DNA of 64,000 nt from Bryopsis sp. KO-2023. Lineage: Eukaryota; Chlorophyta; Ulvophyceae; Bryopsidales; Bryopsidaceae. Numbering within the stretch: the first letter of the stretch is position 1; the number at the start of each line of letters is the position of its first letter. The notes below the pieces were generated by a model that worked only from the letters and a program-made list of their open reading frames with translations, had not been told where the DNA came from and made no database searches. Where the stretch lies: assembly GCA_030272585.1 (NCBI GenBank), contig BSYQ01000009.1, positions 5,580,001-5,644,000 on the forward strand, in the 5' to 3' direction. Positions 1 through 64,000 of this stretch are shown piece by piece. A program made the position numbers and the translations under genes.

Positions 1-17
1 AGGAGGAGGGAGCGTGA

Positions 18-98
18 GCAACGGTGGCCGAGTGGTCAAGGCGTGTGCCTGCTAAGTACATGGGTTATCCCGCGTGAGTTCGAATCTCACCCGTTGCG
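18..98 (+). tRNA. tRNA-Ser-GCT: tRNA-Ser(GCT)
   Basis: Decodes AGC/AGU serine codons. Acceptor GCAACGG pairs with CCGTTGC (91-97), discriminator G98. The anticodon stem TGTGC/GTACA encloses loop CTGCTAA, with the anticodon GCT at 51-53. A class II variable arm (GGG-TTAT-CCC) identifies it as serine. A box TGGCCGAGTGG and B box GTTCGAATC act as the internal Pol III promoter. TTTT at 115-118 is a probable terminator. It is the first gene after the 11378-11450-type tRNA-Glu gene of the preceding unit and sits just before the 42-bp minisatellite. Confidence 0.97.
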
Positions 99-136
99 AC
101 GATACTGCTTGTCGTTTTGCGACCTGACCGTCACAT

Positions 137-955
137 CGTCCGGCGACCTCGGCCCGTAACGGTGGGACTTGTCCGTGGCCTCCGGCGACCTCGTTCCGTA
201 GCGATGGGACTTCTCCGTAGTTTCCGGCGACCTCGGCCCGTAGCGATGGGACTTGTTCGTAGCGATGGGACCTCTCCGTAGCCTCCCGCGACCTCGTCCC
301 GTGACGATGGGACTTCCCCGTAGCCTCCCGCGACCTCGTCCCGTAGCGATGGGACCTCTCCGTAGCCTCCCGCGACCTCGTCCCGTAGCGATGGGACTTC
401 TCCGTAGCCTCCGGCGACCTCGTCCTGTGACGATGGGACCTCTCCGTAGCCTCCCGCGACCTCGTCCCGTGACGATGGGACTTCCCCGTAGCCTCCGGCG
501 ACCTCGTCCCGTAGCGATGGGACCTCTCCGTAGCCTCCGCCGACCTCGTCCCGTAGCGATGGGACTTGTCCGTAGCCTCCCGCGACCTCGTCCCGTGACG
601 ACGGGACTTCCCCGTAGCCTCCGGCGACCTCGGCCCGTAGCGATGGGACCTCTCCGTAGCCTCCCGCGACCTCGTCCCGTAGCGATGGGACCTCTCCGTA
701 GCCTCCCGCGACCTCGTCCCGTGACGATGGGACCTCTCCGTAGCCTCCCGCGACCTCGTCCCGTAGCGATGGGACCTCTCCGTAGCCTCCCGCGACCTCG
801 TCCCGTAGCGATGGGACCTCTCCGTAGCCTCCGGCGACCTCGTCCCGTGACGATGGGACTTCTCCGTGGCCTCCGGCGACCTCGTTCCGTAGCGATGGGA
901 CCTCTCCGTAGCCTCCAGCGACCTCGTTCCGTGACGATGGGACTTCTCCGGAGGT
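137..955. repeat. 42-bp minisatellite, large block
   Basis: About 19-20 imperfect head-to-tail copies of a 42-bp monomer with core GATGGGACCTCTCCGTAGCC and CGCGACCTCGTCCCGT; one copy near 245-265 is partial. Because 42 is a multiple of three and stops are rare, it creates long open frames in several frames of both strands (the longest 322 codons) with 14-residue arginine-rich repeats; I do not regard these as genes. Each monomer has short GTCCC/GGGAC inverted arms. Confidence 0.95.
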
Positions 956-972
956 TCCCACGCAAAACGGGT

Positions 973-1046
973 CGCTCCCTGCAAGGATCGAACTTGCGAC
1001 CTTGCGGTTAACAGCCGCACGCTCTAACCAGCTGAGCTAAGGAAGC
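973..1046 (-). tRNA. tRNA-Asn-GTT: tRNA-Asn(GTT)
   Basis: Reads on the minus strand with acceptor GCTTCCT/AGGGAGC, discriminator G. Anticodon stem TGCGG/CCGCA encloses CTGTTAA; the anticodon GTT is the complement of 1010-1012. A box TAGCTCAGCTGG and B box GTTCGATCC are present, and TTTT lies a few bases downstream (complement of 964-967). It lies at the distal edge of the large 42-bp minisatellite and is transcribed towards it. No intron. Confidence 0.97.
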
Positions 1047-1145
1047 ACGTTTGTCCGTCGTCGGAAGGGGACGCCGTACGCACGGACGACGACGCGACGG
1101 CCCGCCGGGTCGCATAGAGGGGTGCGCGAGGCCGAAACGAGCGGG

Positions 1146-1219
1146 GTGCTCGTGGTGTAGCCGGTTATCACGTCAGTCTCACACACTGAAGGCCCCCGGT
1201 TCGAGCCCGGGCGAGCACA
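1146..1219 (+). tRNA. tRNA-Val-CAC: tRNA-Val(CAC)
   Basis: Acceptor GTGCTCG/CGAGCAC, discriminator A1219. The anticodon loop CTCACAC carries CAC at 1180-1182, reading GUG. B box GGTTCGAGCC. It differs from tRNA-Val(AAC) at 1510-1583 by only four bases: one in the D loop, the first anticodon base and a swapped pair in the anticodon stem, so the two are recent paralogues. No T run of four or more lies close downstream. Confidence 0.97.
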
Positions 1220-1260
1220 AGCTATGCGTCGACAGCTTTCGTGTCGCCCCTCCCTCCAAT

Positions 1261-1457
1261 TTCCGTAACGATGGGACTTCTCCGTAGCTTGCGACGACCT
1301 CTCTTCGTGACGATGGGACTTCTCCGTGGCCTCCGTCGACCTCTTTCCGTAACGATGGGACTTCTCCGTAGTTTCCGACGCCCGTTCCCCGTAACGATGG
1401 GACTTCTCCGTAGCCTCCGGCCACCTCTTTCCGTGACGATGGGACTTCTCCGGAGGC
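1261..1457. repeat. 42-bp minisatellite, short block
   Basis: About five more diverged copies of the same 42-bp monomer (GATGGGACTTCTCCGTAG core), between tRNA-Val(CAC) and tRNA-Val(AAC). Together with the large block it brackets tRNA-Asn and tRNA-Val(CAC). Confidence 0.9.
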
Positions 1458-1509
1458 TCGGGCACGAGAGAGGTATTTGGGCGCGAGTTTCGGCCACCTC
1501 ATCGAACAA

Positions 1510-1583
1510 GTGCTCGTGGTGTAGCTGGTTATCACGTGAGTCTAACACACTCAAGGCCCCCGGTTCGAGCCCGGGCGAGCACA
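1510..1583 (+). tRNA. tRNA-Val-AAC: tRNA-Val(AAC)
   Basis: Acceptor GTGCTCG/CGAGCAC, discriminator A1583. Anticodon stem TGAGT/ACTCA; loop CTAACAC with AAC at 1544-1546 (A34 expected to become inosine, reading GUU/GUC/GUA). The nearest T run is TTTTT at 1642-1646. Paralogue of tRNA-Val(CAC); together they cover the valine box. Confidence 0.97.
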
Positions 1584-1860
1584 CCCAGTCGCTATGAGAT
1601 TGCCTTGGGCCCAATCGAATGACACCGCCAGCGGTGGGGACTTTTTGTCGAGGTAAGTAATGCGTTTGGGTGTGAGTATTGGTTCCGTGAAGTACCGTGA
1701 CTTTCCCTGCCTCGATTCCATCAGCATTGCCCGTGCACGCCCCTGATTTTCTCCCTCCCTCGACGGATGGACAACTCTCTCTCACGCCCCCTTCCTTCAT
1801 CGCTCTCATCACGTTCCGTTCCACCGGCTCGCGGCCCATCAAAGTGAAGGGTCCATCCAA

Positions 1861-1932
1861 AGGGGACAACCAGGTTCGAACTGGTGGCCTATCGATCTGC
1901 AGTCGATTGCTCTACCACTGAGCTATATCCCC
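1861..1932 (-). tRNA. tRNA-Cys-GCA: tRNA-Cys(GCA)
   Basis: Acceptor GGGGATA/TGTCCCC with discriminator U, the residue required by cysteinyl-tRNA synthetase. Anticodon stem ATCGA/TCGAT; anticodon GCA is the complement of 1898-1900. A box TAGCTCAGTGG, B box GTTCGAACC. The only cysteine gene in the unit. Confidence 0.97.
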
Positions 1933-2029
1933 ACGCTCACGACATTCCGATTCCGGGGTCGGCTTTTGTCCGCAAGTGCCTCTCCGCACGCACGACCATG
2001 GCGCGCACGAACGAATCGACAATCGTTTC

Positions 2030-2101
2030 GGCCTAGTGGCTCAATGGTAGAGCATCCGACTCCAGATCGGAAGGTTGCGCGTTCGATTCGCGTCTGGGTC
2101 A
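2030..2101 (+). tRNA. tRNA-Trp-CCA: tRNA-Trp(CCA)
   Basis: Acceptor GGCCTAG/CTGGGTC (two G-U pairs), discriminator A2101. Anticodon stem TCCGA/TCGGA with CCA at 2062-2064. B box GTTCGATTC. No intron. TTTT at 2136-2139 is a plausible terminator; the 18-bp repeat begins just beyond. Confidence 0.97.
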
Positions 2102-2150
2102 TGGCACGTGTTTGCTTGCCTGCCTGCCCGTAACGTTTTCGTAAATTCTC

Positions 2151-2306
2151 TTAAGTACTGTTTGTCCTCAAGTACTGGGGGTGGGTTAAGTACTAGGTGC
2201 ATGTTATGTACTGGGAGCGACTTCAGTACTCGGGGTGAGGTTGTGTATCGGTCAAGGGTTATGCACTAGATGATGCGATCGGTTATGTGTTTTCGATATG
2301 TTTTTT
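2151..2306. repeat. Degenerate 18-bp AGTACT repeat
   Basis: About eight decaying copies of TTAAGTACTGGGGGTG-like monomers spaced about 18 bp apart between tRNA-Trp and 5S. The last copies have lost most of the motif; a short poly-T follows. The rest of 2102-2642 holds nothing I recognise. Confidence 0.7.
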
Positions 2307-2642
2307 TTTTGTCGAGGGAATGAGCGTCGATCTCTCACCGTCTTTGTGCCCGCTCCCTTCGATGTTGGTGAAATGAGCGTGGTCGTGTGTGTGTGCTCGG
2401 TTGGAAGTTTGGTTAGACACGGTGGAGGGTTAGGCGAATCGATAATGTTACGGTGTTAGAGCGCTACGGATATGGTCGGGACGGGCGATGGTTACGATTC
2501 GCTGGGACGAGAACTTCAGACGTTGAACGGAGCATGCAATTGAGCTCTGTTTTGCTGAATGTTGGACCGCTTGCCTCGGATACGAACGTACATTCTGCCC
2601 TCCGCCTTCCATCACGTCCCATCAAGTCCCATCGGGCGAAAA

Positions 2643-2758
2643 GTTGCCGCTGCCGGGTTTCCTGGGACATCCCTGATCCCGGTACTAATCGGCCCCAACC
2701 GTGCTTAATTGGCGAGGTCGGAAGGGATCGCATGTGTTCACGGTGGTATGACGGCAAC
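2643..2758 (-). rRNA. 5S: 5S rRNA
   Basis: Large-subunit 5S rRNA, read on the minus strand. The 5' end GTTGCCG pairs with the 3' end CGGCAAC (helix I). The hallmark CATACC follows near position 10. The internal control region is clear: AATTAAGCACGG and GGGGCCGATTAGTACC (compare the eukaryotic AGCTAAGC...TTAGTAC). TTTT follows directly (complement of 2639-2642) as a Pol III terminator. The span is 116 nt, slightly under the usual 118-121, so one or two terminal bases may be missing from my bounds; the end of loop D/helix IV is somewhat diverged. It sits about 100 bp from tRNA-Ile and is transcribed away from it. Confidence 0.9.
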
Positions 2759-2858
2759 ACGACCTTCTCACGCCCTCCCGCGACAGGTTCCCTTCGAGGT
2801 CGCGTCGCACCCACGCGCACTCATTTCACCCCATCCCGGTCGCCTCCCGTCGTCACCC

Positions 2859-2932
2859 GGCCGAGTAGCTCAGTTGGTTAGAGCGTCGTGCTAATAACGC
2901 GAATGTCGAGGGTTCGATCCCCTTCTTGGCCA
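2859..2932 (+). tRNA. tRNA-Ile-AAT: tRNA-Ile(AAT)
   Basis: Acceptor GGCCGAG/CTTGGCC, discriminator A2932. Anticodon stem TCGTG/CGCGA, loop CTAATAA with AAT at 2893-2895 (inosine reading AUU/AUC/AUA). A box TAGCTCAGTTGG, B box GTTCGATCC. It diverges from the 5S gene, with an intervening gap of 100 bp. No intron. Confidence 0.97.
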
Positions 2933-3041
2933 GCAGGGGGACTCCTGTTTGTGTTTACGGACGTGAGAAACCTCGTGCACGGAGTCGCAAAGTCCGGGGA
3001 CTGCTGGGATGCAAGCGACCGGGGTGAGACGAAGGTGACGT

Positions 3042-3114
3042 CACCCGAGGCAGGGATCGAACCTGCGGCCTATCGCTTAGGAAACGATCGCTCTATCCAC
3101 TGAGCTACACGGGC
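3042..3114 (-). tRNA. tRNA-Arg-CCT: tRNA-Arg(CCT)
   Basis: Acceptor GCCCGTG against CTCGGGT, giving a G1-U72 wobble and a T6-T67 mismatch; discriminator G. Anticodon stem ATCGT/GCGAT around TTCCTAA; anticodon CCT is the complement of 3079-3081 and reads AGG. A box TAGCTCAGTGG, B box GTTCGATCC. The end of the acceptor stem is weaker than in the other genes, but the rest folds fully. Confidence 0.94.
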
Positions 3115-3356
3115 ATCTCGGAATAGGGATGCAAAAGATCGACAAAACATCGACGCTTCGGGTGATACGTTCATTTTGTAGTACGAGCGTTGTAGTACGG
3201 GTTAGTACGGGTTCCAGGGTGTGACTTCGGAGACGACTCTCGTAAAATTAAATTCTCCTGTCTTTGTGTCTCAACCACCCTGTGTTCGAGTTGTGTGTGA
3301 TAAAACCTGATGTCGGGGGGGCATCGAGGGGCTCATACGAAAGCTTTTGATCGTGA

Positions 3357-3427
3357 GCGTTGATGGTACAGTGGTAGCATACTACCCTGCCACGGTAGAG
3401 ACCCGGGTTCGATTCCCGGTCAACGCA
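3357..3427 (+). tRNA. tRNA-Gly-GCC: tRNA-Gly(GCC)
   Basis: 71-nt glycine tRNA. Acceptor GCGTTGA/TCAACGC, discriminator A3427, followed by genomic CCA at 3428-3430, probably by chance. Anticodon stem CTACC/GGTAG with GCC at 3389-3391. B box GGTTCGATTCC. A T run (TTTTT) near 3474 may terminate it. Confidence 0.97.
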
Positions 3428-3823
3428 CCACATCATGTGATGACCCACATGATTCTTTCATCTTCGGTCAATAATTTTTGTCGTGAACTGGCTCCCGCCC
3501 CGGGAAGAGAGAGACAGAGTTATACCCCAAAGGGAAAGCGACAAGAACGTCCCTGAAGTGCAGCAAGATGCGCTTCTCCATGCCCCTCGTCTCTATTGAT
3601 TCCGCAGCGTCCAATCCCCATCCCCGACACAAGCAGGCTGCCACAACGTTCCCGTCCCTCATCAGAACAGCATCAAACTACCAGTTCAGAACGAGAGGAT
3701 AGCCCGCTCGAGCAGTCAGCACCTAACCCGGATCTTTCGGGAGCTGGAAGTGCATCGTGTCGCTGCCCTGCTCGTCGAATGATCGTTTTGCTGTCCGATC
3801 AAAAGGGGATTTGGCATAATTAT
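3428..3823. other. Spacer without recognised content
   Basis: 396 bp between tRNA-Gly(GCC) and tRNA-Asp. I looked for snRNA, SRP RNA and further tRNA motifs on both strands and saw none. Open frames across it run into the flanking tRNA genes. Confidence 0.6.
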
Positions 3824-3895
3824 CGCCGTTGCCGGGAATTGAACCCGGGTCTCCTGCGTGACAGGCAGGAATACTGACCACTATACTACAACGAC
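3824..3895 (-). tRNA. tRNA-Asp-GTC: tRNA-Asp(GTC)
   Basis: Acceptor GTCGTTG/CAACGGC with discriminator G, the aspartate identity base. Anticodon stem CCTGC/GCAGG; anticodon GTC is the complement of 3860-3862. The T loop is TTCAATT. TTTT lies about 20 nt downstream (complement of 3801-3804). Confidence 0.97.
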
Positions 3896-4014
3896 TCCAT
3901 CACGCCCAAAAGTCGAAACGGGGAACCATGTTGGGCCACGTCTCCTACGGCTGGGTCGCATTGTCACCCGAGGGACAACGTTTGTGGAGGGCAATTTGGG
4001 CGATCGAGACATGT

Positions 4015-4021
4015 GCGACTT

Positions 4022-4062
<41 letters not shown>

Positions 4063-4087
4063 TCGTGTTCGATCCACGAAAGTCGCA
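4015..4087 (+). tRNA. tRNA-Phe-GAA: tRNA-Phe(GAA)
   Basis: Acceptor GCGACTT/AAGTCGC, discriminator A4087. Anticodon stem TCAGA/TCTGA around CTGAAGA with GAA at 4048-4050. A box TAGCTCAGTTGG; the T arm CGTGTTCGATCCACG is the B box. Strong T runs follow near 4120-4138. Confidence 0.97.
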
Positions 4088-4213
4088 CTCGACTATGTTG
4101 GTCAAATATTCCGACCCTGTTTTTATGCTTTTTTTTCTCTTCCGGACCAGCCGGATGAACGTGACGCTCGGGGAAGAACGGTATATCCGCAAGGAGGAAC
4201 TTTTCGAATGAAG

Positions 4214-4285
4214 GGCGCTATAGTGTAGTGGTTATCACATTGGACTCTGAATCCAATGACCCGAGTTCGAATCTCGGTAGTGCCT
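4214..4285 (+). tRNA. tRNA-Gln-CTG: tRNA-Gln(CTG)
   Basis: Acceptor GGCGCTA/TAGTGCC, discriminator T4285. Anticodon stem TTGGA/TCCAA, CTG at 4247-4249, reading CAG only. B box GTTCGAATC. TTTTT near 4307 is a likely terminator. No TTG partner for CAA is present in the unit. Confidence 0.96.
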
Positions 4286-4444
4286 CCCAGTTATCCATGT
4301 GTGGTGGGTTTTTCACGTGGCGGGGTGGGGGAACGTCTTCCTTCTTGAAGGTTTCGGAGAAAAAAACCGAATTCCGCAAAAGACCCGACCAAATTCGTCC
4401 TCCAGAGACGATGAAAGACGCAACCACGCCGAAAAAATCGTGAT

Positions 4445-4517
4445 GGGGATGTAGCTCAAATGGCAGAGCGCTCGCTTAGCATGCGAGAGGTACGGGGATC
4501 GATACCCCGCATCTCCA
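4445..4517 (+). tRNA. tRNA-Ala-AGC: tRNA-Ala(AGC)
   Basis: Acceptor GGGGATG/CATCTCC with the G3-U70 pair that marks alanine, discriminator A4517. Anticodon stem CTCGC/GCGAG; AGC at 4478-4480. The T loop is ATCGATA rather than TTCGANN, shared with the other two Ala genes of the unit and, as I recall, with land-plant tRNA-Ala. Confidence 0.97.
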
Positions 4518-4779
4518 CTCATCTATTGAAAATCGTTGCCAAAATTGTTCTTTGAAGTGTGCTTGTTGCCGGAGATGGGCCGTCACTTTGAACACCAAAC
4601 CAAACCGGACATGTTCGACAAGTTAGACCGGTCTGGACGGGTTCGACAGGACGGAATATGCCTAGTCCGGTTCGGTTTGTCGAACCTGTCAGGCATCTTG
4701 TCTAAGAAACTGTCTAGAATTAGTGTGGAACCTGTTTGGACCGATGAATCTGTGTAGACCGATTTTTTTCTTCTCTCAA

Positions 4780-4811
4780 CGGACCGGACCGATCCAAATC
4801 TGTCCGGTCCG
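4780..4811. other. Inverted repeat CGGACCGGAC/GTCCGGTCCG
   Basis: Perfect 10-bp arms with a 12-bp spacer, inside a 300-bp segment (about 4590-4860) rich in GGACCGG and GTTCGAC motifs in both orientations (for example GGTTCGACA near 4638 and TGTCGAACC near 4678). It could be the remains of a small non-autonomous element; no target duplication was identified. Confidence 0.5.
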
Positions 4812-4866
4812 GTCTCGTTATGTTGAACCGGTAAACCAGCAATCCGGTTGCTAGCCCGTCTCAGCT

Positions 4867-5560
4867 AGTTAGGAAACTTTAGGAAGTAACGAAACTCACG
4901 CGTTAATTCAGGTTGGTTAGGAAACTTTAGGAAGGAACGAAACTTAAGCGTATCGATTTAGGCTAGTGAAGAAAGTTACGAAACTTAAGCGTCTCGATTT
5001 GGGTTGGTTAGAGAACTTTGGAAAATAACGAAACTTAAGCGTTTCGATCTAGGCTAGTCAAGAAAGTTACGAAACTTAAGCCATCCGATACAGGTTAGTT
5101 GGGAAACTTTAGAAAGTAACGAAACTTAAGCGTCTCGATTTGGGTTGGTTAGAGAACTTTGGAAAATAACGAAACTTAAGCGTTTCGATCTAGGCTAGTC
5201 AAGAAAGTTACGAAACTTAAGCCATCCGATATAGGTTAGTTGGGAAACTTTAGAAAGTAACGAAACTTGAGCGTCTCGATTTGGGTTGGTTAGAGAACTT
5301 TGGAAAATAACGAAACTTAAGCGTTTCGATCTAGGCTAGTCAAGAAAGTTACGAAACTTAAGCCATCCGATATAGGTTAGTTGGGAAACTTTAGAAAGTA
5401 ACGAAACTTGAGCGTCTCGATTTGGGTTGGTTAGAGAACTTTGGAAAATAACGAAACTTAAGCGTTTGGATTCAGGCTAGTCAAGAAAGCTACGAAACTT
5501 AAGCCATCCGATTTAGGTTAGTTGGGAAACTTTCGAAAATAACGAAACTTAAGCGTTCCG
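4867..5560. repeat. 141-bp higher-order repeat of about 47-bp monomers
   Basis: Monomers share ACGAAACTTAAGC and fall into three types that recur in fixed order (CGTCTCGATTTGGGTTGG, CGTTTCGATCTAGGCTAG, CCATCCGATATAGGTTAG). The first type recurs at 4991, 5132, 5273 and 5414, exactly 141 bp apart. The edges hold more diverged monomers. Confidence 0.92.
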
Positions 5561-5622
5561 ACTCAAGTTTGTGGTGACACCATTTCAACTTGAGCAATAA
5601 CAAACCCGTCACGAGCGAGTGG

Positions 5623-5694
5623 TGTTCGCGGGGAGAATCGAACTCCCGTTTCTTGAGCCACAATCAAGTGTCCTGACCACTAGACGACGCGAAC
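5623..5694 (-). tRNA. tRNA-His-GTG: tRNA-His(GTG)
   Basis: Acceptor GTTCGCG/CGCGAAC, discriminator A. Anticodon stem CTTGA/TCAAG; anticodon GTG is the complement of 5659-5661. The extra 5' G(-1) is not encoded (the preceding base is A), so it would be added after transcription as in other eukaryotes. Genomic CCA follows the discriminator. It borders the 141-bp higher-order repeat. Confidence 0.97.
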
Positions 5695-5792
5695 TCACGA
5701 TTGAGAAGGGTGTTGTCGACGTTTCATGCTTGCTCACACACCCAACCTCGTCAAGCACGAACAAATGTCCCATCGAAGATATCTTGAGCGAA

Positions 5793-5866
5793 GCTCCTTT
5801 AGCTCAGTTGGTTAGAGCACCCGTTTAGTAAGCGGGAGGTCCTGAGTTCAACTCTCAGAGGGAGCA
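5793..5866 (+). tRNA. tRNA-Thr-AGT: tRNA-Thr(AGT)
   Basis: Acceptor GCTCCTT/AGGGAGC, discriminator A5866. Anticodon stem CCCGT/GCGGG around TTAGTAA with AGT at 5827-5829. A box TAGCTCAGTTGG, B box GTTCAACTC (TTCAA in place of TTCGA). Followed after 68 bp by tRNA-Tyr in the same direction. Confidence 0.97.
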
Positions 5867-5934
5867 ATAATTGTTTCGTGAGGTAATTTATGGGGAATGT
5901 ATTAAGTAGGAACGCGGTGATCAATTGATCGACC

Positions 5935-6019
5935 CCGACGATAGCTCAGTTGGCAGAGCGGAGGACTGTAATAGAGTTCAGATATCCTTAGGTCGCCGGT
6001 TCGATTCCGGCTCGTCGGA
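5935..6019 (+). tRNA. tRNA-Tyr-GTA: tRNA-Tyr(GTA), with 12-nt intron
   Basis: Acceptor CCGACGA/TCGTCGG with the C1-G72 pair typical of eukaryotic tyrosine tRNA, discriminator A6019. Anticodon stem GAGGA/TCCTT; GTA at 5968-5970. A 12-nt intron (5972-5983) lies in the canonical place after position 37, leaving a 73-nt mature tRNA. It is the only intron-containing tRNA of the unit and needs the tRNA splicing endonuclease. B box GGTTCGATTCC. Confidence 0.96.
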
Positions 6020-6092
6020 CGAAGCTGTTCCCGCTCGGATAAATCTGATCCAAATTGCCTCAAAATACGTAACTTGGGCCAAGAAATCGTGT

Positions 6093-6165
6093 GCACTCGT
6101 GGCGCAATGGATAGCGTATCAGACTTCGGATCTGAGGGTTGCGAGTTCGAGTCTCGTCGGGTGCA
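6093..6165 (+). tRNA. tRNA-Arg-TCG: tRNA-Arg(TCG)
   Basis: Acceptor GCACTCG/CGGGTGC, discriminator A6165. Anticodon stem TCAGA/TCTGA; TCG at 6126-6128. B box GTTCGAGTC. An AT-rich hairpin (6175-6198) follows at once and TTTT lies near 6216. In copy 3 the array breaks inside the T arm of this gene. Confidence 0.97.
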
Positions 6166-6174
6166 GTATAGTTC

Positions 6175-6198
6175 TCAATATATACGAGAATATATTGA
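6175..6198. other. AT-rich hairpin after tRNA-Arg(TCG)
   Basis: TCAATATAT and ATATATTGA are perfect 9-bp arms around a 6-nt loop, 10 bp past the tRNA end. It could fold in the trailer or stall replication; function unknown. Confidence 0.6.
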
Positions 6199-6368
6199 AT
6201 ATGTTGTAAAATATATATTTTGGACCAACAAAAGGTTTGGAAGAAAAGACTTGAGACTCAGTACTTAAGAGTTTTGCGCTTTGTAAAATTCAGGGATTCG
6301 GGGATTCCAAAAGCTTTAGGGTTTTCAGGTTTTTAGTTTTTTTTTGTTTTCTTAGGTTTTTTAGGTTT

Positions 6369-6624
6369 TTTAGGGTTTAGGGTTTAGGGTTTAGGGGGTT
6401 TAGGGTTTAGGGGGTTTAGCATTTAGGGGGTTTAGGGTTTAGGGTTTAGGGTTTTTAGGGTTTAGGGTTTAGGGTTTAGGGTTTAGGGTTTAGGGTTTAG
6501 GGTTTAGGGTTTAGGGTTTAGGGTTTAGGGTTTAGGGTTTAGGGTTTAGGGTTTAGGGTTTAGGGTTTAGGGTTTAGGGTTTAGGGTTTAGGGTTTAGGG
6601 GTTTAGGGTTTAGGGTTTAGGGGT
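6369..6624. repeat. Interstitial TTTAGGG telomere block
   Basis: Plant-type telomere repeat inside the array. Positions 6454-6600 are 21 perfect TTTAGGG units. They are flanked by imperfect units with extra G or T and preceded by T-rich TTTTTAGG variants. The G-rich strand is the plus strand. tRNA genes lie on both sides, so this is not a chromosome end. Confidence 0.97.
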
Positions 6625-7110
6625 TGGGCGCTAGAACCGTGGAGTCAGGTGTTTAGACTTTGGCGCTTAGAGTTAGGACGTGGGAGTCCGGAAAGTTAGC
6701 CGTTGAGAATTAGGACTTGGGACCTAGGACCTTGAACTTAGAAAAGTTAGGCGATAGAAGTTAAGACTTAGGAATGTTCAACGTTTGGAGTAAGGACTTC
6801 GGACTTTGGACGTTCGAAAGTTTGGTAGTGTCACTTAGGACTTTGGACTTAGGCCTGTAGACTAAGGACTTTGGAGATAGGCCCTAGGAGCTAGGAAAGC
6901 TAGGAAAGTCAGGCGTTTAGACTTCGGACTGACGACTTCGGAATGTTAGGCGTTTGGAGTTAGGACTTTGGACTTTAGTCTTTGGAACGTTTGGAGTTGG
7001 GCCTTCAGACTTGGGGAAGTTACGAGTTGGGGCGTTAGACTTAGGAAGCTTAGGAGTTGGGACATTGGAGTTCGGAAAGATAGGAGTCAAGGCAGGATCT
7101 AGGGAAAGCG
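6625..7110. repeat. Decayed telomere-like tract
   Basis: C-poor sequence made of irregular TTAGGACTT, TTTGGACTT and GGAGTTAGG words, with no exact period. It grades out of the TTTAGGG block and probably descends from it or from a related satellite. No gene is seen. Confidence 0.6.
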
Positions 7111-7129
7111 GGTGATTAAAAAATCGAGA

Positions 7130-7201
7130 GGGATGTTGGTCTAGTGGTATGATTCTCGCTTAGGGTGCGAGAGGCCCCGGGTTCAATTCCCGGACATCCC
7201 C
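7130..7201 (+). tRNA. tRNA-Pro-AGG: tRNA-Pro(AGG)
   Basis: Acceptor GGGATGT/ACATCCC, discriminator C7201. Anticodon stem CTCGC/GCGAG with AGG at 7162-7164. It differs from the following tRNA-Pro(TGG) by two bases, the first anticodon base and one T-loop base (TTCAATT against TTCGATT). It lies just past the decayed telomeric tract. Confidence 0.97.
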
Positions 7202-7285
7202 TCACTCTTTGTGGGCGATCTCGTGTGTGCCTTGCACGAGCTCGGCAACGTGCATGGCCTCCCGTTAACGAGGAAAGAACGAGAT

Positions 7286-7357
7286 GGGATGTTGGTCTAG
7301 TGGTATGATTCTCGCTTTGGGTGCGAGAGGCCCCGGGTTCGATTCCCGGACATCCCC
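7286..7357 (+). tRNA. tRNA-Pro-TGG: tRNA-Pro(TGG)
   Basis: Near-identical duplicate of tRNA-Pro(AGG) 84 bp upstream. TGG at 7318-7320; acceptor GGGATGT/ACATCCC; discriminator C7357; canonical B box GGTTCGATTCC. TTTTT near 7438 may terminate it. Confidence 0.97.
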
Positions 7358-7614
7358 CTTGTGTCTGTTGGGATGGATCCGCAACGAATTTCCTGCTTCC
7401 CATCAAGAGTCGAGATTCAAGAGTACGCGCCTGCTATGCTTTTTCCTTCCTTTCCTTTTTTTCTTGCCTCTGTGCGCATCTCCCGATGGAATCATGTTCG
7501 TTCCATCATGTTAACGTTCTTTGGGAAAACAACGTTCTGAGATGAGACGGTAGTCCGGAGCATCCACGGATATGGGCGTCAGCGCCCGCCTCCGATCGAG
7601 AGCTTTCTGTGTGA

Positions 7615-7698
7615 GCACAGGTGCCCGAGTGGTCTAAGGGGTTAGACTCAAGTTCTAATGGACGTCAGTCCGCGTGGGTTCAAATCCCACCCTGTGCA
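7615..7698 (+). tRNA. tRNA-Leu-CAA: tRNA-Leu(CAA)
   Basis: Class II tRNA with acceptor GCACAGG/CCTGTGC and discriminator A7698. Anticodon stem TTAGA/TCTAA; CAA at 7649-7651 reads UUG. The variable arm is GGAC-GTCA-GTCC and the T arm GTGGG/CCCAC. T6 at 7703-7708 is a strong terminator. No intron. It is the only leucine gene of the unit. Confidence 0.97.
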
Positions 7699-7767
7699 AC
7701 AGATTTTTTGGGGGCCTTGGCACAATCGGTGACGGATGTGCTCAATCGACTTTCCTTCCGTAACGTG

Positions 7768-7839
7768 GCGTTGTTAGTCCAACGGTTAGGATACTTGCCT
7801 TCCAAGCAAGGGACCCGGGTTCGACTCCCGGACAACGCA
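7768..7839 (+). tRNA. tRNA-Gly-TCC: tRNA-Gly(TCC)
   Basis: Acceptor GCGTTGT/ACAACGC, discriminator A7839. Anticodon stem CTTGC/GCAAG; TCC at 7801-7803, reading GGA/GGG. B box GGTTCGACTCC. TTTT near 7864. The 170/180-bp satellite begins 44 bp downstream. Confidence 0.97.
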
Positions 7840-7882
7840 GATGTGAGTTATATCGTTCGAATGTTTTACGTCATGCAACAGG

Positions 7883-9242
7883 TCCGAGCGTGTCGCATTT
7901 TCGGCGAAACCACGTCGCTCCTCGGCTGGTGCTCCGATTGACTCGCTCTTGGTGTCTAAAGACGCGTCCCGACGAGATCTATCCATAGGTTTTGATCGGG
8001 AGTCAATCGGAGGTCTGGTTGGGGAGTTATGGCCGGTACCGTTTCACGAGAGTCTACGTAAGCGCGATTTTCGGCGAAACGAGGTCGCTCCTCGGCTAGG
8101 GCTCCGATTGAGGCGCCCTTGGTGTCAAAAGGAGCGCCTCGACGAGATCTAACCATAGGTTTTGATCGGAGGTCAATCGGAGGTCTCGTTGAAGAGTTAC
8201 GGCCGATACCGTTTCACGAGAGTCTACGTAAGCGCGGTTTTCGGCGAAACGAGGTCGCTCCTCGGCTAGGGCTCGGATTGAGACGCCCTTGGTGCCAAAA
8301 GGAGCGCCTCGACGAGATCTAGCCATAGGTTTTGATCGGAGGTCAATCGGAGGTCTCGTTGAAGAGTTATGGCCGATACCGTTTCACGAGAGTCTACGTA
8401 AGCGCGGTTTTCGGCGAAACGAGGTCGCTCCTCGGCTAGGGCTCGGATTGAGACGCCCTTGGTGCCAAAAGGAGGGCCTCGACGAGATCTAGCCATAGGT
8501 TTTGATCGGAGGTCAATCGGAGGTCTCGTTGAAGAGTTATGGCCGATACCGTTTCGGGTGCTAACCGTGAAGCGCGCGCGTGTCGCATTTTCGGCGAAAC
8601 GATGTCGCTCCTCGGCTAGGGCTCCGATTGAGGCGCCCTTGGTGTCAAAAGACGCGTCTCGACGAGATCTAGCCATGGGTTTTGATCGGAGGTCAATCGG
8701 AGGTCTGGTTTAAGAGTTACGGCCGATACCGTTTCACGAGAGCCTACGTAAGCGCGATTTTCGGCGAAACGATGTCGCTCCTCGGCTAGGCCTCCGATTG
8801 ACTCGCTTTTGGTGCCTGAAGACGCGGCTCGATGAGAGCTAGCCATGAGTTTTGATCGCGAGTCAATCGGAGCTCTGGTTGAAGAGTTATGGCCGATACC
8901 GTTTCACGAGAGTCTACGTAAGTGCGATTTTCGGCGAAACGATGTCGCTTCTCGGCTGGTGCTCCGATTGACGCGCCCTTGGTGCCTAAAGACGCGTCTC
9001 GACAAGACCTATCCGTGGGTACCTCTCCCGAGTCAATCGGAGCTCTGGTTGGGGAGTTATGGCCGATACCGTTTCGGGTGGTGACCGGGAATCGCGCGCG
9101 AGGCGCATTTTCGACGAAACGAGGTCGCTCCTCGGGTAGTGCTCCGATTGAGGCGCCCTTGGTGTCATAAGACGCGTCTCAACGAGACCAAGCCACAGAA
9201 AGTCGTTGCGAGTCAATCGGAGAAGTGGTTGGGGAGCTATGG
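7883..9242. repeat. 170/180-bp satellite, eight copies
   Basis: The anchor TTCGGCGAAACGA recurs at about 7901, 8071, 8241, 8411, 8591, 8761, 8931 and 9111, giving spacings of 170 bp, or 180 bp where the linker CACGAGAGTCTACGTAAG is replaced by a longer CGGGTG...GCGCGCG form. The outermost copies are the most diverged. Short open frames of 66-84 codons recur with the monomer and are not genes. Confidence 0.94.
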
Positions 9243-9361
9243 ACAAAAACGTTTGGGGCGCTCTCGCTCCGAGCTCAAGGCGCCCCCATAACTACACCGA
9301 AAAGTCATCGTCATCTGAAAGGCGGGATCCTGAGTTCGGCTTGTCGTTGCAAAAATACGTA

Positions 9362-9434
9362 GGGGGTGTAGCTCAAATGGCAGAGCGCTCGATTCGCATT
9401 CGAGAGGCACGGGGATCGATACCCCGCTCCTCCA
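9362..9434 (+). tRNA. tRNA-Ala-CGC: tRNA-Ala(CGC)
   Basis: Acceptor GGGGGTG/CTCCTCC with the alanine G3-U70 pair and a T6-T67 mismatch; discriminator A9434. Anticodon stem CTCGA/TCGAG; CGC at 9395-9397, reading GCG. It shares the ATCGATA T loop and most of its body with tRNA-Ala(AGC). Confidence 0.96.
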
Positions 9435-10151
9435 GCCCAGCTTATTTGTTGCCTTGGTCAAGAGCCGTTGCTCGTTGGCGGAGTGTGAAAATGCTGTCGT
9501 GCAACGGATCCGTTGTATGTGAGGGGTGAGTGAAGGCCAACGGCTTGAGACGAAAACCAATTTAATAAGAACAACGAAAACCTTTCCCGATTATCGAGGT
9601 TCCATTGGGGTAGTTCATTTCAAAATTTCTGGGAATTTTGGTCGGAAGAGGGTAGGATCGCCCAATTGGTGTTTGGGGAAATTTCGACGTGGAGAGTATA
9701 TCAACAACTTTGAGAGAGTATGAGAGAGTTTGGTTAATCTAGGTACTGATACTGAAGGATGAATTCTTTGATTGGAGTAATTGTGTGGAACAATGGTTGC
9801 GATAGGGGGGAGTGGCCCCTCAGGAAAAAATATGTAATTATTGTTATTTCCACGACGACAACAACACCACGCGCCCGAGCCACTATCAACATATCCGTTC
9901 CGTCTCACACCGTAGTGCTCCGTACTCATATCTCGTACTCTATCCTAGAATAAACCCTCCACCAAATCCCACCGTCATCCTCGTCATTCCTACATCTCAA
10001 TCAAAATCCTCCGAACGATCCCACTTTCGTCCTCGTCATTTCTACGTCCTTACCACCCTTTCCGATCGATCACGATCACTCCCATTTGACACAAAGCACC
10101 GTCCGCCTCTTTGGATCGATGATTTGAGGGATGTTTCTCAGCAATAGGGGT
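9435..10151. other. Spacer without recognised content
   Basis: 717 bp between tRNA-Ala(CGC) and tRNA-Lys. The middle is AT-richer and the right half is pyrimidine-rich (repeated CGTCATCCTCGTCATT-like words near 9970-10040). No RNA gene or credible coding frame is seen. Confidence 0.6.
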
Positions 10152-10224
10152 CGCCCGAGGAGGGGCTCGAACCCTCGACCACAAGATTAAGAGTCTTGCG
10201 CTCTACCGACTGAGCTACCCGGGC
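10152..10224 (-). tRNA. tRNA-Lys-CTT: tRNA-Lys(CTT)
   Basis: Acceptor GCCCGGG/CTCGGGC, discriminator G. Anticodon stem CAAGA/TCTTG; anticodon CTT is the complement of 10189-10191, reading AAG. A box TAGCTCAGTCGG, B box GTTCGAGCC. It is divergent from initiator Met. Confidence 0.97.
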
Positions 10225-10330
10225 AGACGAAAAAGTGTTCCGGATCGCCGTCCACGTCCCCCGTCGCTCCGGCCTTGCGTCGCTGAACGCGGTAGGGGTT
10301 AGGTGCCTTCGACGGGGGAGGATTTTTGTA

Positions 10331-10402
10331 TTCGGAGTGGCGCAGTGGAAGCGTGGTGGGCCCATAACCCACAGGTCCCAGGATCGAAACCTGGCTCCGA
10401 AA
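10331..10402 (+). tRNA. tRNA-iMet-CAT: Initiator tRNA-Met(CAT)
   Basis: Starts translation. Initiator hallmarks are the three G-C pairs at the base of the anticodon stem (GTGGG/CCCAC), the A54-containing T loop ATCGAAA, and the D arm GGCGCAGTGGAAGCG. CAT at 10363-10365. Acceptor TTCGGAG/CTCCGAA gives U1-A72 in place of the A1-U72 pair nearly universal in eukaryotic initiators. Discriminator A10402. A T7 run near 10459-10465 is a terminator. No elongator Met gene is present. Confidence 0.95.
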
Positions 10403-10470
10403 GGCGTGCGACTCGTGTCGATGGTCGAAAGAAAGGGTCGTAGCGGAAATTCCGCACCCTTTTTTGCGTG

Positions 10471-10543
10471 GGGGTTGTAGCTCAGATGGTAGAGCGCTTG
10501 CTTTGCATGCGAGAGGCACGGGGATCGATGCCCCGCAGCTCCA
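10471..10543 (+). tRNA. tRNA-Ala-TGC: tRNA-Ala(TGC)
   Basis: Acceptor GGGGTTG/CAGCTCC with G3-U70, discriminator A10543. Anticodon stem CTTGC/GCGAG; TGC at 10504-10506. T loop ATCGATG. Two degenerate copies of its 3' half plus flank follow in tandem at 10603 and 10705. Confidence 0.97.
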
Positions 10544-10602
10544 GCCAATTTCGTTCTGAGTGAGGCACAGGGCCCCGAATGATCACCGCGACGGAGTATG
10601 AG

Positions 10603-10650
10603 GGTTGCGAGCGGGAGGTGCGGGGATCGAGGCCCCGCACCTCCGGGCGA
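10603..10650 (+). pseudogene. tRNA-Ala(TGC) 3'-half pseudogene 1
   Basis: Resembles the anticodon-3' side, T arm and acceptor of tRNA-Ala(TGC), and the following flank (GAGTGAGG...CGACGGAGTAT) is also copied, so about 102 bp was duplicated. GGAGGTGCGGGG (10614-10625) and CCCCGCACCTCC (10633-10644) form a perfect 12-bp hairpin with loop ATCGAGG. The 5' half of the tRNA is missing. Confidence 0.75.
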
Positions 10651-10704
10651 TTCTGTTTTGAGTGAGGTACGGGCCCCCGAATTATTACCGCGACGGAGTA
10701 TCAG

Positions 10705-10752
10705 GGTTGCAAGCGGGAGGTGCAGGGATCGAGGCCCCGCACCTCCGGGCGA
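10705..10752 (+). pseudogene. tRNA-Ala(TGC) 3'-half pseudogene 2
   Basis: Second tandem partial copy, 102 bp after the first, with one mismatch in the hairpin (GGAGGTGCAGGG). Confidence 0.75.
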
Positions 10753-10955
10753 TTTTGGCGTGGGAGGGCCCAAAACATGTCCTTCTTGTGACCGGGGTCG
10801 GTGCGTCGGTGTCGGGAGGCGCGGGTCGGGTGCTCGAGCCTTCGGGGGGGAGCGTTCTTTCGTGCTCCGGATGGCCGACGATGGGAGTAGATGGGCGTGA
10901 CGGCGCGATTAATTTTAAGGTAATGAGTGCATTATAAAATTTATTTAGGGGTGCA

Positions 10956-11032
10956 GGGGGGGGGGCGCGTGACGGCGCGCTTTCTGTAAAGGTATACCGT
11001 GGAAAAAATTTTATATGTAGGGGGGGGGGGGG
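10956..11032. repeat. Two poly-G tracts in a 72-bp duplication
   Basis: G10 at 10956-10965 and G13 at 11020-11032, each following AT-rich sequence; CGTGACGGCGCG occurs at 10896 and 10968. Possible G-quadruplex sites. Apart from these and the tRNA-Ala remnants, 10544-11225 shows no gene. Confidence 0.8.
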
Positions 11033-11225
11033 CGCGCAGAAATCGTACGACGCGGACTCGACGAGGGGTCGGACGCGGGCCAAAAAATCTCCAAATCCCC
11101 CGAGCACGGCCGAAATGGGCCTGTTTTCGCCCGTTTTCCGGGAAGCCACACTCTATTTAAGCCGGAATGCGCTCCCGAACTCGCGACAAGGCCCTTGAAC
11201 GCGCCTCCCATGGGTCTCGTGCGCG

Positions 11226-11298
11226 GACCTTGTGGCCAAATGGATAAGGCGTCGGTCTACGAAACCGAAGATTGCAGGTTCGACCCCTGCCAAGGTCG
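11226..11298 (+). tRNA. tRNA-Arg-ACG: tRNA-Arg(ACG)
   Basis: Acceptor GACCTTG/CAAGGTC, discriminator G11298. Anticodon stem TCGGT/ACCGA; ACG at 11259-11261 (inosine, reading CGU/CGC/CGA). A box TGGCCAAATGG, B box GTTCGACCC. Confidence 0.97.
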
Positions 11299-11377
11299 AC
11301 GGACGTCGGGTTTCGGAGAGCTTCTCCGTCCCGCGACGCGCTCATGTAGCGGCCCGGCCGCTTCGGAAACGTGCGCC

Positions 11378-11450
11378 TCCGTCGTAGTCTAGGTGGTTAG
11401 GACATGTGGCTCTCACCCACAAGACCCGGGTTCGAGTCCCGGCGACGGAA
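11378..11450 (+). tRNA. tRNA-Glu-CTC: tRNA-Glu(CTC)
   Basis: Acceptor TCCGTCG/CGACGGA, discriminator A11450. Anticodon stem TGTGG/CCACA; CTC at 11412-11414, reading GAG only. B box GGTTCGAGTCC. TTTT near 11462. It is followed 86 bp later by the tRNA-Ser gene of the next unit. Confidence 0.97.
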
Positions 11451-11535
11451 TCGTCCGCGCCCTTTTCGCCCCCGTGGAGGCGCCCCCTCCGGGCGTTTCG
11501 CGACCAGGAGGGCGAGGGAGGAGGAGGGAGCGTGA

Positions 11536-11616
11536 GCAACGGTGGCCGAGTGGTCAAGGCGTGTGCCTGCTAAGTACATGGGTTATCCCGCGTGAGTTCG
11601 AATCTCACCCGTTGCG
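11536..11616 (+). tRNA. tRNA-Ser-GCT: tRNA-Ser(GCT)
   Basis: Copy 2 of the gene at 18-98. Confidence 0.97.
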
Positions 11617-11654
11617 ACGATACTGCTTGTCGTTTTGCGACCTGACCGTCACAT

Positions 11655-12473
11655 CGTCCGGCGACCTCGGCCCGTAACGGTGGGACTTGTCCGTGGCCTC
11701 CGGCGACCTCGTTCCGTAGCGATGGGACTTCTCCGTAGTTTCCGGCGACCTCGGCCCGTAGCGATGGGACTTGTTCGTAGCGATGGGACCTCTCCGTAGC
11801 CTCCCGCGACCTCGTCCCGTGACGATGGGACTTCCCCGTAGCCTCCCGCGACCTCGTCCCGTAGCGATGGGACCTCTCCGTAGCCTCCCGCGACCTCGTC
11901 CCGTAGCGATGGGACTTCTCCGTAGCCTCCGGCGACCTCGTCCTGTGACGATGGGACCTCTCCGTAGCCTCCCGCGACCTCGTCCCGTGACGATGGGACT
12001 TCCCCGTAGCCTCCGGCGACCTCGTCCCGTAGCGATGGGACCTCTCCGTAGCCTCCGCCGACCTCGTCCCGTAGCGATGGGACTTGTCCGTAGCCTCCCG
12101 CGACCTCGTCCCGTGACGACGGGACTTCCCCGTAGCCTCCGGCGACCTCGGCCCGTAGCGATGGGACCTCTCCGTAGCCTCCCGCGACCTCGTCCCGTAG
12201 CGATGGGACCTCTCCGTAGCCTCCCGCGACCTCGTCCCGTGACGATGGGACCTCTCCGTAGCCTCCCGCGACCTCGTCCCGTAGCGATGGGACCTCTCCG
12301 TAGCCTCCCGCGACCTCGTCCCGTAGCGATGGGACCTCTCCGTAGCCTCCGGCGACCTCGTCCCGTGACGATGGGACTTCTCCGTGGCCTCCGGCGACCT
12401 CGTTCCGTAGCGATGGGACCTCTCCGTAGCCTCCAGCGACCTCGTTCCGTGACGATGGGACTTCTCCGGAGGT
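11655..12473. repeat. 42-bp minisatellite, large block
   Basis: Copy 2 of the block at 137-955. Confidence 0.95.
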
Positions 12474-12490
12474 TCCCACGCAAAACGGGT

Positions 12491-12564
12491 CGCTCCCTGC
12501 AAGGATCGAACTTGCGACCTTGCGGTTAACAGCCGCACGCTCTAACCAGCTGAGCTAAGGAAGC
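12491..12564 (-). tRNA. tRNA-Asn-GTT: tRNA-Asn(GTT)
   Basis: Copy 2 of the gene at 973-1046. Confidence 0.97.
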
Positions 12565-12663
12565 ACGTTTGTCCGTCGTCGGAAGGGGACGCCGTACGCA
12601 CGGACGACGACGCGACGGCCCGCCGGGTCGCATAGAGGGGTGCGCGAGGCCGAAACGAGCGGG

Positions 12664-12737
12664 GTGCTCGTGGTGTAGCCGGTTATCACGTCAGTCTCAC
12701 ACACTGAAGGCCCCCGGTTCGAGCCCGGGCGAGCACA
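12664..12737 (+). tRNA. tRNA-Val-CAC: tRNA-Val(CAC)
   Basis: Copy 2 of the gene at 1146-1219. Confidence 0.97.
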
Positions 12738-12778
12738 AGCTATGCGTCGACAGCTTTCGTGTCGCCCCTCCCTCCAAT

Positions 12779-12975
12779 TTCCGTAACGATGGGACTTCTC
12801 CGTAGCTTGCGACGACCTCTCTTCGTGACGATGGGACTTCTCCGTGGCCTCCGTCGACCTCTTTCCGTAACGATGGGACTTCTCCGTAGTTTCCGACGCC
12901 CGTTCCCCGTAACGATGGGACTTCTCCGTAGCCTCCGGCCACCTCTTTCCGTGACGATGGGACTTCTCCGGAGGC
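12779..12975. repeat. 42-bp minisatellite, short block
   Basis: Copy 2 of the block at 1261-1457. Confidence 0.9.
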
Positions 12976-13027
12976 TCGGGCACGAGAGAGGTATTTGGGC
13001 GCGAGTTTCGGCCACCTCATCGAACAA

Positions 13028-13101
13028 GTGCTCGTGGTGTAGCTGGTTATCACGTGAGTCTAACACACTCAAGGCCCCCGGTTCGAGCCCGGGCGAGCAC
13101 A
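13028..13101 (+). tRNA. tRNA-Val-AAC: tRNA-Val(AAC)
   Basis: Copy 2 of the gene at 1510-1583. Confidence 0.97.
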
Positions 13102-13378
13102 CCCAGTCGCTATGAGATTGCCTTGGGCCCAATCGAATGACACCGCCAGCGGTGGGGACTTTTTGTCGAGGTAAGTAATGCGTTTGGGTGTGAGTATTGG
13201 TTCCGTGAAGTACCGTGACTTTCCCTGCCTCGATTCCATCAGCATTGCCCGTGCACGCCCCTGATTTTCTCCCTCCCTCGACGGATGGACAACTCTCTCT
13301 CACGCCCCCTTCCTTCATCGCTCTCATCACGTTCCGTTCCACCGGCTCGCGGCCCATCAAAGTGAAGGGTCCATCCAA

Positions 13379-13450
13379 AGGGGACAACCAGGTTCGAACT
13401 GGTGGCCTATCGATCTGCAGTCGATTGCTCTACCACTGAGCTATATCCCC
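13379..13450 (-). tRNA. tRNA-Cys-GCA: tRNA-Cys(GCA)
   Basis: Copy 2 of the gene at 1861-1932. Confidence 0.97.
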
Positions 13451-13547
13451 ACGCTCACGACATTCCGATTCCGGGGTCGGCTTTTGTCCGCAAGTGCCTC
13501 TCCGCACGCACGACCATGGCGCGCACGAACGAATCGACAATCGTTTC

Positions 13548-13619
13548 GGCCTAGTGGCTCAATGGTAGAGCATCCGACTCCAGATCGGAAGGTTGCGCGT
13601 TCGATTCGCGTCTGGGTCA
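13548..13619 (+). tRNA. tRNA-Trp-CCA: tRNA-Trp(CCA)
   Basis: Copy 2 of the gene at 2030-2101. Confidence 0.97.
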
Positions 13620-13668
13620 TGGCACGTGTTTGCTTGCCTGCCTGCCCGTAACGTTTTCGTAAATTCTC

Positions 13669-13824
13669 TTAAGTACTGTTTGTCCTCAAGTACTGGGGGT
13701 GGGTTAAGTACTAGGTGCATGTTATGTACTGGGAGCGACTTCAGTACTCGGGGTGAGGTTGTGTATCGGTCAAGGGTTATGCACTAGATGATGCGATCGG
13801 TTATGTGTTTTCGATATGTTTTTT
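13669..13824. repeat. Degenerate 18-bp AGTACT repeat
   Basis: Copy 2 of the block at 2151-2306. Confidence 0.7.
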
Positions 13825-14160
13825 TTTTGTCGAGGGAATGAGCGTCGATCTCTCACCGTCTTTGTGCCCGCTCCCTTCGATGTTGGTGAAATGAGCGTGG
13901 TCGTGTGTGTGTGCTCGGTTGGAAGTTTGGTTAGACACGGTGGAGGGTTAGGCGAATCGATAATGTTACGGTGTTAGAGCGCTACGGATATGGTCGGGAC
14001 GGGCGATGGTTACGATTCGCTGGGACGAGAACTTCAGACGTTGAACGGAGCATGCAATTGAGCTCTGTTTTGCTGAATGTTGGACCGCTTGCCTCGGATA
14101 CGAACGTACATTCTGCCCTCCGCCTTCCATCACGTCCCATCAAGTCCCATCGGGCGAAAA

Positions 14161-14276
14161 GTTGCCGCTGCCGGGTTTCCTGGGACATCCCTGATCCCGG
14201 TACTAATCGGCCCCAACCGTGCTTAATTGGCGAGGTCGGAAGGGATCGCATGTGTTCACGGTGGTATGACGGCAAC
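14161..14276 (-). rRNA. 5S: 5S rRNA
   Basis: Copy 2 of the gene at 2643-2758. Confidence 0.9.
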
Positions 14277-14376
14277 ACGACCTTCTCACGCCCTCCCGCG
14301 ACAGGTTCCCTTCGAGGTCGCGTCGCACCCACGCGCACTCATTTCACCCCATCCCGGTCGCCTCCCGTCGTCACCC

Positions 14377-14450
14377 GGCCGAGTAGCTCAGTTGGTTAGA
14401 GCGTCGTGCTAATAACGCGAATGTCGAGGGTTCGATCCCCTTCTTGGCCA
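14377..14450 (+). tRNA. tRNA-Ile-AAT: tRNA-Ile(AAT)
   Basis: Copy 2 of the gene at 2859-2932. Confidence 0.97.
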
Positions 14451-14559
14451 GCAGGGGGACTCCTGTTTGTGTTTACGGACGTGAGAAACCTCGTGCACGG
14501 AGTCGCAAAGTCCGGGGACTGCTGGGATGCAAGCGACCGGGGTGAGACGAAGGTGACGT

Positions 14560-14632
14560 CACCCGAGGCAGGGATCGAACCTGCGGCCTATCGCTTAGGA
14601 AACGATCGCTCTATCCACTGAGCTACACGGGC
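14560..14632 (-). tRNA. tRNA-Arg-CCT: tRNA-Arg(CCT)
   Basis: Copy 2 of the gene at 3042-3114. Confidence 0.94.
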
Positions 14633-14874
14633 ATCTCGGAATAGGGATGCAAAAGATCGACAAAACATCGACGCTTCGGGTGATACGTTCATTTTGTAGT
14701 ACGAGCGTTGTAGTACGGGTTAGTACGGGTTCCAGGGTGTGACTTCGGAGACGACTCTCGTAAAATTAAATTCTCCTGTCTTTGTGTCTCAACCACCCTG
14801 TGTTCGAGTTGTGTGTGATAAAACCTGATGTCGGGGGGGCATCGAGGGGCTCATACGAAAGCTTTTGATCGTGA

Positions 14875-14945
14875 GCGTTGATGGTACAGTGGTAGCATAC
14901 TACCCTGCCACGGTAGAGACCCGGGTTCGATTCCCGGTCAACGCA
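14875..14945 (+). tRNA. tRNA-Gly-GCC: tRNA-Gly(GCC)
   Basis: Copy 2 of the gene at 3357-3427. Confidence 0.97.
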
Positions 14946-15341
14946 CCACATCATGTGATGACCCACATGATTCTTTCATCTTCGGTCAATAATTTTTGTC
15001 GTGAACTGGCTCCCGCCCCGGGAAGAGAGAGACAGAGTTATACCCCAAAGGGAAAGCGACAAGAACGTCCCTGAAGTGCAGCAAGATGCGCTTCTCCATG
15101 CCCCTCGTCTCTATTGATTCCGCAGCGTCCAATCCCCATCCCCGACACAAGCAGGCTGCCACAACGTTCCCGTCCCTCATCAGAACAGCATCAAACTACC
15201 AGTTCAGAACGAGAGGATAGCCCGCTCGAGCAGTCAGCACCTAACCCGGATCTTTCGGGAGCTGGAAGTGCATCGTGTCGCTGCCCTGCTCGTCGAATGA
15301 TCGTTTTGCTGTCCGATCAAAAGGGGATTTGGCATAATTAT

Positions 15342-15413
15342 CGCCGTTGCCGGGAATTGAACCCGGGTCTCCTGCGTGACAGGCAGGAATACTGACCACT
15401 ATACTACAACGAC
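15342..15413 (-). tRNA. tRNA-Asp-GTC: tRNA-Asp(GTC)
   Basis: Copy 2 of the gene at 3824-3895. Confidence 0.97.
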
Positions 15414-15532
15414 TCCATCACGCCCAAAAGTCGAAACGGGGAACCATGTTGGGCCACGTCTCCTACGGCTGGGTCGCATTGTCACCCGAGGGACAACGTT
15501 TGTGGAGGGCAATTTGGGCGATCGAGACATGT

Positions 15533-15539
15533 GCGACTT

Positions 15540-15580
<41 letters not shown>

Positions 15581-15605
15581 TCGTGTTCGATCCACGAAAG
15601 TCGCA
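15533..15605 (+). tRNA. tRNA-Phe-GAA: tRNA-Phe(GAA)
   Basis: Copy 2 of the gene at 4015-4087. Confidence 0.97.
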
Positions 15606-15731
15606 CTCGACTATGTTGGTCAAATATTCCGACCCTGTTTTTATGCTTTTTTTTCTCTTCCGGACCAGCCGGATGAACGTGACGCTCGGGGAAGAACGGT
15701 ATATCCGCAAGGAGGAACTTTTCGAATGAAG

Positions 15732-15803
15732 GGCGCTATAGTGTAGTGGTTATCACATTGGACTCTGAATCCAATGACCCGAGTTCGAATCTCGGTAGTG
15801 CCT
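15732..15803 (+). tRNA. tRNA-Gln-CTG: tRNA-Gln(CTG)
   Basis: Copy 2 of the gene at 4214-4285. Confidence 0.96.
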
Positions 15804-15962
15804 CCCAGTTATCCATGTGTGGTGGGTTTTTCACGTGGCGGGGTGGGGGAACGTCTTCCTTCTTGAAGGTTTCGGAGAAAAAAACCGAATTCCGCAAAAG
15901 ACCCGACCAAATTCGTCCTCCAGAGACGATGAAAGACGCAACCACGCCGAAAAAATCGTGAT

Positions 15963-16035
15963 GGGGATGTAGCTCAAATGGCAGAGCGCTCGCTTAGCAT
16001 GCGAGAGGTACGGGGATCGATACCCCGCATCTCCA
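15963..16035 (+). tRNA. tRNA-Ala-AGC: tRNA-Ala(AGC)
   Basis: Copy 2 of the gene at 4445-4517. Confidence 0.97.
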
Positions 16036-16384
16036 CTCATCTATTGAAAATCGTTGCCAAAATTGTTCTTTGAAGTGTGCTTGTTGCCGGAGATGGGCCG
16101 TCACTTTGAACACCAAACCAAACCGGACATGTTCGACAAGTTAGACCGGTCTGGACGGGTTCGACAGGACGGAATATGCCTAGTCCGGTTCGGTTTGTCG
16201 AACCTGTCAGGCATCTTGTCTAAGAAACTGTCTAGAATTAGTGTGGAACCTGTTTGGACCGATGAATCTGTGTAGACCGATTTTTTTCTTCTCTCAACGG
16301 ACCGGACCGATCCAAATCTGTCCGGTCCGGTCTCGTTATGTTGAACCGGTAAACCAGCAATCCGGTTGCTAGCCCGTCTCAGCT

Positions 16385-17078
16385 AGTTAGGAAACTTTAG
16401 GAAGTAACGAAACTCACGCGTTAATTCAGGTTGGTTAGGAAACTTTAGGAAGGAACGAAACTTAAGCGTATCGATTTAGGCTAGTGAAGAAAGTTACGAA
16501 ACTTAAGCGTCTCGATTTGGGTTGGTTAGAGAACTTTGGAAAATAACGAAACTTAAGCGTTTCGATCTAGGCTAGTCAAGAAAGTTACGAAACTTAAGCC
16601 ATCCGATACAGGTTAGTTGGGAAACTTTAGAAAGTAACGAAACTTAAGCGTCTCGATTTGGGTTGGTTAGAGAACTTTGGAAAATAACGAAACTTAAGCG
16701 TTTCGATCTAGGCTAGTCAAGAAAGTTACGAAACTTAAGCCATCCGATATAGGTTAGTTGGGAAACTTTAGAAAGTAACGAAACTTGAGCGTCTCGATTT
16801 GGGTTGGTTAGAGAACTTTGGAAAATAACGAAACTTAAGCGTTTCGATCTAGGCTAGTCAAGAAAGTTACGAAACTTAAGCCATCCGATATAGGTTAGTT
16901 GGGAAACTTTAGAAAGTAACGAAACTTGAGCGTCTCGATTTGGGTTGGTTAGAGAACTTTGGAAAATAACGAAACTTAAGCGTTTGGATTCAGGCTAGTC
17001 AAGAAAGCTACGAAACTTAAGCCATCCGATTTAGGTTAGTTGGGAAACTTTCGAAAATAACGAAACTTAAGCGTTCCG
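16385..17078. repeat. 141-bp higher-order repeat
   Basis: Copy 2 of the block at 4867-5560. Confidence 0.92.
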
Positions 17079-17140
17079 ACTCAAGTTTGTGGTGACACCA
17101 TTTCAACTTGAGCAATAACAAACCCGTCACGAGCGAGTGG

Positions 17141-17212
17141 TGTTCGCGGGGAGAATCGAACTCCCGTTTCTTGAGCCACAATCAAGTGTCCTGACCACTA
17201 GACGACGCGAAC
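17141..17212 (-). tRNA. tRNA-His-GTG: tRNA-His(GTG)
   Basis: Copy 2 of the gene at 5623-5694. Confidence 0.97.
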
Positions 17213-17310
17213 TCACGATTGAGAAGGGTGTTGTCGACGTTTCATGCTTGCTCACACACCCAACCTCGTCAAGCACGAACAAATGTCCCATCGAAGATAT
17301 CTTGAGCGAA

Positions 17311-17384
17311 GCTCCTTTAGCTCAGTTGGTTAGAGCACCCGTTTAGTAAGCGGGAGGTCCTGAGTTCAACTCTCAGAGGGAGCA
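17311..17384 (+). tRNA. tRNA-Thr-AGT: tRNA-Thr(AGT)
   Basis: Copy 2 of the gene at 5793-5866. Confidence 0.97.
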
Positions 17385-17452
17385 ATAATTGTTTCGTGAG
17401 GTAATTTATGGGGAATGTATTAAGTAGGAACGCGGTGATCAATTGATCGACC

Positions 17453-17537
17453 CCGACGATAGCTCAGTTGGCAGAGCGGAGGACTGTAATAGAGTTCAGA
17501 TATCCTTAGGTCGCCGGTTCGATTCCGGCTCGTCGGA
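17453..17537 (+). tRNA. tRNA-Tyr-GTA: tRNA-Tyr(GTA), with intron
   Basis: Copy 2 of the gene at 5935-6019; intron at 17490-17501. Confidence 0.96.
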
Positions 17538-17610
17538 CGAAGCTGTTCCCGCTCGGATAAATCTGATCCAAATTGCCTCAAAATACGTAACTTGGGCCAA
17601 GAAATCGTGT

Positions 17611-17683
17611 GCACTCGTGGCGCAATGGATAGCGTATCAGACTTCGGATCTGAGGGTTGCGAGTTCGAGTCTCGTCGGGTGCA
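17611..17683 (+). tRNA. tRNA-Arg-TCG: tRNA-Arg(TCG)
   Basis: Copy 2 of the gene at 6093-6165. Confidence 0.97.
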
Positions 17684-17886
17684 GTATAGTTCTCAATATA
17701 TACGAGAATATATTGAATATGTTGTAAAATATATATTTTGGACCAACAAAAGGTTTGGAAGAAAAGACTTGAGACTCAGTACTTAAGAGTTTTGCGCTTT
17801 GTAAAATTCAGGGATTCGGGGATTCCAAAAGCTTTAGGGTTTTCAGGTTTTTAGTTTTTTTTTGTTTTCTTAGGTTTTTTAGGTTT

Positions 17887-18142
17887 TTTAGGGTTTAGGG
17901 TTTAGGGTTTAGGGGGTTTAGGGTTTAGGGGGTTTAGCATTTAGGGGGTTTAGGGTTTAGGGTTTAGGGTTTTTAGGGTTTAGGGTTTAGGGTTTAGGGT
18001 TTAGGGTTTAGGGTTTAGGGTTTAGGGTTTAGGGTTTAGGGTTTAGGGTTTAGGGTTTAGGGTTTAGGGTTTAGGGTTTAGGGTTTAGGGTTTAGGGTTT
18101 AGGGTTTAGGGTTTAGGGGTTTAGGGTTTAGGGTTTAGGGGT
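17887..18142. repeat. Interstitial TTTAGGG telomere block
   Basis: Copy 2; 21 perfect units at 17972-18118. Confidence 0.97.
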
Positions 18143-18647
18143 TGGGCGCTAGAACCGTGGAGTCAGGTGTTTAGACTTTGGCGCTTAGAGTTAGGACGTG
18201 GGAGTCCGGAAAGTTAGCCGTTGAGAATTAGGACTTGGGACCTAGGACCTTGAACTTAGAAAAGTTAGGCGATAGAAGTTAAGACTTAGGAATGTTCAAC
18301 GTTTGGAGTAAGGACTTCGGACTTTGGACGTTCGAAAGTTTGGTAGTGTCACTTAGGACTTTGGACTTAGGCCTGTAGACTAAGGACTTTGGAGATAGGC
18401 CCTAGGAGCTAGGAAAGCTAGGAAAGTCAGGCGTTTAGACTTCGGACTGACGACTTCGGAATGTTAGGCGTTTGGAGTTAGGACTTTGGACTTTAGTCTT
18501 TGGAACGTTTGGAGTTGGGCCTTCAGACTTGGGGAAGTTACGAGTTGGGGCGTTAGACTTAGGAAGCTTAGGAGTTGGGACATTGGAGTTCGGAAAGATA
18601 GGAGTCAAGGCAGGATCTAGGGAAAGCGGGTGATTAAAAAATCGAGA

Positions 18648-18719
18648 GGGATGTTGGTCTAGTGGTATGATTCTCGCTTAGGGTGCGAGAGGCCCCGGGT
18701 TCAATTCCCGGACATCCCC
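18648..18719 (+). tRNA. tRNA-Pro-AGG: tRNA-Pro(AGG)
   Basis: Copy 2 of the gene at 7130-7201. Confidence 0.97.
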
Positions 18720-18803
18720 TCACTCTTTGTGGGCGATCTCGTGTGTGCCTTGCACGAGCTCGGCAACGTGCATGGCCTCCCGTTAACGAGGAAAGAACGA
18801 GAT

Positions 18804-18875
18804 GGGATGTTGGTCTAGTGGTATGATTCTCGCTTTGGGTGCGAGAGGCCCCGGGTTCGATTCCCGGACATCCCC
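18804..18875 (+). tRNA. tRNA-Pro-TGG: tRNA-Pro(TGG)
   Basis: Copy 2 of the gene at 7286-7357. Confidence 0.97.
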
Positions 18876-19132
18876 CTTGTGTCTGTTGGGATGGATCCGC
18901 AACGAATTTCCTGCTTCCCATCAAGAGTCGAGATTCAAGAGTACGCGCCTGCTATGCTTTTTCCTTCCTTTCCTTTTTTTCTTGCCTCTGTGCGCATCTC
19001 CCGATGGAATCATGTTCGTTCCATCATGTTAACGTTCTTTGGGAAAACAACGTTCTGAGATGAGACGGTAGTCCGGAGCATCCACGGATATGGGCGTCAG
19101 CGCCCGCCTCCGATCGAGAGCTTTCTGTGTGA

Positions 19133-19216
19133 GCACAGGTGCCCGAGTGGTCTAAGGGGTTAGACTCAAGTTCTAATGGACGTCAGTCCGCGTGGGTTCA
19201 AATCCCACCCTGTGCA
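19133..19216 (+). tRNA. tRNA-Leu-CAA: tRNA-Leu(CAA)
   Basis: Copy 2 of the gene at 7615-7698. Confidence 0.97.
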
Positions 19217-19285
19217 ACAGATTTTTTGGGGGCCTTGGCACAATCGGTGACGGATGTGCTCAATCGACTTTCCTTCCGTAACGTG

Positions 19286-19357
19286 GCGTTGTTAGTCCAA
19301 CGGTTAGGATACTTGCCTTCCAAGCAAGGGACCCGGGTTCGACTCCCGGACAACGCA
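19286..19357 (+). tRNA. tRNA-Gly-TCC: tRNA-Gly(TCC)
   Basis: Copy 2 of the gene at 7768-7839. Confidence 0.97.
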
Positions 19358-19400
19358 GATGTGAGTTATATCGTTCGAATGTTTTACGTCATGCAACAGG

Positions 19401-20760
19401 TCCGAGCGTGTCGCATTTTCGGCGAAACCACGTCGCTCCTCGGCTGGTGCTCCGATTGACTCGCTCTTGGTGTCTAAAGACGCGTCCCGACGAGATCTAT
19501 CCATAGGTTTTGATCGGGAGTCAATCGGAGGTCTGGTTGGGGAGTTATGGCCGGTACCGTTTCACGAGAGTCTACGTAAGCGCGATTTTCGGCGAAACGA
19601 GGTCGCTCCTCGGCTAGGGCTCCGATTGAGGCGCCCTTGGTGTCAAAAGGAGCGCCTCGACGAGATCTAACCATAGGTTTTGATCGGAGGTCAATCGGAG
19701 GTCTCGTTGAAGAGTTACGGCCGATACCGTTTCACGAGAGTCTACGTAAGCGCGGTTTTCGGCGAAACGAGGTCGCTCCTCGGCTAGGGCTCGGATTGAG
19801 ACGCCCTTGGTGCCAAAAGGAGCGCCTCGACGAGATCTAGCCATAGGTTTTGATCGGAGGTCAATCGGAGGTCTCGTTGAAGAGTTATGGCCGATACCGT
19901 TTCACGAGAGTCTACGTAAGCGCGGTTTTCGGCGAAACGAGGTCGCTCCTCGGCTAGGGCTCGGATTGAGACGCCCTTGGTGCCAAAAGGAGGGCCTCGA
20001 CGAGATCTAGCCATAGGTTTTGATCGGAGGTCAATCGGAGGTCTCGTTGAAGAGTTATGGCCGATACCGTTTCGGGTGCTAACCGTGAAGCGCGCGCGTG
20101 TCGCATTTTCGGCGAAACGATGTCGCTCCTCGGCTAGGGCTCCGATTGAGGCGCCCTTGGTGTCAAAAGACGCGTCTCGACGAGATCTAGCCATGGGTTT
20201 TGATCGGAGGTCAATCGGAGGTCTGGTTTAAGAGTTACGGCCGATACCGTTTCACGAGAGCCTACGTAAGCGCGATTTTCGGCGAAACGATGTCGCTCCT
20301 CGGCTAGGCCTCCGATTGACTCGCTTTTGGTGCCTGAAGACGCGGCTCGATGAGAGCTAGCCATGAGTTTTGATCGCGAGTCAATCGGAGCTCTGGTTGA
20401 AGAGTTATGGCCGATACCGTTTCACGAGAGTCTACGTAAGTGCGATTTTCGGCGAAACGATGTCGCTTCTCGGCTGGTGCTCCGATTGACGCGCCCTTGG
20501 TGCCTAAAGACGCGTCTCGACAAGACCTATCCGTGGGTACCTCTCCCGAGTCAATCGGAGCTCTGGTTGGGGAGTTATGGCCGATACCGTTTCGGGTGGT
20601 GACCGGGAATCGCGCGCGAGGCGCATTTTCGACGAAACGAGGTCGCTCCTCGGGTAGTGCTCCGATTGAGGCGCCCTTGGTGTCATAAGACGCGTCTCAA
20701 CGAGACCAAGCCACAGAAAGTCGTTGCGAGTCAATCGGAGAAGTGGTTGGGGAGCTATGG
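19401..20760. repeat. 170/180-bp satellite, eight copies
   Basis: Copy 2 of the block at 7883-9242. Confidence 0.94.
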
Positions 20761-20879
20761 ACAAAAACGTTTGGGGCGCTCTCGCTCCGAGCTCAAGGCG
20801 CCCCCATAACTACACCGAAAAGTCATCGTCATCTGAAAGGCGGGATCCTGAGTTCGGCTTGTCGTTGCAAAAATACGTA

Positions 20880-20952
20880 GGGGGTGTAGCTCAAATGGCA
20901 GAGCGCTCGATTCGCATTCGAGAGGCACGGGGATCGATACCCCGCTCCTCCA
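20880..20952 (+). tRNA. tRNA-Ala-CGC: tRNA-Ala(CGC)
   Basis: Copy 2 of the gene at 9362-9434. Confidence 0.96.
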
Positions 20953-21669
20953 GCCCAGCTTATTTGTTGCCTTGGTCAAGAGCCGTTGCTCGTTGGCGGA
21001 GTGTGAAAATGCTGTCGTGCAACGGATCCGTTGTATGTGAGGGGTGAGTGAAGGCCAACGGCTTGAGACGAAAACCAATTTAATAAGAACAACGAAAACC
21101 TTTCCCGATTATCGAGGTTCCATTGGGGTAGTTCATTTCAAAATTTCTGGGAATTTTGGTCGGAAGAGGGTAGGATCGCCCAATTGGTGTTTGGGGAAAT
21201 TTCGACGTGGAGAGTATATCAACAACTTTGAGAGAGTATGAGAGAGTTTGGTTAATCTAGGTACTGATACTGAAGGATGAATTCTTTGATTGGAGTAATT
21301 GTGTGGAACAATGGTTGCGATAGGGGGGAGTGGCCCCTCAGGAAAAAATATGTAATTATTGTTATTTCCACGACGACAACAACACCACGCGCCCGAGCCA
21401 CTATCAACATATCCGTTCCGTCTCACACCGTAGTGCTCCGTACTCATATCTCGTACTCTATCCTAGAATAAACCCTCCACCAAATCCCACCGTCATCCTC
21501 GTCATTCCTACATCTCAATCAAAATCCTCCGAACGATCCCACTTTCGTCCTCGTCATTTCTACGTCCTTACCACCCTTTCCGATCGATCACGATCACTCC
21601 CATTTGACACAAAGCACCGTCCGCCTCTTTGGATCGATGATTTGAGGGATGTTTCTCAGCAATAGGGGT

Positions 21670-21742
21670 CGCCCGAGGAGGGGCTCGAACCCTCGACCAC
21701 AAGATTAAGAGTCTTGCGCTCTACCGACTGAGCTACCCGGGC
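21670..21742 (-). tRNA. tRNA-Lys-CTT: tRNA-Lys(CTT)
   Basis: Copy 2 of the gene at 10152-10224. Confidence 0.97.
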
Positions 21743-21848
21743 AGACGAAAAAGTGTTCCGGATCGCCGTCCACGTCCCCCGTCGCTCCGGCCTTGCGTCG
21801 CTGAACGCGGTAGGGGTTAGGTGCCTTCGACGGGGGAGGATTTTTGTA

Positions 21849-21920
21849 TTCGGAGTGGCGCAGTGGAAGCGTGGTGGGCCCATAACCCACAGGTCCCAGG
21901 ATCGAAACCTGGCTCCGAAA
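21849..21920 (+). tRNA. tRNA-iMet-CAT: Initiator tRNA-Met(CAT)
   Basis: Copy 2 of the gene at 10331-10402. Confidence 0.95.
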
Positions 21921-21988
21921 GGCGTGCGACTCGTGTCGATGGTCGAAAGAAAGGGTCGTAGCGGAAATTCCGCACCCTTTTTTGCGTG

Positions 21989-22061
21989 GGGGTTGTAGCT
22001 CAGATGGTAGAGCGCTTGCTTTGCATGCGAGAGGCACGGGGATCGATGCCCCGCAGCTCCA
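21989..22061 (+). tRNA. tRNA-Ala-TGC: tRNA-Ala(TGC)
   Basis: Copy 2 of the gene at 10471-10543. Confidence 0.97.
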
Positions 22062-22120
22062 GCCAATTTCGTTCTGAGTGAGGCACAGGGCCCCGAATGA
22101 TCACCGCGACGGAGTATGAG

Positions 22121-22168
22121 GGTTGCGAGCGGGAGGTGCGGGGATCGAGGCCCCGCACCTCCGGGCGA
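22121..22168 (+). pseudogene. tRNA-Ala(TGC) 3'-half pseudogene 1
   Basis: Copy 2 of the remnant at 10603-10650. Confidence 0.75.
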
Positions 22169-22222
22169 TTCTGTTTTGAGTGAGGTACGGGCCCCCGAAT
22201 TATTACCGCGACGGAGTATCAG

Positions 22223-22270
22223 GGTTGCAAGCGGGAGGTGCAGGGATCGAGGCCCCGCACCTCCGGGCGA
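22223..22270 (+). pseudogene. tRNA-Ala(TGC) 3'-half pseudogene 2
   Basis: Copy 2 of the remnant at 10705-10752. Confidence 0.75.
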
Positions 22271-22473
22271 TTTTGGCGTGGGAGGGCCCAAAACATGTCC
22301 TTCTTGTGACCGGGGTCGGTGCGTCGGTGTCGGGAGGCGCGGGTCGGGTGCTCGAGCCTTCGGGGGGGAGCGTTCTTTCGTGCTCCGGATGGCCGACGAT
22401 GGGAGTAGATGGGCGTGACGGCGCGATTAATTTTAAGGTAATGAGTGCATTATAAAATTTATTTAGGGGTGCA

Positions 22474-22550
22474 GGGGGGGGGGCGCGTGACGGCGCGCTT
22501 TCTGTAAAGGTATACCGTGGAAAAAATTTTATATGTAGGGGGGGGGGGGG
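22474..22550. repeat. Poly-G tracts
   Basis: Copy 2 of the tracts at 10956-11032. Confidence 0.8.
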
Positions 22551-22743
22551 CGCGCAGAAATCGTACGACGCGGACTCGACGAGGGGTCGGACGCGGGCCA
22601 AAAAATCTCCAAATCCCCCGAGCACGGCCGAAATGGGCCTGTTTTCGCCCGTTTTCCGGGAAGCCACACTCTATTTAAGCCGGAATGCGCTCCCGAACTC
22701 GCGACAAGGCCCTTGAACGCGCCTCCCATGGGTCTCGTGCGCG

Positions 22744-22816
22744 GACCTTGTGGCCAAATGGATAAGGCGTCGGTCTACGAAACCGAAGATTGCAGGTTCG
22801 ACCCCTGCCAAGGTCG
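22744..22816 (+). tRNA. tRNA-Arg-ACG: tRNA-Arg(ACG)
   Basis: Copy 2 of the gene at 11226-11298. Confidence 0.97.
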
Positions 22817-22895
22817 ACGGACGTCGGGTTTCGGAGAGCTTCTCCGTCCCGCGACGCGCTCATGTAGCGGCCCGGCCGCTTCGGAAACGTGCGCC

Positions 22896-22968
22896 TCCGT
22901 CGTAGTCTAGGTGGTTAGGACATGTGGCTCTCACCCACAAGACCCGGGTTCGAGTCCCGGCGACGGAA
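22896..22968 (+). tRNA. tRNA-Glu-CTC: tRNA-Glu(CTC)
   Basis: Copy 2 of the gene at 11378-11450. Confidence 0.97.
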
Positions 22969-23053
22969 TCGTCCGCGCCCTTTTCGCCCCCGTGGAGGCG
23001 CCCCCTCCGGGCGTTTCGCGACCAGGAGGGCGAGGGAGGAGGAGGGAGCGTGA

Positions 23054-23134
23054 GCAACGGTGGCCGAGTGGTCAAGGCGTGTGCCTGCTAAGTACATGGG
23101 TTATCCCGCGTGAGTTCGAATCTCACCCGTTGCG
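23054..23134 (+). tRNA. tRNA-Ser-GCT: tRNA-Ser(GCT)
   Basis: Copy 3 of the gene at 18-98. Confidence 0.97.
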
Positions 23135-23172
23135 ACGATACTGCTTGTCGTTTTGCGACCTGACCGTCACAT

Positions 23173-23991
23173 CGTCCGGCGACCTCGGCCCGTAACGGTG
23201 GGACTTGTCCGTGGCCTCCGGCGACCTCGTTCCGTAGCGATGGGACTTCTCCGTAGTTTCCGGCGACCTCGGCCCGTAGCGATGGGACTTGTTCGTAGCG
23301 ATGGGACCTCTCCGTAGCCTCCCGCGACCTCGTCCCGTGACGATGGGACTTCCCCGTAGCCTCCCGCGACCTCGTCCCGTAGCGATGGGACCTCTCCGTA
23401 GCCTCCCGCGACCTCGTCCCGTAGCGATGGGACTTCTCCGTAGCCTCCGGCGACCTCGTCCTGTGACGATGGGACCTCTCCGTAGCCTCCCGCGACCTCG
23501 TCCCGTGACGATGGGACTTCCCCGTAGCCTCCGGCGACCTCGTCCCGTAGCGATGGGACCTCTCCGTAGCCTCCGCCGACCTCGTCCCGTAGCGATGGGA
23601 CTTGTCCGTAGCCTCCCGCGACCTCGTCCCGTGACGACGGGACTTCCCCGTAGCCTCCGGCGACCTCGGCCCGTAGCGATGGGACCTCTCCGTAGCCTCC
23701 CGCGACCTCGTCCCGTAGCGATGGGACCTCTCCGTAGCCTCCCGCGACCTCGTCCCGTGACGATGGGACCTCTCCGTAGCCTCCCGCGACCTCGTCCCGT
23801 AGCGATGGGACCTCTCCGTAGCCTCCCGCGACCTCGTCCCGTAGCGATGGGACCTCTCCGTAGCCTCCGGCGACCTCGTCCCGTGACGATGGGACTTCTC
23901 CGTGGCCTCCGGCGACCTCGTTCCGTAGCGATGGGACCTCTCCGTAGCCTCCAGCGACCTCGTTCCGTGACGATGGGACTTCTCCGGAGGT
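23173..23991. repeat. 42-bp minisatellite, large block
   Basis: Copy 3 of the block at 137-955. Confidence 0.95.
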
Positions 23992-24008
23992 TCCCACGCA
24001 AAACGGGT

Positions 24009-24082
24009 CGCTCCCTGCAAGGATCGAACTTGCGACCTTGCGGTTAACAGCCGCACGCTCTAACCAGCTGAGCTAAGGAAGC
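24009..24082 (-). tRNA. tRNA-Asn-GTT: tRNA-Asn(GTT)
   Basis: Copy 3 of the gene at 973-1046. Confidence 0.97.
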
Positions 24083-24181
24083 ACGTTTGTCCGTCGTCGG
24101 AAGGGGACGCCGTACGCACGGACGACGACGCGACGGCCCGCCGGGTCGCATAGAGGGGTGCGCGAGGCCGAAACGAGCGGG

Positions 24182-24255
24182 GTGCTCGTGGTGTAGCCGG
24201 TTATCACGTCAGTCTCACACACTGAAGGCCCCCGGTTCGAGCCCGGGCGAGCACA
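24182..24255 (+). tRNA. tRNA-Val-CAC: tRNA-Val(CAC)
   Basis: Copy 3 of the gene at 1146-1219. Confidence 0.97.
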
Positions 24256-24296
24256 AGCTATGCGTCGACAGCTTTCGTGTCGCCCCTCCCTCCAAT

Positions 24297-24493
24297 TTCC
24301 GTAACGATGGGACTTCTCCGTAGCTTGCGACGACCTCTCTTCGTGACGATGGGACTTCTCCGTGGCCTCCGTCGACCTCTTTCCGTAACGATGGGACTTC
24401 TCCGTAGTTTCCGACGCCCGTTCCCCGTAACGATGGGACTTCTCCGTAGCCTCCGGCCACCTCTTTCCGTGACGATGGGACTTCTCCGGAGGC
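24297..24493. repeat. 42-bp minisatellite, short block
   Basis: Copy 3 of the block at 1261-1457. Confidence 0.9.
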
Positions 24494-24545
24494 TCGGGCA
24501 CGAGAGAGGTATTTGGGCGCGAGTTTCGGCCACCTCATCGAACAA

Positions 24546-24619
24546 GTGCTCGTGGTGTAGCTGGTTATCACGTGAGTCTAACACACTCAAGGCCCCCGGT
24601 TCGAGCCCGGGCGAGCACA
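24546..24619 (+). tRNA. tRNA-Val-AAC: tRNA-Val(AAC)
   Basis: Copy 3 of the gene at 1510-1583. Confidence 0.97.
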
Positions 24620-24896
24620 CCCAGTCGCTATGAGATTGCCTTGGGCCCAATCGAATGACACCGCCAGCGGTGGGGACTTTTTGTCGAGGTAAGTAATGCG
24701 TTTGGGTGTGAGTATTGGTTCCGTGAAGTACCGTGACTTTCCCTGCCTCGATTCCATCAGCATTGCCCGTGCACGCCCCTGATTTTCTCCCTCCCTCGAC
24801 GGATGGACAACTCTCTCTCACGCCCCCTTCCTTCATCGCTCTCATCACGTTCCGTTCCACCGGCTCGCGGCCCATCAAAGTGAAGGGTCCATCCAA

Positions 24897-24968
24897 AGGG
24901 GACAACCAGGTTCGAACTGGTGGCCTATCGATCTGCAGTCGATTGCTCTACCACTGAGCTATATCCCC
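24897..24968 (-). tRNA. tRNA-Cys-GCA: tRNA-Cys(GCA)
   Basis: Copy 3 of the gene at 1861-1932. Confidence 0.97.
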
Positions 24969-25065
24969 ACGCTCACGACATTCCGATTCCGGGGTCGGCT
25001 TTTGTCCGCAAGTGCCTCTCCGCACGCACGACCATGGCGCGCACGAACGAATCGACAATCGTTTC

Positions 25066-25137
25066 GGCCTAGTGGCTCAATGGTAGAGCATCCGACTCCA
25101 GATCGGAAGGTTGCGCGTTCGATTCGCGTCTGGGTCA
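25066..25137 (+). tRNA. tRNA-Trp-CCA: tRNA-Trp(CCA)
   Basis: Copy 3 of the gene at 2030-2101. Confidence 0.97.
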
Positions 25138-25186
25138 TGGCACGTGTTTGCTTGCCTGCCTGCCCGTAACGTTTTCGTAAATTCTC

Positions 25187-25342
25187 TTAAGTACTGTTTG
25201 TCCTCAAGTACTGGGGGTGGGTTAAGTACTAGGTGCATGTTATGTACTGGGAGCGACTTCAGTACTCGGGGTGAGGTTGTGTATCGGTCAAGGGTTATGC
25301 ACTAGATGATGCGATCGGTTATGTGTTTTCGATATGTTTTTT
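25187..25342. repeat. Degenerate 18-bp AGTACT repeat
   Basis: Copy 3 of the block at 2151-2306. Confidence 0.7.
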
Positions 25343-25678
25343 TTTTGTCGAGGGAATGAGCGTCGATCTCTCACCGTCTTTGTGCCCGCTCCCTTCGATG
25401 TTGGTGAAATGAGCGTGGTCGTGTGTGTGTGCTCGGTTGGAAGTTTGGTTAGACACGGTGGAGGGTTAGGCGAATCGATAATGTTACGGTGTTAGAGCGC
25501 TACGGATATGGTCGGGACGGGCGATGGTTACGATTCGCTGGGACGAGAACTTCAGACGTTGAACGGAGCATGCAATTGAGCTCTGTTTTGCTGAATGTTG
25601 GACCGCTTGCCTCGGATACGAACGTACATTCTGCCCTCCGCCTTCCATCACGTCCCATCAAGTCCCATCGGGCGAAAA

Positions 25679-25794
25679 GTTGCCGCTGCCGGGTTTCCTG
25701 GGACATCCCTGATCCCGGTACTAATCGGCCCCAACCGTGCTTAATTGGCGAGGTCGGAAGGGATCGCATGTGTTCACGGTGGTATGACGGCAAC
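25679..25794 (-). rRNA. 5S: 5S rRNA
   Basis: Copy 3 of the gene at 2643-2758. Confidence 0.9.
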
Positions 25795-25894
25795 ACGACC
25801 TTCTCACGCCCTCCCGCGACAGGTTCCCTTCGAGGTCGCGTCGCACCCACGCGCACTCATTTCACCCCATCCCGGTCGCCTCCCGTCGTCACCC

Positions 25895-25968
25895 GGCCGA
25901 GTAGCTCAGTTGGTTAGAGCGTCGTGCTAATAACGCGAATGTCGAGGGTTCGATCCCCTTCTTGGCCA
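25895..25968 (+). tRNA. tRNA-Ile-AAT: tRNA-Ile(AAT)
   Basis: Copy 3 of the gene at 2859-2932. Confidence 0.97.
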
Positions 25969-26077
25969 GCAGGGGGACTCCTGTTTGTGTTTACGGACGT
26001 GAGAAACCTCGTGCACGGAGTCGCAAAGTCCGGGGACTGCTGGGATGCAAGCGACCGGGGTGAGACGAAGGTGACGT

Positions 26078-26150
26078 CACCCGAGGCAGGGATCGAACCT
26101 GCGGCCTATCGCTTAGGAAACGATCGCTCTATCCACTGAGCTACACGGGC
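26078..26150 (-). tRNA. tRNA-Arg-CCT: tRNA-Arg(CCT)
   Basis: Copy 3 of the gene at 3042-3114. Confidence 0.94.
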
Positions 26151-26392
26151 ATCTCGGAATAGGGATGCAAAAGATCGACAAAACATCGACGCTTCGGGTG
26201 ATACGTTCATTTTGTAGTACGAGCGTTGTAGTACGGGTTAGTACGGGTTCCAGGGTGTGACTTCGGAGACGACTCTCGTAAAATTAAATTCTCCTGTCTT
26301 TGTGTCTCAACCACCCTGTGTTCGAGTTGTGTGTGATAAAACCTGATGTCGGGGGGGCATCGAGGGGCTCATACGAAAGCTTTTGATCGTGA

Positions 26393-26463
26393 GCGTTGAT
26401 GGTACAGTGGTAGCATACTACCCTGCCACGGTAGAGACCCGGGTTCGATTCCCGGTCAACGCA
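26393..26463 (+). tRNA. tRNA-Gly-GCC: tRNA-Gly(GCC)
   Basis: Copy 3 of the gene at 3357-3427. Confidence 0.97.
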
Positions 26464-26859
26464 CCACATCATGTGATGACCCACATGATTCTTTCATCTT
26501 CGGTCAATAATTTTTGTCGTGAACTGGCTCCCGCCCCGGGAAGAGAGAGACAGAGTTATACCCCAAAGGGAAAGCGACAAGAACGTCCCTGAAGTGCAGC
26601 AAGATGCGCTTCTCCATGCCCCTCGTCTCTATTGATTCCGCAGCGTCCAATCCCCATCCCCGACACAAGCAGGCTGCCACAACGTTCCCGTCCCTCATCA
26701 GAACAGCATCAAACTACCAGTTCAGAACGAGAGGATAGCCCGCTCGAGCAGTCAGCACCTAACCCGGATCTTTCGGGAGCTGGAAGTGCATCGTGTCGCT
26801 GCCCTGCTCGTCGAATGATCGTTTTGCTGTCCGATCAAAAGGGGATTTGGCATAATTAT

Positions 26860-26931
26860 CGCCGTTGCCGGGAATTGAACCCGGGTCTCCTGCGTGACAG
26901 GCAGGAATACTGACCACTATACTACAACGAC
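26860..26931 (-). tRNA. tRNA-Asp-GTC: tRNA-Asp(GTC)
   Basis: Copy 3 of the gene at 3824-3895. Confidence 0.97.
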
Positions 26932-27050
26932 TCCATCACGCCCAAAAGTCGAAACGGGGAACCATGTTGGGCCACGTCTCCTACGGCTGGGTCGCATTGT
27001 CACCCGAGGGACAACGTTTGTGGAGGGCAATTTGGGCGATCGAGACATGT

Positions 27051-27057
27051 GCGACTT

Positions 27058-27098
<41 letters not shown>

Positions 27099-27123
27099 TC
27101 GTGTTCGATCCACGAAAGTCGCA
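27051..27123 (+). tRNA. tRNA-Phe-GAA: tRNA-Phe(GAA)
   Basis: Copy 3 of the gene at 4015-4087. Confidence 0.97.
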
Positions 27124-27249
27124 CTCGACTATGTTGGTCAAATATTCCGACCCTGTTTTTATGCTTTTTTTTCTCTTCCGGACCAGCCGGATGAACGTGA
27201 CGCTCGGGGAAGAACGGTATATCCGCAAGGAGGAACTTTTCGAATGAAG

Positions 27250-27321
27250 GGCGCTATAGTGTAGTGGTTATCACATTGGACTCTGAATCCAATGACCCGA
27301 GTTCGAATCTCGGTAGTGCCT
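27250..27321 (+). tRNA. tRNA-Gln-CTG: tRNA-Gln(CTG)
   Basis: Copy 3 of the gene at 4214-4285. Confidence 0.96.
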
Positions 27322-27480
27322 CCCAGTTATCCATGTGTGGTGGGTTTTTCACGTGGCGGGGTGGGGGAACGTCTTCCTTCTTGAAGGTTTCGGAGAAAAA
27401 AACCGAATTCCGCAAAAGACCCGACCAAATTCGTCCTCCAGAGACGATGAAAGACGCAACCACGCCGAAAAAATCGTGAT

Positions 27481-27553
27481 GGGGATGTAGCTCAAATGGC
27501 AGAGCGCTCGCTTAGCATGCGAGAGGTACGGGGATCGATACCCCGCATCTCCA
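27481..27553 (+). tRNA. tRNA-Ala-AGC: tRNA-Ala(AGC)
   Basis: Copy 3 of the gene at 4445-4517. Confidence 0.97.
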
Positions 27554-27902
27554 CTCATCTATTGAAAATCGTTGCCAAAATTGTTCTTTGAAGTGTGCTT
27601 GTTGCCGGAGATGGGCCGTCACTTTGAACACCAAACCAAACCGGACATGTTCGACAAGTTAGACCGGTCTGGACGGGTTCGACAGGACGGAATATGCCTA
27701 GTCCGGTTCGGTTTGTCGAACCTGTCAGGCATCTTGTCTAAGAAACTGTCTAGAATTAGTGTGGAACCTGTTTGGACCGATGAATCTGTGTAGACCGATT
27801 TTTTTCTTCTCTCAACGGACCGGACCGATCCAAATCTGTCCGGTCCGGTCTCGTTATGTTGAACCGGTAAACCAGCAATCCGGTTGCTAGCCCGTCTCAG
27901 CT

Positions 27903-28596
27903 AGTTAGGAAACTTTAGGAAGTAACGAAACTCACGCGTTAATTCAGGTTGGTTAGGAAACTTTAGGAAGGAACGAAACTTAAGCGTATCGATTTAGGCT
28001 AGTGAAGAAAGTTACGAAACTTAAGCGTCTCGATTTGGGTTGGTTAGAGAACTTTGGAAAATAACGAAACTTAAGCGTTTCGATCTAGGCTAGTCAAGAA
28101 AGTTACGAAACTTAAGCCATCCGATACAGGTTAGTTGGGAAACTTTAGAAAGTAACGAAACTTAAGCGTCTCGATTTGGGTTGGTTAGAGAACTTTGGAA
28201 AATAACGAAACTTAAGCGTTTCGATCTAGGCTAGTCAAGAAAGTTACGAAACTTAAGCCATCCGATATAGGTTAGTTGGGAAACTTTAGAAAGTAACGAA
28301 ACTTGAGCGTCTCGATTTGGGTTGGTTAGAGAACTTTGGAAAATAACGAAACTTAAGCGTTTCGATCTAGGCTAGTCAAGAAAGTTACGAAACTTAAGCC
28401 ATCCGATATAGGTTAGTTGGGAAACTTTAGAAAGTAACGAAACTTGAGCGTCTCGATTTGGGTTGGTTAGAGAACTTTGGAAAATAACGAAACTTAAGCG
28501 TTTGGATTCAGGCTAGTCAAGAAAGCTACGAAACTTAAGCCATCCGATTTAGGTTAGTTGGGAAACTTTCGAAAATAACGAAACTTAAGCGTTCCG
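27903..28596. repeat. 141-bp higher-order repeat
   Basis: Copy 3 of the block at 4867-5560. Confidence 0.92.
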
Positions 28597-28658
28597 ACTC
28601 AAGTTTGTGGTGACACCATTTCAACTTGAGCAATAACAAACCCGTCACGAGCGAGTGG

Positions 28659-28730
28659 TGTTCGCGGGGAGAATCGAACTCCCGTTTCTTGAGCCACAAT
28701 CAAGTGTCCTGACCACTAGACGACGCGAAC
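28659..28730 (-). tRNA. tRNA-His-GTG: tRNA-His(GTG)
   Basis: Copy 3 of the gene at 5623-5694. Confidence 0.97.
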
Positions 28731-28828
28731 TCACGATTGAGAAGGGTGTTGTCGACGTTTCATGCTTGCTCACACACCCAACCTCGTCAAGCACGAACAA
28801 ATGTCCCATCGAAGATATCTTGAGCGAA

Positions 28829-28902
28829 GCTCCTTTAGCTCAGTTGGTTAGAGCACCCGTTTAGTAAGCGGGAGGTCCTGAGTTCAACTCTCAGAGGGAG
28901 CA
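28829..28902 (+). tRNA. tRNA-Thr-AGT: tRNA-Thr(AGT)
   Basis: Copy 3 of the gene at 5793-5866. Confidence 0.97.
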
Positions 28903-28970
28903 ATAATTGTTTCGTGAGGTAATTTATGGGGAATGTATTAAGTAGGAACGCGGTGATCAATTGATCGACC

Positions 28971-29055
28971 CCGACGATAGCTCAGTTGGCAGAGCGGAGG
29001 ACTGTAATAGAGTTCAGATATCCTTAGGTCGCCGGTTCGATTCCGGCTCGTCGGA
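28971..29055 (+). tRNA. tRNA-Tyr-GTA: tRNA-Tyr(GTA), with intron
   Basis: Copy 3 of the gene at 5935-6019; intron at 29008-29019. Confidence 0.96.
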
Positions 29056-29128
29056 CGAAGCTGTTCCCGCTCGGATAAATCTGATCCAAATTGCCTCAAA
29101 ATACGTAACTTGGGCCAAGAAATCGTGT

Positions 29129-29187
29129 GCACTCGTGGCGCAATGGATAGCGTATCAGACTTCGGATCTGAGGGTTGCGAGTTCGAG
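29129..29187 (+). pseudogene. tRNA-Arg(TCG), 3'-truncated
   Basis: Copy 3 of the gene at 6093-6165. The first 59 nt are intact (acceptor 5' strand, D arm, anticodon arm, start of the T arm), then the sequence switches to the scrambled junction, losing the 3' T stem and acceptor strand. It cannot fold; the loss may be an assembly artefact rather than a real mutation. Confidence 0.93.
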
Positions 29188-30375
29188 GGAGCGTGAGGGT
29201 GGCCGAGTATAGTTCTGCAATACATGGGTTATCCCGCGTATTGAATCTGTTGCGACGATATGCTTGTTTTTGCGACCTGACCGTCAAGGTCCGGCGAGGC
29301 CCGACGGTGAGACTTGTACGTGGCCTCCGGCGACTTTCCGTAGCCTTCTCCGATTCCGGGACCTCCCCGTAGCGATGGGACTTTTCAGCGTTGGGACCTC
29401 TCCGTAGCCTCCCGCGACCTCGTCCCGTGACGAGGGACTTTAGGGTCCCGCGTTTAGCGGGGACCTCTTAGCCTTTAGCGGGTTCGCCCGTAGCGGGGTT
29501 CTCCGGCCTCCGGGACCTCGTCCTGTGACGGGTCTTAGCCTTTAGCGACCTCGGGTTTAGGGACTTCCCCGTAGCCTCCGGCGACCTAGTCCCGTAGGGA
29601 TTAGGGTCTTAGCGACCTCGTCCCGTAGCGATGGGACTTGTAGGGCCTCCCGCGACCTCGTCCCGTTTAGGGACTTAGGGTTTAGGGACCTCGGGTTTAG
29701 GGGTTCCGTAGCCTCCCGGGACCTTTAGCGGGTCTCCGGGCGACCTCGTCCCGTGACGATGGGACCTCTCCGTAGCCTCCCGCGACCTTCCCGTAGCGAT
29801 GGGACGTGGGAGCCTCCCGCGACCTCGTTAGCGATGGGACCTCTCCGAGCCTGGGACCTCGGACCTTGACGATGGAAACGTTCCGGCGACCTCGTTCCGA
29901 CTTGGGAATCTCCAAGCGTCCAGCGAGTAAGGACGATGGGACTTTGGACGTTCGCAAAGGGTTTGCAAGGTCGACTTGCGACCTTGCGACTTAACAGCCG
30001 CACGCTCTAAGGAGCTAAGGAAGATTTGCCGTCGTAAGGAGCTACGGGAAACGCTACGGCCCGTCAGGTCGCATAGAGGGGTCGCGAGGACGACGAGCGG
30101 AATGCTCGGCGTTTAGAGTTAGGACGTCAGACTTTAGTCTTTGGAACGTTTCGAGCCCGGGCCTTCACACTTGCGGAAGCTTTCGTGTTGCCCCGTTCCA
30201 CTTTCCGAACGATGGGACTTCTCCGACTTGCGACCTCTCTTCGTGACGATGGGACTTCTCCGGCAGTCGATCTTTCCGTAAGCGGGTGATTTCCGATCGA
30301 ACGAGGGACTTCTCCGTAGTGGTATGATTCTCGTGAGGATGGGAGAGGCCCCGGGAGGTATTTGGGCGGACATCC
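29188..30375. other. Scrambled junction interleaving two parts of the unit
   Basis: This 1188-bp segment matches no single part of the unit. It alternates, a few to about 30 bases at a time and always in forward order, between two parents: unit 6152-7204 (telomeric block through tRNA-Pro(AGG)), which should continue copy 3, and unit 8-1496 (tRNA-Ser through the second 42-bp block), which should precede copy 4. TTTAGGG fragments are scattered among pieces of the 42-bp satellite at 29440-29700. Near 30150 a piece of unit 6975 (TTTAGTCTTTGGAACGTT) runs into the T arm of tRNA-Val(CAC). Near 30320-30380 pieces of tRNA-Pro(AGG) alternate with the flank of tRNA-Val(AAC). Damaged remnants of tRNA-Ser, tRNA-Asn, tRNA-Val(CAC) and tRNA-Pro are visible and none is intact. 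The simplest reading is a consensus built from long reads aligned in two registers of the array. Confidence 0.9.
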
Positions 30376-30388
30376 CCTCATCGAACAA

Positions 30389-30462
30389 GTGCTCGTGGTG
30401 TAGCTGGTTATCACGTGAGTCTAACACACTCAAGGCCCCCGGTTCGAGCCCGGGCGAGCACA
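30389..30462 (+). tRNA. tRNA-Val-AAC: tRNA-Val(AAC)
   Basis: Copy 4 of the gene at 1510-1583; first intact gene after the scrambled junction, 14 bp from its edge. Confidence 0.97.
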
Positions 30463-30739
30463 CCCAGTCGCTATGAGATTGCCTTGGGCCCAATCGAATG
30501 ACACCGCCAGCGGTGGGGACTTTTTGTCGAGGTAAGTAATGCGTTTGGGTGTGAGTATTGGTTCCGTGAAGTACCGTGACTTTCCCTGCCTCGATTCCAT
30601 CAGCATTGCCCGTGCACGCCCCTGATTTTCTCCCTCCCTCGACGGATGGACAACTCTCTCTCACGCCCCCTTCCTTCATCGCTCTCATCACGTTCCGTTC
30701 CACCGGCTCGCGGCCCATCAAAGTGAAGGGTCCATCCAA

Positions 30740-30811
30740 AGGGGACAACCAGGTTCGAACTGGTGGCCTATCGATCTGCAGTCGATTGCTCTACCACTGA
30801 GCTATATCCCC
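30740..30811 (-). tRNA. tRNA-Cys-GCA: tRNA-Cys(GCA)
   Basis: Copy 4 of the gene at 1861-1932. Confidence 0.97.
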
Positions 30812-30908
30812 ACGCTCACGACATTCCGATTCCGGGGTCGGCTTTTGTCCGCAAGTGCCTCTCCGCACGCACGACCATGGCGCGCACGAACGAATCGACA
30901 ATCGTTTC

Positions 30909-30980
30909 GGCCTAGTGGCTCAATGGTAGAGCATCCGACTCCAGATCGGAAGGTTGCGCGTTCGATTCGCGTCTGGGTCA
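30909..30980 (+). tRNA. tRNA-Trp-CCA: tRNA-Trp(CCA)
   Basis: Copy 4 of the gene at 2030-2101. Confidence 0.97.
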
Positions 30981-31029
30981 TGGCACGTGTTTGCTTGCCT
31001 GCCTGCCCGTAACGTTTTCGTAAATTCTC

Positions 31030-31185
31030 TTAAGTACTGTTTGTCCTCAAGTACTGGGGGTGGGTTAAGTACTAGGTGCATGTTATGTACTGGGAGCGAC
31101 TTCAGTACTCGGGGTGAGGTTGTGTATCGGTCAAGGGTTATGCACTAGATGATGCGATCGGTTATGTGTTTTCGATATGTTTTTT
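31030..31185. repeat. Degenerate 18-bp AGTACT repeat
   Basis: Copy 4 of the block at 2151-2306. Confidence 0.7.
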
Positions 31186-31521
31186 TTTTGTCGAGGGAAT
31201 GAGCGTCGATCTCTCACCGTCTTTGTGCCCGCTCCCTTCGATGTTGGTGAAATGAGCGTGGTCGTGTGTGTGTGCTCGGTTGGAAGTTTGGTTAGACACG
31301 GTGGAGGGTTAGGCGAATCGATAATGTTACGGTGTTAGAGCGCTACGGATATGGTCGGGACGGGCGATGGTTACGATTCGCTGGGACGAGAACTTCAGAC
31401 GTTGAACGGAGCATGCAATTGAGCTCTGTTTTGCTGAATGTTGGACCGCTTGCCTCGGATACGAACGTACATTCTGCCCTCCGCCTTCCATCACGTCCCA
31501 TCAAGTCCCATCGGGCGAAAA

Positions 31522-31637
31522 GTTGCCGCTGCCGGGTTTCCTGGGACATCCCTGATCCCGGTACTAATCGGCCCCAACCGTGCTTAATTGGCGAGGTCGG
31601 AAGGGATCGCATGTGTTCACGGTGGTATGACGGCAAC
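31522..31637 (-). rRNA. 5S: 5S rRNA
   Basis: Copy 4 of the gene at 2643-2758. Confidence 0.9.
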
Positions 31638-31737
31638 ACGACCTTCTCACGCCCTCCCGCGACAGGTTCCCTTCGAGGTCGCGTCGCACCCACGCGCACT
31701 CATTTCACCCCATCCCGGTCGCCTCCCGTCGTCACCC

Positions 31738-31811
31738 GGCCGAGTAGCTCAGTTGGTTAGAGCGTCGTGCTAATAACGCGAATGTCGAGGGTTCGATCCC
31801 CTTCTTGGCCA
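31738..31811 (+). tRNA. tRNA-Ile-AAT: tRNA-Ile(AAT)
   Basis: Copy 4 of the gene at 2859-2932. Confidence 0.97.
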
Positions 31812-31920
31812 GCAGGGGGACTCCTGTTTGTGTTTACGGACGTGAGAAACCTCGTGCACGGAGTCGCAAAGTCCGGGGACTGCTGGGATGCAAGCGACCG
31901 GGGTGAGACGAAGGTGACGT

Positions 31921-31993
31921 CACCCGAGGCAGGGATCGAACCTGCGGCCTATCGCTTAGGAAACGATCGCTCTATCCACTGAGCTACACGGGC
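31921..31993 (-). tRNA. tRNA-Arg-CCT: tRNA-Arg(CCT)
   Basis: Copy 4 of the gene at 3042-3114. Confidence 0.94.
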
Positions 31994-32235
31994 ATCTCGG
32001 AATAGGGATGCAAAAGATCGACAAAACATCGACGCTTCGGGTGATACGTTCATTTTGTAGTACGAGCGTTGTAGTACGGGTTAGTACGGGTTCCAGGGTG
32101 TGACTTCGGAGACGACTCTCGTAAAATTAAATTCTCCTGTCTTTGTGTCTCAACCACCCTGTGTTCGAGTTGTGTGTGATAAAACCTGATGTCGGGGGGG
32201 CATCGAGGGGCTCATACGAAAGCTTTTGATCGTGA

Positions 32236-32306
32236 GCGTTGATGGTACAGTGGTAGCATACTACCCTGCCACGGTAGAGACCCGGGTTCGATTCCCGGTC
32301 AACGCA
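32236..32306 (+). tRNA. tRNA-Gly-GCC: tRNA-Gly(GCC)
   Basis: Copy 4 of the gene at 3357-3427. Confidence 0.97.
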
Positions 32307-32702
32307 CCACATCATGTGATGACCCACATGATTCTTTCATCTTCGGTCAATAATTTTTGTCGTGAACTGGCTCCCGCCCCGGGAAGAGAGAGACAGAGTT
32401 ATACCCCAAAGGGAAAGCGACAAGAACGTCCCTGAAGTGCAGCAAGATGCGCTTCTCCATGCCCCTCGTCTCTATTGATTCCGCAGCGTCCAATCCCCAT
32501 CCCCGACACAAGCAGGCTGCCACAACGTTCCCGTCCCTCATCAGAACAGCATCAAACTACCAGTTCAGAACGAGAGGATAGCCCGCTCGAGCAGTCAGCA
32601 CCTAACCCGGATCTTTCGGGAGCTGGAAGTGCATCGTGTCGCTGCCCTGCTCGTCGAATGATCGTTTTGCTGTCCGATCAAAAGGGGATTTGGCATAATT
32701 AT

Positions 32703-32774
32703 CGCCGTTGCCGGGAATTGAACCCGGGTCTCCTGCGTGACAGGCAGGAATACTGACCACTATACTACAACGAC
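32703..32774 (-). tRNA. tRNA-Asp-GTC: tRNA-Asp(GTC)
   Basis: Copy 4 of the gene at 3824-3895. Confidence 0.97.
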
Positions 32775-32893
32775 TCCATCACGCCCAAAAGTCGAAACGG
32801 GGAACCATGTTGGGCCACGTCTCCTACGGCTGGGTCGCATTGTCACCCGAGGGACAACGTTTGTGGAGGGCAATTTGGGCGATCGAGACATGT

Positions 32894-32900
32894 GCGACTT

Positions 32901-32941
<41 letters not shown>

Positions 32942-32966
32942 TCGTGTTCGATCCACGAAAGTCGCA
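32894..32966 (+). tRNA. tRNA-Phe-GAA: tRNA-Phe(GAA)
   Basis: Copy 4 of the gene at 4015-4087. Confidence 0.97.
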
Positions 32967-33092
32967 CTCGACTATGTTGGTCAAATATTCCGACCCTGTT
33001 TTTATGCTTTTTTTTCTCTTCCGGACCAGCCGGATGAACGTGACGCTCGGGGAAGAACGGTATATCCGCAAGGAGGAACTTTTCGAATGAAG

Positions 33093-33164
33093 GGCGCTAT
33101 AGTGTAGTGGTTATCACATTGGACTCTGAATCCAATGACCCGAGTTCGAATCTCGGTAGTGCCT
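33093..33164 (+). tRNA. tRNA-Gln-CTG: tRNA-Gln(CTG)
   Basis: Copy 4 of the gene at 4214-4285. Confidence 0.96.
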
Positions 33165-33323
33165 CCCAGTTATCCATGTGTGGTGGGTTTTTCACGTGGC
33201 GGGGTGGGGGAACGTCTTCCTTCTTGAAGGTTTCGGAGAAAAAAACCGAATTCCGCAAAAGACCCGACCAAATTCGTCCTCCAGAGACGATGAAAGACGC
33301 AACCACGCCGAAAAAATCGTGAT

Positions 33324-33396
33324 GGGGATGTAGCTCAAATGGCAGAGCGCTCGCTTAGCATGCGAGAGGTACGGGGATCGATACCCCGCATCTCCA
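33324..33396 (+). tRNA. tRNA-Ala-AGC: tRNA-Ala(AGC)
   Basis: Copy 4 of the gene at 4445-4517. Confidence 0.97.
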
Positions 33397-33745
33397 CTCA
33401 TCTATTGAAAATCGTTGCCAAAATTGTTCTTTGAAGTGTGCTTGTTGCCGGAGATGGGCCGTCACTTTGAACACCAAACCAAACCGGACATGTTCGACAA
33501 GTTAGACCGGTCTGGACGGGTTCGACAGGACGGAATATGCCTAGTCCGGTTCGGTTTGTCGAACCTGTCAGGCATCTTGTCTAAGAAACTGTCTAGAATT
33601 AGTGTGGAACCTGTTTGGACCGATGAATCTGTGTAGACCGATTTTTTTCTTCTCTCAACGGACCGGACCGATCCAAATCTGTCCGGTCCGGTCTCGTTAT
33701 GTTGAACCGGTAAACCAGCAATCCGGTTGCTAGCCCGTCTCAGCT

Positions 33746-34439
33746 AGTTAGGAAACTTTAGGAAGTAACGAAACTCACGCGTTAATTCAGGTTGGTTAGG
33801 AAACTTTAGGAAGGAACGAAACTTAAGCGTATCGATTTAGGCTAGTGAAGAAAGTTACGAAACTTAAGCGTCTCGATTTGGGTTGGTTAGAGAACTTTGG
33901 AAAATAACGAAACTTAAGCGTTTCGATCTAGGCTAGTCAAGAAAGTTACGAAACTTAAGCCATCCGATACAGGTTAGTTGGGAAACTTTAGAAAGTAACG
34001 AAACTTAAGCGTCTCGATTTGGGTTGGTTAGAGAACTTTGGAAAATAACGAAACTTAAGCGTTTCGATCTAGGCTAGTCAAGAAAGTTACGAAACTTAAG
34101 CCATCCGATATAGGTTAGTTGGGAAACTTTAGAAAGTAACGAAACTTGAGCGTCTCGATTTGGGTTGGTTAGAGAACTTTGGAAAATAACGAAACTTAAG
34201 CGTTTCGATCTAGGCTAGTCAAGAAAGTTACGAAACTTAAGCCATCCGATATAGGTTAGTTGGGAAACTTTAGAAAGTAACGAAACTTGAGCGTCTCGAT
34301 TTGGGTTGGTTAGAGAACTTTGGAAAATAACGAAACTTAAGCGTTTGGATTCAGGCTAGTCAAGAAAGCTACGAAACTTAAGCCATCCGATTTAGGTTAG
34401 TTGGGAAACTTTCGAAAATAACGAAACTTAAGCGTTCCG
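33746..34439. repeat. 141-bp higher-order repeat
   Basis: Copy 4 of the block at 4867-5560. Confidence 0.92.
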
Positions 34440-34501
34440 ACTCAAGTTTGTGGTGACACCATTTCAACTTGAGCAATAACAAACCCGTCACGAGCGAGTG
34501 G

Positions 34502-34573
34502 TGTTCGCGGGGAGAATCGAACTCCCGTTTCTTGAGCCACAATCAAGTGTCCTGACCACTAGACGACGCGAAC
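34502..34573 (-). tRNA. tRNA-His-GTG: tRNA-His(GTG)
   Basis: Copy 4 of the gene at 5623-5694. Confidence 0.97.
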
Positions 34574-34671
34574 TCACGATTGAGAAGGGTGTTGTCGACG
34601 TTTCATGCTTGCTCACACACCCAACCTCGTCAAGCACGAACAAATGTCCCATCGAAGATATCTTGAGCGAA

Positions 34672-34745
34672 GCTCCTTTAGCTCAGTTGGTTAGAGCACC
34701 CGTTTAGTAAGCGGGAGGTCCTGAGTTCAACTCTCAGAGGGAGCA
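34672..34745 (+). tRNA. tRNA-Thr-AGT: tRNA-Thr(AGT)
   Basis: Copy 4 of the gene at 5793-5866. Confidence 0.97.
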
Positions 34746-34813
34746 ATAATTGTTTCGTGAGGTAATTTATGGGGAATGTATTAAGTAGGAACGCGGTGAT
34801 CAATTGATCGACC

Positions 34814-34898
34814 CCGACGATAGCTCAGTTGGCAGAGCGGAGGACTGTAATAGAGTTCAGATATCCTTAGGTCGCCGGTTCGATTCCGGCTCGTCGGA
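34814..34898 (+). tRNA. tRNA-Tyr-GTA: tRNA-Tyr(GTA), with intron
   Basis: Copy 4 of the gene at 5935-6019; intron at 34851-34862. Confidence 0.96.
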
Positions 34899-34971
34899 CG
34901 AAGCTGTTCCCGCTCGGATAAATCTGATCCAAATTGCCTCAAAATACGTAACTTGGGCCAAGAAATCGTGT

Positions 34972-35044
34972 GCACTCGTGGCGCAATGGATAGCGTATCA
35001 GACTTCGGATCTGAGGGTTGCGAGTTCGAGTCTCGTCGGGTGCA
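34972..35044 (+). tRNA. tRNA-Arg-TCG: tRNA-Arg(TCG)
   Basis: Copy 4 of the gene at 6093-6165. Confidence 0.97.
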
Positions 35045-35247
35045 GTATAGTTCTCAATATATACGAGAATATATTGAATATGTTGTAAAATATATATTTT
35101 GGACCAACAAAAGGTTTGGAAGAAAAGACTTGAGACTCAGTACTTAAGAGTTTTGCGCTTTGTAAAATTCAGGGATTCGGGGATTCCAAAAGCTTTAGGG
35201 TTTTCAGGTTTTTAGTTTTTTTTTGTTTTCTTAGGTTTTTTAGGTTT

Positions 35248-35510
35248 TTTAGGGTTTAGGGTTTAGGGTTTAGGGGGTTTAGGGTTTAGGGGGTTTAGCA
35301 TTTAGGGGGTTTAGGGTTTAGGGTTTAGGGTTTTTAGGGTTTAGGGTTTAGGGTTTAGGGTTTAGGGTTTAGGGTTTAGGGTTTAGGGTTTAGGGTTTAG
35401 GGTTTAGGGTTTAGGGTTTAGGGTTTAGGGTTTAGGGTTTAGGGTTTAGGGTTTAGGGTTTAGGGTTTAGGGTTTAGGGTTTAGGGGTTTAGGGTTTAGG
35501 GTTTAGGGGT
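35248..35510. repeat. Interstitial TTTAGGG telomere block
   Basis: Copy 4; 22 perfect units at 35333-35486, one more than in copies 1 and 2. Confidence 0.97.
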
Positions 35511-36015
35511 TGGGCGCTAGAACCGTGGAGTCAGGTGTTTAGACTTTGGCGCTTAGAGTTAGGACGTGGGAGTCCGGAAAGTTAGCCGTTGAGAATTAGG
35601 ACTTGGGACCTAGGACCTTGAACTTAGAAAAGTTAGGCGATAGAAGTTAAGACTTAGGAATGTTCAACGTTTGGAGTAAGGACTTCGGACTTTGGACGTT
35701 CGAAAGTTTGGTAGTGTCACTTAGGACTTTGGACTTAGGCCTGTAGACTAAGGACTTTGGAGATAGGCCCTAGGAGCTAGGAAAGCTAGGAAAGTCAGGC
35801 GTTTAGACTTCGGACTGACGACTTCGGAATGTTAGGCGTTTGGAGTTAGGACTTTGGACTTTAGTCTTTGGAACGTTTGGAGTTGGGCCTTCAGACTTGG
35901 GGAAGTTACGAGTTGGGGCGTTAGACTTAGGAAGCTTAGGAGTTGGGACATTGGAGTTCGGAAAGATAGGAGTCAAGGCAGGATCTAGGGAAAGCGGGTG
36001 ATTAAAAAATCGAGA

Positions 36016-36087
36016 GGGATGTTGGTCTAGTGGTATGATTCTCGCTTAGGGTGCGAGAGGCCCCGGGTTCAATTCCCGGACATCCCC
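36016..36087 (+). tRNA. tRNA-Pro-AGG: tRNA-Pro(AGG)
   Basis: Copy 4 of the gene at 7130-7201. Confidence 0.97.
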
Positions 36088-36171
36088 TCACTCTTTGTGG
36101 GCGATCTCGTGTGTGCCTTGCACGAGCTCGGCAACGTGCATGGCCTCCCGTTAACGAGGAAAGAACGAGAT

Positions 36172-36243
36172 GGGATGTTGGTCTAGTGGTATGATTCTCG
36201 CTTTGGGTGCGAGAGGCCCCGGGTTCGATTCCCGGACATCCCC
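36172..36243 (+). tRNA. tRNA-Pro-TGG: tRNA-Pro(TGG)
   Basis: Copy 4 of the gene at 7286-7357. Confidence 0.97.
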
Positions 36244-36500
36244 CTTGTGTCTGTTGGGATGGATCCGCAACGAATTTCCTGCTTCCCATCAAGAGTCGAG
36301 ATTCAAGAGTACGCGCCTGCTATGCTTTTTCCTTCCTTTCCTTTTTTTCTTGCCTCTGTGCGCATCTCCCGATGGAATCATGTTCGTTCCATCATGTTAA
36401 CGTTCTTTGGGAAAACAACGTTCTGAGATGAGACGGTAGTCCGGAGCATCCACGGATATGGGCGTCAGCGCCCGCCTCCGATCGAGAGCTTTCTGTGTGA

Positions 36501-36584
36501 GCACAGGTGCCCGAGTGGTCTAAGGGGTTAGACTCAAGTTCTAATGGACGTCAGTCCGCGTGGGTTCAAATCCCACCCTGTGCA
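36501..36584 (+). tRNA. tRNA-Leu-CAA: tRNA-Leu(CAA)
   Basis: Copy 4 of the gene at 7615-7698. Confidence 0.97.
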
Positions 36585-36653
36585 ACAGATTTTTTGGGGG
36601 CCTTGGCACAATCGGTGACGGATGTGCTCAATCGACTTTCCTTCCGTAACGTG

Positions 36654-36725
36654 GCGTTGTTAGTCCAACGGTTAGGATACTTGCCTTCCAAGCAAGGGAC
36701 CCGGGTTCGACTCCCGGACAACGCA
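36654..36725 (+). tRNA. tRNA-Gly-TCC: tRNA-Gly(TCC)
   Basis: Copy 4 of the gene at 7768-7839. Confidence 0.97.
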
Positions 36726-36768
36726 GATGTGAGTTATATCGTTCGAATGTTTTACGTCATGCAACAGG

Positions 36769-38128
36769 TCCGAGCGTGTCGCATTTTCGGCGAAACCACG
36801 TCGCTCCTCGGCTGGTGCTCCGATTGACTCGCTCTTGGTGTCTAAAGACGCGTCCCGACGAGATCTATCCATAGGTTTTGATCGGGAGTCAATCGGAGGT
36901 CTGGTTGGGGAGTTATGGCCGGTACCGTTTCACGAGAGTCTACGTAAGCGCGATTTTCGGCGAAACGAGGTCGCTCCTCGGCTAGGGCTCCGATTGAGGC
37001 GCCCTTGGTGTCAAAAGGAGCGCCTCGACGAGATCTAACCATAGGTTTTGATCGGAGGTCAATCGGAGGTCTCGTTGAAGAGTTACGGCCGATACCGTTT
37101 CACGAGAGTCTACGTAAGCGCGGTTTTCGGCGAAACGAGGTCGCTCCTCGGCTAGGGCTCGGATTGAGACGCCCTTGGTGCCAAAAGGAGCGCCTCGACG
37201 AGATCTAGCCATAGGTTTTGATCGGAGGTCAATCGGAGGTCTCGTTGAAGAGTTATGGCCGATACCGTTTCACGAGAGTCTACGTAAGCGCGGTTTTCGG
37301 CGAAACGAGGTCGCTCCTCGGCTAGGGCTCGGATTGAGACGCCCTTGGTGCCAAAAGGAGGGCCTCGACGAGATCTAGCCATAGGTTTTGATCGGAGGTC
37401 AATCGGAGGTCTCGTTGAAGAGTTATGGCCGATACCGTTTCGGGTGCTAACCGTGAAGCGCGCGCGTGTCGCATTTTCGGCGAAACGATGTCGCTCCTCG
37501 GCTAGGGCTCCGATTGAGGCGCCCTTGGTGTCAAAAGACGCGTCTCGACGAGATCTAGCCATGGGTTTTGATCGGAGGTCAATCGGAGGTCTGGTTTAAG
37601 AGTTACGGCCGATACCGTTTCACGAGAGCCTACGTAAGCGCGATTTTCGGCGAAACGATGTCGCTCCTCGGCTAGGCCTCCGATTGACTCGCTTTTGGTG
37701 CCTGAAGACGCGGCTCGATGAGAGCTAGCCATGAGTTTTGATCGCGAGTCAATCGGAGCTCTGGTTGAAGAGTTATGGCCGATACCGTTTCACGAGAGTC
37801 TACGTAAGTGCGATTTTCGGCGAAACGATGTCGCTTCTCGGCTGGTGCTCCGATTGACGCGCCCTTGGTGCCTAAAGACGCGTCTCGACAAGACCTATCC
37901 GTGGGTACCTCTCCCGAGTCAATCGGAGCTCTGGTTGGGGAGTTATGGCCGATACCGTTTCGGGTGGTGACCGGGAATCGCGCGCGAGGCGCATTTTCGA
38001 CGAAACGAGGTCGCTCCTCGGGTAGTGCTCCGATTGAGGCGCCCTTGGTGTCATAAGACGCGTCTCAACGAGACCAAGCCACAGAAAGTCGTTGCGAGTC
38101 AATCGGAGAAGTGGTTGGGGAGCTATGG
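36769..38128. repeat. 170/180-bp satellite, eight copies
   Basis: Copy 4 of the block at 7883-9242. Confidence 0.94.
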
Positions 38129-38247
38129 ACAAAAACGTTTGGGGCGCTCTCGCTCCGAGCTCAAGGCGCCCCCATAACTACACCGAAAAGTCATCGTCAT
38201 CTGAAAGGCGGGATCCTGAGTTCGGCTTGTCGTTGCAAAAATACGTA

Positions 38248-38320
38248 GGGGGTGTAGCTCAAATGGCAGAGCGCTCGATTCGCATTCGAGAGGCACGGGG
38301 ATCGATACCCCGCTCCTCCA
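38248..38320 (+). tRNA. tRNA-Ala-CGC: tRNA-Ala(CGC)
   Basis: Copy 4 of the gene at 9362-9434. Confidence 0.96.
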
Positions 38321-39037
38321 GCCCAGCTTATTTGTTGCCTTGGTCAAGAGCCGTTGCTCGTTGGCGGAGTGTGAAAATGCTGTCGTGCAACGGATCCGTT
38401 GTATGTGAGGGGTGAGTGAAGGCCAACGGCTTGAGACGAAAACCAATTTAATAAGAACAACGAAAACCTTTCCCGATTATCGAGGTTCCATTGGGGTAGT
38501 TCATTTCAAAATTTCTGGGAATTTTGGTCGGAAGAGGGTAGGATCGCCCAATTGGTGTTTGGGGAAATTTCGACGTGGAGAGTATATCAACAACTTTGAG
38601 AGAGTATGAGAGAGTTTGGTTAATCTAGGTACTGATACTGAAGGATGAATTCTTTGATTGGAGTAATTGTGTGGAACAATGGTTGCGATAGGGGGGAGTG
38701 GCCCCTCAGGAAAAAATATGTAATTATTGTTATTTCCACGACGACAACAACACCACGCGCCCGAGCCACTATCAACATATCCGTTCCGTCTCACACCGTA
38801 GTGCTCCGTACTCATATCTCGTACTCTATCCTAGAATAAACCCTCCACCAAATCCCACCGTCATCCTCGTCATTCCTACATCTCAATCAAAATCCTCCGA
38901 ACGATCCCACTTTCGTCCTCGTCATTTCTACGTCCTTACCACCCTTTCCGATCGATCACGATCACTCCCATTTGACACAAAGCACCGTCCGCCTCTTTGG
39001 ATCGATGATTTGAGGGATGTTTCTCAGCAATAGGGGT

Positions 39038-39110
39038 CGCCCGAGGAGGGGCTCGAACCCTCGACCACAAGATTAAGAGTCTTGCGCTCTACCGACTGAG
39101 CTACCCGGGC
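39038..39110 (-). tRNA. tRNA-Lys-CTT: tRNA-Lys(CTT)
   Basis: Copy 4 of the gene at 10152-10224. Confidence 0.97.
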
Positions 39111-39216
39111 AGACGAAAAAGTGTTCCGGATCGCCGTCCACGTCCCCCGTCGCTCCGGCCTTGCGTCGCTGAACGCGGTAGGGGTTAGGTGCCTTCGACG
39201 GGGGAGGATTTTTGTA

Positions 39217-39288
39217 TTCGGAGTGGCGCAGTGGAAGCGTGGTGGGCCCATAACCCACAGGTCCCAGGATCGAAACCTGGCTCCGAAA
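39217..39288 (+). tRNA. tRNA-iMet-CAT: Initiator tRNA-Met(CAT)
   Basis: Copy 4 of the gene at 10331-10402. Confidence 0.95.
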
Positions 39289-39356
39289 GGCGTGCGACTC
39301 GTGTCGATGGTCGAAAGAAAGGGTCGTAGCGGAAATTCCGCACCCTTTTTTGCGTG

Positions 39357-39429
39357 GGGGTTGTAGCTCAGATGGTAGAGCGCTTGCTTTGCATGCGAGA
39401 GGCACGGGGATCGATGCCCCGCAGCTCCA
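39357..39429 (+). tRNA. tRNA-Ala-TGC: tRNA-Ala(TGC)
   Basis: Copy 4 of the gene at 10471-10543. Confidence 0.97.
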
Positions 39430-39488
39430 GCCAATTTCGTTCTGAGTGAGGCACAGGGCCCCGAATGATCACCGCGACGGAGTATGAG

Positions 39489-39536
39489 GGTTGCGAGCGG
39501 GAGGTGCGGGGATCGAGGCCCCGCACCTCCGGGCGA
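39489..39536 (+). pseudogene. tRNA-Ala(TGC) 3'-half pseudogene 1
   Basis: Copy 4 of the remnant at 10603-10650. Confidence 0.75.
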
Positions 39537-39590
39537 TTCTGTTTTGAGTGAGGTACGGGCCCCCGAATTATTACCGCGACGGAGTATCAG

Positions 39591-39638
39591 GGTTGCAAGC
39601 GGGAGGTGCAGGGATCGAGGCCCCGCACCTCCGGGCGA
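39591..39638 (+). pseudogene. tRNA-Ala(TGC) 3'-half pseudogene 2
   Basis: Copy 4 of the remnant at 10705-10752. Confidence 0.75.
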
Positions 39639-39841
39639 TTTTGGCGTGGGAGGGCCCAAAACATGTCCTTCTTGTGACCGGGGTCGGTGCGTCGGTGTCG
39701 GGAGGCGCGGGTCGGGTGCTCGAGCCTTCGGGGGGGAGCGTTCTTTCGTGCTCCGGATGGCCGACGATGGGAGTAGATGGGCGTGACGGCGCGATTAATT
39801 TTAAGGTAATGAGTGCATTATAAAATTTATTTAGGGGTGCA

Positions 39842-39918
39842 GGGGGGGGGGCGCGTGACGGCGCGCTTTCTGTAAAGGTATACCGTGGAAAAAATTTTAT
39901 ATGTAGGGGGGGAGGGGG
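39842..39918. repeat. Poly-G tracts, variant
   Basis: Copy 4 of the tracts at 10956-11032. The second tract reads G7-A-G5, with A at 39913; every other copy has G13. Confidence 0.85.
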
Positions 39919-40111
39919 CGCGCAGAAATCGTACGACGCGGACTCGACGAGGGGTCGGACGCGGGCCAAAAAATCTCCAAATCCCCCGAGCACGGCCGAA
40001 ATGGGCCTGTTTTCGCCCGTTTTCCGGGAAGCCACACTCTATTTAAGCCGGAATGCGCTCCCGAACTCGCGACAAGGCCCTTGAACGCGCCTCCCATGGG
40101 TCTCGTGCGCG

Positions 40112-40184
40112 GACCTTGTGGCCAAATGGATAAGGCGTCGGTCTACGAAACCGAAGATTGCAGGTTCGACCCCTGCCAAGGTCG
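40112..40184 (+). tRNA. tRNA-Arg-ACG: tRNA-Arg(ACG)
   Basis: Copy 4 of the gene at 11226-11298. Confidence 0.97.
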
Positions 40185-40263
40185 ACGGACGTCGGGTTTC
40201 GGAGAGCTTCTCCGTCCCGCGACGCGCTCATGTAGCGGCCCGGCCGCTTCGGAAACGTGCGCC

Positions 40264-40336
40264 TCCGTCGTAGTCTAGGTGGTTAGGACATGTGGCTCTC
40301 ACCCACAAGACCCGGGTTCGAGTCCCGGCGACGGAA
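40264..40336 (+). tRNA. tRNA-Glu-CTC: tRNA-Glu(CTC)
   Basis: Copy 4 of the gene at 11378-11450. Confidence 0.97.
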
Positions 40337-40421
40337 TCGTCCGCGCCCTTTTCGCCCCCGTGGAGGCGCCCCCTCCGGGCGTTTCGCGACCAGGAGGGCG
40401 AGGGAGGAGGAGGGAGCGTGA

Positions 40422-40502
40422 GCAACGGTGGCCGAGTGGTCAAGGCGTGTGCCTGCTAAGTACATGGGTTATCCCGCGTGAGTTCGAATCTCACCCGTTG
40501 CG
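40422..40502 (+). tRNA. tRNA-Ser-GCT: tRNA-Ser(GCT)
   Basis: Copy 5 of the gene at 18-98. Confidence 0.97.
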
Positions 40503-40540
40503 ACGATACTGCTTGTCGTTTTGCGACCTGACCGTCACAT

Positions 40541-41359
40541 CGTCCGGCGACCTCGGCCCGTAACGGTGGGACTTGTCCGTGGCCTCCGGCGACCTCGTTC
40601 CGTAGCGATGGGACTTCTCCGTAGTTTCCGGCGACCTCGGCCCGTAGCGATGGGACTTGTTCGTAGCGATGGGACCTCTCCGTAGCCTCCCGCGACCTCG
40701 TCCCGTGACGATGGGACTTCCCCGTAGCCTCCCGCGACCTCGTCCCGTAGCGATGGGACCTCTCCGTAGCCTCCCGCGACCTCGTCCCGTAGCGATGGGA
40801 CTTCTCCGTAGCCTCCGGCGACCTCGTCCTGTGACGATGGGACCTCTCCGTAGCCTCCCGCGACCTCGTCCCGTGACGATGGGACTTCCCCGTAGCCTCC
40901 GGCGACCTCGTCCCGTAGCGATGGGACCTCTCCGTAGCCTCCGCCGACCTCGTCCCGTAGCGATGGGACTTGTCCGTAGCCTCCCGCGACCTCGTCCCGT
41001 GACGACGGGACTTCCCCGTAGCCTCCGGCGACCTCGGCCCGTAGCGATGGGACCTCTCCGTAGCCTCCCGCGACCTCGTCCCGTAGCGATGGGACCTCTC
41101 CGTAGCCTCCCGCGACCTCGTCCCGTGACGATGGGACCTCTCCGTAGCCTCCCGCGACCTCGTCCCGTAGCGATGGGACCTCTCCGTAGCCTCCCGCGAC
41201 CTCGTCCCGTAGCGATGGGACCTCTCCGTAGCCTCCGGCGACCTCGTCCCGTGACGATGGGACTTCTCCGTGGCCTCCGGCGACCTCGTTCCGTAGCGAT
41301 GGGACCTCTCCGTAGCCTCCAGCGACCTCGTTCCGTGACGATGGGACTTCTCCGGAGGT
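40541..41359. repeat. 42-bp minisatellite, large block
   Basis: Copy 5 of the block at 137-955. Confidence 0.95.
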
Positions 41360-41376
41360 TCCCACGCAAAACGGGT

Positions 41377-41450
41377 CGCTCCCTGCAAGGATCGAACTTG
41401 CGACCTTGCGGTTAACAGCCGCACGCTCTAACCAGCTGAGCTAAGGAAGC
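41377..41450 (-). tRNA. tRNA-Asn-GTT: tRNA-Asn(GTT)
   Basis: Copy 5 of the gene at 973-1046. Confidence 0.97.
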
Positions 41451-41549
41451 ACGTTTGTCCGTCGTCGGAAGGGGACGCCGTACGCACGGACGACGACGCG
41501 ACGGCCCGCCGGGTCGCATAGAGGGGTGCGCGAGGCCGAAACGAGCGGG

Positions 41550-41623
41550 GTGCTCGTGGTGTAGCCGGTTATCACGTCAGTCTCACACACTGAAGGCCCC
41601 CGGTTCGAGCCCGGGCGAGCACA
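41550..41623 (+). tRNA. tRNA-Val-CAC: tRNA-Val(CAC)
   Basis: Copy 5 of the gene at 1146-1219. Confidence 0.97.
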
Positions 41624-41664
41624 AGCTATGCGTCGACAGCTTTCGTGTCGCCCCTCCCTCCAAT

Positions 41665-41861
41665 TTCCGTAACGATGGGACTTCTCCGTAGCTTGCGACG
41701 ACCTCTCTTCGTGACGATGGGACTTCTCCGTGGCCTCCGTCGACCTCTTTCCGTAACGATGGGACTTCTCCGTAGTTTCCGACGCCCGTTCCCCGTAACG
41801 ATGGGACTTCTCCGTAGCCTCCGGCCACCTCTTTCCGTGACGATGGGACTTCTCCGGAGGC
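41665..41861. repeat. 42-bp minisatellite, short block
   Basis: Copy 5 of the block at 1261-1457. Confidence 0.9.
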
Positions 41862-41913
41862 TCGGGCACGAGAGAGGTATTTGGGCGCGAGTTTCGGCCA
41901 CCTCATCGAACAA

Positions 41914-41987
41914 GTGCTCGTGGTGTAGCTGGTTATCACGTGAGTCTAACACACTCAAGGCCCCCGGTTCGAGCCCGGGCGAGCACA
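41914..41987 (+). tRNA. tRNA-Val-AAC: tRNA-Val(AAC)
   Basis: Copy 5 of the gene at 1510-1583. Confidence 0.97.
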
Positions 41988-42264
41988 CCCAGTCGCTATG
42001 AGATTGCCTTGGGCCCAATCGAATGACACCGCCAGCGGTGGGGACTTTTTGTCGAGGTAAGTAATGCGTTTGGGTGTGAGTATTGGTTCCGTGAAGTACC
42101 GTGACTTTCCCTGCCTCGATTCCATCAGCATTGCCCGTGCACGCCCCTGATTTTCTCCCTCCCTCGACGGATGGACAACTCTCTCTCACGCCCCCTTCCT
42201 TCATCGCTCTCATCACGTTCCGTTCCACCGGCTCGCGGCCCATCAAAGTGAAGGGTCCATCCAA

Positions 42265-42336
42265 AGGGGACAACCAGGTTCGAACTGGTGGCCTATCGAT
42301 CTGCAGTCGATTGCTCTACCACTGAGCTATATCCCC
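42265..42336 (-). tRNA. tRNA-Cys-GCA: tRNA-Cys(GCA)
   Basis: Copy 5 of the gene at 1861-1932. Confidence 0.97.
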
Positions 42337-42433
42337 ACGCTCACGACATTCCGATTCCGGGGTCGGCTTTTGTCCGCAAGTGCCTCTCCGCACGCACGAC
42401 CATGGCGCGCACGAACGAATCGACAATCGTTTC

Positions 42434-42505
42434 GGCCTAGTGGCTCAATGGTAGAGCATCCGACTCCAGATCGGAAGGTTGCGCGTTCGATTCGCGTCTG
42501 GGTCA
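42434..42505 (+). tRNA. tRNA-Trp-CCA: tRNA-Trp(CCA)
   Basis: Copy 5 of the gene at 2030-2101. Confidence 0.97.
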
Positions 42506-42554
42506 TGGCACGTGTTTGCTTGCCTGCCTGCCCGTAACGTTTTCGTAAATTCTC

Positions 42555-42710
42555 TTAAGTACTGTTTGTCCTCAAGTACTGGGGGTGGGTTAAGTACTAG
42601 GTGCATGTTATGTACTGGGAGCGACTTCAGTACTCGGGGTGAGGTTGTGTATCGGTCAAGGGTTATGCACTAGATGATGCGATCGGTTATGTGTTTTCGA
42701 TATGTTTTTT
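42555..42710. repeat. Degenerate 18-bp AGTACT repeat
   Basis: Copy 5 of the block at 2151-2306. Confidence 0.7.
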
Positions 42711-43046
42711 TTTTGTCGAGGGAATGAGCGTCGATCTCTCACCGTCTTTGTGCCCGCTCCCTTCGATGTTGGTGAAATGAGCGTGGTCGTGTGTGTGTGC
42801 TCGGTTGGAAGTTTGGTTAGACACGGTGGAGGGTTAGGCGAATCGATAATGTTACGGTGTTAGAGCGCTACGGATATGGTCGGGACGGGCGATGGTTACG
42901 ATTCGCTGGGACGAGAACTTCAGACGTTGAACGGAGCATGCAATTGAGCTCTGTTTTGCTGAATGTTGGACCGCTTGCCTCGGATACGAACGTACATTCT
43001 GCCCTCCGCCTTCCATCACGTCCCATCAAGTCCCATCGGGCGAAAA

Positions 43047-43162
43047 GTTGCCGCTGCCGGGTTTCCTGGGACATCCCTGATCCCGGTACTAATCGGCCCC
43101 AACCGTGCTTAATTGGCGAGGTCGGAAGGGATCGCATGTGTTCACGGTGGTATGACGGCAAC
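43047..43162 (-). rRNA. 5S: 5S rRNA
   Basis: Copy 5 of the gene at 2643-2758. Confidence 0.9.
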
Positions 43163-43262
43163 ACGACCTTCTCACGCCCTCCCGCGACAGGTTCCCTTCG
43201 AGGTCGCGTCGCACCCACGCGCACTCATTTCACCCCATCCCGGTCGCCTCCCGTCGTCACCC

Positions 43263-43336
43263 GGCCGAGTAGCTCAGTTGGTTAGAGCGTCGTGCTAATA
43301 ACGCGAATGTCGAGGGTTCGATCCCCTTCTTGGCCA
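43263..43336 (+). tRNA. tRNA-Ile-AAT: tRNA-Ile(AAT)
   Basis: Copy 5 of the gene at 2859-2932. Confidence 0.97.
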
Positions 43337-43445
43337 GCAGGGGGACTCCTGTTTGTGTTTACGGACGTGAGAAACCTCGTGCACGGAGTCGCAAAGTCCG
43401 GGGACTGCTGGGATGCAAGCGACCGGGGTGAGACGAAGGTGACGT

Positions 43446-43518
43446 CACCCGAGGCAGGGATCGAACCTGCGGCCTATCGCTTAGGAAACGATCGCTCTAT
43501 CCACTGAGCTACACGGGC
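43446..43518 (-). tRNA. tRNA-Arg-CCT: tRNA-Arg(CCT)
   Basis: Copy 5 of the gene at 3042-3114. Confidence 0.94.
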
Positions 43519-43760
43519 ATCTCGGAATAGGGATGCAAAAGATCGACAAAACATCGACGCTTCGGGTGATACGTTCATTTTGTAGTACGAGCGTTGTAGT
43601 ACGGGTTAGTACGGGTTCCAGGGTGTGACTTCGGAGACGACTCTCGTAAAATTAAATTCTCCTGTCTTTGTGTCTCAACCACCCTGTGTTCGAGTTGTGT
43701 GTGATAAAACCTGATGTCGGGGGGGCATCGAGGGGCTCATACGAAAGCTTTTGATCGTGA

Positions 43761-43831
43761 GCGTTGATGGTACAGTGGTAGCATACTACCCTGCCACGGT
43801 AGAGACCCGGGTTCGATTCCCGGTCAACGCA
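43761..43831 (+). tRNA. tRNA-Gly-GCC: tRNA-Gly(GCC)
   Basis: Copy 5 of the gene at 3357-3427. Confidence 0.97.
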
Positions 43832-44227
43832 CCACATCATGTGATGACCCACATGATTCTTTCATCTTCGGTCAATAATTTTTGTCGTGAACTGGCTCCC
43901 GCCCCGGGAAGAGAGAGACAGAGTTATACCCCAAAGGGAAAGCGACAAGAACGTCCCTGAAGTGCAGCAAGATGCGCTTCTCCATGCCCCTCGTCTCTAT
44001 TGATTCCGCAGCGTCCAATCCCCATCCCCGACACAAGCAGGCTGCCACAACGTTCCCGTCCCTCATCAGAACAGCATCAAACTACCAGTTCAGAACGAGA
44101 GGATAGCCCGCTCGAGCAGTCAGCACCTAACCCGGATCTTTCGGGAGCTGGAAGTGCATCGTGTCGCTGCCCTGCTCGTCGAATGATCGTTTTGCTGTCC
44201 GATCAAAAGGGGATTTGGCATAATTAT

Positions 44228-44299
44228 CGCCGTTGCCGGGAATTGAACCCGGGTCTCCTGCGTGACAGGCAGGAATACTGACCACTATACTACAACGAC
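44228..44299 (-). tRNA. tRNA-Asp-GTC: tRNA-Asp(GTC)
   Basis: Copy 5 of the gene at 3824-3895. Confidence 0.97.
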
Positions 44300-44418
44300 T
44301 CCATCACGCCCAAAAGTCGAAACGGGGAACCATGTTGGGCCACGTCTCCTACGGCTGGGTCGCATTGTCACCCGAGGGACAACGTTTGTGGAGGGCAATT
44401 TGGGCGATCGAGACATGT

Positions 44419-44425
44419 GCGACTT

Positions 44426-44466
<41 letters not shown>

Positions 44467-44491
44467 TCGTGTTCGATCCACGAAAGTCGCA
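44419..44491 (+). tRNA. tRNA-Phe-GAA: tRNA-Phe(GAA)
   Basis: Copy 5 of the gene at 4015-4087. Confidence 0.97.
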
Positions 44492-44617
44492 CTCGACTAT
44501 GTTGGTCAAATATTCCGACCCTGTTTTTATGCTTTTTTTTCTCTTCCGGACCAGCCGGATGAACGTGACGCTCGGGGAAGAACGGTATATCCGCAAGGAG
44601 GAACTTTTCGAATGAAG

Positions 44618-44689
44618 GGCGCTATAGTGTAGTGGTTATCACATTGGACTCTGAATCCAATGACCCGAGTTCGAATCTCGGTAGTGCCT
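44618..44689 (+). tRNA. tRNA-Gln-CTG: tRNA-Gln(CTG)
   Basis: Copy 5 of the gene at 4214-4285. Confidence 0.96.
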
Positions 44690-44848
44690 CCCAGTTATCC
44701 ATGTGTGGTGGGTTTTTCACGTGGCGGGGTGGGGGAACGTCTTCCTTCTTGAAGGTTTCGGAGAAAAAAACCGAATTCCGCAAAAGACCCGACCAAATTC
44801 GTCCTCCAGAGACGATGAAAGACGCAACCACGCCGAAAAAATCGTGAT

Positions 44849-44921
44849 GGGGATGTAGCTCAAATGGCAGAGCGCTCGCTTAGCATGCGAGAGGTACGGG
44901 GATCGATACCCCGCATCTCCA
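44849..44921 (+). tRNA. tRNA-Ala-AGC: tRNA-Ala(AGC)
   Basis: Copy 5 of the gene at 4445-4517. Confidence 0.97.
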
Positions 44922-45270
44922 CTCATCTATTGAAAATCGTTGCCAAAATTGTTCTTTGAAGTGTGCTTGTTGCCGGAGATGGGCCGTCACTTTGAACACC
45001 AAACCAAACCGGACATGTTCGACAAGTTAGACCGGTCTGGACGGGTTCGACAGGACGGAATATGCCTAGTCCGGTTCGGTTTGTCGAACCTGTCAGGCAT
45101 CTTGTCTAAGAAACTGTCTAGAATTAGTGTGGAACCTGTTTGGACCGATGAATCTGTGTAGACCGATTTTTTTCTTCTCTCAACGGACCGGACCGATCCA
45201 AATCTGTCCGGTCCGGTCTCGTTATGTTGAACCGGTAAACCAGCAATCCGGTTGCTAGCCCGTCTCAGCT

Positions 45271-45964
45271 AGTTAGGAAACTTTAGGAAGTAACGAAACT
45301 CACGCGTTAATTCAGGTTGGTTAGGAAACTTTAGGAAGGAACGAAACTTAAGCGTATCGATTTAGGCTAGTGAAGAAAGTTACGAAACTTAAGCGTCTCG
45401 ATTTGGGTTGGTTAGAGAACTTTGGAAAATAACGAAACTTAAGCGTTTCGATCTAGGCTAGTCAAGAAAGTTACGAAACTTAAGCCATCCGATACAGGTT
45501 AGTTGGGAAACTTTAGAAAGTAACGAAACTTAAGCGTCTCGATTTGGGTTGGTTAGAGAACTTTGGAAAATAACGAAACTTAAGCGTTTCGATCTAGGCT
45601 AGTCAAGAAAGTTACGAAACTTAAGCCATCCGATATAGGTTAGTTGGGAAACTTTAGAAAGTAACGAAACTTGAGCGTCTCGATTTGGGTTGGTTAGAGA
45701 ACTTTGGAAAATAACGAAACTTAAGCGTTTCGATCTAGGCTAGTCAAGAAAGTTACGAAACTTAAGCCATCCGATATAGGTTAGTTGGGAAACTTTAGAA
45801 AGTAACGAAACTTGAGCGTCTCGATTTGGGTTGGTTAGAGAACTTTGGAAAATAACGAAACTTAAGCGTTTGGATTCAGGCTAGTCAAGAAAGCTACGAA
45901 ACTTAAGCCATCCGATTTAGGTTAGTTGGGAAACTTTCGAAAATAACGAAACTTAAGCGTTCCG
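45271..45964. repeat. 141-bp higher-order repeat
   Basis: Copy 5 of the block at 4867-5560. Confidence 0.92.
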
Positions 45965-46026
45965 ACTCAAGTTTGTGGTGACACCATTTCAACTTGAGCA
46001 ATAACAAACCCGTCACGAGCGAGTGG

Positions 46027-46098
46027 TGTTCGCGGGGAGAATCGAACTCCCGTTTCTTGAGCCACAATCAAGTGTCCTGACCACTAGACGACGCGAAC
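46027..46098 (-). tRNA. tRNA-His-GTG: tRNA-His(GTG)
   Basis: Copy 5 of the gene at 5623-5694. Confidence 0.97.
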
Positions 46099-46196
46099 TC
46101 ACGATTGAGAAGGGTGTTGTCGACGTTTCATGCTTGCTCACACACCCAACCTCGTCAAGCACGAACAAATGTCCCATCGAAGATATCTTGAGCGAA

Positions 46197-46270
46197 GCTC
46201 CTTTAGCTCAGTTGGTTAGAGCACCCGTTTAGTAAGCGGGAGGTCCTGAGTTCAACTCTCAGAGGGAGCA
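46197..46270 (+). tRNA. tRNA-Thr-AGT: tRNA-Thr(AGT)
   Basis: Copy 5 of the gene at 5793-5866. Confidence 0.97.
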
Positions 46271-46338
46271 ATAATTGTTTCGTGAGGTAATTTATGGGGA
46301 ATGTATTAAGTAGGAACGCGGTGATCAATTGATCGACC

Positions 46339-46423
46339 CCGACGATAGCTCAGTTGGCAGAGCGGAGGACTGTAATAGAGTTCAGATATCCTTAGGTCGC
46401 CGGTTCGATTCCGGCTCGTCGGA
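46339..46423 (+). tRNA. tRNA-Tyr-GTA: tRNA-Tyr(GTA), with intron
   Basis: Copy 5 of the gene at 5935-6019; intron at 46376-46387. Confidence 0.96.
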
Positions 46424-46496
46424 CGAAGCTGTTCCCGCTCGGATAAATCTGATCCAAATTGCCTCAAAATACGTAACTTGGGCCAAGAAATCGTGT

Positions 46497-46569
46497 GCAC
46501 TCGTGGCGCAATGGATAGCGTATCAGACTTCGGATCTGAGGGTTGCGAGTTCGAGTCTCGTCGGGTGCA
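46497..46569 (+). tRNA. tRNA-Arg-TCG: tRNA-Arg(TCG)
   Basis: Copy 5 of the gene at 6093-6165. Confidence 0.97.
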
Positions 46570-46772
46570 GTATAGTTCTCAATATATACGAGAATATATT
46601 GAATATGTTGTAAAATATATATTTTGGACCAACAAAAGGTTTGGAAGAAAAGACTTGAGACTCAGTACTTAAGAGTTTTGCGCTTTGTAAAATTCAGGGA
46701 TTCGGGGATTCCAAAAGCTTTAGGGTTTTCAGGTTTTTAGTTTTTTTTTGTTTTCTTAGGTTTTTTAGGTTT

Positions 46773-47035
46773 TTTAGGGTTTAGGGTTTAGGGTTTAGGG
46801 GGTTTAGGGTTTAGGGGGTTTAGCATTTAGGGGGTTTAGGGTTTAGGGTTTAGGGTTTTTAGGGTTTAGGGTTTAGGGTTTAGGGTTTAGGGTTTAGGGT
46901 TTAGGGTTTAGGGTTTAGGGTTTAGGGTTTAGGGTTTAGGGTTTAGGGTTTAGGGTTTAGGGTTTAGGGTTTAGGGTTTAGGGTTTAGGGTTTAGGGTTT
47001 AGGGTTTAGGGGTTTAGGGTTTAGGGTTTAGGGGT
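46773..47035. repeat. Interstitial TTTAGGG telomere block
   Basis: Copy 5; 22 perfect units at 46858-47011. Confidence 0.97.
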
Positions 47036-47540
47036 TGGGCGCTAGAACCGTGGAGTCAGGTGTTTAGACTTTGGCGCTTAGAGTTAGGACGTGGGAGTCC
47101 GGAAAGTTAGCCGTTGAGAATTAGGACTTGGGACCTAGGACCTTGAACTTAGAAAAGTTAGGCGATAGAAGTTAAGACTTAGGAATGTTCAACGTTTGGA
47201 GTAAGGACTTCGGACTTTGGACGTTCGAAAGTTTGGTAGTGTCACTTAGGACTTTGGACTTAGGCCTGTAGACTAAGGACTTTGGAGATAGGCCCTAGGA
47301 GCTAGGAAAGCTAGGAAAGTCAGGCGTTTAGACTTCGGACTGACGACTTCGGAATGTTAGGCGTTTGGAGTTAGGACTTTGGACTTTAGTCTTTGGAACG
47401 TTTGGAGTTGGGCCTTCAGACTTGGGGAAGTTACGAGTTGGGGCGTTAGACTTAGGAAGCTTAGGAGTTGGGACATTGGAGTTCGGAAAGATAGGAGTCA
47501 AGGCAGGATCTAGGGAAAGCGGGTGATTAAAAAATCGAGA

Positions 47541-47612
47541 GGGATGTTGGTCTAGTGGTATGATTCTCGCTTAGGGTGCGAGAGGCCCCGGGTTCAATTC
47601 CCGGACATCCCC
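47541..47612 (+). tRNA. tRNA-Pro-AGG: tRNA-Pro(AGG)
   Basis: Copy 5 of the gene at 7130-7201. Confidence 0.97.
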
Positions 47613-47696
47613 TCACTCTTTGTGGGCGATCTCGTGTGTGCCTTGCACGAGCTCGGCAACGTGCATGGCCTCCCGTTAACGAGGAAAGAACGAGAT

Positions 47697-47768
47697 GGGA
47701 TGTTGGTCTAGTGGTATGATTCTCGCTTTGGGTGCGAGAGGCCCCGGGTTCGATTCCCGGACATCCCC
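47697..47768 (+). tRNA. tRNA-Pro-TGG: tRNA-Pro(TGG)
   Basis: Copy 5 of the gene at 7286-7357. Confidence 0.97.
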
Positions 47769-48025
47769 CTTGTGTCTGTTGGGATGGATCCGCAACGAAT
47801 TTCCTGCTTCCCATCAAGAGTCGAGATTCAAGAGTACGCGCCTGCTATGCTTTTTCCTTCCTTTCCTTTTTTTCTTGCCTCTGTGCGCATCTCCCGATGG
47901 AATCATGTTCGTTCCATCATGTTAACGTTCTTTGGGAAAACAACGTTCTGAGATGAGACGGTAGTCCGGAGCATCCACGGATATGGGCGTCAGCGCCCGC
48001 CTCCGATCGAGAGCTTTCTGTGTGA

Positions 48026-48109
48026 GCACAGGTGCCCGAGTGGTCTAAGGGGTTAGACTCAAGTTCTAATGGACGTCAGTCCGCGTGGGTTCAAATCCCA
48101 CCCTGTGCA
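48026..48109 (+). tRNA. tRNA-Leu-CAA: tRNA-Leu(CAA)
   Basis: Copy 5 of the gene at 7615-7698. Confidence 0.97.
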
Positions 48110-48178
48110 ACAGATTTTTTGGGGGCCTTGGCACAATCGGTGACGGATGTGCTCAATCGACTTTCCTTCCGTAACGTG

Positions 48179-48250
48179 GCGTTGTTAGTCCAACGGTTAG
48201 GATACTTGCCTTCCAAGCAAGGGACCCGGGTTCGACTCCCGGACAACGCA
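48179..48250 (+). tRNA. tRNA-Gly-TCC: tRNA-Gly(TCC)
   Basis: Copy 5 of the gene at 7768-7839. Confidence 0.97.
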
Positions 48251-48293
48251 GATGTGAGTTATATCGTTCGAATGTTTTACGTCATGCAACAGG

Positions 48294-49653
48294 TCCGAGC
48301 GTGTCGCATTTTCGGCGAAACCACGTCGCTCCTCGGCTGGTGCTCCGATTGACTCGCTCTTGGTGTCTAAAGACGCGTCCCGACGAGATCTATCCATAGG
48401 TTTTGATCGGGAGTCAATCGGAGGTCTGGTTGGGGAGTTATGGCCGGTACCGTTTCACGAGAGTCTACGTAAGCGCGATTTTCGGCGAAACGAGGTCGCT
48501 CCTCGGCTAGGGCTCCGATTGAGGCGCCCTTGGTGTCAAAAGGAGCGCCTCGACGAGATCTAACCATAGGTTTTGATCGGAGGTCAATCGGAGGTCTCGT
48601 TGAAGAGTTACGGCCGATACCGTTTCACGAGAGTCTACGTAAGCGCGGTTTTCGGCGAAACGAGGTCGCTCCTCGGCTAGGGCTCGGATTGAGACGCCCT
48701 TGGTGCCAAAAGGAGCGCCTCGACGAGATCTAGCCATAGGTTTTGATCGGAGGTCAATCGGAGGTCTCGTTGAAGAGTTATGGCCGATACCGTTTCACGA
48801 GAGTCTACGTAAGCGCGGTTTTCGGCGAAACGAGGTCGCTCCTCGGCTAGGGCTCGGATTGAGACGCCCTTGGTGCCAAAAGGAGGGCCTCGACGAGATC
48901 TAGCCATAGGTTTTGATCGGAGGTCAATCGGAGGTCTCGTTGAAGAGTTATGGCCGATACCGTTTCGGGTGCTAACCGTGAAGCGCGCGCGTGTCGCATT
49001 TTCGGCGAAACGATGTCGCTCCTCGGCTAGGGCTCCGATTGAGGCGCCCTTGGTGTCAAAAGACGCGTCTCGACGAGATCTAGCCATGGGTTTTGATCGG
49101 AGGTCAATCGGAGGTCTGGTTTAAGAGTTACGGCCGATACCGTTTCACGAGAGCCTACGTAAGCGCGATTTTCGGCGAAACGATGTCGCTCCTCGGCTAG
49201 GCCTCCGATTGACTCGCTTTTGGTGCCTGAAGACGCGGCTCGATGAGAGCTAGCCATGAGTTTTGATCGCGAGTCAATCGGAGCTCTGGTTGAAGAGTTA
49301 TGGCCGATACCGTTTCACGAGAGTCTACGTAAGTGCGATTTTCGGCGAAACGATGTCGCTTCTCGGCTGGTGCTCCGATTGACGCGCCCTTGGTGCCTAA
49401 AGACGCGTCTCGACAAGACCTATCCGTGGGTACCTCTCCCGAGTCAATCGGAGCTCTGGTTGGGGAGTTATGGCCGATACCGTTTCGGGTGGTGACCGGG
49501 AATCGCGCGCGAGGCGCATTTTCGACGAAACGAGGTCGCTCCTCGGGTAGTGCTCCGATTGAGGCGCCCTTGGTGTCATAAGACGCGTCTCAACGAGACC
49601 AAGCCACAGAAAGTCGTTGCGAGTCAATCGGAGAAGTGGTTGGGGAGCTATGG
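48294..49653. repeat. 170/180-bp satellite, eight copies
   Basis: Copy 5 of the block at 7883-9242. Confidence 0.94.
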
Positions 49654-49772
49654 ACAAAAACGTTTGGGGCGCTCTCGCTCCGAGCTCAAGGCGCCCCCAT
49701 AACTACACCGAAAAGTCATCGTCATCTGAAAGGCGGGATCCTGAGTTCGGCTTGTCGTTGCAAAAATACGTA

Positions 49773-49845
49773 GGGGGTGTAGCTCAAATGGCAGAGCGCT
49801 CGATTCGCATTCGAGAGGCACGGGGATCGATACCCCGCTCCTCCA
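49773..49845 (+). tRNA. tRNA-Ala-CGC: tRNA-Ala(CGC)
   Basis: Copy 5 of the gene at 9362-9434. Confidence 0.96.
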
Positions 49846-50562
49846 GCCCAGCTTATTTGTTGCCTTGGTCAAGAGCCGTTGCTCGTTGGCGGAGTGTGAA
49901 AATGCTGTCGTGCAACGGATCCGTTGTATGTGAGGGGTGAGTGAAGGCCAACGGCTTGAGACGAAAACCAATTTAATAAGAACAACGAAAACCTTTCCCG
50001 ATTATCGAGGTTCCATTGGGGTAGTTCATTTCAAAATTTCTGGGAATTTTGGTCGGAAGAGGGTAGGATCGCCCAATTGGTGTTTGGGGAAATTTCGACG
50101 TGGAGAGTATATCAACAACTTTGAGAGAGTATGAGAGAGTTTGGTTAATCTAGGTACTGATACTGAAGGATGAATTCTTTGATTGGAGTAATTGTGTGGA
50201 ACAATGGTTGCGATAGGGGGGAGTGGCCCCTCAGGAAAAAATATGTAATTATTGTTATTTCCACGACGACAACAACACCACGCGCCCGAGCCACTATCAA
50301 CATATCCGTTCCGTCTCACACCGTAGTGCTCCGTACTCATATCTCGTACTCTATCCTAGAATAAACCCTCCACCAAATCCCACCGTCATCCTCGTCATTC
50401 CTACATCTCAATCAAAATCCTCCGAACGATCCCACTTTCGTCCTCGTCATTTCTACGTCCTTACCACCCTTTCCGATCGATCACGATCACTCCCATTTGA
50501 CACAAAGCACCGTCCGCCTCTTTGGATCGATGATTTGAGGGATGTTTCTCAGCAATAGGGGT

Positions 50563-50635
50563 CGCCCGAGGAGGGGCTCGAACCCTCGACCACAAGATTA
50601 AGAGTCTTGCGCTCTACCGACTGAGCTACCCGGGC
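50563..50635 (-). tRNA. tRNA-Lys-CTT: tRNA-Lys(CTT)
   Basis: Copy 5 of the gene at 10152-10224. Confidence 0.97.
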
Positions 50636-50741
50636 AGACGAAAAAGTGTTCCGGATCGCCGTCCACGTCCCCCGTCGCTCCGGCCTTGCGTCGCTGAACG
50701 CGGTAGGGGTTAGGTGCCTTCGACGGGGGAGGATTTTTGTA

Positions 50742-50813
50742 TTCGGAGTGGCGCAGTGGAAGCGTGGTGGGCCCATAACCCACAGGTCCCAGGATCGAAA
50801 CCTGGCTCCGAAA
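50742..50813 (+). tRNA. tRNA-iMet-CAT: Initiator tRNA-Met(CAT)
   Basis: Copy 5 of the gene at 10331-10402. Confidence 0.95.
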
Positions 50814-50881
50814 GGCGTGCGACTCGTGTCGATGGTCGAAAGAAAGGGTCGTAGCGGAAATTCCGCACCCTTTTTTGCGTG

Positions 50882-50954
50882 GGGGTTGTAGCTCAGATGG
50901 TAGAGCGCTTGCTTTGCATGCGAGAGGCACGGGGATCGATGCCCCGCAGCTCCA
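50882..50954 (+). tRNA. tRNA-Ala-TGC: tRNA-Ala(TGC)
   Basis: Copy 5 of the gene at 10471-10543. Confidence 0.97.
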
Positions 50955-51013
50955 GCCAATTTCGTTCTGAGTGAGGCACAGGGCCCCGAATGATCACCGC
51001 GACGGAGTATGAG

Positions 51014-51061
51014 GGTTGCGAGCGGGAGGTGCGGGGATCGAGGCCCCGCACCTCCGGGCGA
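51014..51061 (+). pseudogene. tRNA-Ala(TGC) 3'-half pseudogene 1
   Basis: Copy 5 of the remnant at 10603-10650. Confidence 0.75.
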
Positions 51062-51115
51062 TTCTGTTTTGAGTGAGGTACGGGCCCCCGAATTATTACC
51101 GCGACGGAGTATCAG

Positions 51116-51163
51116 GGTTGCAAGCGGGAGGTGCAGGGATCGAGGCCCCGCACCTCCGGGCGA
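51116..51163 (+). pseudogene. tRNA-Ala(TGC) 3'-half pseudogene 2
   Basis: Copy 5 of the remnant at 10705-10752. Confidence 0.75.
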
Positions 51164-51366
51164 TTTTGGCGTGGGAGGGCCCAAAACATGTCCTTCTTGT
51201 GACCGGGGTCGGTGCGTCGGTGTCGGGAGGCGCGGGTCGGGTGCTCGAGCCTTCGGGGGGGAGCGTTCTTTCGTGCTCCGGATGGCCGACGATGGGAGTA
51301 GATGGGCGTGACGGCGCGATTAATTTTAAGGTAATGAGTGCATTATAAAATTTATTTAGGGGTGCA

Positions 51367-51443
51367 GGGGGGGGGGCGCGTGACGGCGCGCTTTCTGTAA
51401 AGGTATACCGTGGAAAAAATTTTATATGTAGGGGGGGGGGGGG
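51367..51443. repeat. Poly-G tracts
   Basis: Copy 5 of the tracts at 10956-11032. Confidence 0.8.
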
Positions 51444-51636
51444 CGCGCAGAAATCGTACGACGCGGACTCGACGAGGGGTCGGACGCGGGCCAAAAAATC
51501 TCCAAATCCCCCGAGCACGGCCGAAATGGGCCTGTTTTCGCCCGTTTTCCGGGAAGCCACACTCTATTTAAGCCGGAATGCGCTCCCGAACTCGCGACAA
51601 GGCCCTTGAACGCGCCTCCCATGGGTCTCGTGCGCG

Positions 51637-51709
51637 GACCTTGTGGCCAAATGGATAAGGCGTCGGTCTACGAAACCGAAGATTGCAGGTTCGACCCCTG
51701 CCAAGGTCG
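51637..51709 (+). tRNA. tRNA-Arg-ACG: tRNA-Arg(ACG)
   Basis: Copy 5 of the gene at 11226-11298. Confidence 0.97.
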
Positions 51710-51788
51710 ACGGACGTCGGGTTTCGGAGAGCTTCTCCGTCCCGCGACGCGCTCATGTAGCGGCCCGGCCGCTTCGGAAACGTGCGCC

Positions 51789-51861
51789 TCCGTCGTAGTC
51801 TAGGTGGTTAGGACATGTGGCTCTCACCCACAAGACCCGGGTTCGAGTCCCGGCGACGGAA
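51789..51861 (+). tRNA. tRNA-Glu-CTC: tRNA-Glu(CTC)
   Basis: Copy 5 of the gene at 11378-11450. Confidence 0.97.
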
Positions 51862-51946
51862 TCGTCCGCGCCCTTTTCGCCCCCGTGGAGGCGCCCCCTC
51901 CGGGCGTTTCGCGACCAGGAGGGCGAGGGAGGAGGAGGGAGCGTGA

Positions 51947-52027
51947 GCAACGGTGGCCGAGTGGTCAAGGCGTGTGCCTGCTAAGTACATGGGTTATCCC
52001 GCGTGAGTTCGAATCTCACCCGTTGCG
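51947..52027 (+). tRNA. tRNA-Ser-GCT: tRNA-Ser(GCT)
   Basis: Copy 6 of the gene at 18-98. Confidence 0.97.
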
Positions 52028-52065
52028 ACGATACTGCTTGTCGTTTTGCGACCTGACCGTCACAT

Positions 52066-52884
52066 CGTCCGGCGACCTCGGCCCGTAACGGTGGGACTTG
52101 TCCGTGGCCTCCGGCGACCTCGTTCCGTAGCGATGGGACTTCTCCGTAGTTTCCGGCGACCTCGGCCCGTAGCGATGGGACTTGTTCGTAGCGATGGGAC
52201 CTCTCCGTAGCCTCCCGCGACCTCGTCCCGTGACGATGGGACTTCCCCGTAGCCTCCCGCGACCTCGTCCCGTAGCGATGGGACCTCTCCGTAGCCTCCC
52301 GCGACCTCGTCCCGTAGCGATGGGACTTCTCCGTAGCCTCCGGCGACCTCGTCCTGTGACGATGGGACCTCTCCGTAGCCTCCCGCGACCTCGTCCCGTG
52401 ACGATGGGACTTCCCCGTAGCCTCCGGCGACCTCGTCCCGTAGCGATGGGACCTCTCCGTAGCCTCCGCCGACCTCGTCCCGTAGCGATGGGACTTGTCC
52501 GTAGCCTCCCGCGACCTCGTCCCGTGACGACGGGACTTCCCCGTAGCCTCCGGCGACCTCGGCCCGTAGCGATGGGACCTCTCCGTAGCCTCCCGCGACC
52601 TCGTCCCGTAGCGATGGGACCTCTCCGTAGCCTCCCGCGACCTCGTCCCGTGACGATGGGACCTCTCCGTAGCCTCCCGCGACCTCGTCCCGTAGCGATG
52701 GGACCTCTCCGTAGCCTCCCGCGACCTCGTCCCGTAGCGATGGGACCTCTCCGTAGCCTCCGGCGACCTCGTCCCGTGACGATGGGACTTCTCCGTGGCC
52801 TCCGGCGACCTCGTTCCGTAGCGATGGGACCTCTCCGTAGCCTCCAGCGACCTCGTTCCGTGACGATGGGACTTCTCCGGAGGT
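52066..52884. repeat. 42-bp minisatellite, large block
   Basis: Copy 6 of the block at 137-955. Confidence 0.95.
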
Positions 52885-52901
52885 TCCCACGCAAAACGGG
52901 T

Positions 52902-52975
52902 CGCTCCCTGCAAGGATCGAACTTGCGACCTTGCGGTTAACAGCCGCACGCTCTAACCAGCTGAGCTAAGGAAGC
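52902..52975 (-). tRNA. tRNA-Asn-GTT: tRNA-Asn(GTT)
   Basis: Copy 6 of the gene at 973-1046. Confidence 0.97.
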
Positions 52976-53074
52976 ACGTTTGTCCGTCGTCGGAAGGGGA
53001 CGCCGTACGCACGGACGACGACGCGACGGCCCGCCGGGTCGCATAGAGGGGTGCGCGAGGCCGAAACGAGCGGG

Positions 53075-53148
53075 GTGCTCGTGGTGTAGCCGGTTATCAC
53101 GTCAGTCTCACACACTGAAGGCCCCCGGTTCGAGCCCGGGCGAGCACA
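53075..53148 (+). tRNA. tRNA-Val-CAC: tRNA-Val(CAC)
   Basis: Copy 6 of the gene at 1146-1219. Confidence 0.97.
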
Positions 53149-53189
53149 AGCTATGCGTCGACAGCTTTCGTGTCGCCCCTCCCTCCAAT

Positions 53190-53386
53190 TTCCGTAACGA
53201 TGGGACTTCTCCGTAGCTTGCGACGACCTCTCTTCGTGACGATGGGACTTCTCCGTGGCCTCCGTCGACCTCTTTCCGTAACGATGGGACTTCTCCGTAG
53301 TTTCCGACGCCCGTTCCCCGTAACGATGGGACTTCTCCGTAGCCTCCGGCCACCTCTTTCCGTGACGATGGGACTTCTCCGGAGGC
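53190..53386. repeat. 42-bp minisatellite, short block
   Basis: Copy 6 of the block at 1261-1457. Confidence 0.9.
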
Positions 53387-53438
53387 TCGGGCACGAGAGA
53401 GGTATTTGGGCGCGAGTTTCGGCCACCTCATCGAACAA

Positions 53439-53512
53439 GTGCTCGTGGTGTAGCTGGTTATCACGTGAGTCTAACACACTCAAGGCCCCCGGTTCGAGCC
53501 CGGGCGAGCACA
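53439..53512 (+). tRNA. tRNA-Val-AAC: tRNA-Val(AAC)
   Basis: Copy 6 of the gene at 1510-1583. Confidence 0.97.
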
Positions 53513-53789
53513 CCCAGTCGCTATGAGATTGCCTTGGGCCCAATCGAATGACACCGCCAGCGGTGGGGACTTTTTGTCGAGGTAAGTAATGCGTTTGGGT
53601 GTGAGTATTGGTTCCGTGAAGTACCGTGACTTTCCCTGCCTCGATTCCATCAGCATTGCCCGTGCACGCCCCTGATTTTCTCCCTCCCTCGACGGATGGA
53701 CAACTCTCTCTCACGCCCCCTTCCTTCATCGCTCTCATCACGTTCCGTTCCACCGGCTCGCGGCCCATCAAAGTGAAGGGTCCATCCAA

Positions 53790-53861
53790 AGGGGACAACC
53801 AGGTTCGAACTGGTGGCCTATCGATCTGCAGTCGATTGCTCTACCACTGAGCTATATCCCC
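53790..53861 (-). tRNA. tRNA-Cys-GCA: tRNA-Cys(GCA)
   Basis: Copy 6 of the gene at 1861-1932. Confidence 0.97.
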
Positions 53862-53958
53862 ACGCTCACGACATTCCGATTCCGGGGTCGGCTTTTGTCC
53901 GCAAGTGCCTCTCCGCACGCACGACCATGGCGCGCACGAACGAATCGACAATCGTTTC

Positions 53959-54030
53959 GGCCTAGTGGCTCAATGGTAGAGCATCCGACTCCAGATCGGA
54001 AGGTTGCGCGTTCGATTCGCGTCTGGGTCA
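53959..54030 (+). tRNA. tRNA-Trp-CCA: tRNA-Trp(CCA)
   Basis: Copy 6 of the gene at 2030-2101. Confidence 0.97.
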
Positions 54031-54079
54031 TGGCACGTGTTTGCTTGCCTGCCTGCCCGTAACGTTTTCGTAAATTCTC

Positions 54080-54235
54080 TTAAGTACTGTTTGTCCTCAA
54101 GTACTGGGGGTGGGTTAAGTACTAGGTGCATGTTATGTACTGGGAGCGACTTCAGTACTCGGGGTGAGGTTGTGTATCGGTCAAGGGTTATGCACTAGAT
54201 GATGCGATCGGTTATGTGTTTTCGATATGTTTTTT
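54080..54235. repeat. Degenerate 18-bp AGTACT repeat
   Basis: Copy 6 of the block at 2151-2306. Confidence 0.7.
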
Positions 54236-54571
54236 TTTTGTCGAGGGAATGAGCGTCGATCTCTCACCGTCTTTGTGCCCGCTCCCTTCGATGTTGGTGA
54301 AATGAGCGTGGTCGTGTGTGTGTGCTCGGTTGGAAGTTTGGTTAGACACGGTGGAGGGTTAGGCGAATCGATAATGTTACGGTGTTAGAGCGCTACGGAT
54401 ATGGTCGGGACGGGCGATGGTTACGATTCGCTGGGACGAGAACTTCAGACGTTGAACGGAGCATGCAATTGAGCTCTGTTTTGCTGAATGTTGGACCGCT
54501 TGCCTCGGATACGAACGTACATTCTGCCCTCCGCCTTCCATCACGTCCCATCAAGTCCCATCGGGCGAAAA

Positions 54572-54687
54572 GTTGCCGCTGCCGGGTTTCCTGGGACATC
54601 CCTGATCCCGGTACTAATCGGCCCCAACCGTGCTTAATTGGCGAGGTCGGAAGGGATCGCATGTGTTCACGGTGGTATGACGGCAAC
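54572..54687 (-). rRNA. 5S: 5S rRNA
   Basis: Copy 6 of the gene at 2643-2758. Confidence 0.9.
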
Positions 54688-54787
54688 ACGACCTTCTCAC
54701 GCCCTCCCGCGACAGGTTCCCTTCGAGGTCGCGTCGCACCCACGCGCACTCATTTCACCCCATCCCGGTCGCCTCCCGTCGTCACCC

Positions 54788-54861
54788 GGCCGAGTAGCTC
54801 AGTTGGTTAGAGCGTCGTGCTAATAACGCGAATGTCGAGGGTTCGATCCCCTTCTTGGCCA
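54788..54861 (+). tRNA. tRNA-Ile-AAT: tRNA-Ile(AAT)
   Basis: Copy 6 of the gene at 2859-2932. Confidence 0.97.
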
Positions 54862-54970
54862 GCAGGGGGACTCCTGTTTGTGTTTACGGACGTGAGAAAC
54901 CTCGTGCACGGAGTCGCAAAGTCCGGGGACTGCTGGGATGCAAGCGACCGGGGTGAGACGAAGGTGACGT

Positions 54971-55043
54971 CACCCGAGGCAGGGATCGAACCTGCGGCCT
55001 ATCGCTTAGGAAACGATCGCTCTATCCACTGAGCTACACGGGC
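54971..55043 (-). tRNA. tRNA-Arg-CCT: tRNA-Arg(CCT)
   Basis: Copy 6 of the gene at 3042-3114. Confidence 0.94.
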
Positions 55044-55285
55044 ATCTCGGAATAGGGATGCAAAAGATCGACAAAACATCGACGCTTCGGGTGATACGTT
55101 CATTTTGTAGTACGAGCGTTGTAGTACGGGTTAGTACGGGTTCCAGGGTGTGACTTCGGAGACGACTCTCGTAAAATTAAATTCTCCTGTCTTTGTGTCT
55201 CAACCACCCTGTGTTCGAGTTGTGTGTGATAAAACCTGATGTCGGGGGGGCATCGAGGGGCTCATACGAAAGCTTTTGATCGTGA

Positions 55286-55356
55286 GCGTTGATGGTACAG
55301 TGGTAGCATACTACCCTGCCACGGTAGAGACCCGGGTTCGATTCCCGGTCAACGCA
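55286..55356 (+). tRNA. tRNA-Gly-GCC: tRNA-Gly(GCC)
   Basis: Copy 6 of the gene at 3357-3427. Confidence 0.97.
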
Positions 55357-55752
55357 CCACATCATGTGATGACCCACATGATTCTTTCATCTTCGGTCAA
55401 TAATTTTTGTCGTGAACTGGCTCCCGCCCCGGGAAGAGAGAGACAGAGTTATACCCCAAAGGGAAAGCGACAAGAACGTCCCTGAAGTGCAGCAAGATGC
55501 GCTTCTCCATGCCCCTCGTCTCTATTGATTCCGCAGCGTCCAATCCCCATCCCCGACACAAGCAGGCTGCCACAACGTTCCCGTCCCTCATCAGAACAGC
55601 ATCAAACTACCAGTTCAGAACGAGAGGATAGCCCGCTCGAGCAGTCAGCACCTAACCCGGATCTTTCGGGAGCTGGAAGTGCATCGTGTCGCTGCCCTGC
55701 TCGTCGAATGATCGTTTTGCTGTCCGATCAAAAGGGGATTTGGCATAATTAT

Positions 55753-55824
55753 CGCCGTTGCCGGGAATTGAACCCGGGTCTCCTGCGTGACAGGCAGGAA
55801 TACTGACCACTATACTACAACGAC
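55753..55824 (-). tRNA. tRNA-Asp-GTC: tRNA-Asp(GTC)
   Basis: Copy 6 of the gene at 3824-3895. Confidence 0.97.
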
Positions 55825-55943
55825 TCCATCACGCCCAAAAGTCGAAACGGGGAACCATGTTGGGCCACGTCTCCTACGGCTGGGTCGCATTGTCACCCGA
55901 GGGACAACGTTTGTGGAGGGCAATTTGGGCGATCGAGACATGT

Positions 55944-55950
55944 GCGACTT

Positions 55951-55991
<41 letters not shown>

Positions 55992-56016
55992 TCGTGTTCG
56001 ATCCACGAAAGTCGCA
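55944..56016 (+). tRNA. tRNA-Phe-GAA: tRNA-Phe(GAA)
   Basis: Copy 6 of the gene at 4015-4087. Confidence 0.97.
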
Positions 56017-56142
56017 CTCGACTATGTTGGTCAAATATTCCGACCCTGTTTTTATGCTTTTTTTTCTCTTCCGGACCAGCCGGATGAACGTGACGCTCGG
56101 GGAAGAACGGTATATCCGCAAGGAGGAACTTTTCGAATGAAG

Positions 56143-56214
56143 GGCGCTATAGTGTAGTGGTTATCACATTGGACTCTGAATCCAATGACCCGAGTTCGAA
56201 TCTCGGTAGTGCCT
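56143..56214 (+). tRNA. tRNA-Gln-CTG: tRNA-Gln(CTG)
   Basis: Copy 6 of the gene at 4214-4285. Confidence 0.96.
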
Positions 56215-56373
56215 CCCAGTTATCCATGTGTGGTGGGTTTTTCACGTGGCGGGGTGGGGGAACGTCTTCCTTCTTGAAGGTTTCGGAGAAAAAAACCGAA
56301 TTCCGCAAAAGACCCGACCAAATTCGTCCTCCAGAGACGATGAAAGACGCAACCACGCCGAAAAAATCGTGAT

Positions 56374-56446
56374 GGGGATGTAGCTCAAATGGCAGAGCGC
56401 TCGCTTAGCATGCGAGAGGTACGGGGATCGATACCCCGCATCTCCA
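56374..56446 (+). tRNA. tRNA-Ala-AGC: tRNA-Ala(AGC)
   Basis: Copy 6 of the gene at 4445-4517. Confidence 0.97.
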
Positions 56447-56795
56447 CTCATCTATTGAAAATCGTTGCCAAAATTGTTCTTTGAAGTGTGCTTGTTGCCG
56501 GAGATGGGCCGTCACTTTGAACACCAAACCAAACCGGACATGTTCGACAAGTTAGACCGGTCTGGACGGGTTCGACAGGACGGAATATGCCTAGTCCGGT
56601 TCGGTTTGTCGAACCTGTCAGGCATCTTGTCTAAGAAACTGTCTAGAATTAGTGTGGAACCTGTTTGGACCGATGAATCTGTGTAGACCGATTTTTTTCT
56701 TCTCTCAACGGACCGGACCGATCCAAATCTGTCCGGTCCGGTCTCGTTATGTTGAACCGGTAAACCAGCAATCCGGTTGCTAGCCCGTCTCAGCT

Positions 56796-57489
56796 AGTTA
56801 GGAAACTTTAGGAAGTAACGAAACTCACGCGTTAATTCAGGTTGGTTAGGAAACTTTAGGAAGGAACGAAACTTAAGCGTATCGATTTAGGCTAGTGAAG
56901 AAAGTTACGAAACTTAAGCGTCTCGATTTGGGTTGGTTAGAGAACTTTGGAAAATAACGAAACTTAAGCGTTTCGATCTAGGCTAGTCAAGAAAGTTACG
57001 AAACTTAAGCCATCCGATACAGGTTAGTTGGGAAACTTTAGAAAGTAACGAAACTTAAGCGTCTCGATTTGGGTTGGTTAGAGAACTTTGGAAAATAACG
57101 AAACTTAAGCGTTTCGATCTAGGCTAGTCAAGAAAGTTACGAAACTTAAGCCATCCGATATAGGTTAGTTGGGAAACTTTAGAAAGTAACGAAACTTGAG
57201 CGTCTCGATTTGGGTTGGTTAGAGAACTTTGGAAAATAACGAAACTTAAGCGTTTCGATCTAGGCTAGTCAAGAAAGTTACGAAACTTAAGCCATCCGAT
57301 ATAGGTTAGTTGGGAAACTTTAGAAAGTAACGAAACTTGAGCGTCTCGATTTGGGTTGGTTAGAGAACTTTGGAAAATAACGAAACTTAAGCGTTTGGAT
57401 TCAGGCTAGTCAAGAAAGCTACGAAACTTAAGCCATCCGATTTAGGTTAGTTGGGAAACTTTCGAAAATAACGAAACTTAAGCGTTCCG
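56796..57489. repeat. 141-bp higher-order repeat
   Basis: Copy 6 of the block at 4867-5560. Confidence 0.92.
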
Positions 57490-57551
57490 ACTCAAGTTTG
57501 TGGTGACACCATTTCAACTTGAGCAATAACAAACCCGTCACGAGCGAGTGG

Positions 57552-57623
57552 TGTTCGCGGGGAGAATCGAACTCCCGTTTCTTGAGCCACAATCAAGTGT
57601 CCTGACCACTAGACGACGCGAAC
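57552..57623 (-). tRNA. tRNA-His-GTG: tRNA-His(GTG)
   Basis: Copy 6 of the gene at 5623-5694. Confidence 0.97.
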
Positions 57624-57721
57624 TCACGATTGAGAAGGGTGTTGTCGACGTTTCATGCTTGCTCACACACCCAACCTCGTCAAGCACGAACAAATGTCCC
57701 ATCGAAGATATCTTGAGCGAA

Positions 57722-57795
57722 GCTCCTTTAGCTCAGTTGGTTAGAGCACCCGTTTAGTAAGCGGGAGGTCCTGAGTTCAACTCTCAGAGGGAGCA
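57722..57795 (+). tRNA. tRNA-Thr-AGT: tRNA-Thr(AGT)
   Basis: Copy 6 of the gene at 5793-5866. Confidence 0.97.
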
Positions 57796-57863
57796 ATAAT
57801 TGTTTCGTGAGGTAATTTATGGGGAATGTATTAAGTAGGAACGCGGTGATCAATTGATCGACC

Positions 57864-57948
57864 CCGACGATAGCTCAGTTGGCAGAGCGGAGGACTGTAA
57901 TAGAGTTCAGATATCCTTAGGTCGCCGGTTCGATTCCGGCTCGTCGGA
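57864..57948 (+). tRNA. tRNA-Tyr-GTA: tRNA-Tyr(GTA), with intron
   Basis: Copy 6 of the gene at 5935-6019; intron at 57901-57912. Confidence 0.96.
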
Positions 57949-58021
57949 CGAAGCTGTTCCCGCTCGGATAAATCTGATCCAAATTGCCTCAAAATACGTA
58001 ACTTGGGCCAAGAAATCGTGT

Positions 58022-58094
58022 GCACTCGTGGCGCAATGGATAGCGTATCAGACTTCGGATCTGAGGGTTGCGAGTTCGAGTCTCGTCGGGTGCA
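58022..58094 (+). tRNA. tRNA-Arg-TCG: tRNA-Arg(TCG)
   Basis: Copy 6 of the gene at 6093-6165. Confidence 0.97.
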
Positions 58095-58297
58095 GTATAG
58101 TTCTCAATATATACGAGAATATATTGAATATGTTGTAAAATATATATTTTGGACCAACAAAAGGTTTGGAAGAAAAGACTTGAGACTCAGTACTTAAGAG
58201 TTTTGCGCTTTGTAAAATTCAGGGATTCGGGGATTCCAAAAGCTTTAGGGTTTTCAGGTTTTTAGTTTTTTTTTGTTTTCTTAGGTTTTTTAGGTTT

Positions 58298-58560
58298 TTT
58301 AGGGTTTAGGGTTTAGGGTTTAGGGGGTTTAGGGTTTAGGGGGTTTAGCATTTAGGGGGTTTAGGGTTTAGGGTTTAGGGTTTTTAGGGTTTAGGGTTTA
58401 GGGTTTAGGGTTTAGGGTTTAGGGTTTAGGGTTTAGGGTTTAGGGTTTAGGGTTTAGGGTTTAGGGTTTAGGGTTTAGGGTTTAGGGTTTAGGGTTTAGG
58501 GTTTAGGGTTTAGGGTTTAGGGTTTAGGGTTTAGGGGTTTAGGGTTTAGGGTTTAGGGGT
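58298..58560. repeat. Interstitial TTTAGGG telomere block
   Basis: Copy 6; 22 perfect units at 58383-58536. Confidence 0.97.
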
Positions 58561-59065
58561 TGGGCGCTAGAACCGTGGAGTCAGGTGTTTAGACTTTGGC
58601 GCTTAGAGTTAGGACGTGGGAGTCCGGAAAGTTAGCCGTTGAGAATTAGGACTTGGGACCTAGGACCTTGAACTTAGAAAAGTTAGGCGATAGAAGTTAA
58701 GACTTAGGAATGTTCAACGTTTGGAGTAAGGACTTCGGACTTTGGACGTTCGAAAGTTTGGTAGTGTCACTTAGGACTTTGGACTTAGGCCTGTAGACTA
58801 AGGACTTTGGAGATAGGCCCTAGGAGCTAGGAAAGCTAGGAAAGTCAGGCGTTTAGACTTCGGACTGACGACTTCGGAATGTTAGGCGTTTGGAGTTAGG
58901 ACTTTGGACTTTAGTCTTTGGAACGTTTGGAGTTGGGCCTTCAGACTTGGGGAAGTTACGAGTTGGGGCGTTAGACTTAGGAAGCTTAGGAGTTGGGACA
59001 TTGGAGTTCGGAAAGATAGGAGTCAAGGCAGGATCTAGGGAAAGCGGGTGATTAAAAAATCGAGA

Positions 59066-59137
59066 GGGATGTTGGTCTAGTGGTATGATTCTCGCTTAGG
59101 GTGCGAGAGGCCCCGGGTTCAATTCCCGGACATCCCC
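59066..59137 (+). tRNA. tRNA-Pro-AGG: tRNA-Pro(AGG)
   Basis: Copy 6 of the gene at 7130-7201. Confidence 0.97.
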
Positions 59138-59221
59138 TCACTCTTTGTGGGCGATCTCGTGTGTGCCTTGCACGAGCTCGGCAACGTGCATGGCCTCCCG
59201 TTAACGAGGAAAGAACGAGAT

Positions 59222-59293
59222 GGGATGTTGGTCTAGTGGTATGATTCTCGCTTTGGGTGCGAGAGGCCCCGGGTTCGATTCCCGGACATCCCC
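59222..59293 (+). tRNA. tRNA-Pro-TGG: tRNA-Pro(TGG)
   Basis: Copy 6 of the gene at 7286-7357. Confidence 0.97.
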
Positions 59294-59550
59294 CTTGTGT
59301 CTGTTGGGATGGATCCGCAACGAATTTCCTGCTTCCCATCAAGAGTCGAGATTCAAGAGTACGCGCCTGCTATGCTTTTTCCTTCCTTTCCTTTTTTTCT
59401 TGCCTCTGTGCGCATCTCCCGATGGAATCATGTTCGTTCCATCATGTTAACGTTCTTTGGGAAAACAACGTTCTGAGATGAGACGGTAGTCCGGAGCATC
59501 CACGGATATGGGCGTCAGCGCCCGCCTCCGATCGAGAGCTTTCTGTGTGA

Positions 59551-59634
59551 GCACAGGTGCCCGAGTGGTCTAAGGGGTTAGACTCAAGTTCTAATGGACG
59601 TCAGTCCGCGTGGGTTCAAATCCCACCCTGTGCA
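59551..59634 (+). tRNA. tRNA-Leu-CAA: tRNA-Leu(CAA)
   Basis: Copy 6 of the gene at 7615-7698. Confidence 0.97.
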
Positions 59635-59703
59635 ACAGATTTTTTGGGGGCCTTGGCACAATCGGTGACGGATGTGCTCAATCGACTTTCCTTCCGTAAC
59701 GTG

Positions 59704-59775
59704 GCGTTGTTAGTCCAACGGTTAGGATACTTGCCTTCCAAGCAAGGGACCCGGGTTCGACTCCCGGACAACGCA
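59704..59775 (+). tRNA. tRNA-Gly-TCC: tRNA-Gly(TCC)
   Basis: Copy 6 of the gene at 7768-7839. Confidence 0.97.
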
Positions 59776-59818
59776 GATGTGAGTTATATCGTTCGAATGT
59801 TTTACGTCATGCAACAGG

Positions 59819-61178
59819 TCCGAGCGTGTCGCATTTTCGGCGAAACCACGTCGCTCCTCGGCTGGTGCTCCGATTGACTCGCTCTTGGTGTCTAAAGACG
59901 CGTCCCGACGAGATCTATCCATAGGTTTTGATCGGGAGTCAATCGGAGGTCTGGTTGGGGAGTTATGGCCGGTACCGTTTCACGAGAGTCTACGTAAGCG
60001 CGATTTTCGGCGAAACGAGGTCGCTCCTCGGCTAGGGCTCCGATTGAGGCGCCCTTGGTGTCAAAAGGAGCGCCTCGACGAGATCTAACCATAGGTTTTG
60101 ATCGGAGGTCAATCGGAGGTCTCGTTGAAGAGTTACGGCCGATACCGTTTCACGAGAGTCTACGTAAGCGCGGTTTTCGGCGAAACGAGGTCGCTCCTCG
60201 GCTAGGGCTCGGATTGAGACGCCCTTGGTGCCAAAAGGAGCGCCTCGACGAGATCTAGCCATAGGTTTTGATCGGAGGTCAATCGGAGGTCTCGTTGAAG
60301 AGTTATGGCCGATACCGTTTCACGAGAGTCTACGTAAGCGCGGTTTTCGGCGAAACGAGGTCGCTCCTCGGCTAGGGCTCGGATTGAGACGCCCTTGGTG
60401 CCAAAAGGAGGGCCTCGACGAGATCTAGCCATAGGTTTTGATCGGAGGTCAATCGGAGGTCTCGTTGAAGAGTTATGGCCGATACCGTTTCGGGTGCTAA
60501 CCGTGAAGCGCGCGCGTGTCGCATTTTCGGCGAAACGATGTCGCTCCTCGGCTAGGGCTCCGATTGAGGCGCCCTTGGTGTCAAAAGACGCGTCTCGACG
60601 AGATCTAGCCATGGGTTTTGATCGGAGGTCAATCGGAGGTCTGGTTTAAGAGTTACGGCCGATACCGTTTCACGAGAGCCTACGTAAGCGCGATTTTCGG
60701 CGAAACGATGTCGCTCCTCGGCTAGGCCTCCGATTGACTCGCTTTTGGTGCCTGAAGACGCGGCTCGATGAGAGCTAGCCATGAGTTTTGATCGCGAGTC
60801 AATCGGAGCTCTGGTTGAAGAGTTATGGCCGATACCGTTTCACGAGAGTCTACGTAAGTGCGATTTTCGGCGAAACGATGTCGCTTCTCGGCTGGTGCTC
60901 CGATTGACGCGCCCTTGGTGCCTAAAGACGCGTCTCGACAAGACCTATCCGTGGGTACCTCTCCCGAGTCAATCGGAGCTCTGGTTGGGGAGTTATGGCC
61001 GATACCGTTTCGGGTGGTGACCGGGAATCGCGCGCGAGGCGCATTTTCGACGAAACGAGGTCGCTCCTCGGGTAGTGCTCCGATTGAGGCGCCCTTGGTG
61101 TCATAAGACGCGTCTCAACGAGACCAAGCCACAGAAAGTCGTTGCGAGTCAATCGGAGAAGTGGTTGGGGAGCTATGG
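59819..61178. repeat. 170/180-bp satellite, eight copies
   Basis: Copy 6 of the block at 7883-9242. Confidence 0.94.
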
Positions 61179-61297
61179 ACAAAAACGTTTGGGGCGCTCT
61201 CGCTCCGAGCTCAAGGCGCCCCCATAACTACACCGAAAAGTCATCGTCATCTGAAAGGCGGGATCCTGAGTTCGGCTTGTCGTTGCAAAAATACGTA

Positions 61298-61370
61298 GGG
61301 GGTGTAGCTCAAATGGCAGAGCGCTCGATTCGCATTCGAGAGGCACGGGGATCGATACCCCGCTCCTCCA
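61298..61370 (+). tRNA. tRNA-Ala-CGC: tRNA-Ala(CGC)
   Basis: Copy 6 of the gene at 9362-9434. Confidence 0.96.
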
Positions 61371-62087
61371 GCCCAGCTTATTTGTTGCCTTGGTCAAGAG
61401 CCGTTGCTCGTTGGCGGAGTGTGAAAATGCTGTCGTGCAACGGATCCGTTGTATGTGAGGGGTGAGTGAAGGCCAACGGCTTGAGACGAAAACCAATTTA
61501 ATAAGAACAACGAAAACCTTTCCCGATTATCGAGGTTCCATTGGGGTAGTTCATTTCAAAATTTCTGGGAATTTTGGTCGGAAGAGGGTAGGATCGCCCA
61601 ATTGGTGTTTGGGGAAATTTCGACGTGGAGAGTATATCAACAACTTTGAGAGAGTATGAGAGAGTTTGGTTAATCTAGGTACTGATACTGAAGGATGAAT
61701 TCTTTGATTGGAGTAATTGTGTGGAACAATGGTTGCGATAGGGGGGAGTGGCCCCTCAGGAAAAAATATGTAATTATTGTTATTTCCACGACGACAACAA
61801 CACCACGCGCCCGAGCCACTATCAACATATCCGTTCCGTCTCACACCGTAGTGCTCCGTACTCATATCTCGTACTCTATCCTAGAATAAACCCTCCACCA
61901 AATCCCACCGTCATCCTCGTCATTCCTACATCTCAATCAAAATCCTCCGAACGATCCCACTTTCGTCCTCGTCATTTCTACGTCCTTACCACCCTTTCCG
62001 ATCGATCACGATCACTCCCATTTGACACAAAGCACCGTCCGCCTCTTTGGATCGATGATTTGAGGGATGTTTCTCAGCAATAGGGGT

Positions 62088-62160
62088 CGCCCGAGGAGGG
62101 GCTCGAACCCTCGACCACAAGATTAAGAGTCTTGCGCTCTACCGACTGAGCTACCCGGGC
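62088..62160 (-). tRNA. tRNA-Lys-CTT: tRNA-Lys(CTT)
   Basis: Copy 6 of the gene at 10152-10224. Confidence 0.97.
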
Positions 62161-62266
62161 AGACGAAAAAGTGTTCCGGATCGCCGTCCACGTCCCCCGT
62201 CGCTCCGGCCTTGCGTCGCTGAACGCGGTAGGGGTTAGGTGCCTTCGACGGGGGAGGATTTTTGTA

Positions 62267-62338
62267 TTCGGAGTGGCGCAGTGGAAGCGTGGTGGGCCCA
62301 TAACCCACAGGTCCCAGGATCGAAACCTGGCTCCGAAA
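62267..62338 (+). tRNA. tRNA-iMet-CAT: Initiator tRNA-Met(CAT)
   Basis: Copy 6 of the gene at 10331-10402. Confidence 0.95.
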
Positions 62339-62406
62339 GGCGTGCGACTCGTGTCGATGGTCGAAAGAAAGGGTCGTAGCGGAAATTCCGCACCCTTTTT
62401 TGCGTG

Positions 62407-62479
62407 GGGGTTGTAGCTCAGATGGTAGAGCGCTTGCTTTGCATGCGAGAGGCACGGGGATCGATGCCCCGCAGCTCCA
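62407..62479 (+). tRNA. tRNA-Ala-TGC: tRNA-Ala(TGC)
   Basis: Copy 6 of the gene at 10471-10543. Confidence 0.97.
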
Positions 62480-62538
62480 GCCAATTTCGTTCTGAGTGAG
62501 GCACAGGGCCCCGAATGATCACCGCGACGGAGTATGAG

Positions 62539-62586
62539 GGTTGCGAGCGGGAGGTGCGGGGATCGAGGCCCCGCACCTCCGGGCGA
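62539..62586 (+). pseudogene. tRNA-Ala(TGC) 3'-half pseudogene 1
   Basis: Copy 6 of the remnant at 10603-10650. Confidence 0.75.
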
Positions 62587-62640
62587 TTCTGTTTTGAGTG
62601 AGGTACGGGCCCCCGAATTATTACCGCGACGGAGTATCAG

Positions 62641-62688
62641 GGTTGCAAGCGGGAGGTGCAGGGATCGAGGCCCCGCACCTCCGGGCGA
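62641..62688 (+). pseudogene. tRNA-Ala(TGC) 3'-half pseudogene 2
   Basis: Copy 6 of the remnant at 10705-10752. Confidence 0.75.
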
Positions 62689-62891
62689 TTTTGGCGTGGG
62701 AGGGCCCAAAACATGTCCTTCTTGTGACCGGGGTCGGTGCGTCGGTGTCGGGAGGCGCGGGTCGGGTGCTCGAGCCTTCGGGGGGGAGCGTTCTTTCGTG
62801 CTCCGGATGGCCGACGATGGGAGTAGATGGGCGTGACGGCGCGATTAATTTTAAGGTAATGAGTGCATTATAAAATTTATTTAGGGGTGCA

Positions 62892-62968
62892 GGGGGGGGG
62901 GCGCGTGACGGCGCGCTTTCTGTAAAGGTATACCGTGGAAAAAATTTTATATGTAGGGGGGGGGGGGG
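62892..62968. repeat. Poly-G tracts
   Basis: Copy 6 of the tracts at 10956-11032. Confidence 0.8.
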
Positions 62969-63161
62969 CGCGCAGAAATCGTACGACGCGGACTCGACGA
63001 GGGGTCGGACGCGGGCCAAAAAATCTCCAAATCCCCCGAGCACGGCCGAAATGGGCCTGTTTTCGCCCGTTTTCCGGGAAGCCACACTCTATTTAAGCCG
63101 GAATGCGCTCCCGAACTCGCGACAAGGCCCTTGAACGCGCCTCCCATGGGTCTCGTGCGCG

Positions 63162-63234
63162 GACCTTGTGGCCAAATGGATAAGGCGTCGGTCTACGAAA
63201 CCGAAGATTGCAGGTTCGACCCCTGCCAAGGTCG
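63162..63234 (+). tRNA. tRNA-Arg-ACG: tRNA-Arg(ACG)
   Basis: Copy 6 of the gene at 11226-11298. Confidence 0.97.
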
Positions 63235-63313
63235 ACGGACGTCGGGTTTCGGAGAGCTTCTCCGTCCCGCGACGCGCTCATGTAGCGGCCCGGCCGCTTC
63301 GGAAACGTGCGCC

Positions 63314-63386
63314 TCCGTCGTAGTCTAGGTGGTTAGGACATGTGGCTCTCACCCACAAGACCCGGGTTCGAGTCCCGGCGACGGAA
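63314..63386 (+). tRNA. tRNA-Glu-CTC: tRNA-Glu(CTC)
   Basis: Copy 6 of the gene at 11378-11450. Confidence 0.97.
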
Positions 63387-63471
63387 TCGTCCGCGCCCTT
63401 TTCGCCCCCGTGGAGGCGCCCCCTCCGGGCGTTTCGCGACCAGGAGGGCGAGGGAGGAGGAGGGAGCGTGA

Positions 63472-63552
63472 GCAACGGTGGCCGAGTGGTCAAGGCGTGT
63501 GCCTGCTAAGTACATGGGTTATCCCGCGTGAGTTCGAATCTCACCCGTTGCG
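63472..63552 (+). tRNA. tRNA-Ser-GCT: tRNA-Ser(GCT)
   Basis: Copy 7 of the gene at 18-98. Confidence 0.97.
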
Positions 63553-63590
63553 ACGATACTGCTTGTCGTTTTGCGACCTGACCGTCACAT

Positions 63591-64000
63591 CGTCCGGCGA
63601 CCTCGGCCCGTAACGGTGGGACTTGTCCGTGGCCTCCGGCGACCTCGTTCCGTAGCGATGGGACTTCTCCGTAGTTTCCGGCGACCTCGGCCCGTAGCGA
63701 TGGGACTTGTTCGTAGCGATGGGACCTCTCCGTAGCCTCCCGCGACCTCGTCCCGTGACGATGGGACTTCCCCGTAGCCTCCCGCGACCTCGTCCCGTAG
63801 CGATGGGACCTCTCCGTAGCCTCCCGCGACCTCGTCCCGTAGCGATGGGACTTCTCCGTAGCCTCCGGCGACCTCGTCCTGTGACGATGGGACCTCTCCG
63901 TAGCCTCCCGCGACCTCGTCCCGTGACGATGGGACTTCCCCGTAGCCTCCGGCGACCTCGTCCCGTAGCGATGGGACCTCTCCGTAGCCTCCGCCGACCT
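63591..64000. repeat. 42-bp minisatellite, cut by window end
   Basis: Copy 7 of the block at 137-955; only the first half is in the window. Confidence 0.95.

Follow-up and report, generated by a model that had tools for sequence, protein, structure and literature searches.

The window analysed here, a 64,000-nucleotide stretch close to the right end of the 5.68-Mb contig C9 in the 91-Mb Bryopsis sp. KO-2023 assembly, carries a unit of 11,518 or 11,525 bp (unit A) that is repeated head to tail. ARAGORN identified 149 tRNA genes, which recur in the same order with a step of 11,518 or 11,525 bp. The unit A gene set consists of 27 tRNA genes with 27 distinct anticodons, serving 20 amino acids, together with one 5S rRNA gene, a count that applies to the units of the window. 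As a tandem unit of kilobase scale with high identity between copies, it resembles a tDNA macrosatellite (VNTR). The features of the window are as follows.

18..11535, plus strand: unit A copy 1 (11,518 bp), starting at tRNA-Ser(GCT) and ending one base short of the next tRNA-Ser(GCT)
139..950: 42-bp tandem repeat block
2030..2101, plus strand: tRNA-Trp(CCA)
2641..2759, minus strand: 5S rRNA gene, the first of six in the window (RF00001, 86.4 bits)
4214..4285, plus strand: tRNA-Gln(CTG)
4868..5567: 141-bp tandem repeat block, with a left boundary placed partly by eye
5935..6019, plus strand: tRNA-Tyr(GTA) containing a 12-nt intron; a search that disallows introns calls it Ile
6315..6622, plus strand: TTTAGGG (telomere-type) tract; 6369–6622 holds about 35 copies, and the left part is looser
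7897..9262: 170-bp satellite block
10331..10402, plus strand: tRNA-Met(CAT), initiator-like
11536..23053, plus strand: unit A copy 2 (11,518 bp), same sequence as copy 1
23054..29187, plus strand: unit A copy 3, first 6,134 bp, same sequence as copy 2
29188..30380 (right limit approximate): interleaved consensus, an assembly artefact, of unit segments ~6–1480 and ~6148–7190
30381..40421, plus strand: unit A after the artefact, running from unit position ~1,480 through the end of the unit, 99.8% identical to copy 1
40422..51946, plus strand: unit A copy 4 (11,525 bp)
51947..63471, plus strand: unit A copy 5 (11,525 bp), same sequence as copy 4
63472..64000, plus strand: next unit, beginning only

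An intron-permitting tRNA search of one unit recovered the 27 tRNAs and the first gene of the following unit. The second Ile gene of 86 nt that appears when introns are disallowed was rejected, as it is the intron-containing tRNA-Tyr(GTA). The tRNA-Met(CAT) is one that we take, from its sequence, to be initiator-like. The six Rfam 5S matches score 86.4 bits each, and the tRNA matches score 54–72 bits against a cut-off of 29. The Val(AAC) tRNA was missed in the first Rfam scan and reached 60 bits on later scoring, and one extra match of 31 bits (29,129–29,185) borders the artefactual segment. Ten open reading frames reach 120 amino acids; eight were scanned without a Pfam match at E 0.01, and the other two overlap the 42-bp repeat block. 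The original prediction, made from the letters alone, described 27 tRNAs for 20 amino acids and a 5S rRNA gene in every tandem unit, with no protein gene. ARAGORN, the anticodon list and Rfam scores above cut-off bear out the RNA genes and their tandem order, and the eight scanned frames agree with a unit in which no coding gene is seen. The repeat blocks occupy some spacers only and do not separate all of the genes.

Units 1 and 2 show no difference over 11,518 bp, and units 4 and 5 none over 11,525 bp, exact identities that may be an effect of polishing. The two kinds of unit differ by one 7-bp telomere-type repeat. Between 29,188 and ~30,380, short and mostly colinear blocks of unit positions ~6–1480 and ~6148–7190 are interleaved. 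This segment is an assembly artefact and resembles the consensus of wrongly overlapped reads, and for that reason the short unit copy behind it, which runs to 40,421, is probably mis-joined and unit counts are unreliable. A biological deletion of half a unit at 29.2 kb was rejected because two sources interleave there in short blocks.

Arrays of unit A were found on three contigs (C5, C9 and C10), with 23 copies of tRNA-Trp, and a fourth contig (C15) holds a remnant. Searching the assembly with tRNA-Trp gave 24 matches, 23 of which are full length, 100% identical and within A arrays; the remaining one is a 57-nt fragment on C3. The initiator Met query likewise gave 23 full-length matches out of 24, all within A arrays, in addition to a 52-nt fragment on C1. 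For Gln-CTG, 24 of the 25 matches are full length and within A arrays, and the last is a 67-nt match of 90% identity on C5. These copy counts include the mis-joined piece of C9. The A arrays are the only full-length source found in the assembly for these three tRNAs. The gene content of the unit varies, as the Val-AAC gene is detectable in three of 11 units on C5 and missing from eight. Among 40 scored of 75 candidates for Arg-TCT, a tRNA of a second array described below, at least five lie outside arrays, so not all tRNAs are array-bound. Decayed pieces of the unit are also present outside the arrays.

The second array, B, has a unit of ~3 kb with 12 tRNAs. The scored copies (40 of 101 candidates) lie inside C5 at 2.77–3.77 Mb. 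The 27 anticodons of A and the 12 distinct anticodons of B have only Asp-GTC in common when the initiator and elongator Met tRNAs are counted as different. An overlap of at most one anticodon has a probability of ~1e-6 to 1e-4 under a random draw with assumed type numbers. The original prediction of a near-complete decoding set fails for unit A alone, which with permissive wobble reads 46 of the 61 sense codons (initiator Met excluded). However, the complementary array B mostly fills the gap, bringing the total to 58 for A+B and 59 for A+B+C. The corresponding numbers with strict wobble are 40, 53 and 55 of 61. No Gln-TTG gene was found with one exact pattern modelled on the standard D and anticodon arms of Gln tRNAs or with the Gln-CTG query, searches that a diverged gene could escape, and no Leu-TAA gene was found among the tRNA candidates scored. 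Permuted tRNA genes are described in some green algae (PMC12636532), and such genes may hide the missing anticodons.

The tRNA genes of unit A score as tRNA by the tRNA model and are conserved against their own spacers. We compared six stretches, two each from C5, C10 and C9, with the repeat blocks set aside. The genes carry nine substitutions in 7,124 columns, four of them at a single site, and the spacers 180 in 19,203 (Fisher P 2e-15, for stretches that are not independent), so that the spacers are seven times as diverged as the genes. CGTG occurs within the last 12 nt upstream of 16 of 39 genes, the mean for seven preceding windows being 2.3 of 39. The observed/expected ratio of CpG is 1.20 in A and 1.19 in B and ranges from 0.60 to 0.93 in five other stretches; the high values would fit little past methylation. 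Four or more T residues within 30 nt downstream were found for seven of the 27 A tRNA genes and five of the 12 B genes (background 11% and 14%). Most genes in both arrays therefore lack the oligo-T terminator typical of functional nuclear tRNA genes, and with downstream T runs so scarce ordinary termination by Pol III is not apparent in them. The 5S gene has TTTT at its 3' end.

Telomeres of TTTAGGG cap C1, C3, C4, C5, C7, C9, C15 and C16 at one end or both, and C1 and C4 have an ordinary telomere at both ends. The telomere repeat originally noticed within each unit is thus the organism's own. C5 and C9 are both telomeric on the left and break off within the array on the right, and neither end of C10 is telomeric. 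The unit plus strand on these three contigs is directed to the telomere-less contig end. The first 4 kb or more of C15 is a telomere tract, and the plus strand of the 4.8-kb A remnant on this contig (33,290–38,072) is directed to that telomere, 33 kb away. The junction of the remnant lies within tRNA-Arg(TCG) and is the same as the edge of the C10 array. Two different tRNA-Ala genes are joined within the gene on C15, a fusion that we counted as a possible sign of exchange between units and that could be an assembly error. The A arrays on C5, C9 and C10 are probably near chromosome ends as well.

We consider it likely that the window belongs to a genuine tandem megasatellite, a bank of genes for translation RNAs that is homogenised by unequal exchange. 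The genes, their tandem order on three contigs, the complementarity of A and B, the greater conservation of genes than of spacers and the subtelomeric position of the C15 remnant are all read from the sequence itself. In each 11.5-kb unit, 27 different tRNAs have a single gene apiece, beside a single 5S rRNA gene. The 12 tRNAs of the ~3-kb array B overlap little with these, and between them the two arrays would read nearly all codons. Transcription is probably by Pol III from internal promoters, with genes read singly or in short groups, and many of the genes have a short motif in common directly 5' of them. Unequal exchange and gene conversion would duplicate, delete and homogenise units, so that the dosage of all 27 tRNAs and the 5S rRNA would shift jointly with unit number, presumably with a benefit from co-dosage. 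The remnant on C15 is subtelomeric, and a similar position is proposed for the other A arrays. That the arrays supply translation RNAs, one of the roles first suggested, is supported by the three tested tRNAs that have no full-length copy elsewhere and by the conservation of genes between copies. The structural role and the separate class of Pol III domain that were likewise suggested are conjectural on the sequence evidence.

A role mainly as chromosome-end structures, as proposed for Entamoeba, with the tRNA genes as passengers or boundary elements, is consistent with the remnant 33 kb from the C15 telomere and its orientation, with the plus strands on C5, C9 and C10 that point to ends without a telomere, with the telomeric left and array-truncated right ends of C5 and C9, and with the genome's own telomere repeat in every unit. 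However, the telomeres at both ends of C1 and C4 indicate that the arrays are no general substitute for telomeres, the conservation is in the genes rather than the spacers, the scored B copies are internal, and the C10 array carries little information because neither end of that contig is telomeric. We regard this role as unlikely. A subtelomeric site is also unnecessary for a gene bank, since the scored B copies are inside C5. Somewhat less probable still is a selfish or neutral satellite, in which a tRNA cluster was amplified by chance and most copies are silent. The near-identity of the units and the decayed pieces beyond the arrays fit such an origin, and the Arabidopsis Ser/Tyr cluster is a precedent for arrays that can be mostly silent (PMC12308677). 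It does not account well for three essential tRNAs without a full-length copy elsewhere, or for gene conservation and for CpG-rich arrays whose content is non-redundant and complementary, although it could apply to the surplus copies alone.

The arrays could also be one or a few units inflated by the assembly, given that part of the window is a clear artefact, that units are identical to the base and that C5 and C9 terminate within arrays. This is highly improbable, as there are diverged versions of the unit on three contigs with periods of 11.0 and 11.5 kb, the arrays differ in their edges and element insertions, and the head-to-tail junction is present on C5, C9 and C10. Because the C5 and C10 units differ from those of the window, the tandem repetition is not a single assembly error, and the predicted tandem copies stand in this respect but not as a basis for counting units. 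PacBio HiFi data for Bryopsis sp. KO-2023 are recorded as DRA019803 (PMC12509668).

Multi-tRNA tandem arrays are known from Entamoeba and from human 1q23.3, and a single unit with tRNAs for all 20 amino acids stands out among them as a new and large variant. A literature search returned no report of such an array in the titles or abstract openings of the matches listed, with subscription papers mostly out of reach. The Xenopus laevis tDNA repeat (3.18 kb, ~8 tRNA genes) is likewise a multi-tRNA tandem unit in many copies; to our knowledge it has fewer tRNAs than the unit described here and no 5S.

Entamoeba, named as the closest precedent in the original prediction, is an apt one, as multi-gene tRNA units form head-to-tail arrays in both. 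E. histolytica has 25 arrays with one to five tRNA types per unit, which make up >10% of the genome (PMC2652664); unit A is far larger than such units. The Entamoeba arrays also resemble those described here in their mixed-tRNA units, some with 5S, their near-uniform copies, their adjoining retroelements and their proposed position at chromosome ends. However, Bryopsis has one 27-tRNA and one 12-tRNA unit rather than many small ones, and ordinary TTTAGGG telomeres, whereas in E. histolytica telomere-like repeats were not found. Short tandem repeats lie between all arrayed genes in E. histolytica, though not in some other Entamoeba species; in unit A they occupy a subset of the spacers. Nearly all Entamoeba tRNA genes are arrayed (PMC2652664). 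Here, full-length copies of three tRNAs were found in arrays only and Arg-TCT is also found elsewhere (63 of 8,630 candidates scored in the genome-wide RF00005 search).

The 1q23.3 VNTR of human and mouse is a GC- and CpG-rich 7.3-kb unit with tRNAs on both strands and 9–43 copies, and the human genes are conserved to mouse while the spacers are not (PMC4041453). It shares with unit A a kilobase-scale, CpG-rich, multi-tRNA organisation with tRNAs on both strands and genes conserved over spacers. It differs in having five tRNAs per unit and identical copies elsewhere in the genome, and the part of the report available mentions no 5S (PMC4041453). In the green lineage, groups of tRNA genes are repeated head to tail in the Arabidopsis Pro and Tyr-Tyr-Ser clusters and in the two- and three-gene 'Cpu' repeats of bryophytes; a repeat there holds between one and five types of tRNA and no whole-code set, and 5S is unmentioned in the accessible text (PMC12652284).

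We suggest more tentatively that the nuclear decoding set is split between two megasatellites without redundancy, of which one sits at chromosome ends, and that unit count fixes the dosage of 27 tRNAs and 5S. If so, a unit count that changes fast through unequal exchange would set these RNAs in fixed proportion, and array length would tune translation capacity in the way that rDNA does for rRNA. In eukaryotes the genes of a tRNA family are usually dispersed, and how cells balance their doses is then not obvious. The arrays offer a natural setting in which to ask whether the dosage of many tRNAs can be fixed together and held uniform through concerted evolution, and what tRNA arrays do close to chromosome ends. 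They are also a caution for genome assembly, since contigs may stop inside arrays of this kind or be joined wrongly across them, and tRNA gene content may then be misreported.

A Gln-like tRNA with a TTA anticodon at C5:6886370 was considered as a possible reader of stop codons. With the tRNA model it still reaches 47 bits (cut-off 29), but its flank is 84% identical to unit A, shuffled sequence is predicted to fold just as well, and the T stem appears mismatched by eye. We treated it as a probable relic.

The window consists of an 11.5-kb unit, unit A, repeated head-to-tail, and ARAGORN identified 149 tRNA genes across its whole length. With introns allowed in the search, one unit holds 27 tRNA genes whose 27 anticodons are all distinct and which serve 20 amino acids. 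The Met gene has sequence features that we take to be those of a plant initiator tRNA. The unit also carries a 5S rRNA gene on the minus strand (86.4 bits, Rfam). Tandem repeats occur in some spacers (42, 141, 170 and 102 bp for the larger ones), as does a TTTAGGG tract. This tract (window 6315-6622, recurring in other unit copies) has the orientation of a right-hand telomere and may be the mark of a chromosome-end origin. Ten ORFs reach at least 120 aa, and none of the eight scanned matched Pfam.

tRNA genes of units A and B
Unit A, 1-9: Ser-GCT, Asn, Val-CAC, Val-AAC, Cys, Trp, Ile-AAT, Arg-CCT, Gly-GCC
Unit A, 10-18: Asp, Phe, Gln-CTG, Ala-AGC, His, Thr-AGT, Tyr, Arg-TCG, Pro-AGG
Unit A, 19-27: Pro-TGG, Leu-CAA, Gly-TCC, Ala-CGC, Lys-CTT, Met, Ala-TGC, Arg-ACG, Glu-CTC
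Unit B, 1-6: Asp, Ser-CGA, Glu-TTC, Leu-AAG, Ile-TAT, Thr-TGT
Unit B, 7-12: Pro-CGG, Thr-CGT, Arg-TCT, Met (elongator-type, 12-nt intron), Leu-CAG, Ser-AGA

A second array, B, occupies several blocks at 2.77-3.77 Mb of contig C5, with 12 tRNAs per unit and common unit lengths of 2.96-3.46 kb; two of the searches used to map it scored 40 of 75 and 40 of 101 candidates. Aside from the CAT of the two kinds of Met, the only anticodon common to A and B is Asp-GTC. A random draw would give an overlap of about 7 (P approximately 1e-6 to 1e-4, under a rough model with assumed type numbers). A third unit, C (~10.2 kb, near C5:5.82-5.84 Mb), contributes Lys-TTT, Gly-CCC and a 5S gene. Under permissive wobble, A reads 46 of the 61 codons, A and B together 58, and all three 59, leaving CAA and TTA unread; the strict counts are 40, 53 and 55. 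Set B is partly dispersed, as at least five Arg-TCT genes lie outside the arrays. A separate 5S cluster is found on contig C13 at 74-114 kb (74535-114169), together with single 5S genes (47 of 4,213 candidates scored). The first bases of C13 resemble part of a 5S gene.

Whole-assembly searches (91.09 Mb in 28 contigs, with the window at C9:5580001-5644000) returned 23 full-length tRNA-Trp, 23 initiator Met and 24 Gln-CTG genes, all 100% identical and every one located in the A arrays. Each search gave one extra match, a fragment or relic outside them. The Val-CAC query returned 39 matches, comprising 22 Val-CAC and 15 Val-AAC in the A arrays and two elsewhere (C9:5389783 and C9:2143829). Val-AAC was detected in just 3 of the 11 units on C5, so not all units are alike. 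Organellar tRNAs presumably differ too much to appear in these searches. Contig C28 (91,672 bp) matches the photosynthetic reaction centre family twice, once with a complete psbA frame whose product aligns full-length with solved photosystem II D1 proteins, and is thus the plastid genome. Contig C27 (356,152 bp) is taken to be mitochondrial from its size and the 56% GC of one 3-kb piece; the Bryopsis hypnoides mitochondrial genome is described, in the part of the source consulted, as very large and GC-rich (408,555 bp, 57.9% GC; PMC11852573).

Counted by tRNA-Trp, the 23 copies of A comprise 11 on C5 (6.91-7.04 Mb), nine on C9 and three on C10. C5 and C9 begin with a telomere, and their other ends stop within the A array without one. 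The end of C10 lies beyond the array, in other sequence, and neither end of that contig is telomeric. The initiator Met copies on C10 are ~25.5 kb apart (5077324, 5102872, 5128411); its units seem to have been enlarged by insertions and then duplicated together with the insertion. Used as a query, one 170-bp satellite repeat matched 227 times, and the matches listed (about two thirds) all lie at the C5, C9 and C10 arrays and at 36-37 kb of C15. The first 4 kb or more of C15 is a telomere tract, and at 33,290-38,072 the contig carries a remnant of A with eight tRNAs, in which the Ala-CGC and Ala-AGC genes are joined within the gene. The plus strand of the unit runs toward the telomere on C15 and toward the contig end without a telomere on C5, C9 and C10.

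The telomere-side edge of the C15 remnant falls at about nucleotide 19 of tRNA-Arg(TCG). The same element adjoins this edge and the edge of the C10 array, at the same base and with 87% identity over 1.09 kb; what follows the break on both contigs is a LINE-type element. Another LINE-type retrotransposon, with a reverse transcriptase domain, lies within tRNA-Val(CAC) of a C10 unit and is flanked by a 13-bp target-site duplication (C10:5079001-5080000). In contrast to these insertions inside tRNA genes, the elements in the portion of a review table available to us insert beside them (PMC5911963).

Within the window, unit copies 1 and 2 are the same in sequence, as are copies 4 and 5, and the two pairs differ by a single 7-bp repeat. 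From 29,188 to ~30,380, short, mostly colinear blocks are drawn in turn from unit positions ~6-1480 and ~6148-7190. This is the pattern expected of a misaligned-read consensus and not of recombination, so the shortened copy after it has probably been mis-joined. Neither the number of units nor their perfect identity should be trusted.

Comparison of the window's first unit with six stretches (two each from C5, C10 and C9; repeat blocks excluded) showed substitutions at 9 of 7,124 columns in tRNA and 5S genes versus 180 of 19,203 in spacers. The P value of this comparison overstates the contrast, given the common ancestry of the stretches and a single gene site that contributes four of the nine differences, but the sevenfold gap is clear. 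CGTG, a likely start-site motif, occurs within the final 12 nt upstream of 16 of 39 tRNA genes, compared with 1-5 of 39 in windows farther upstream. Both A and B have a CpG observed/expected ratio of 1.2, versus 0.60-0.93 in five other stretches. Only 12 of the 39 tRNA genes are followed by TTTT within 30 nt. This speaks against Pol III genes of the ordinary kind and makes read-through, transcription in groups or a different stop signal possible.

The A array would most likely be a bank of Pol III genes, kept because several tRNAs are encoded nowhere else. Within each array, units could be held uniform by unequal exchange and conversion, which would let the arrays of separate contigs drift apart. 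The Ala fusion on C15, unless it is an assembly error, and the array edges within tRNA genes may be traces of exchange and element insertion. As the object copied would be the whole unit, tRNA and 5S doses would shift jointly; we infer both the expression and the dosage of the array genes.

Multi-tRNA tandem arrays are already known. As described in the parts of these sources available to us, the arrays of E. histolytica are of 25 types, each with at most five tRNAs and some with 5S, and make up more than 10% of the genome (PMC2652664); a five-tRNA unit of 7.3 kb occurs at human 1q23.3 (PMC4041453); and repeats in 50 plant species hold one to five tRNA types (PMC12652284), whereas unit A holds 27 tRNAs. 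A 2010 survey, in the portion consulted, knew tRNA tandem repeats from E. histolytica alone and noted that large tRNA clusters arise independently in other groups too (PMC2888827). Within the literature examined, itself partial, we found no precedent for a 27-tRNA unit that serves every amino acid and is complemented by a second array, which appears to be a new form of tandem tRNA array.

Pieces of unit A also occur at other sites. On C3 (3193205-3193661), 257 bp of the unit (98%) is truncated inside tRNA-Trp at a distant site, a dispersal of array DNA. At C9:5389583-5390055, a Val-like tRNA that carries the Glu anticodon CTC adjoins unit A spacer at 95% identity. An inverted, decayed piece (84%) lies ~20 kb before the C5 array (C5:6886001-6886800); its Gln-like tRNA has the anticodon TTA and still scores 47 bits (Rfam). 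Seven tRNA-Ile(TAT) genes at C12:868828-1501504 lie outside any tRNA cluster, within diverged repeats ~80-99% identical and each with T-rich sequence upstream; these are possibly a repeated or mobile element with the tRNA aboard.
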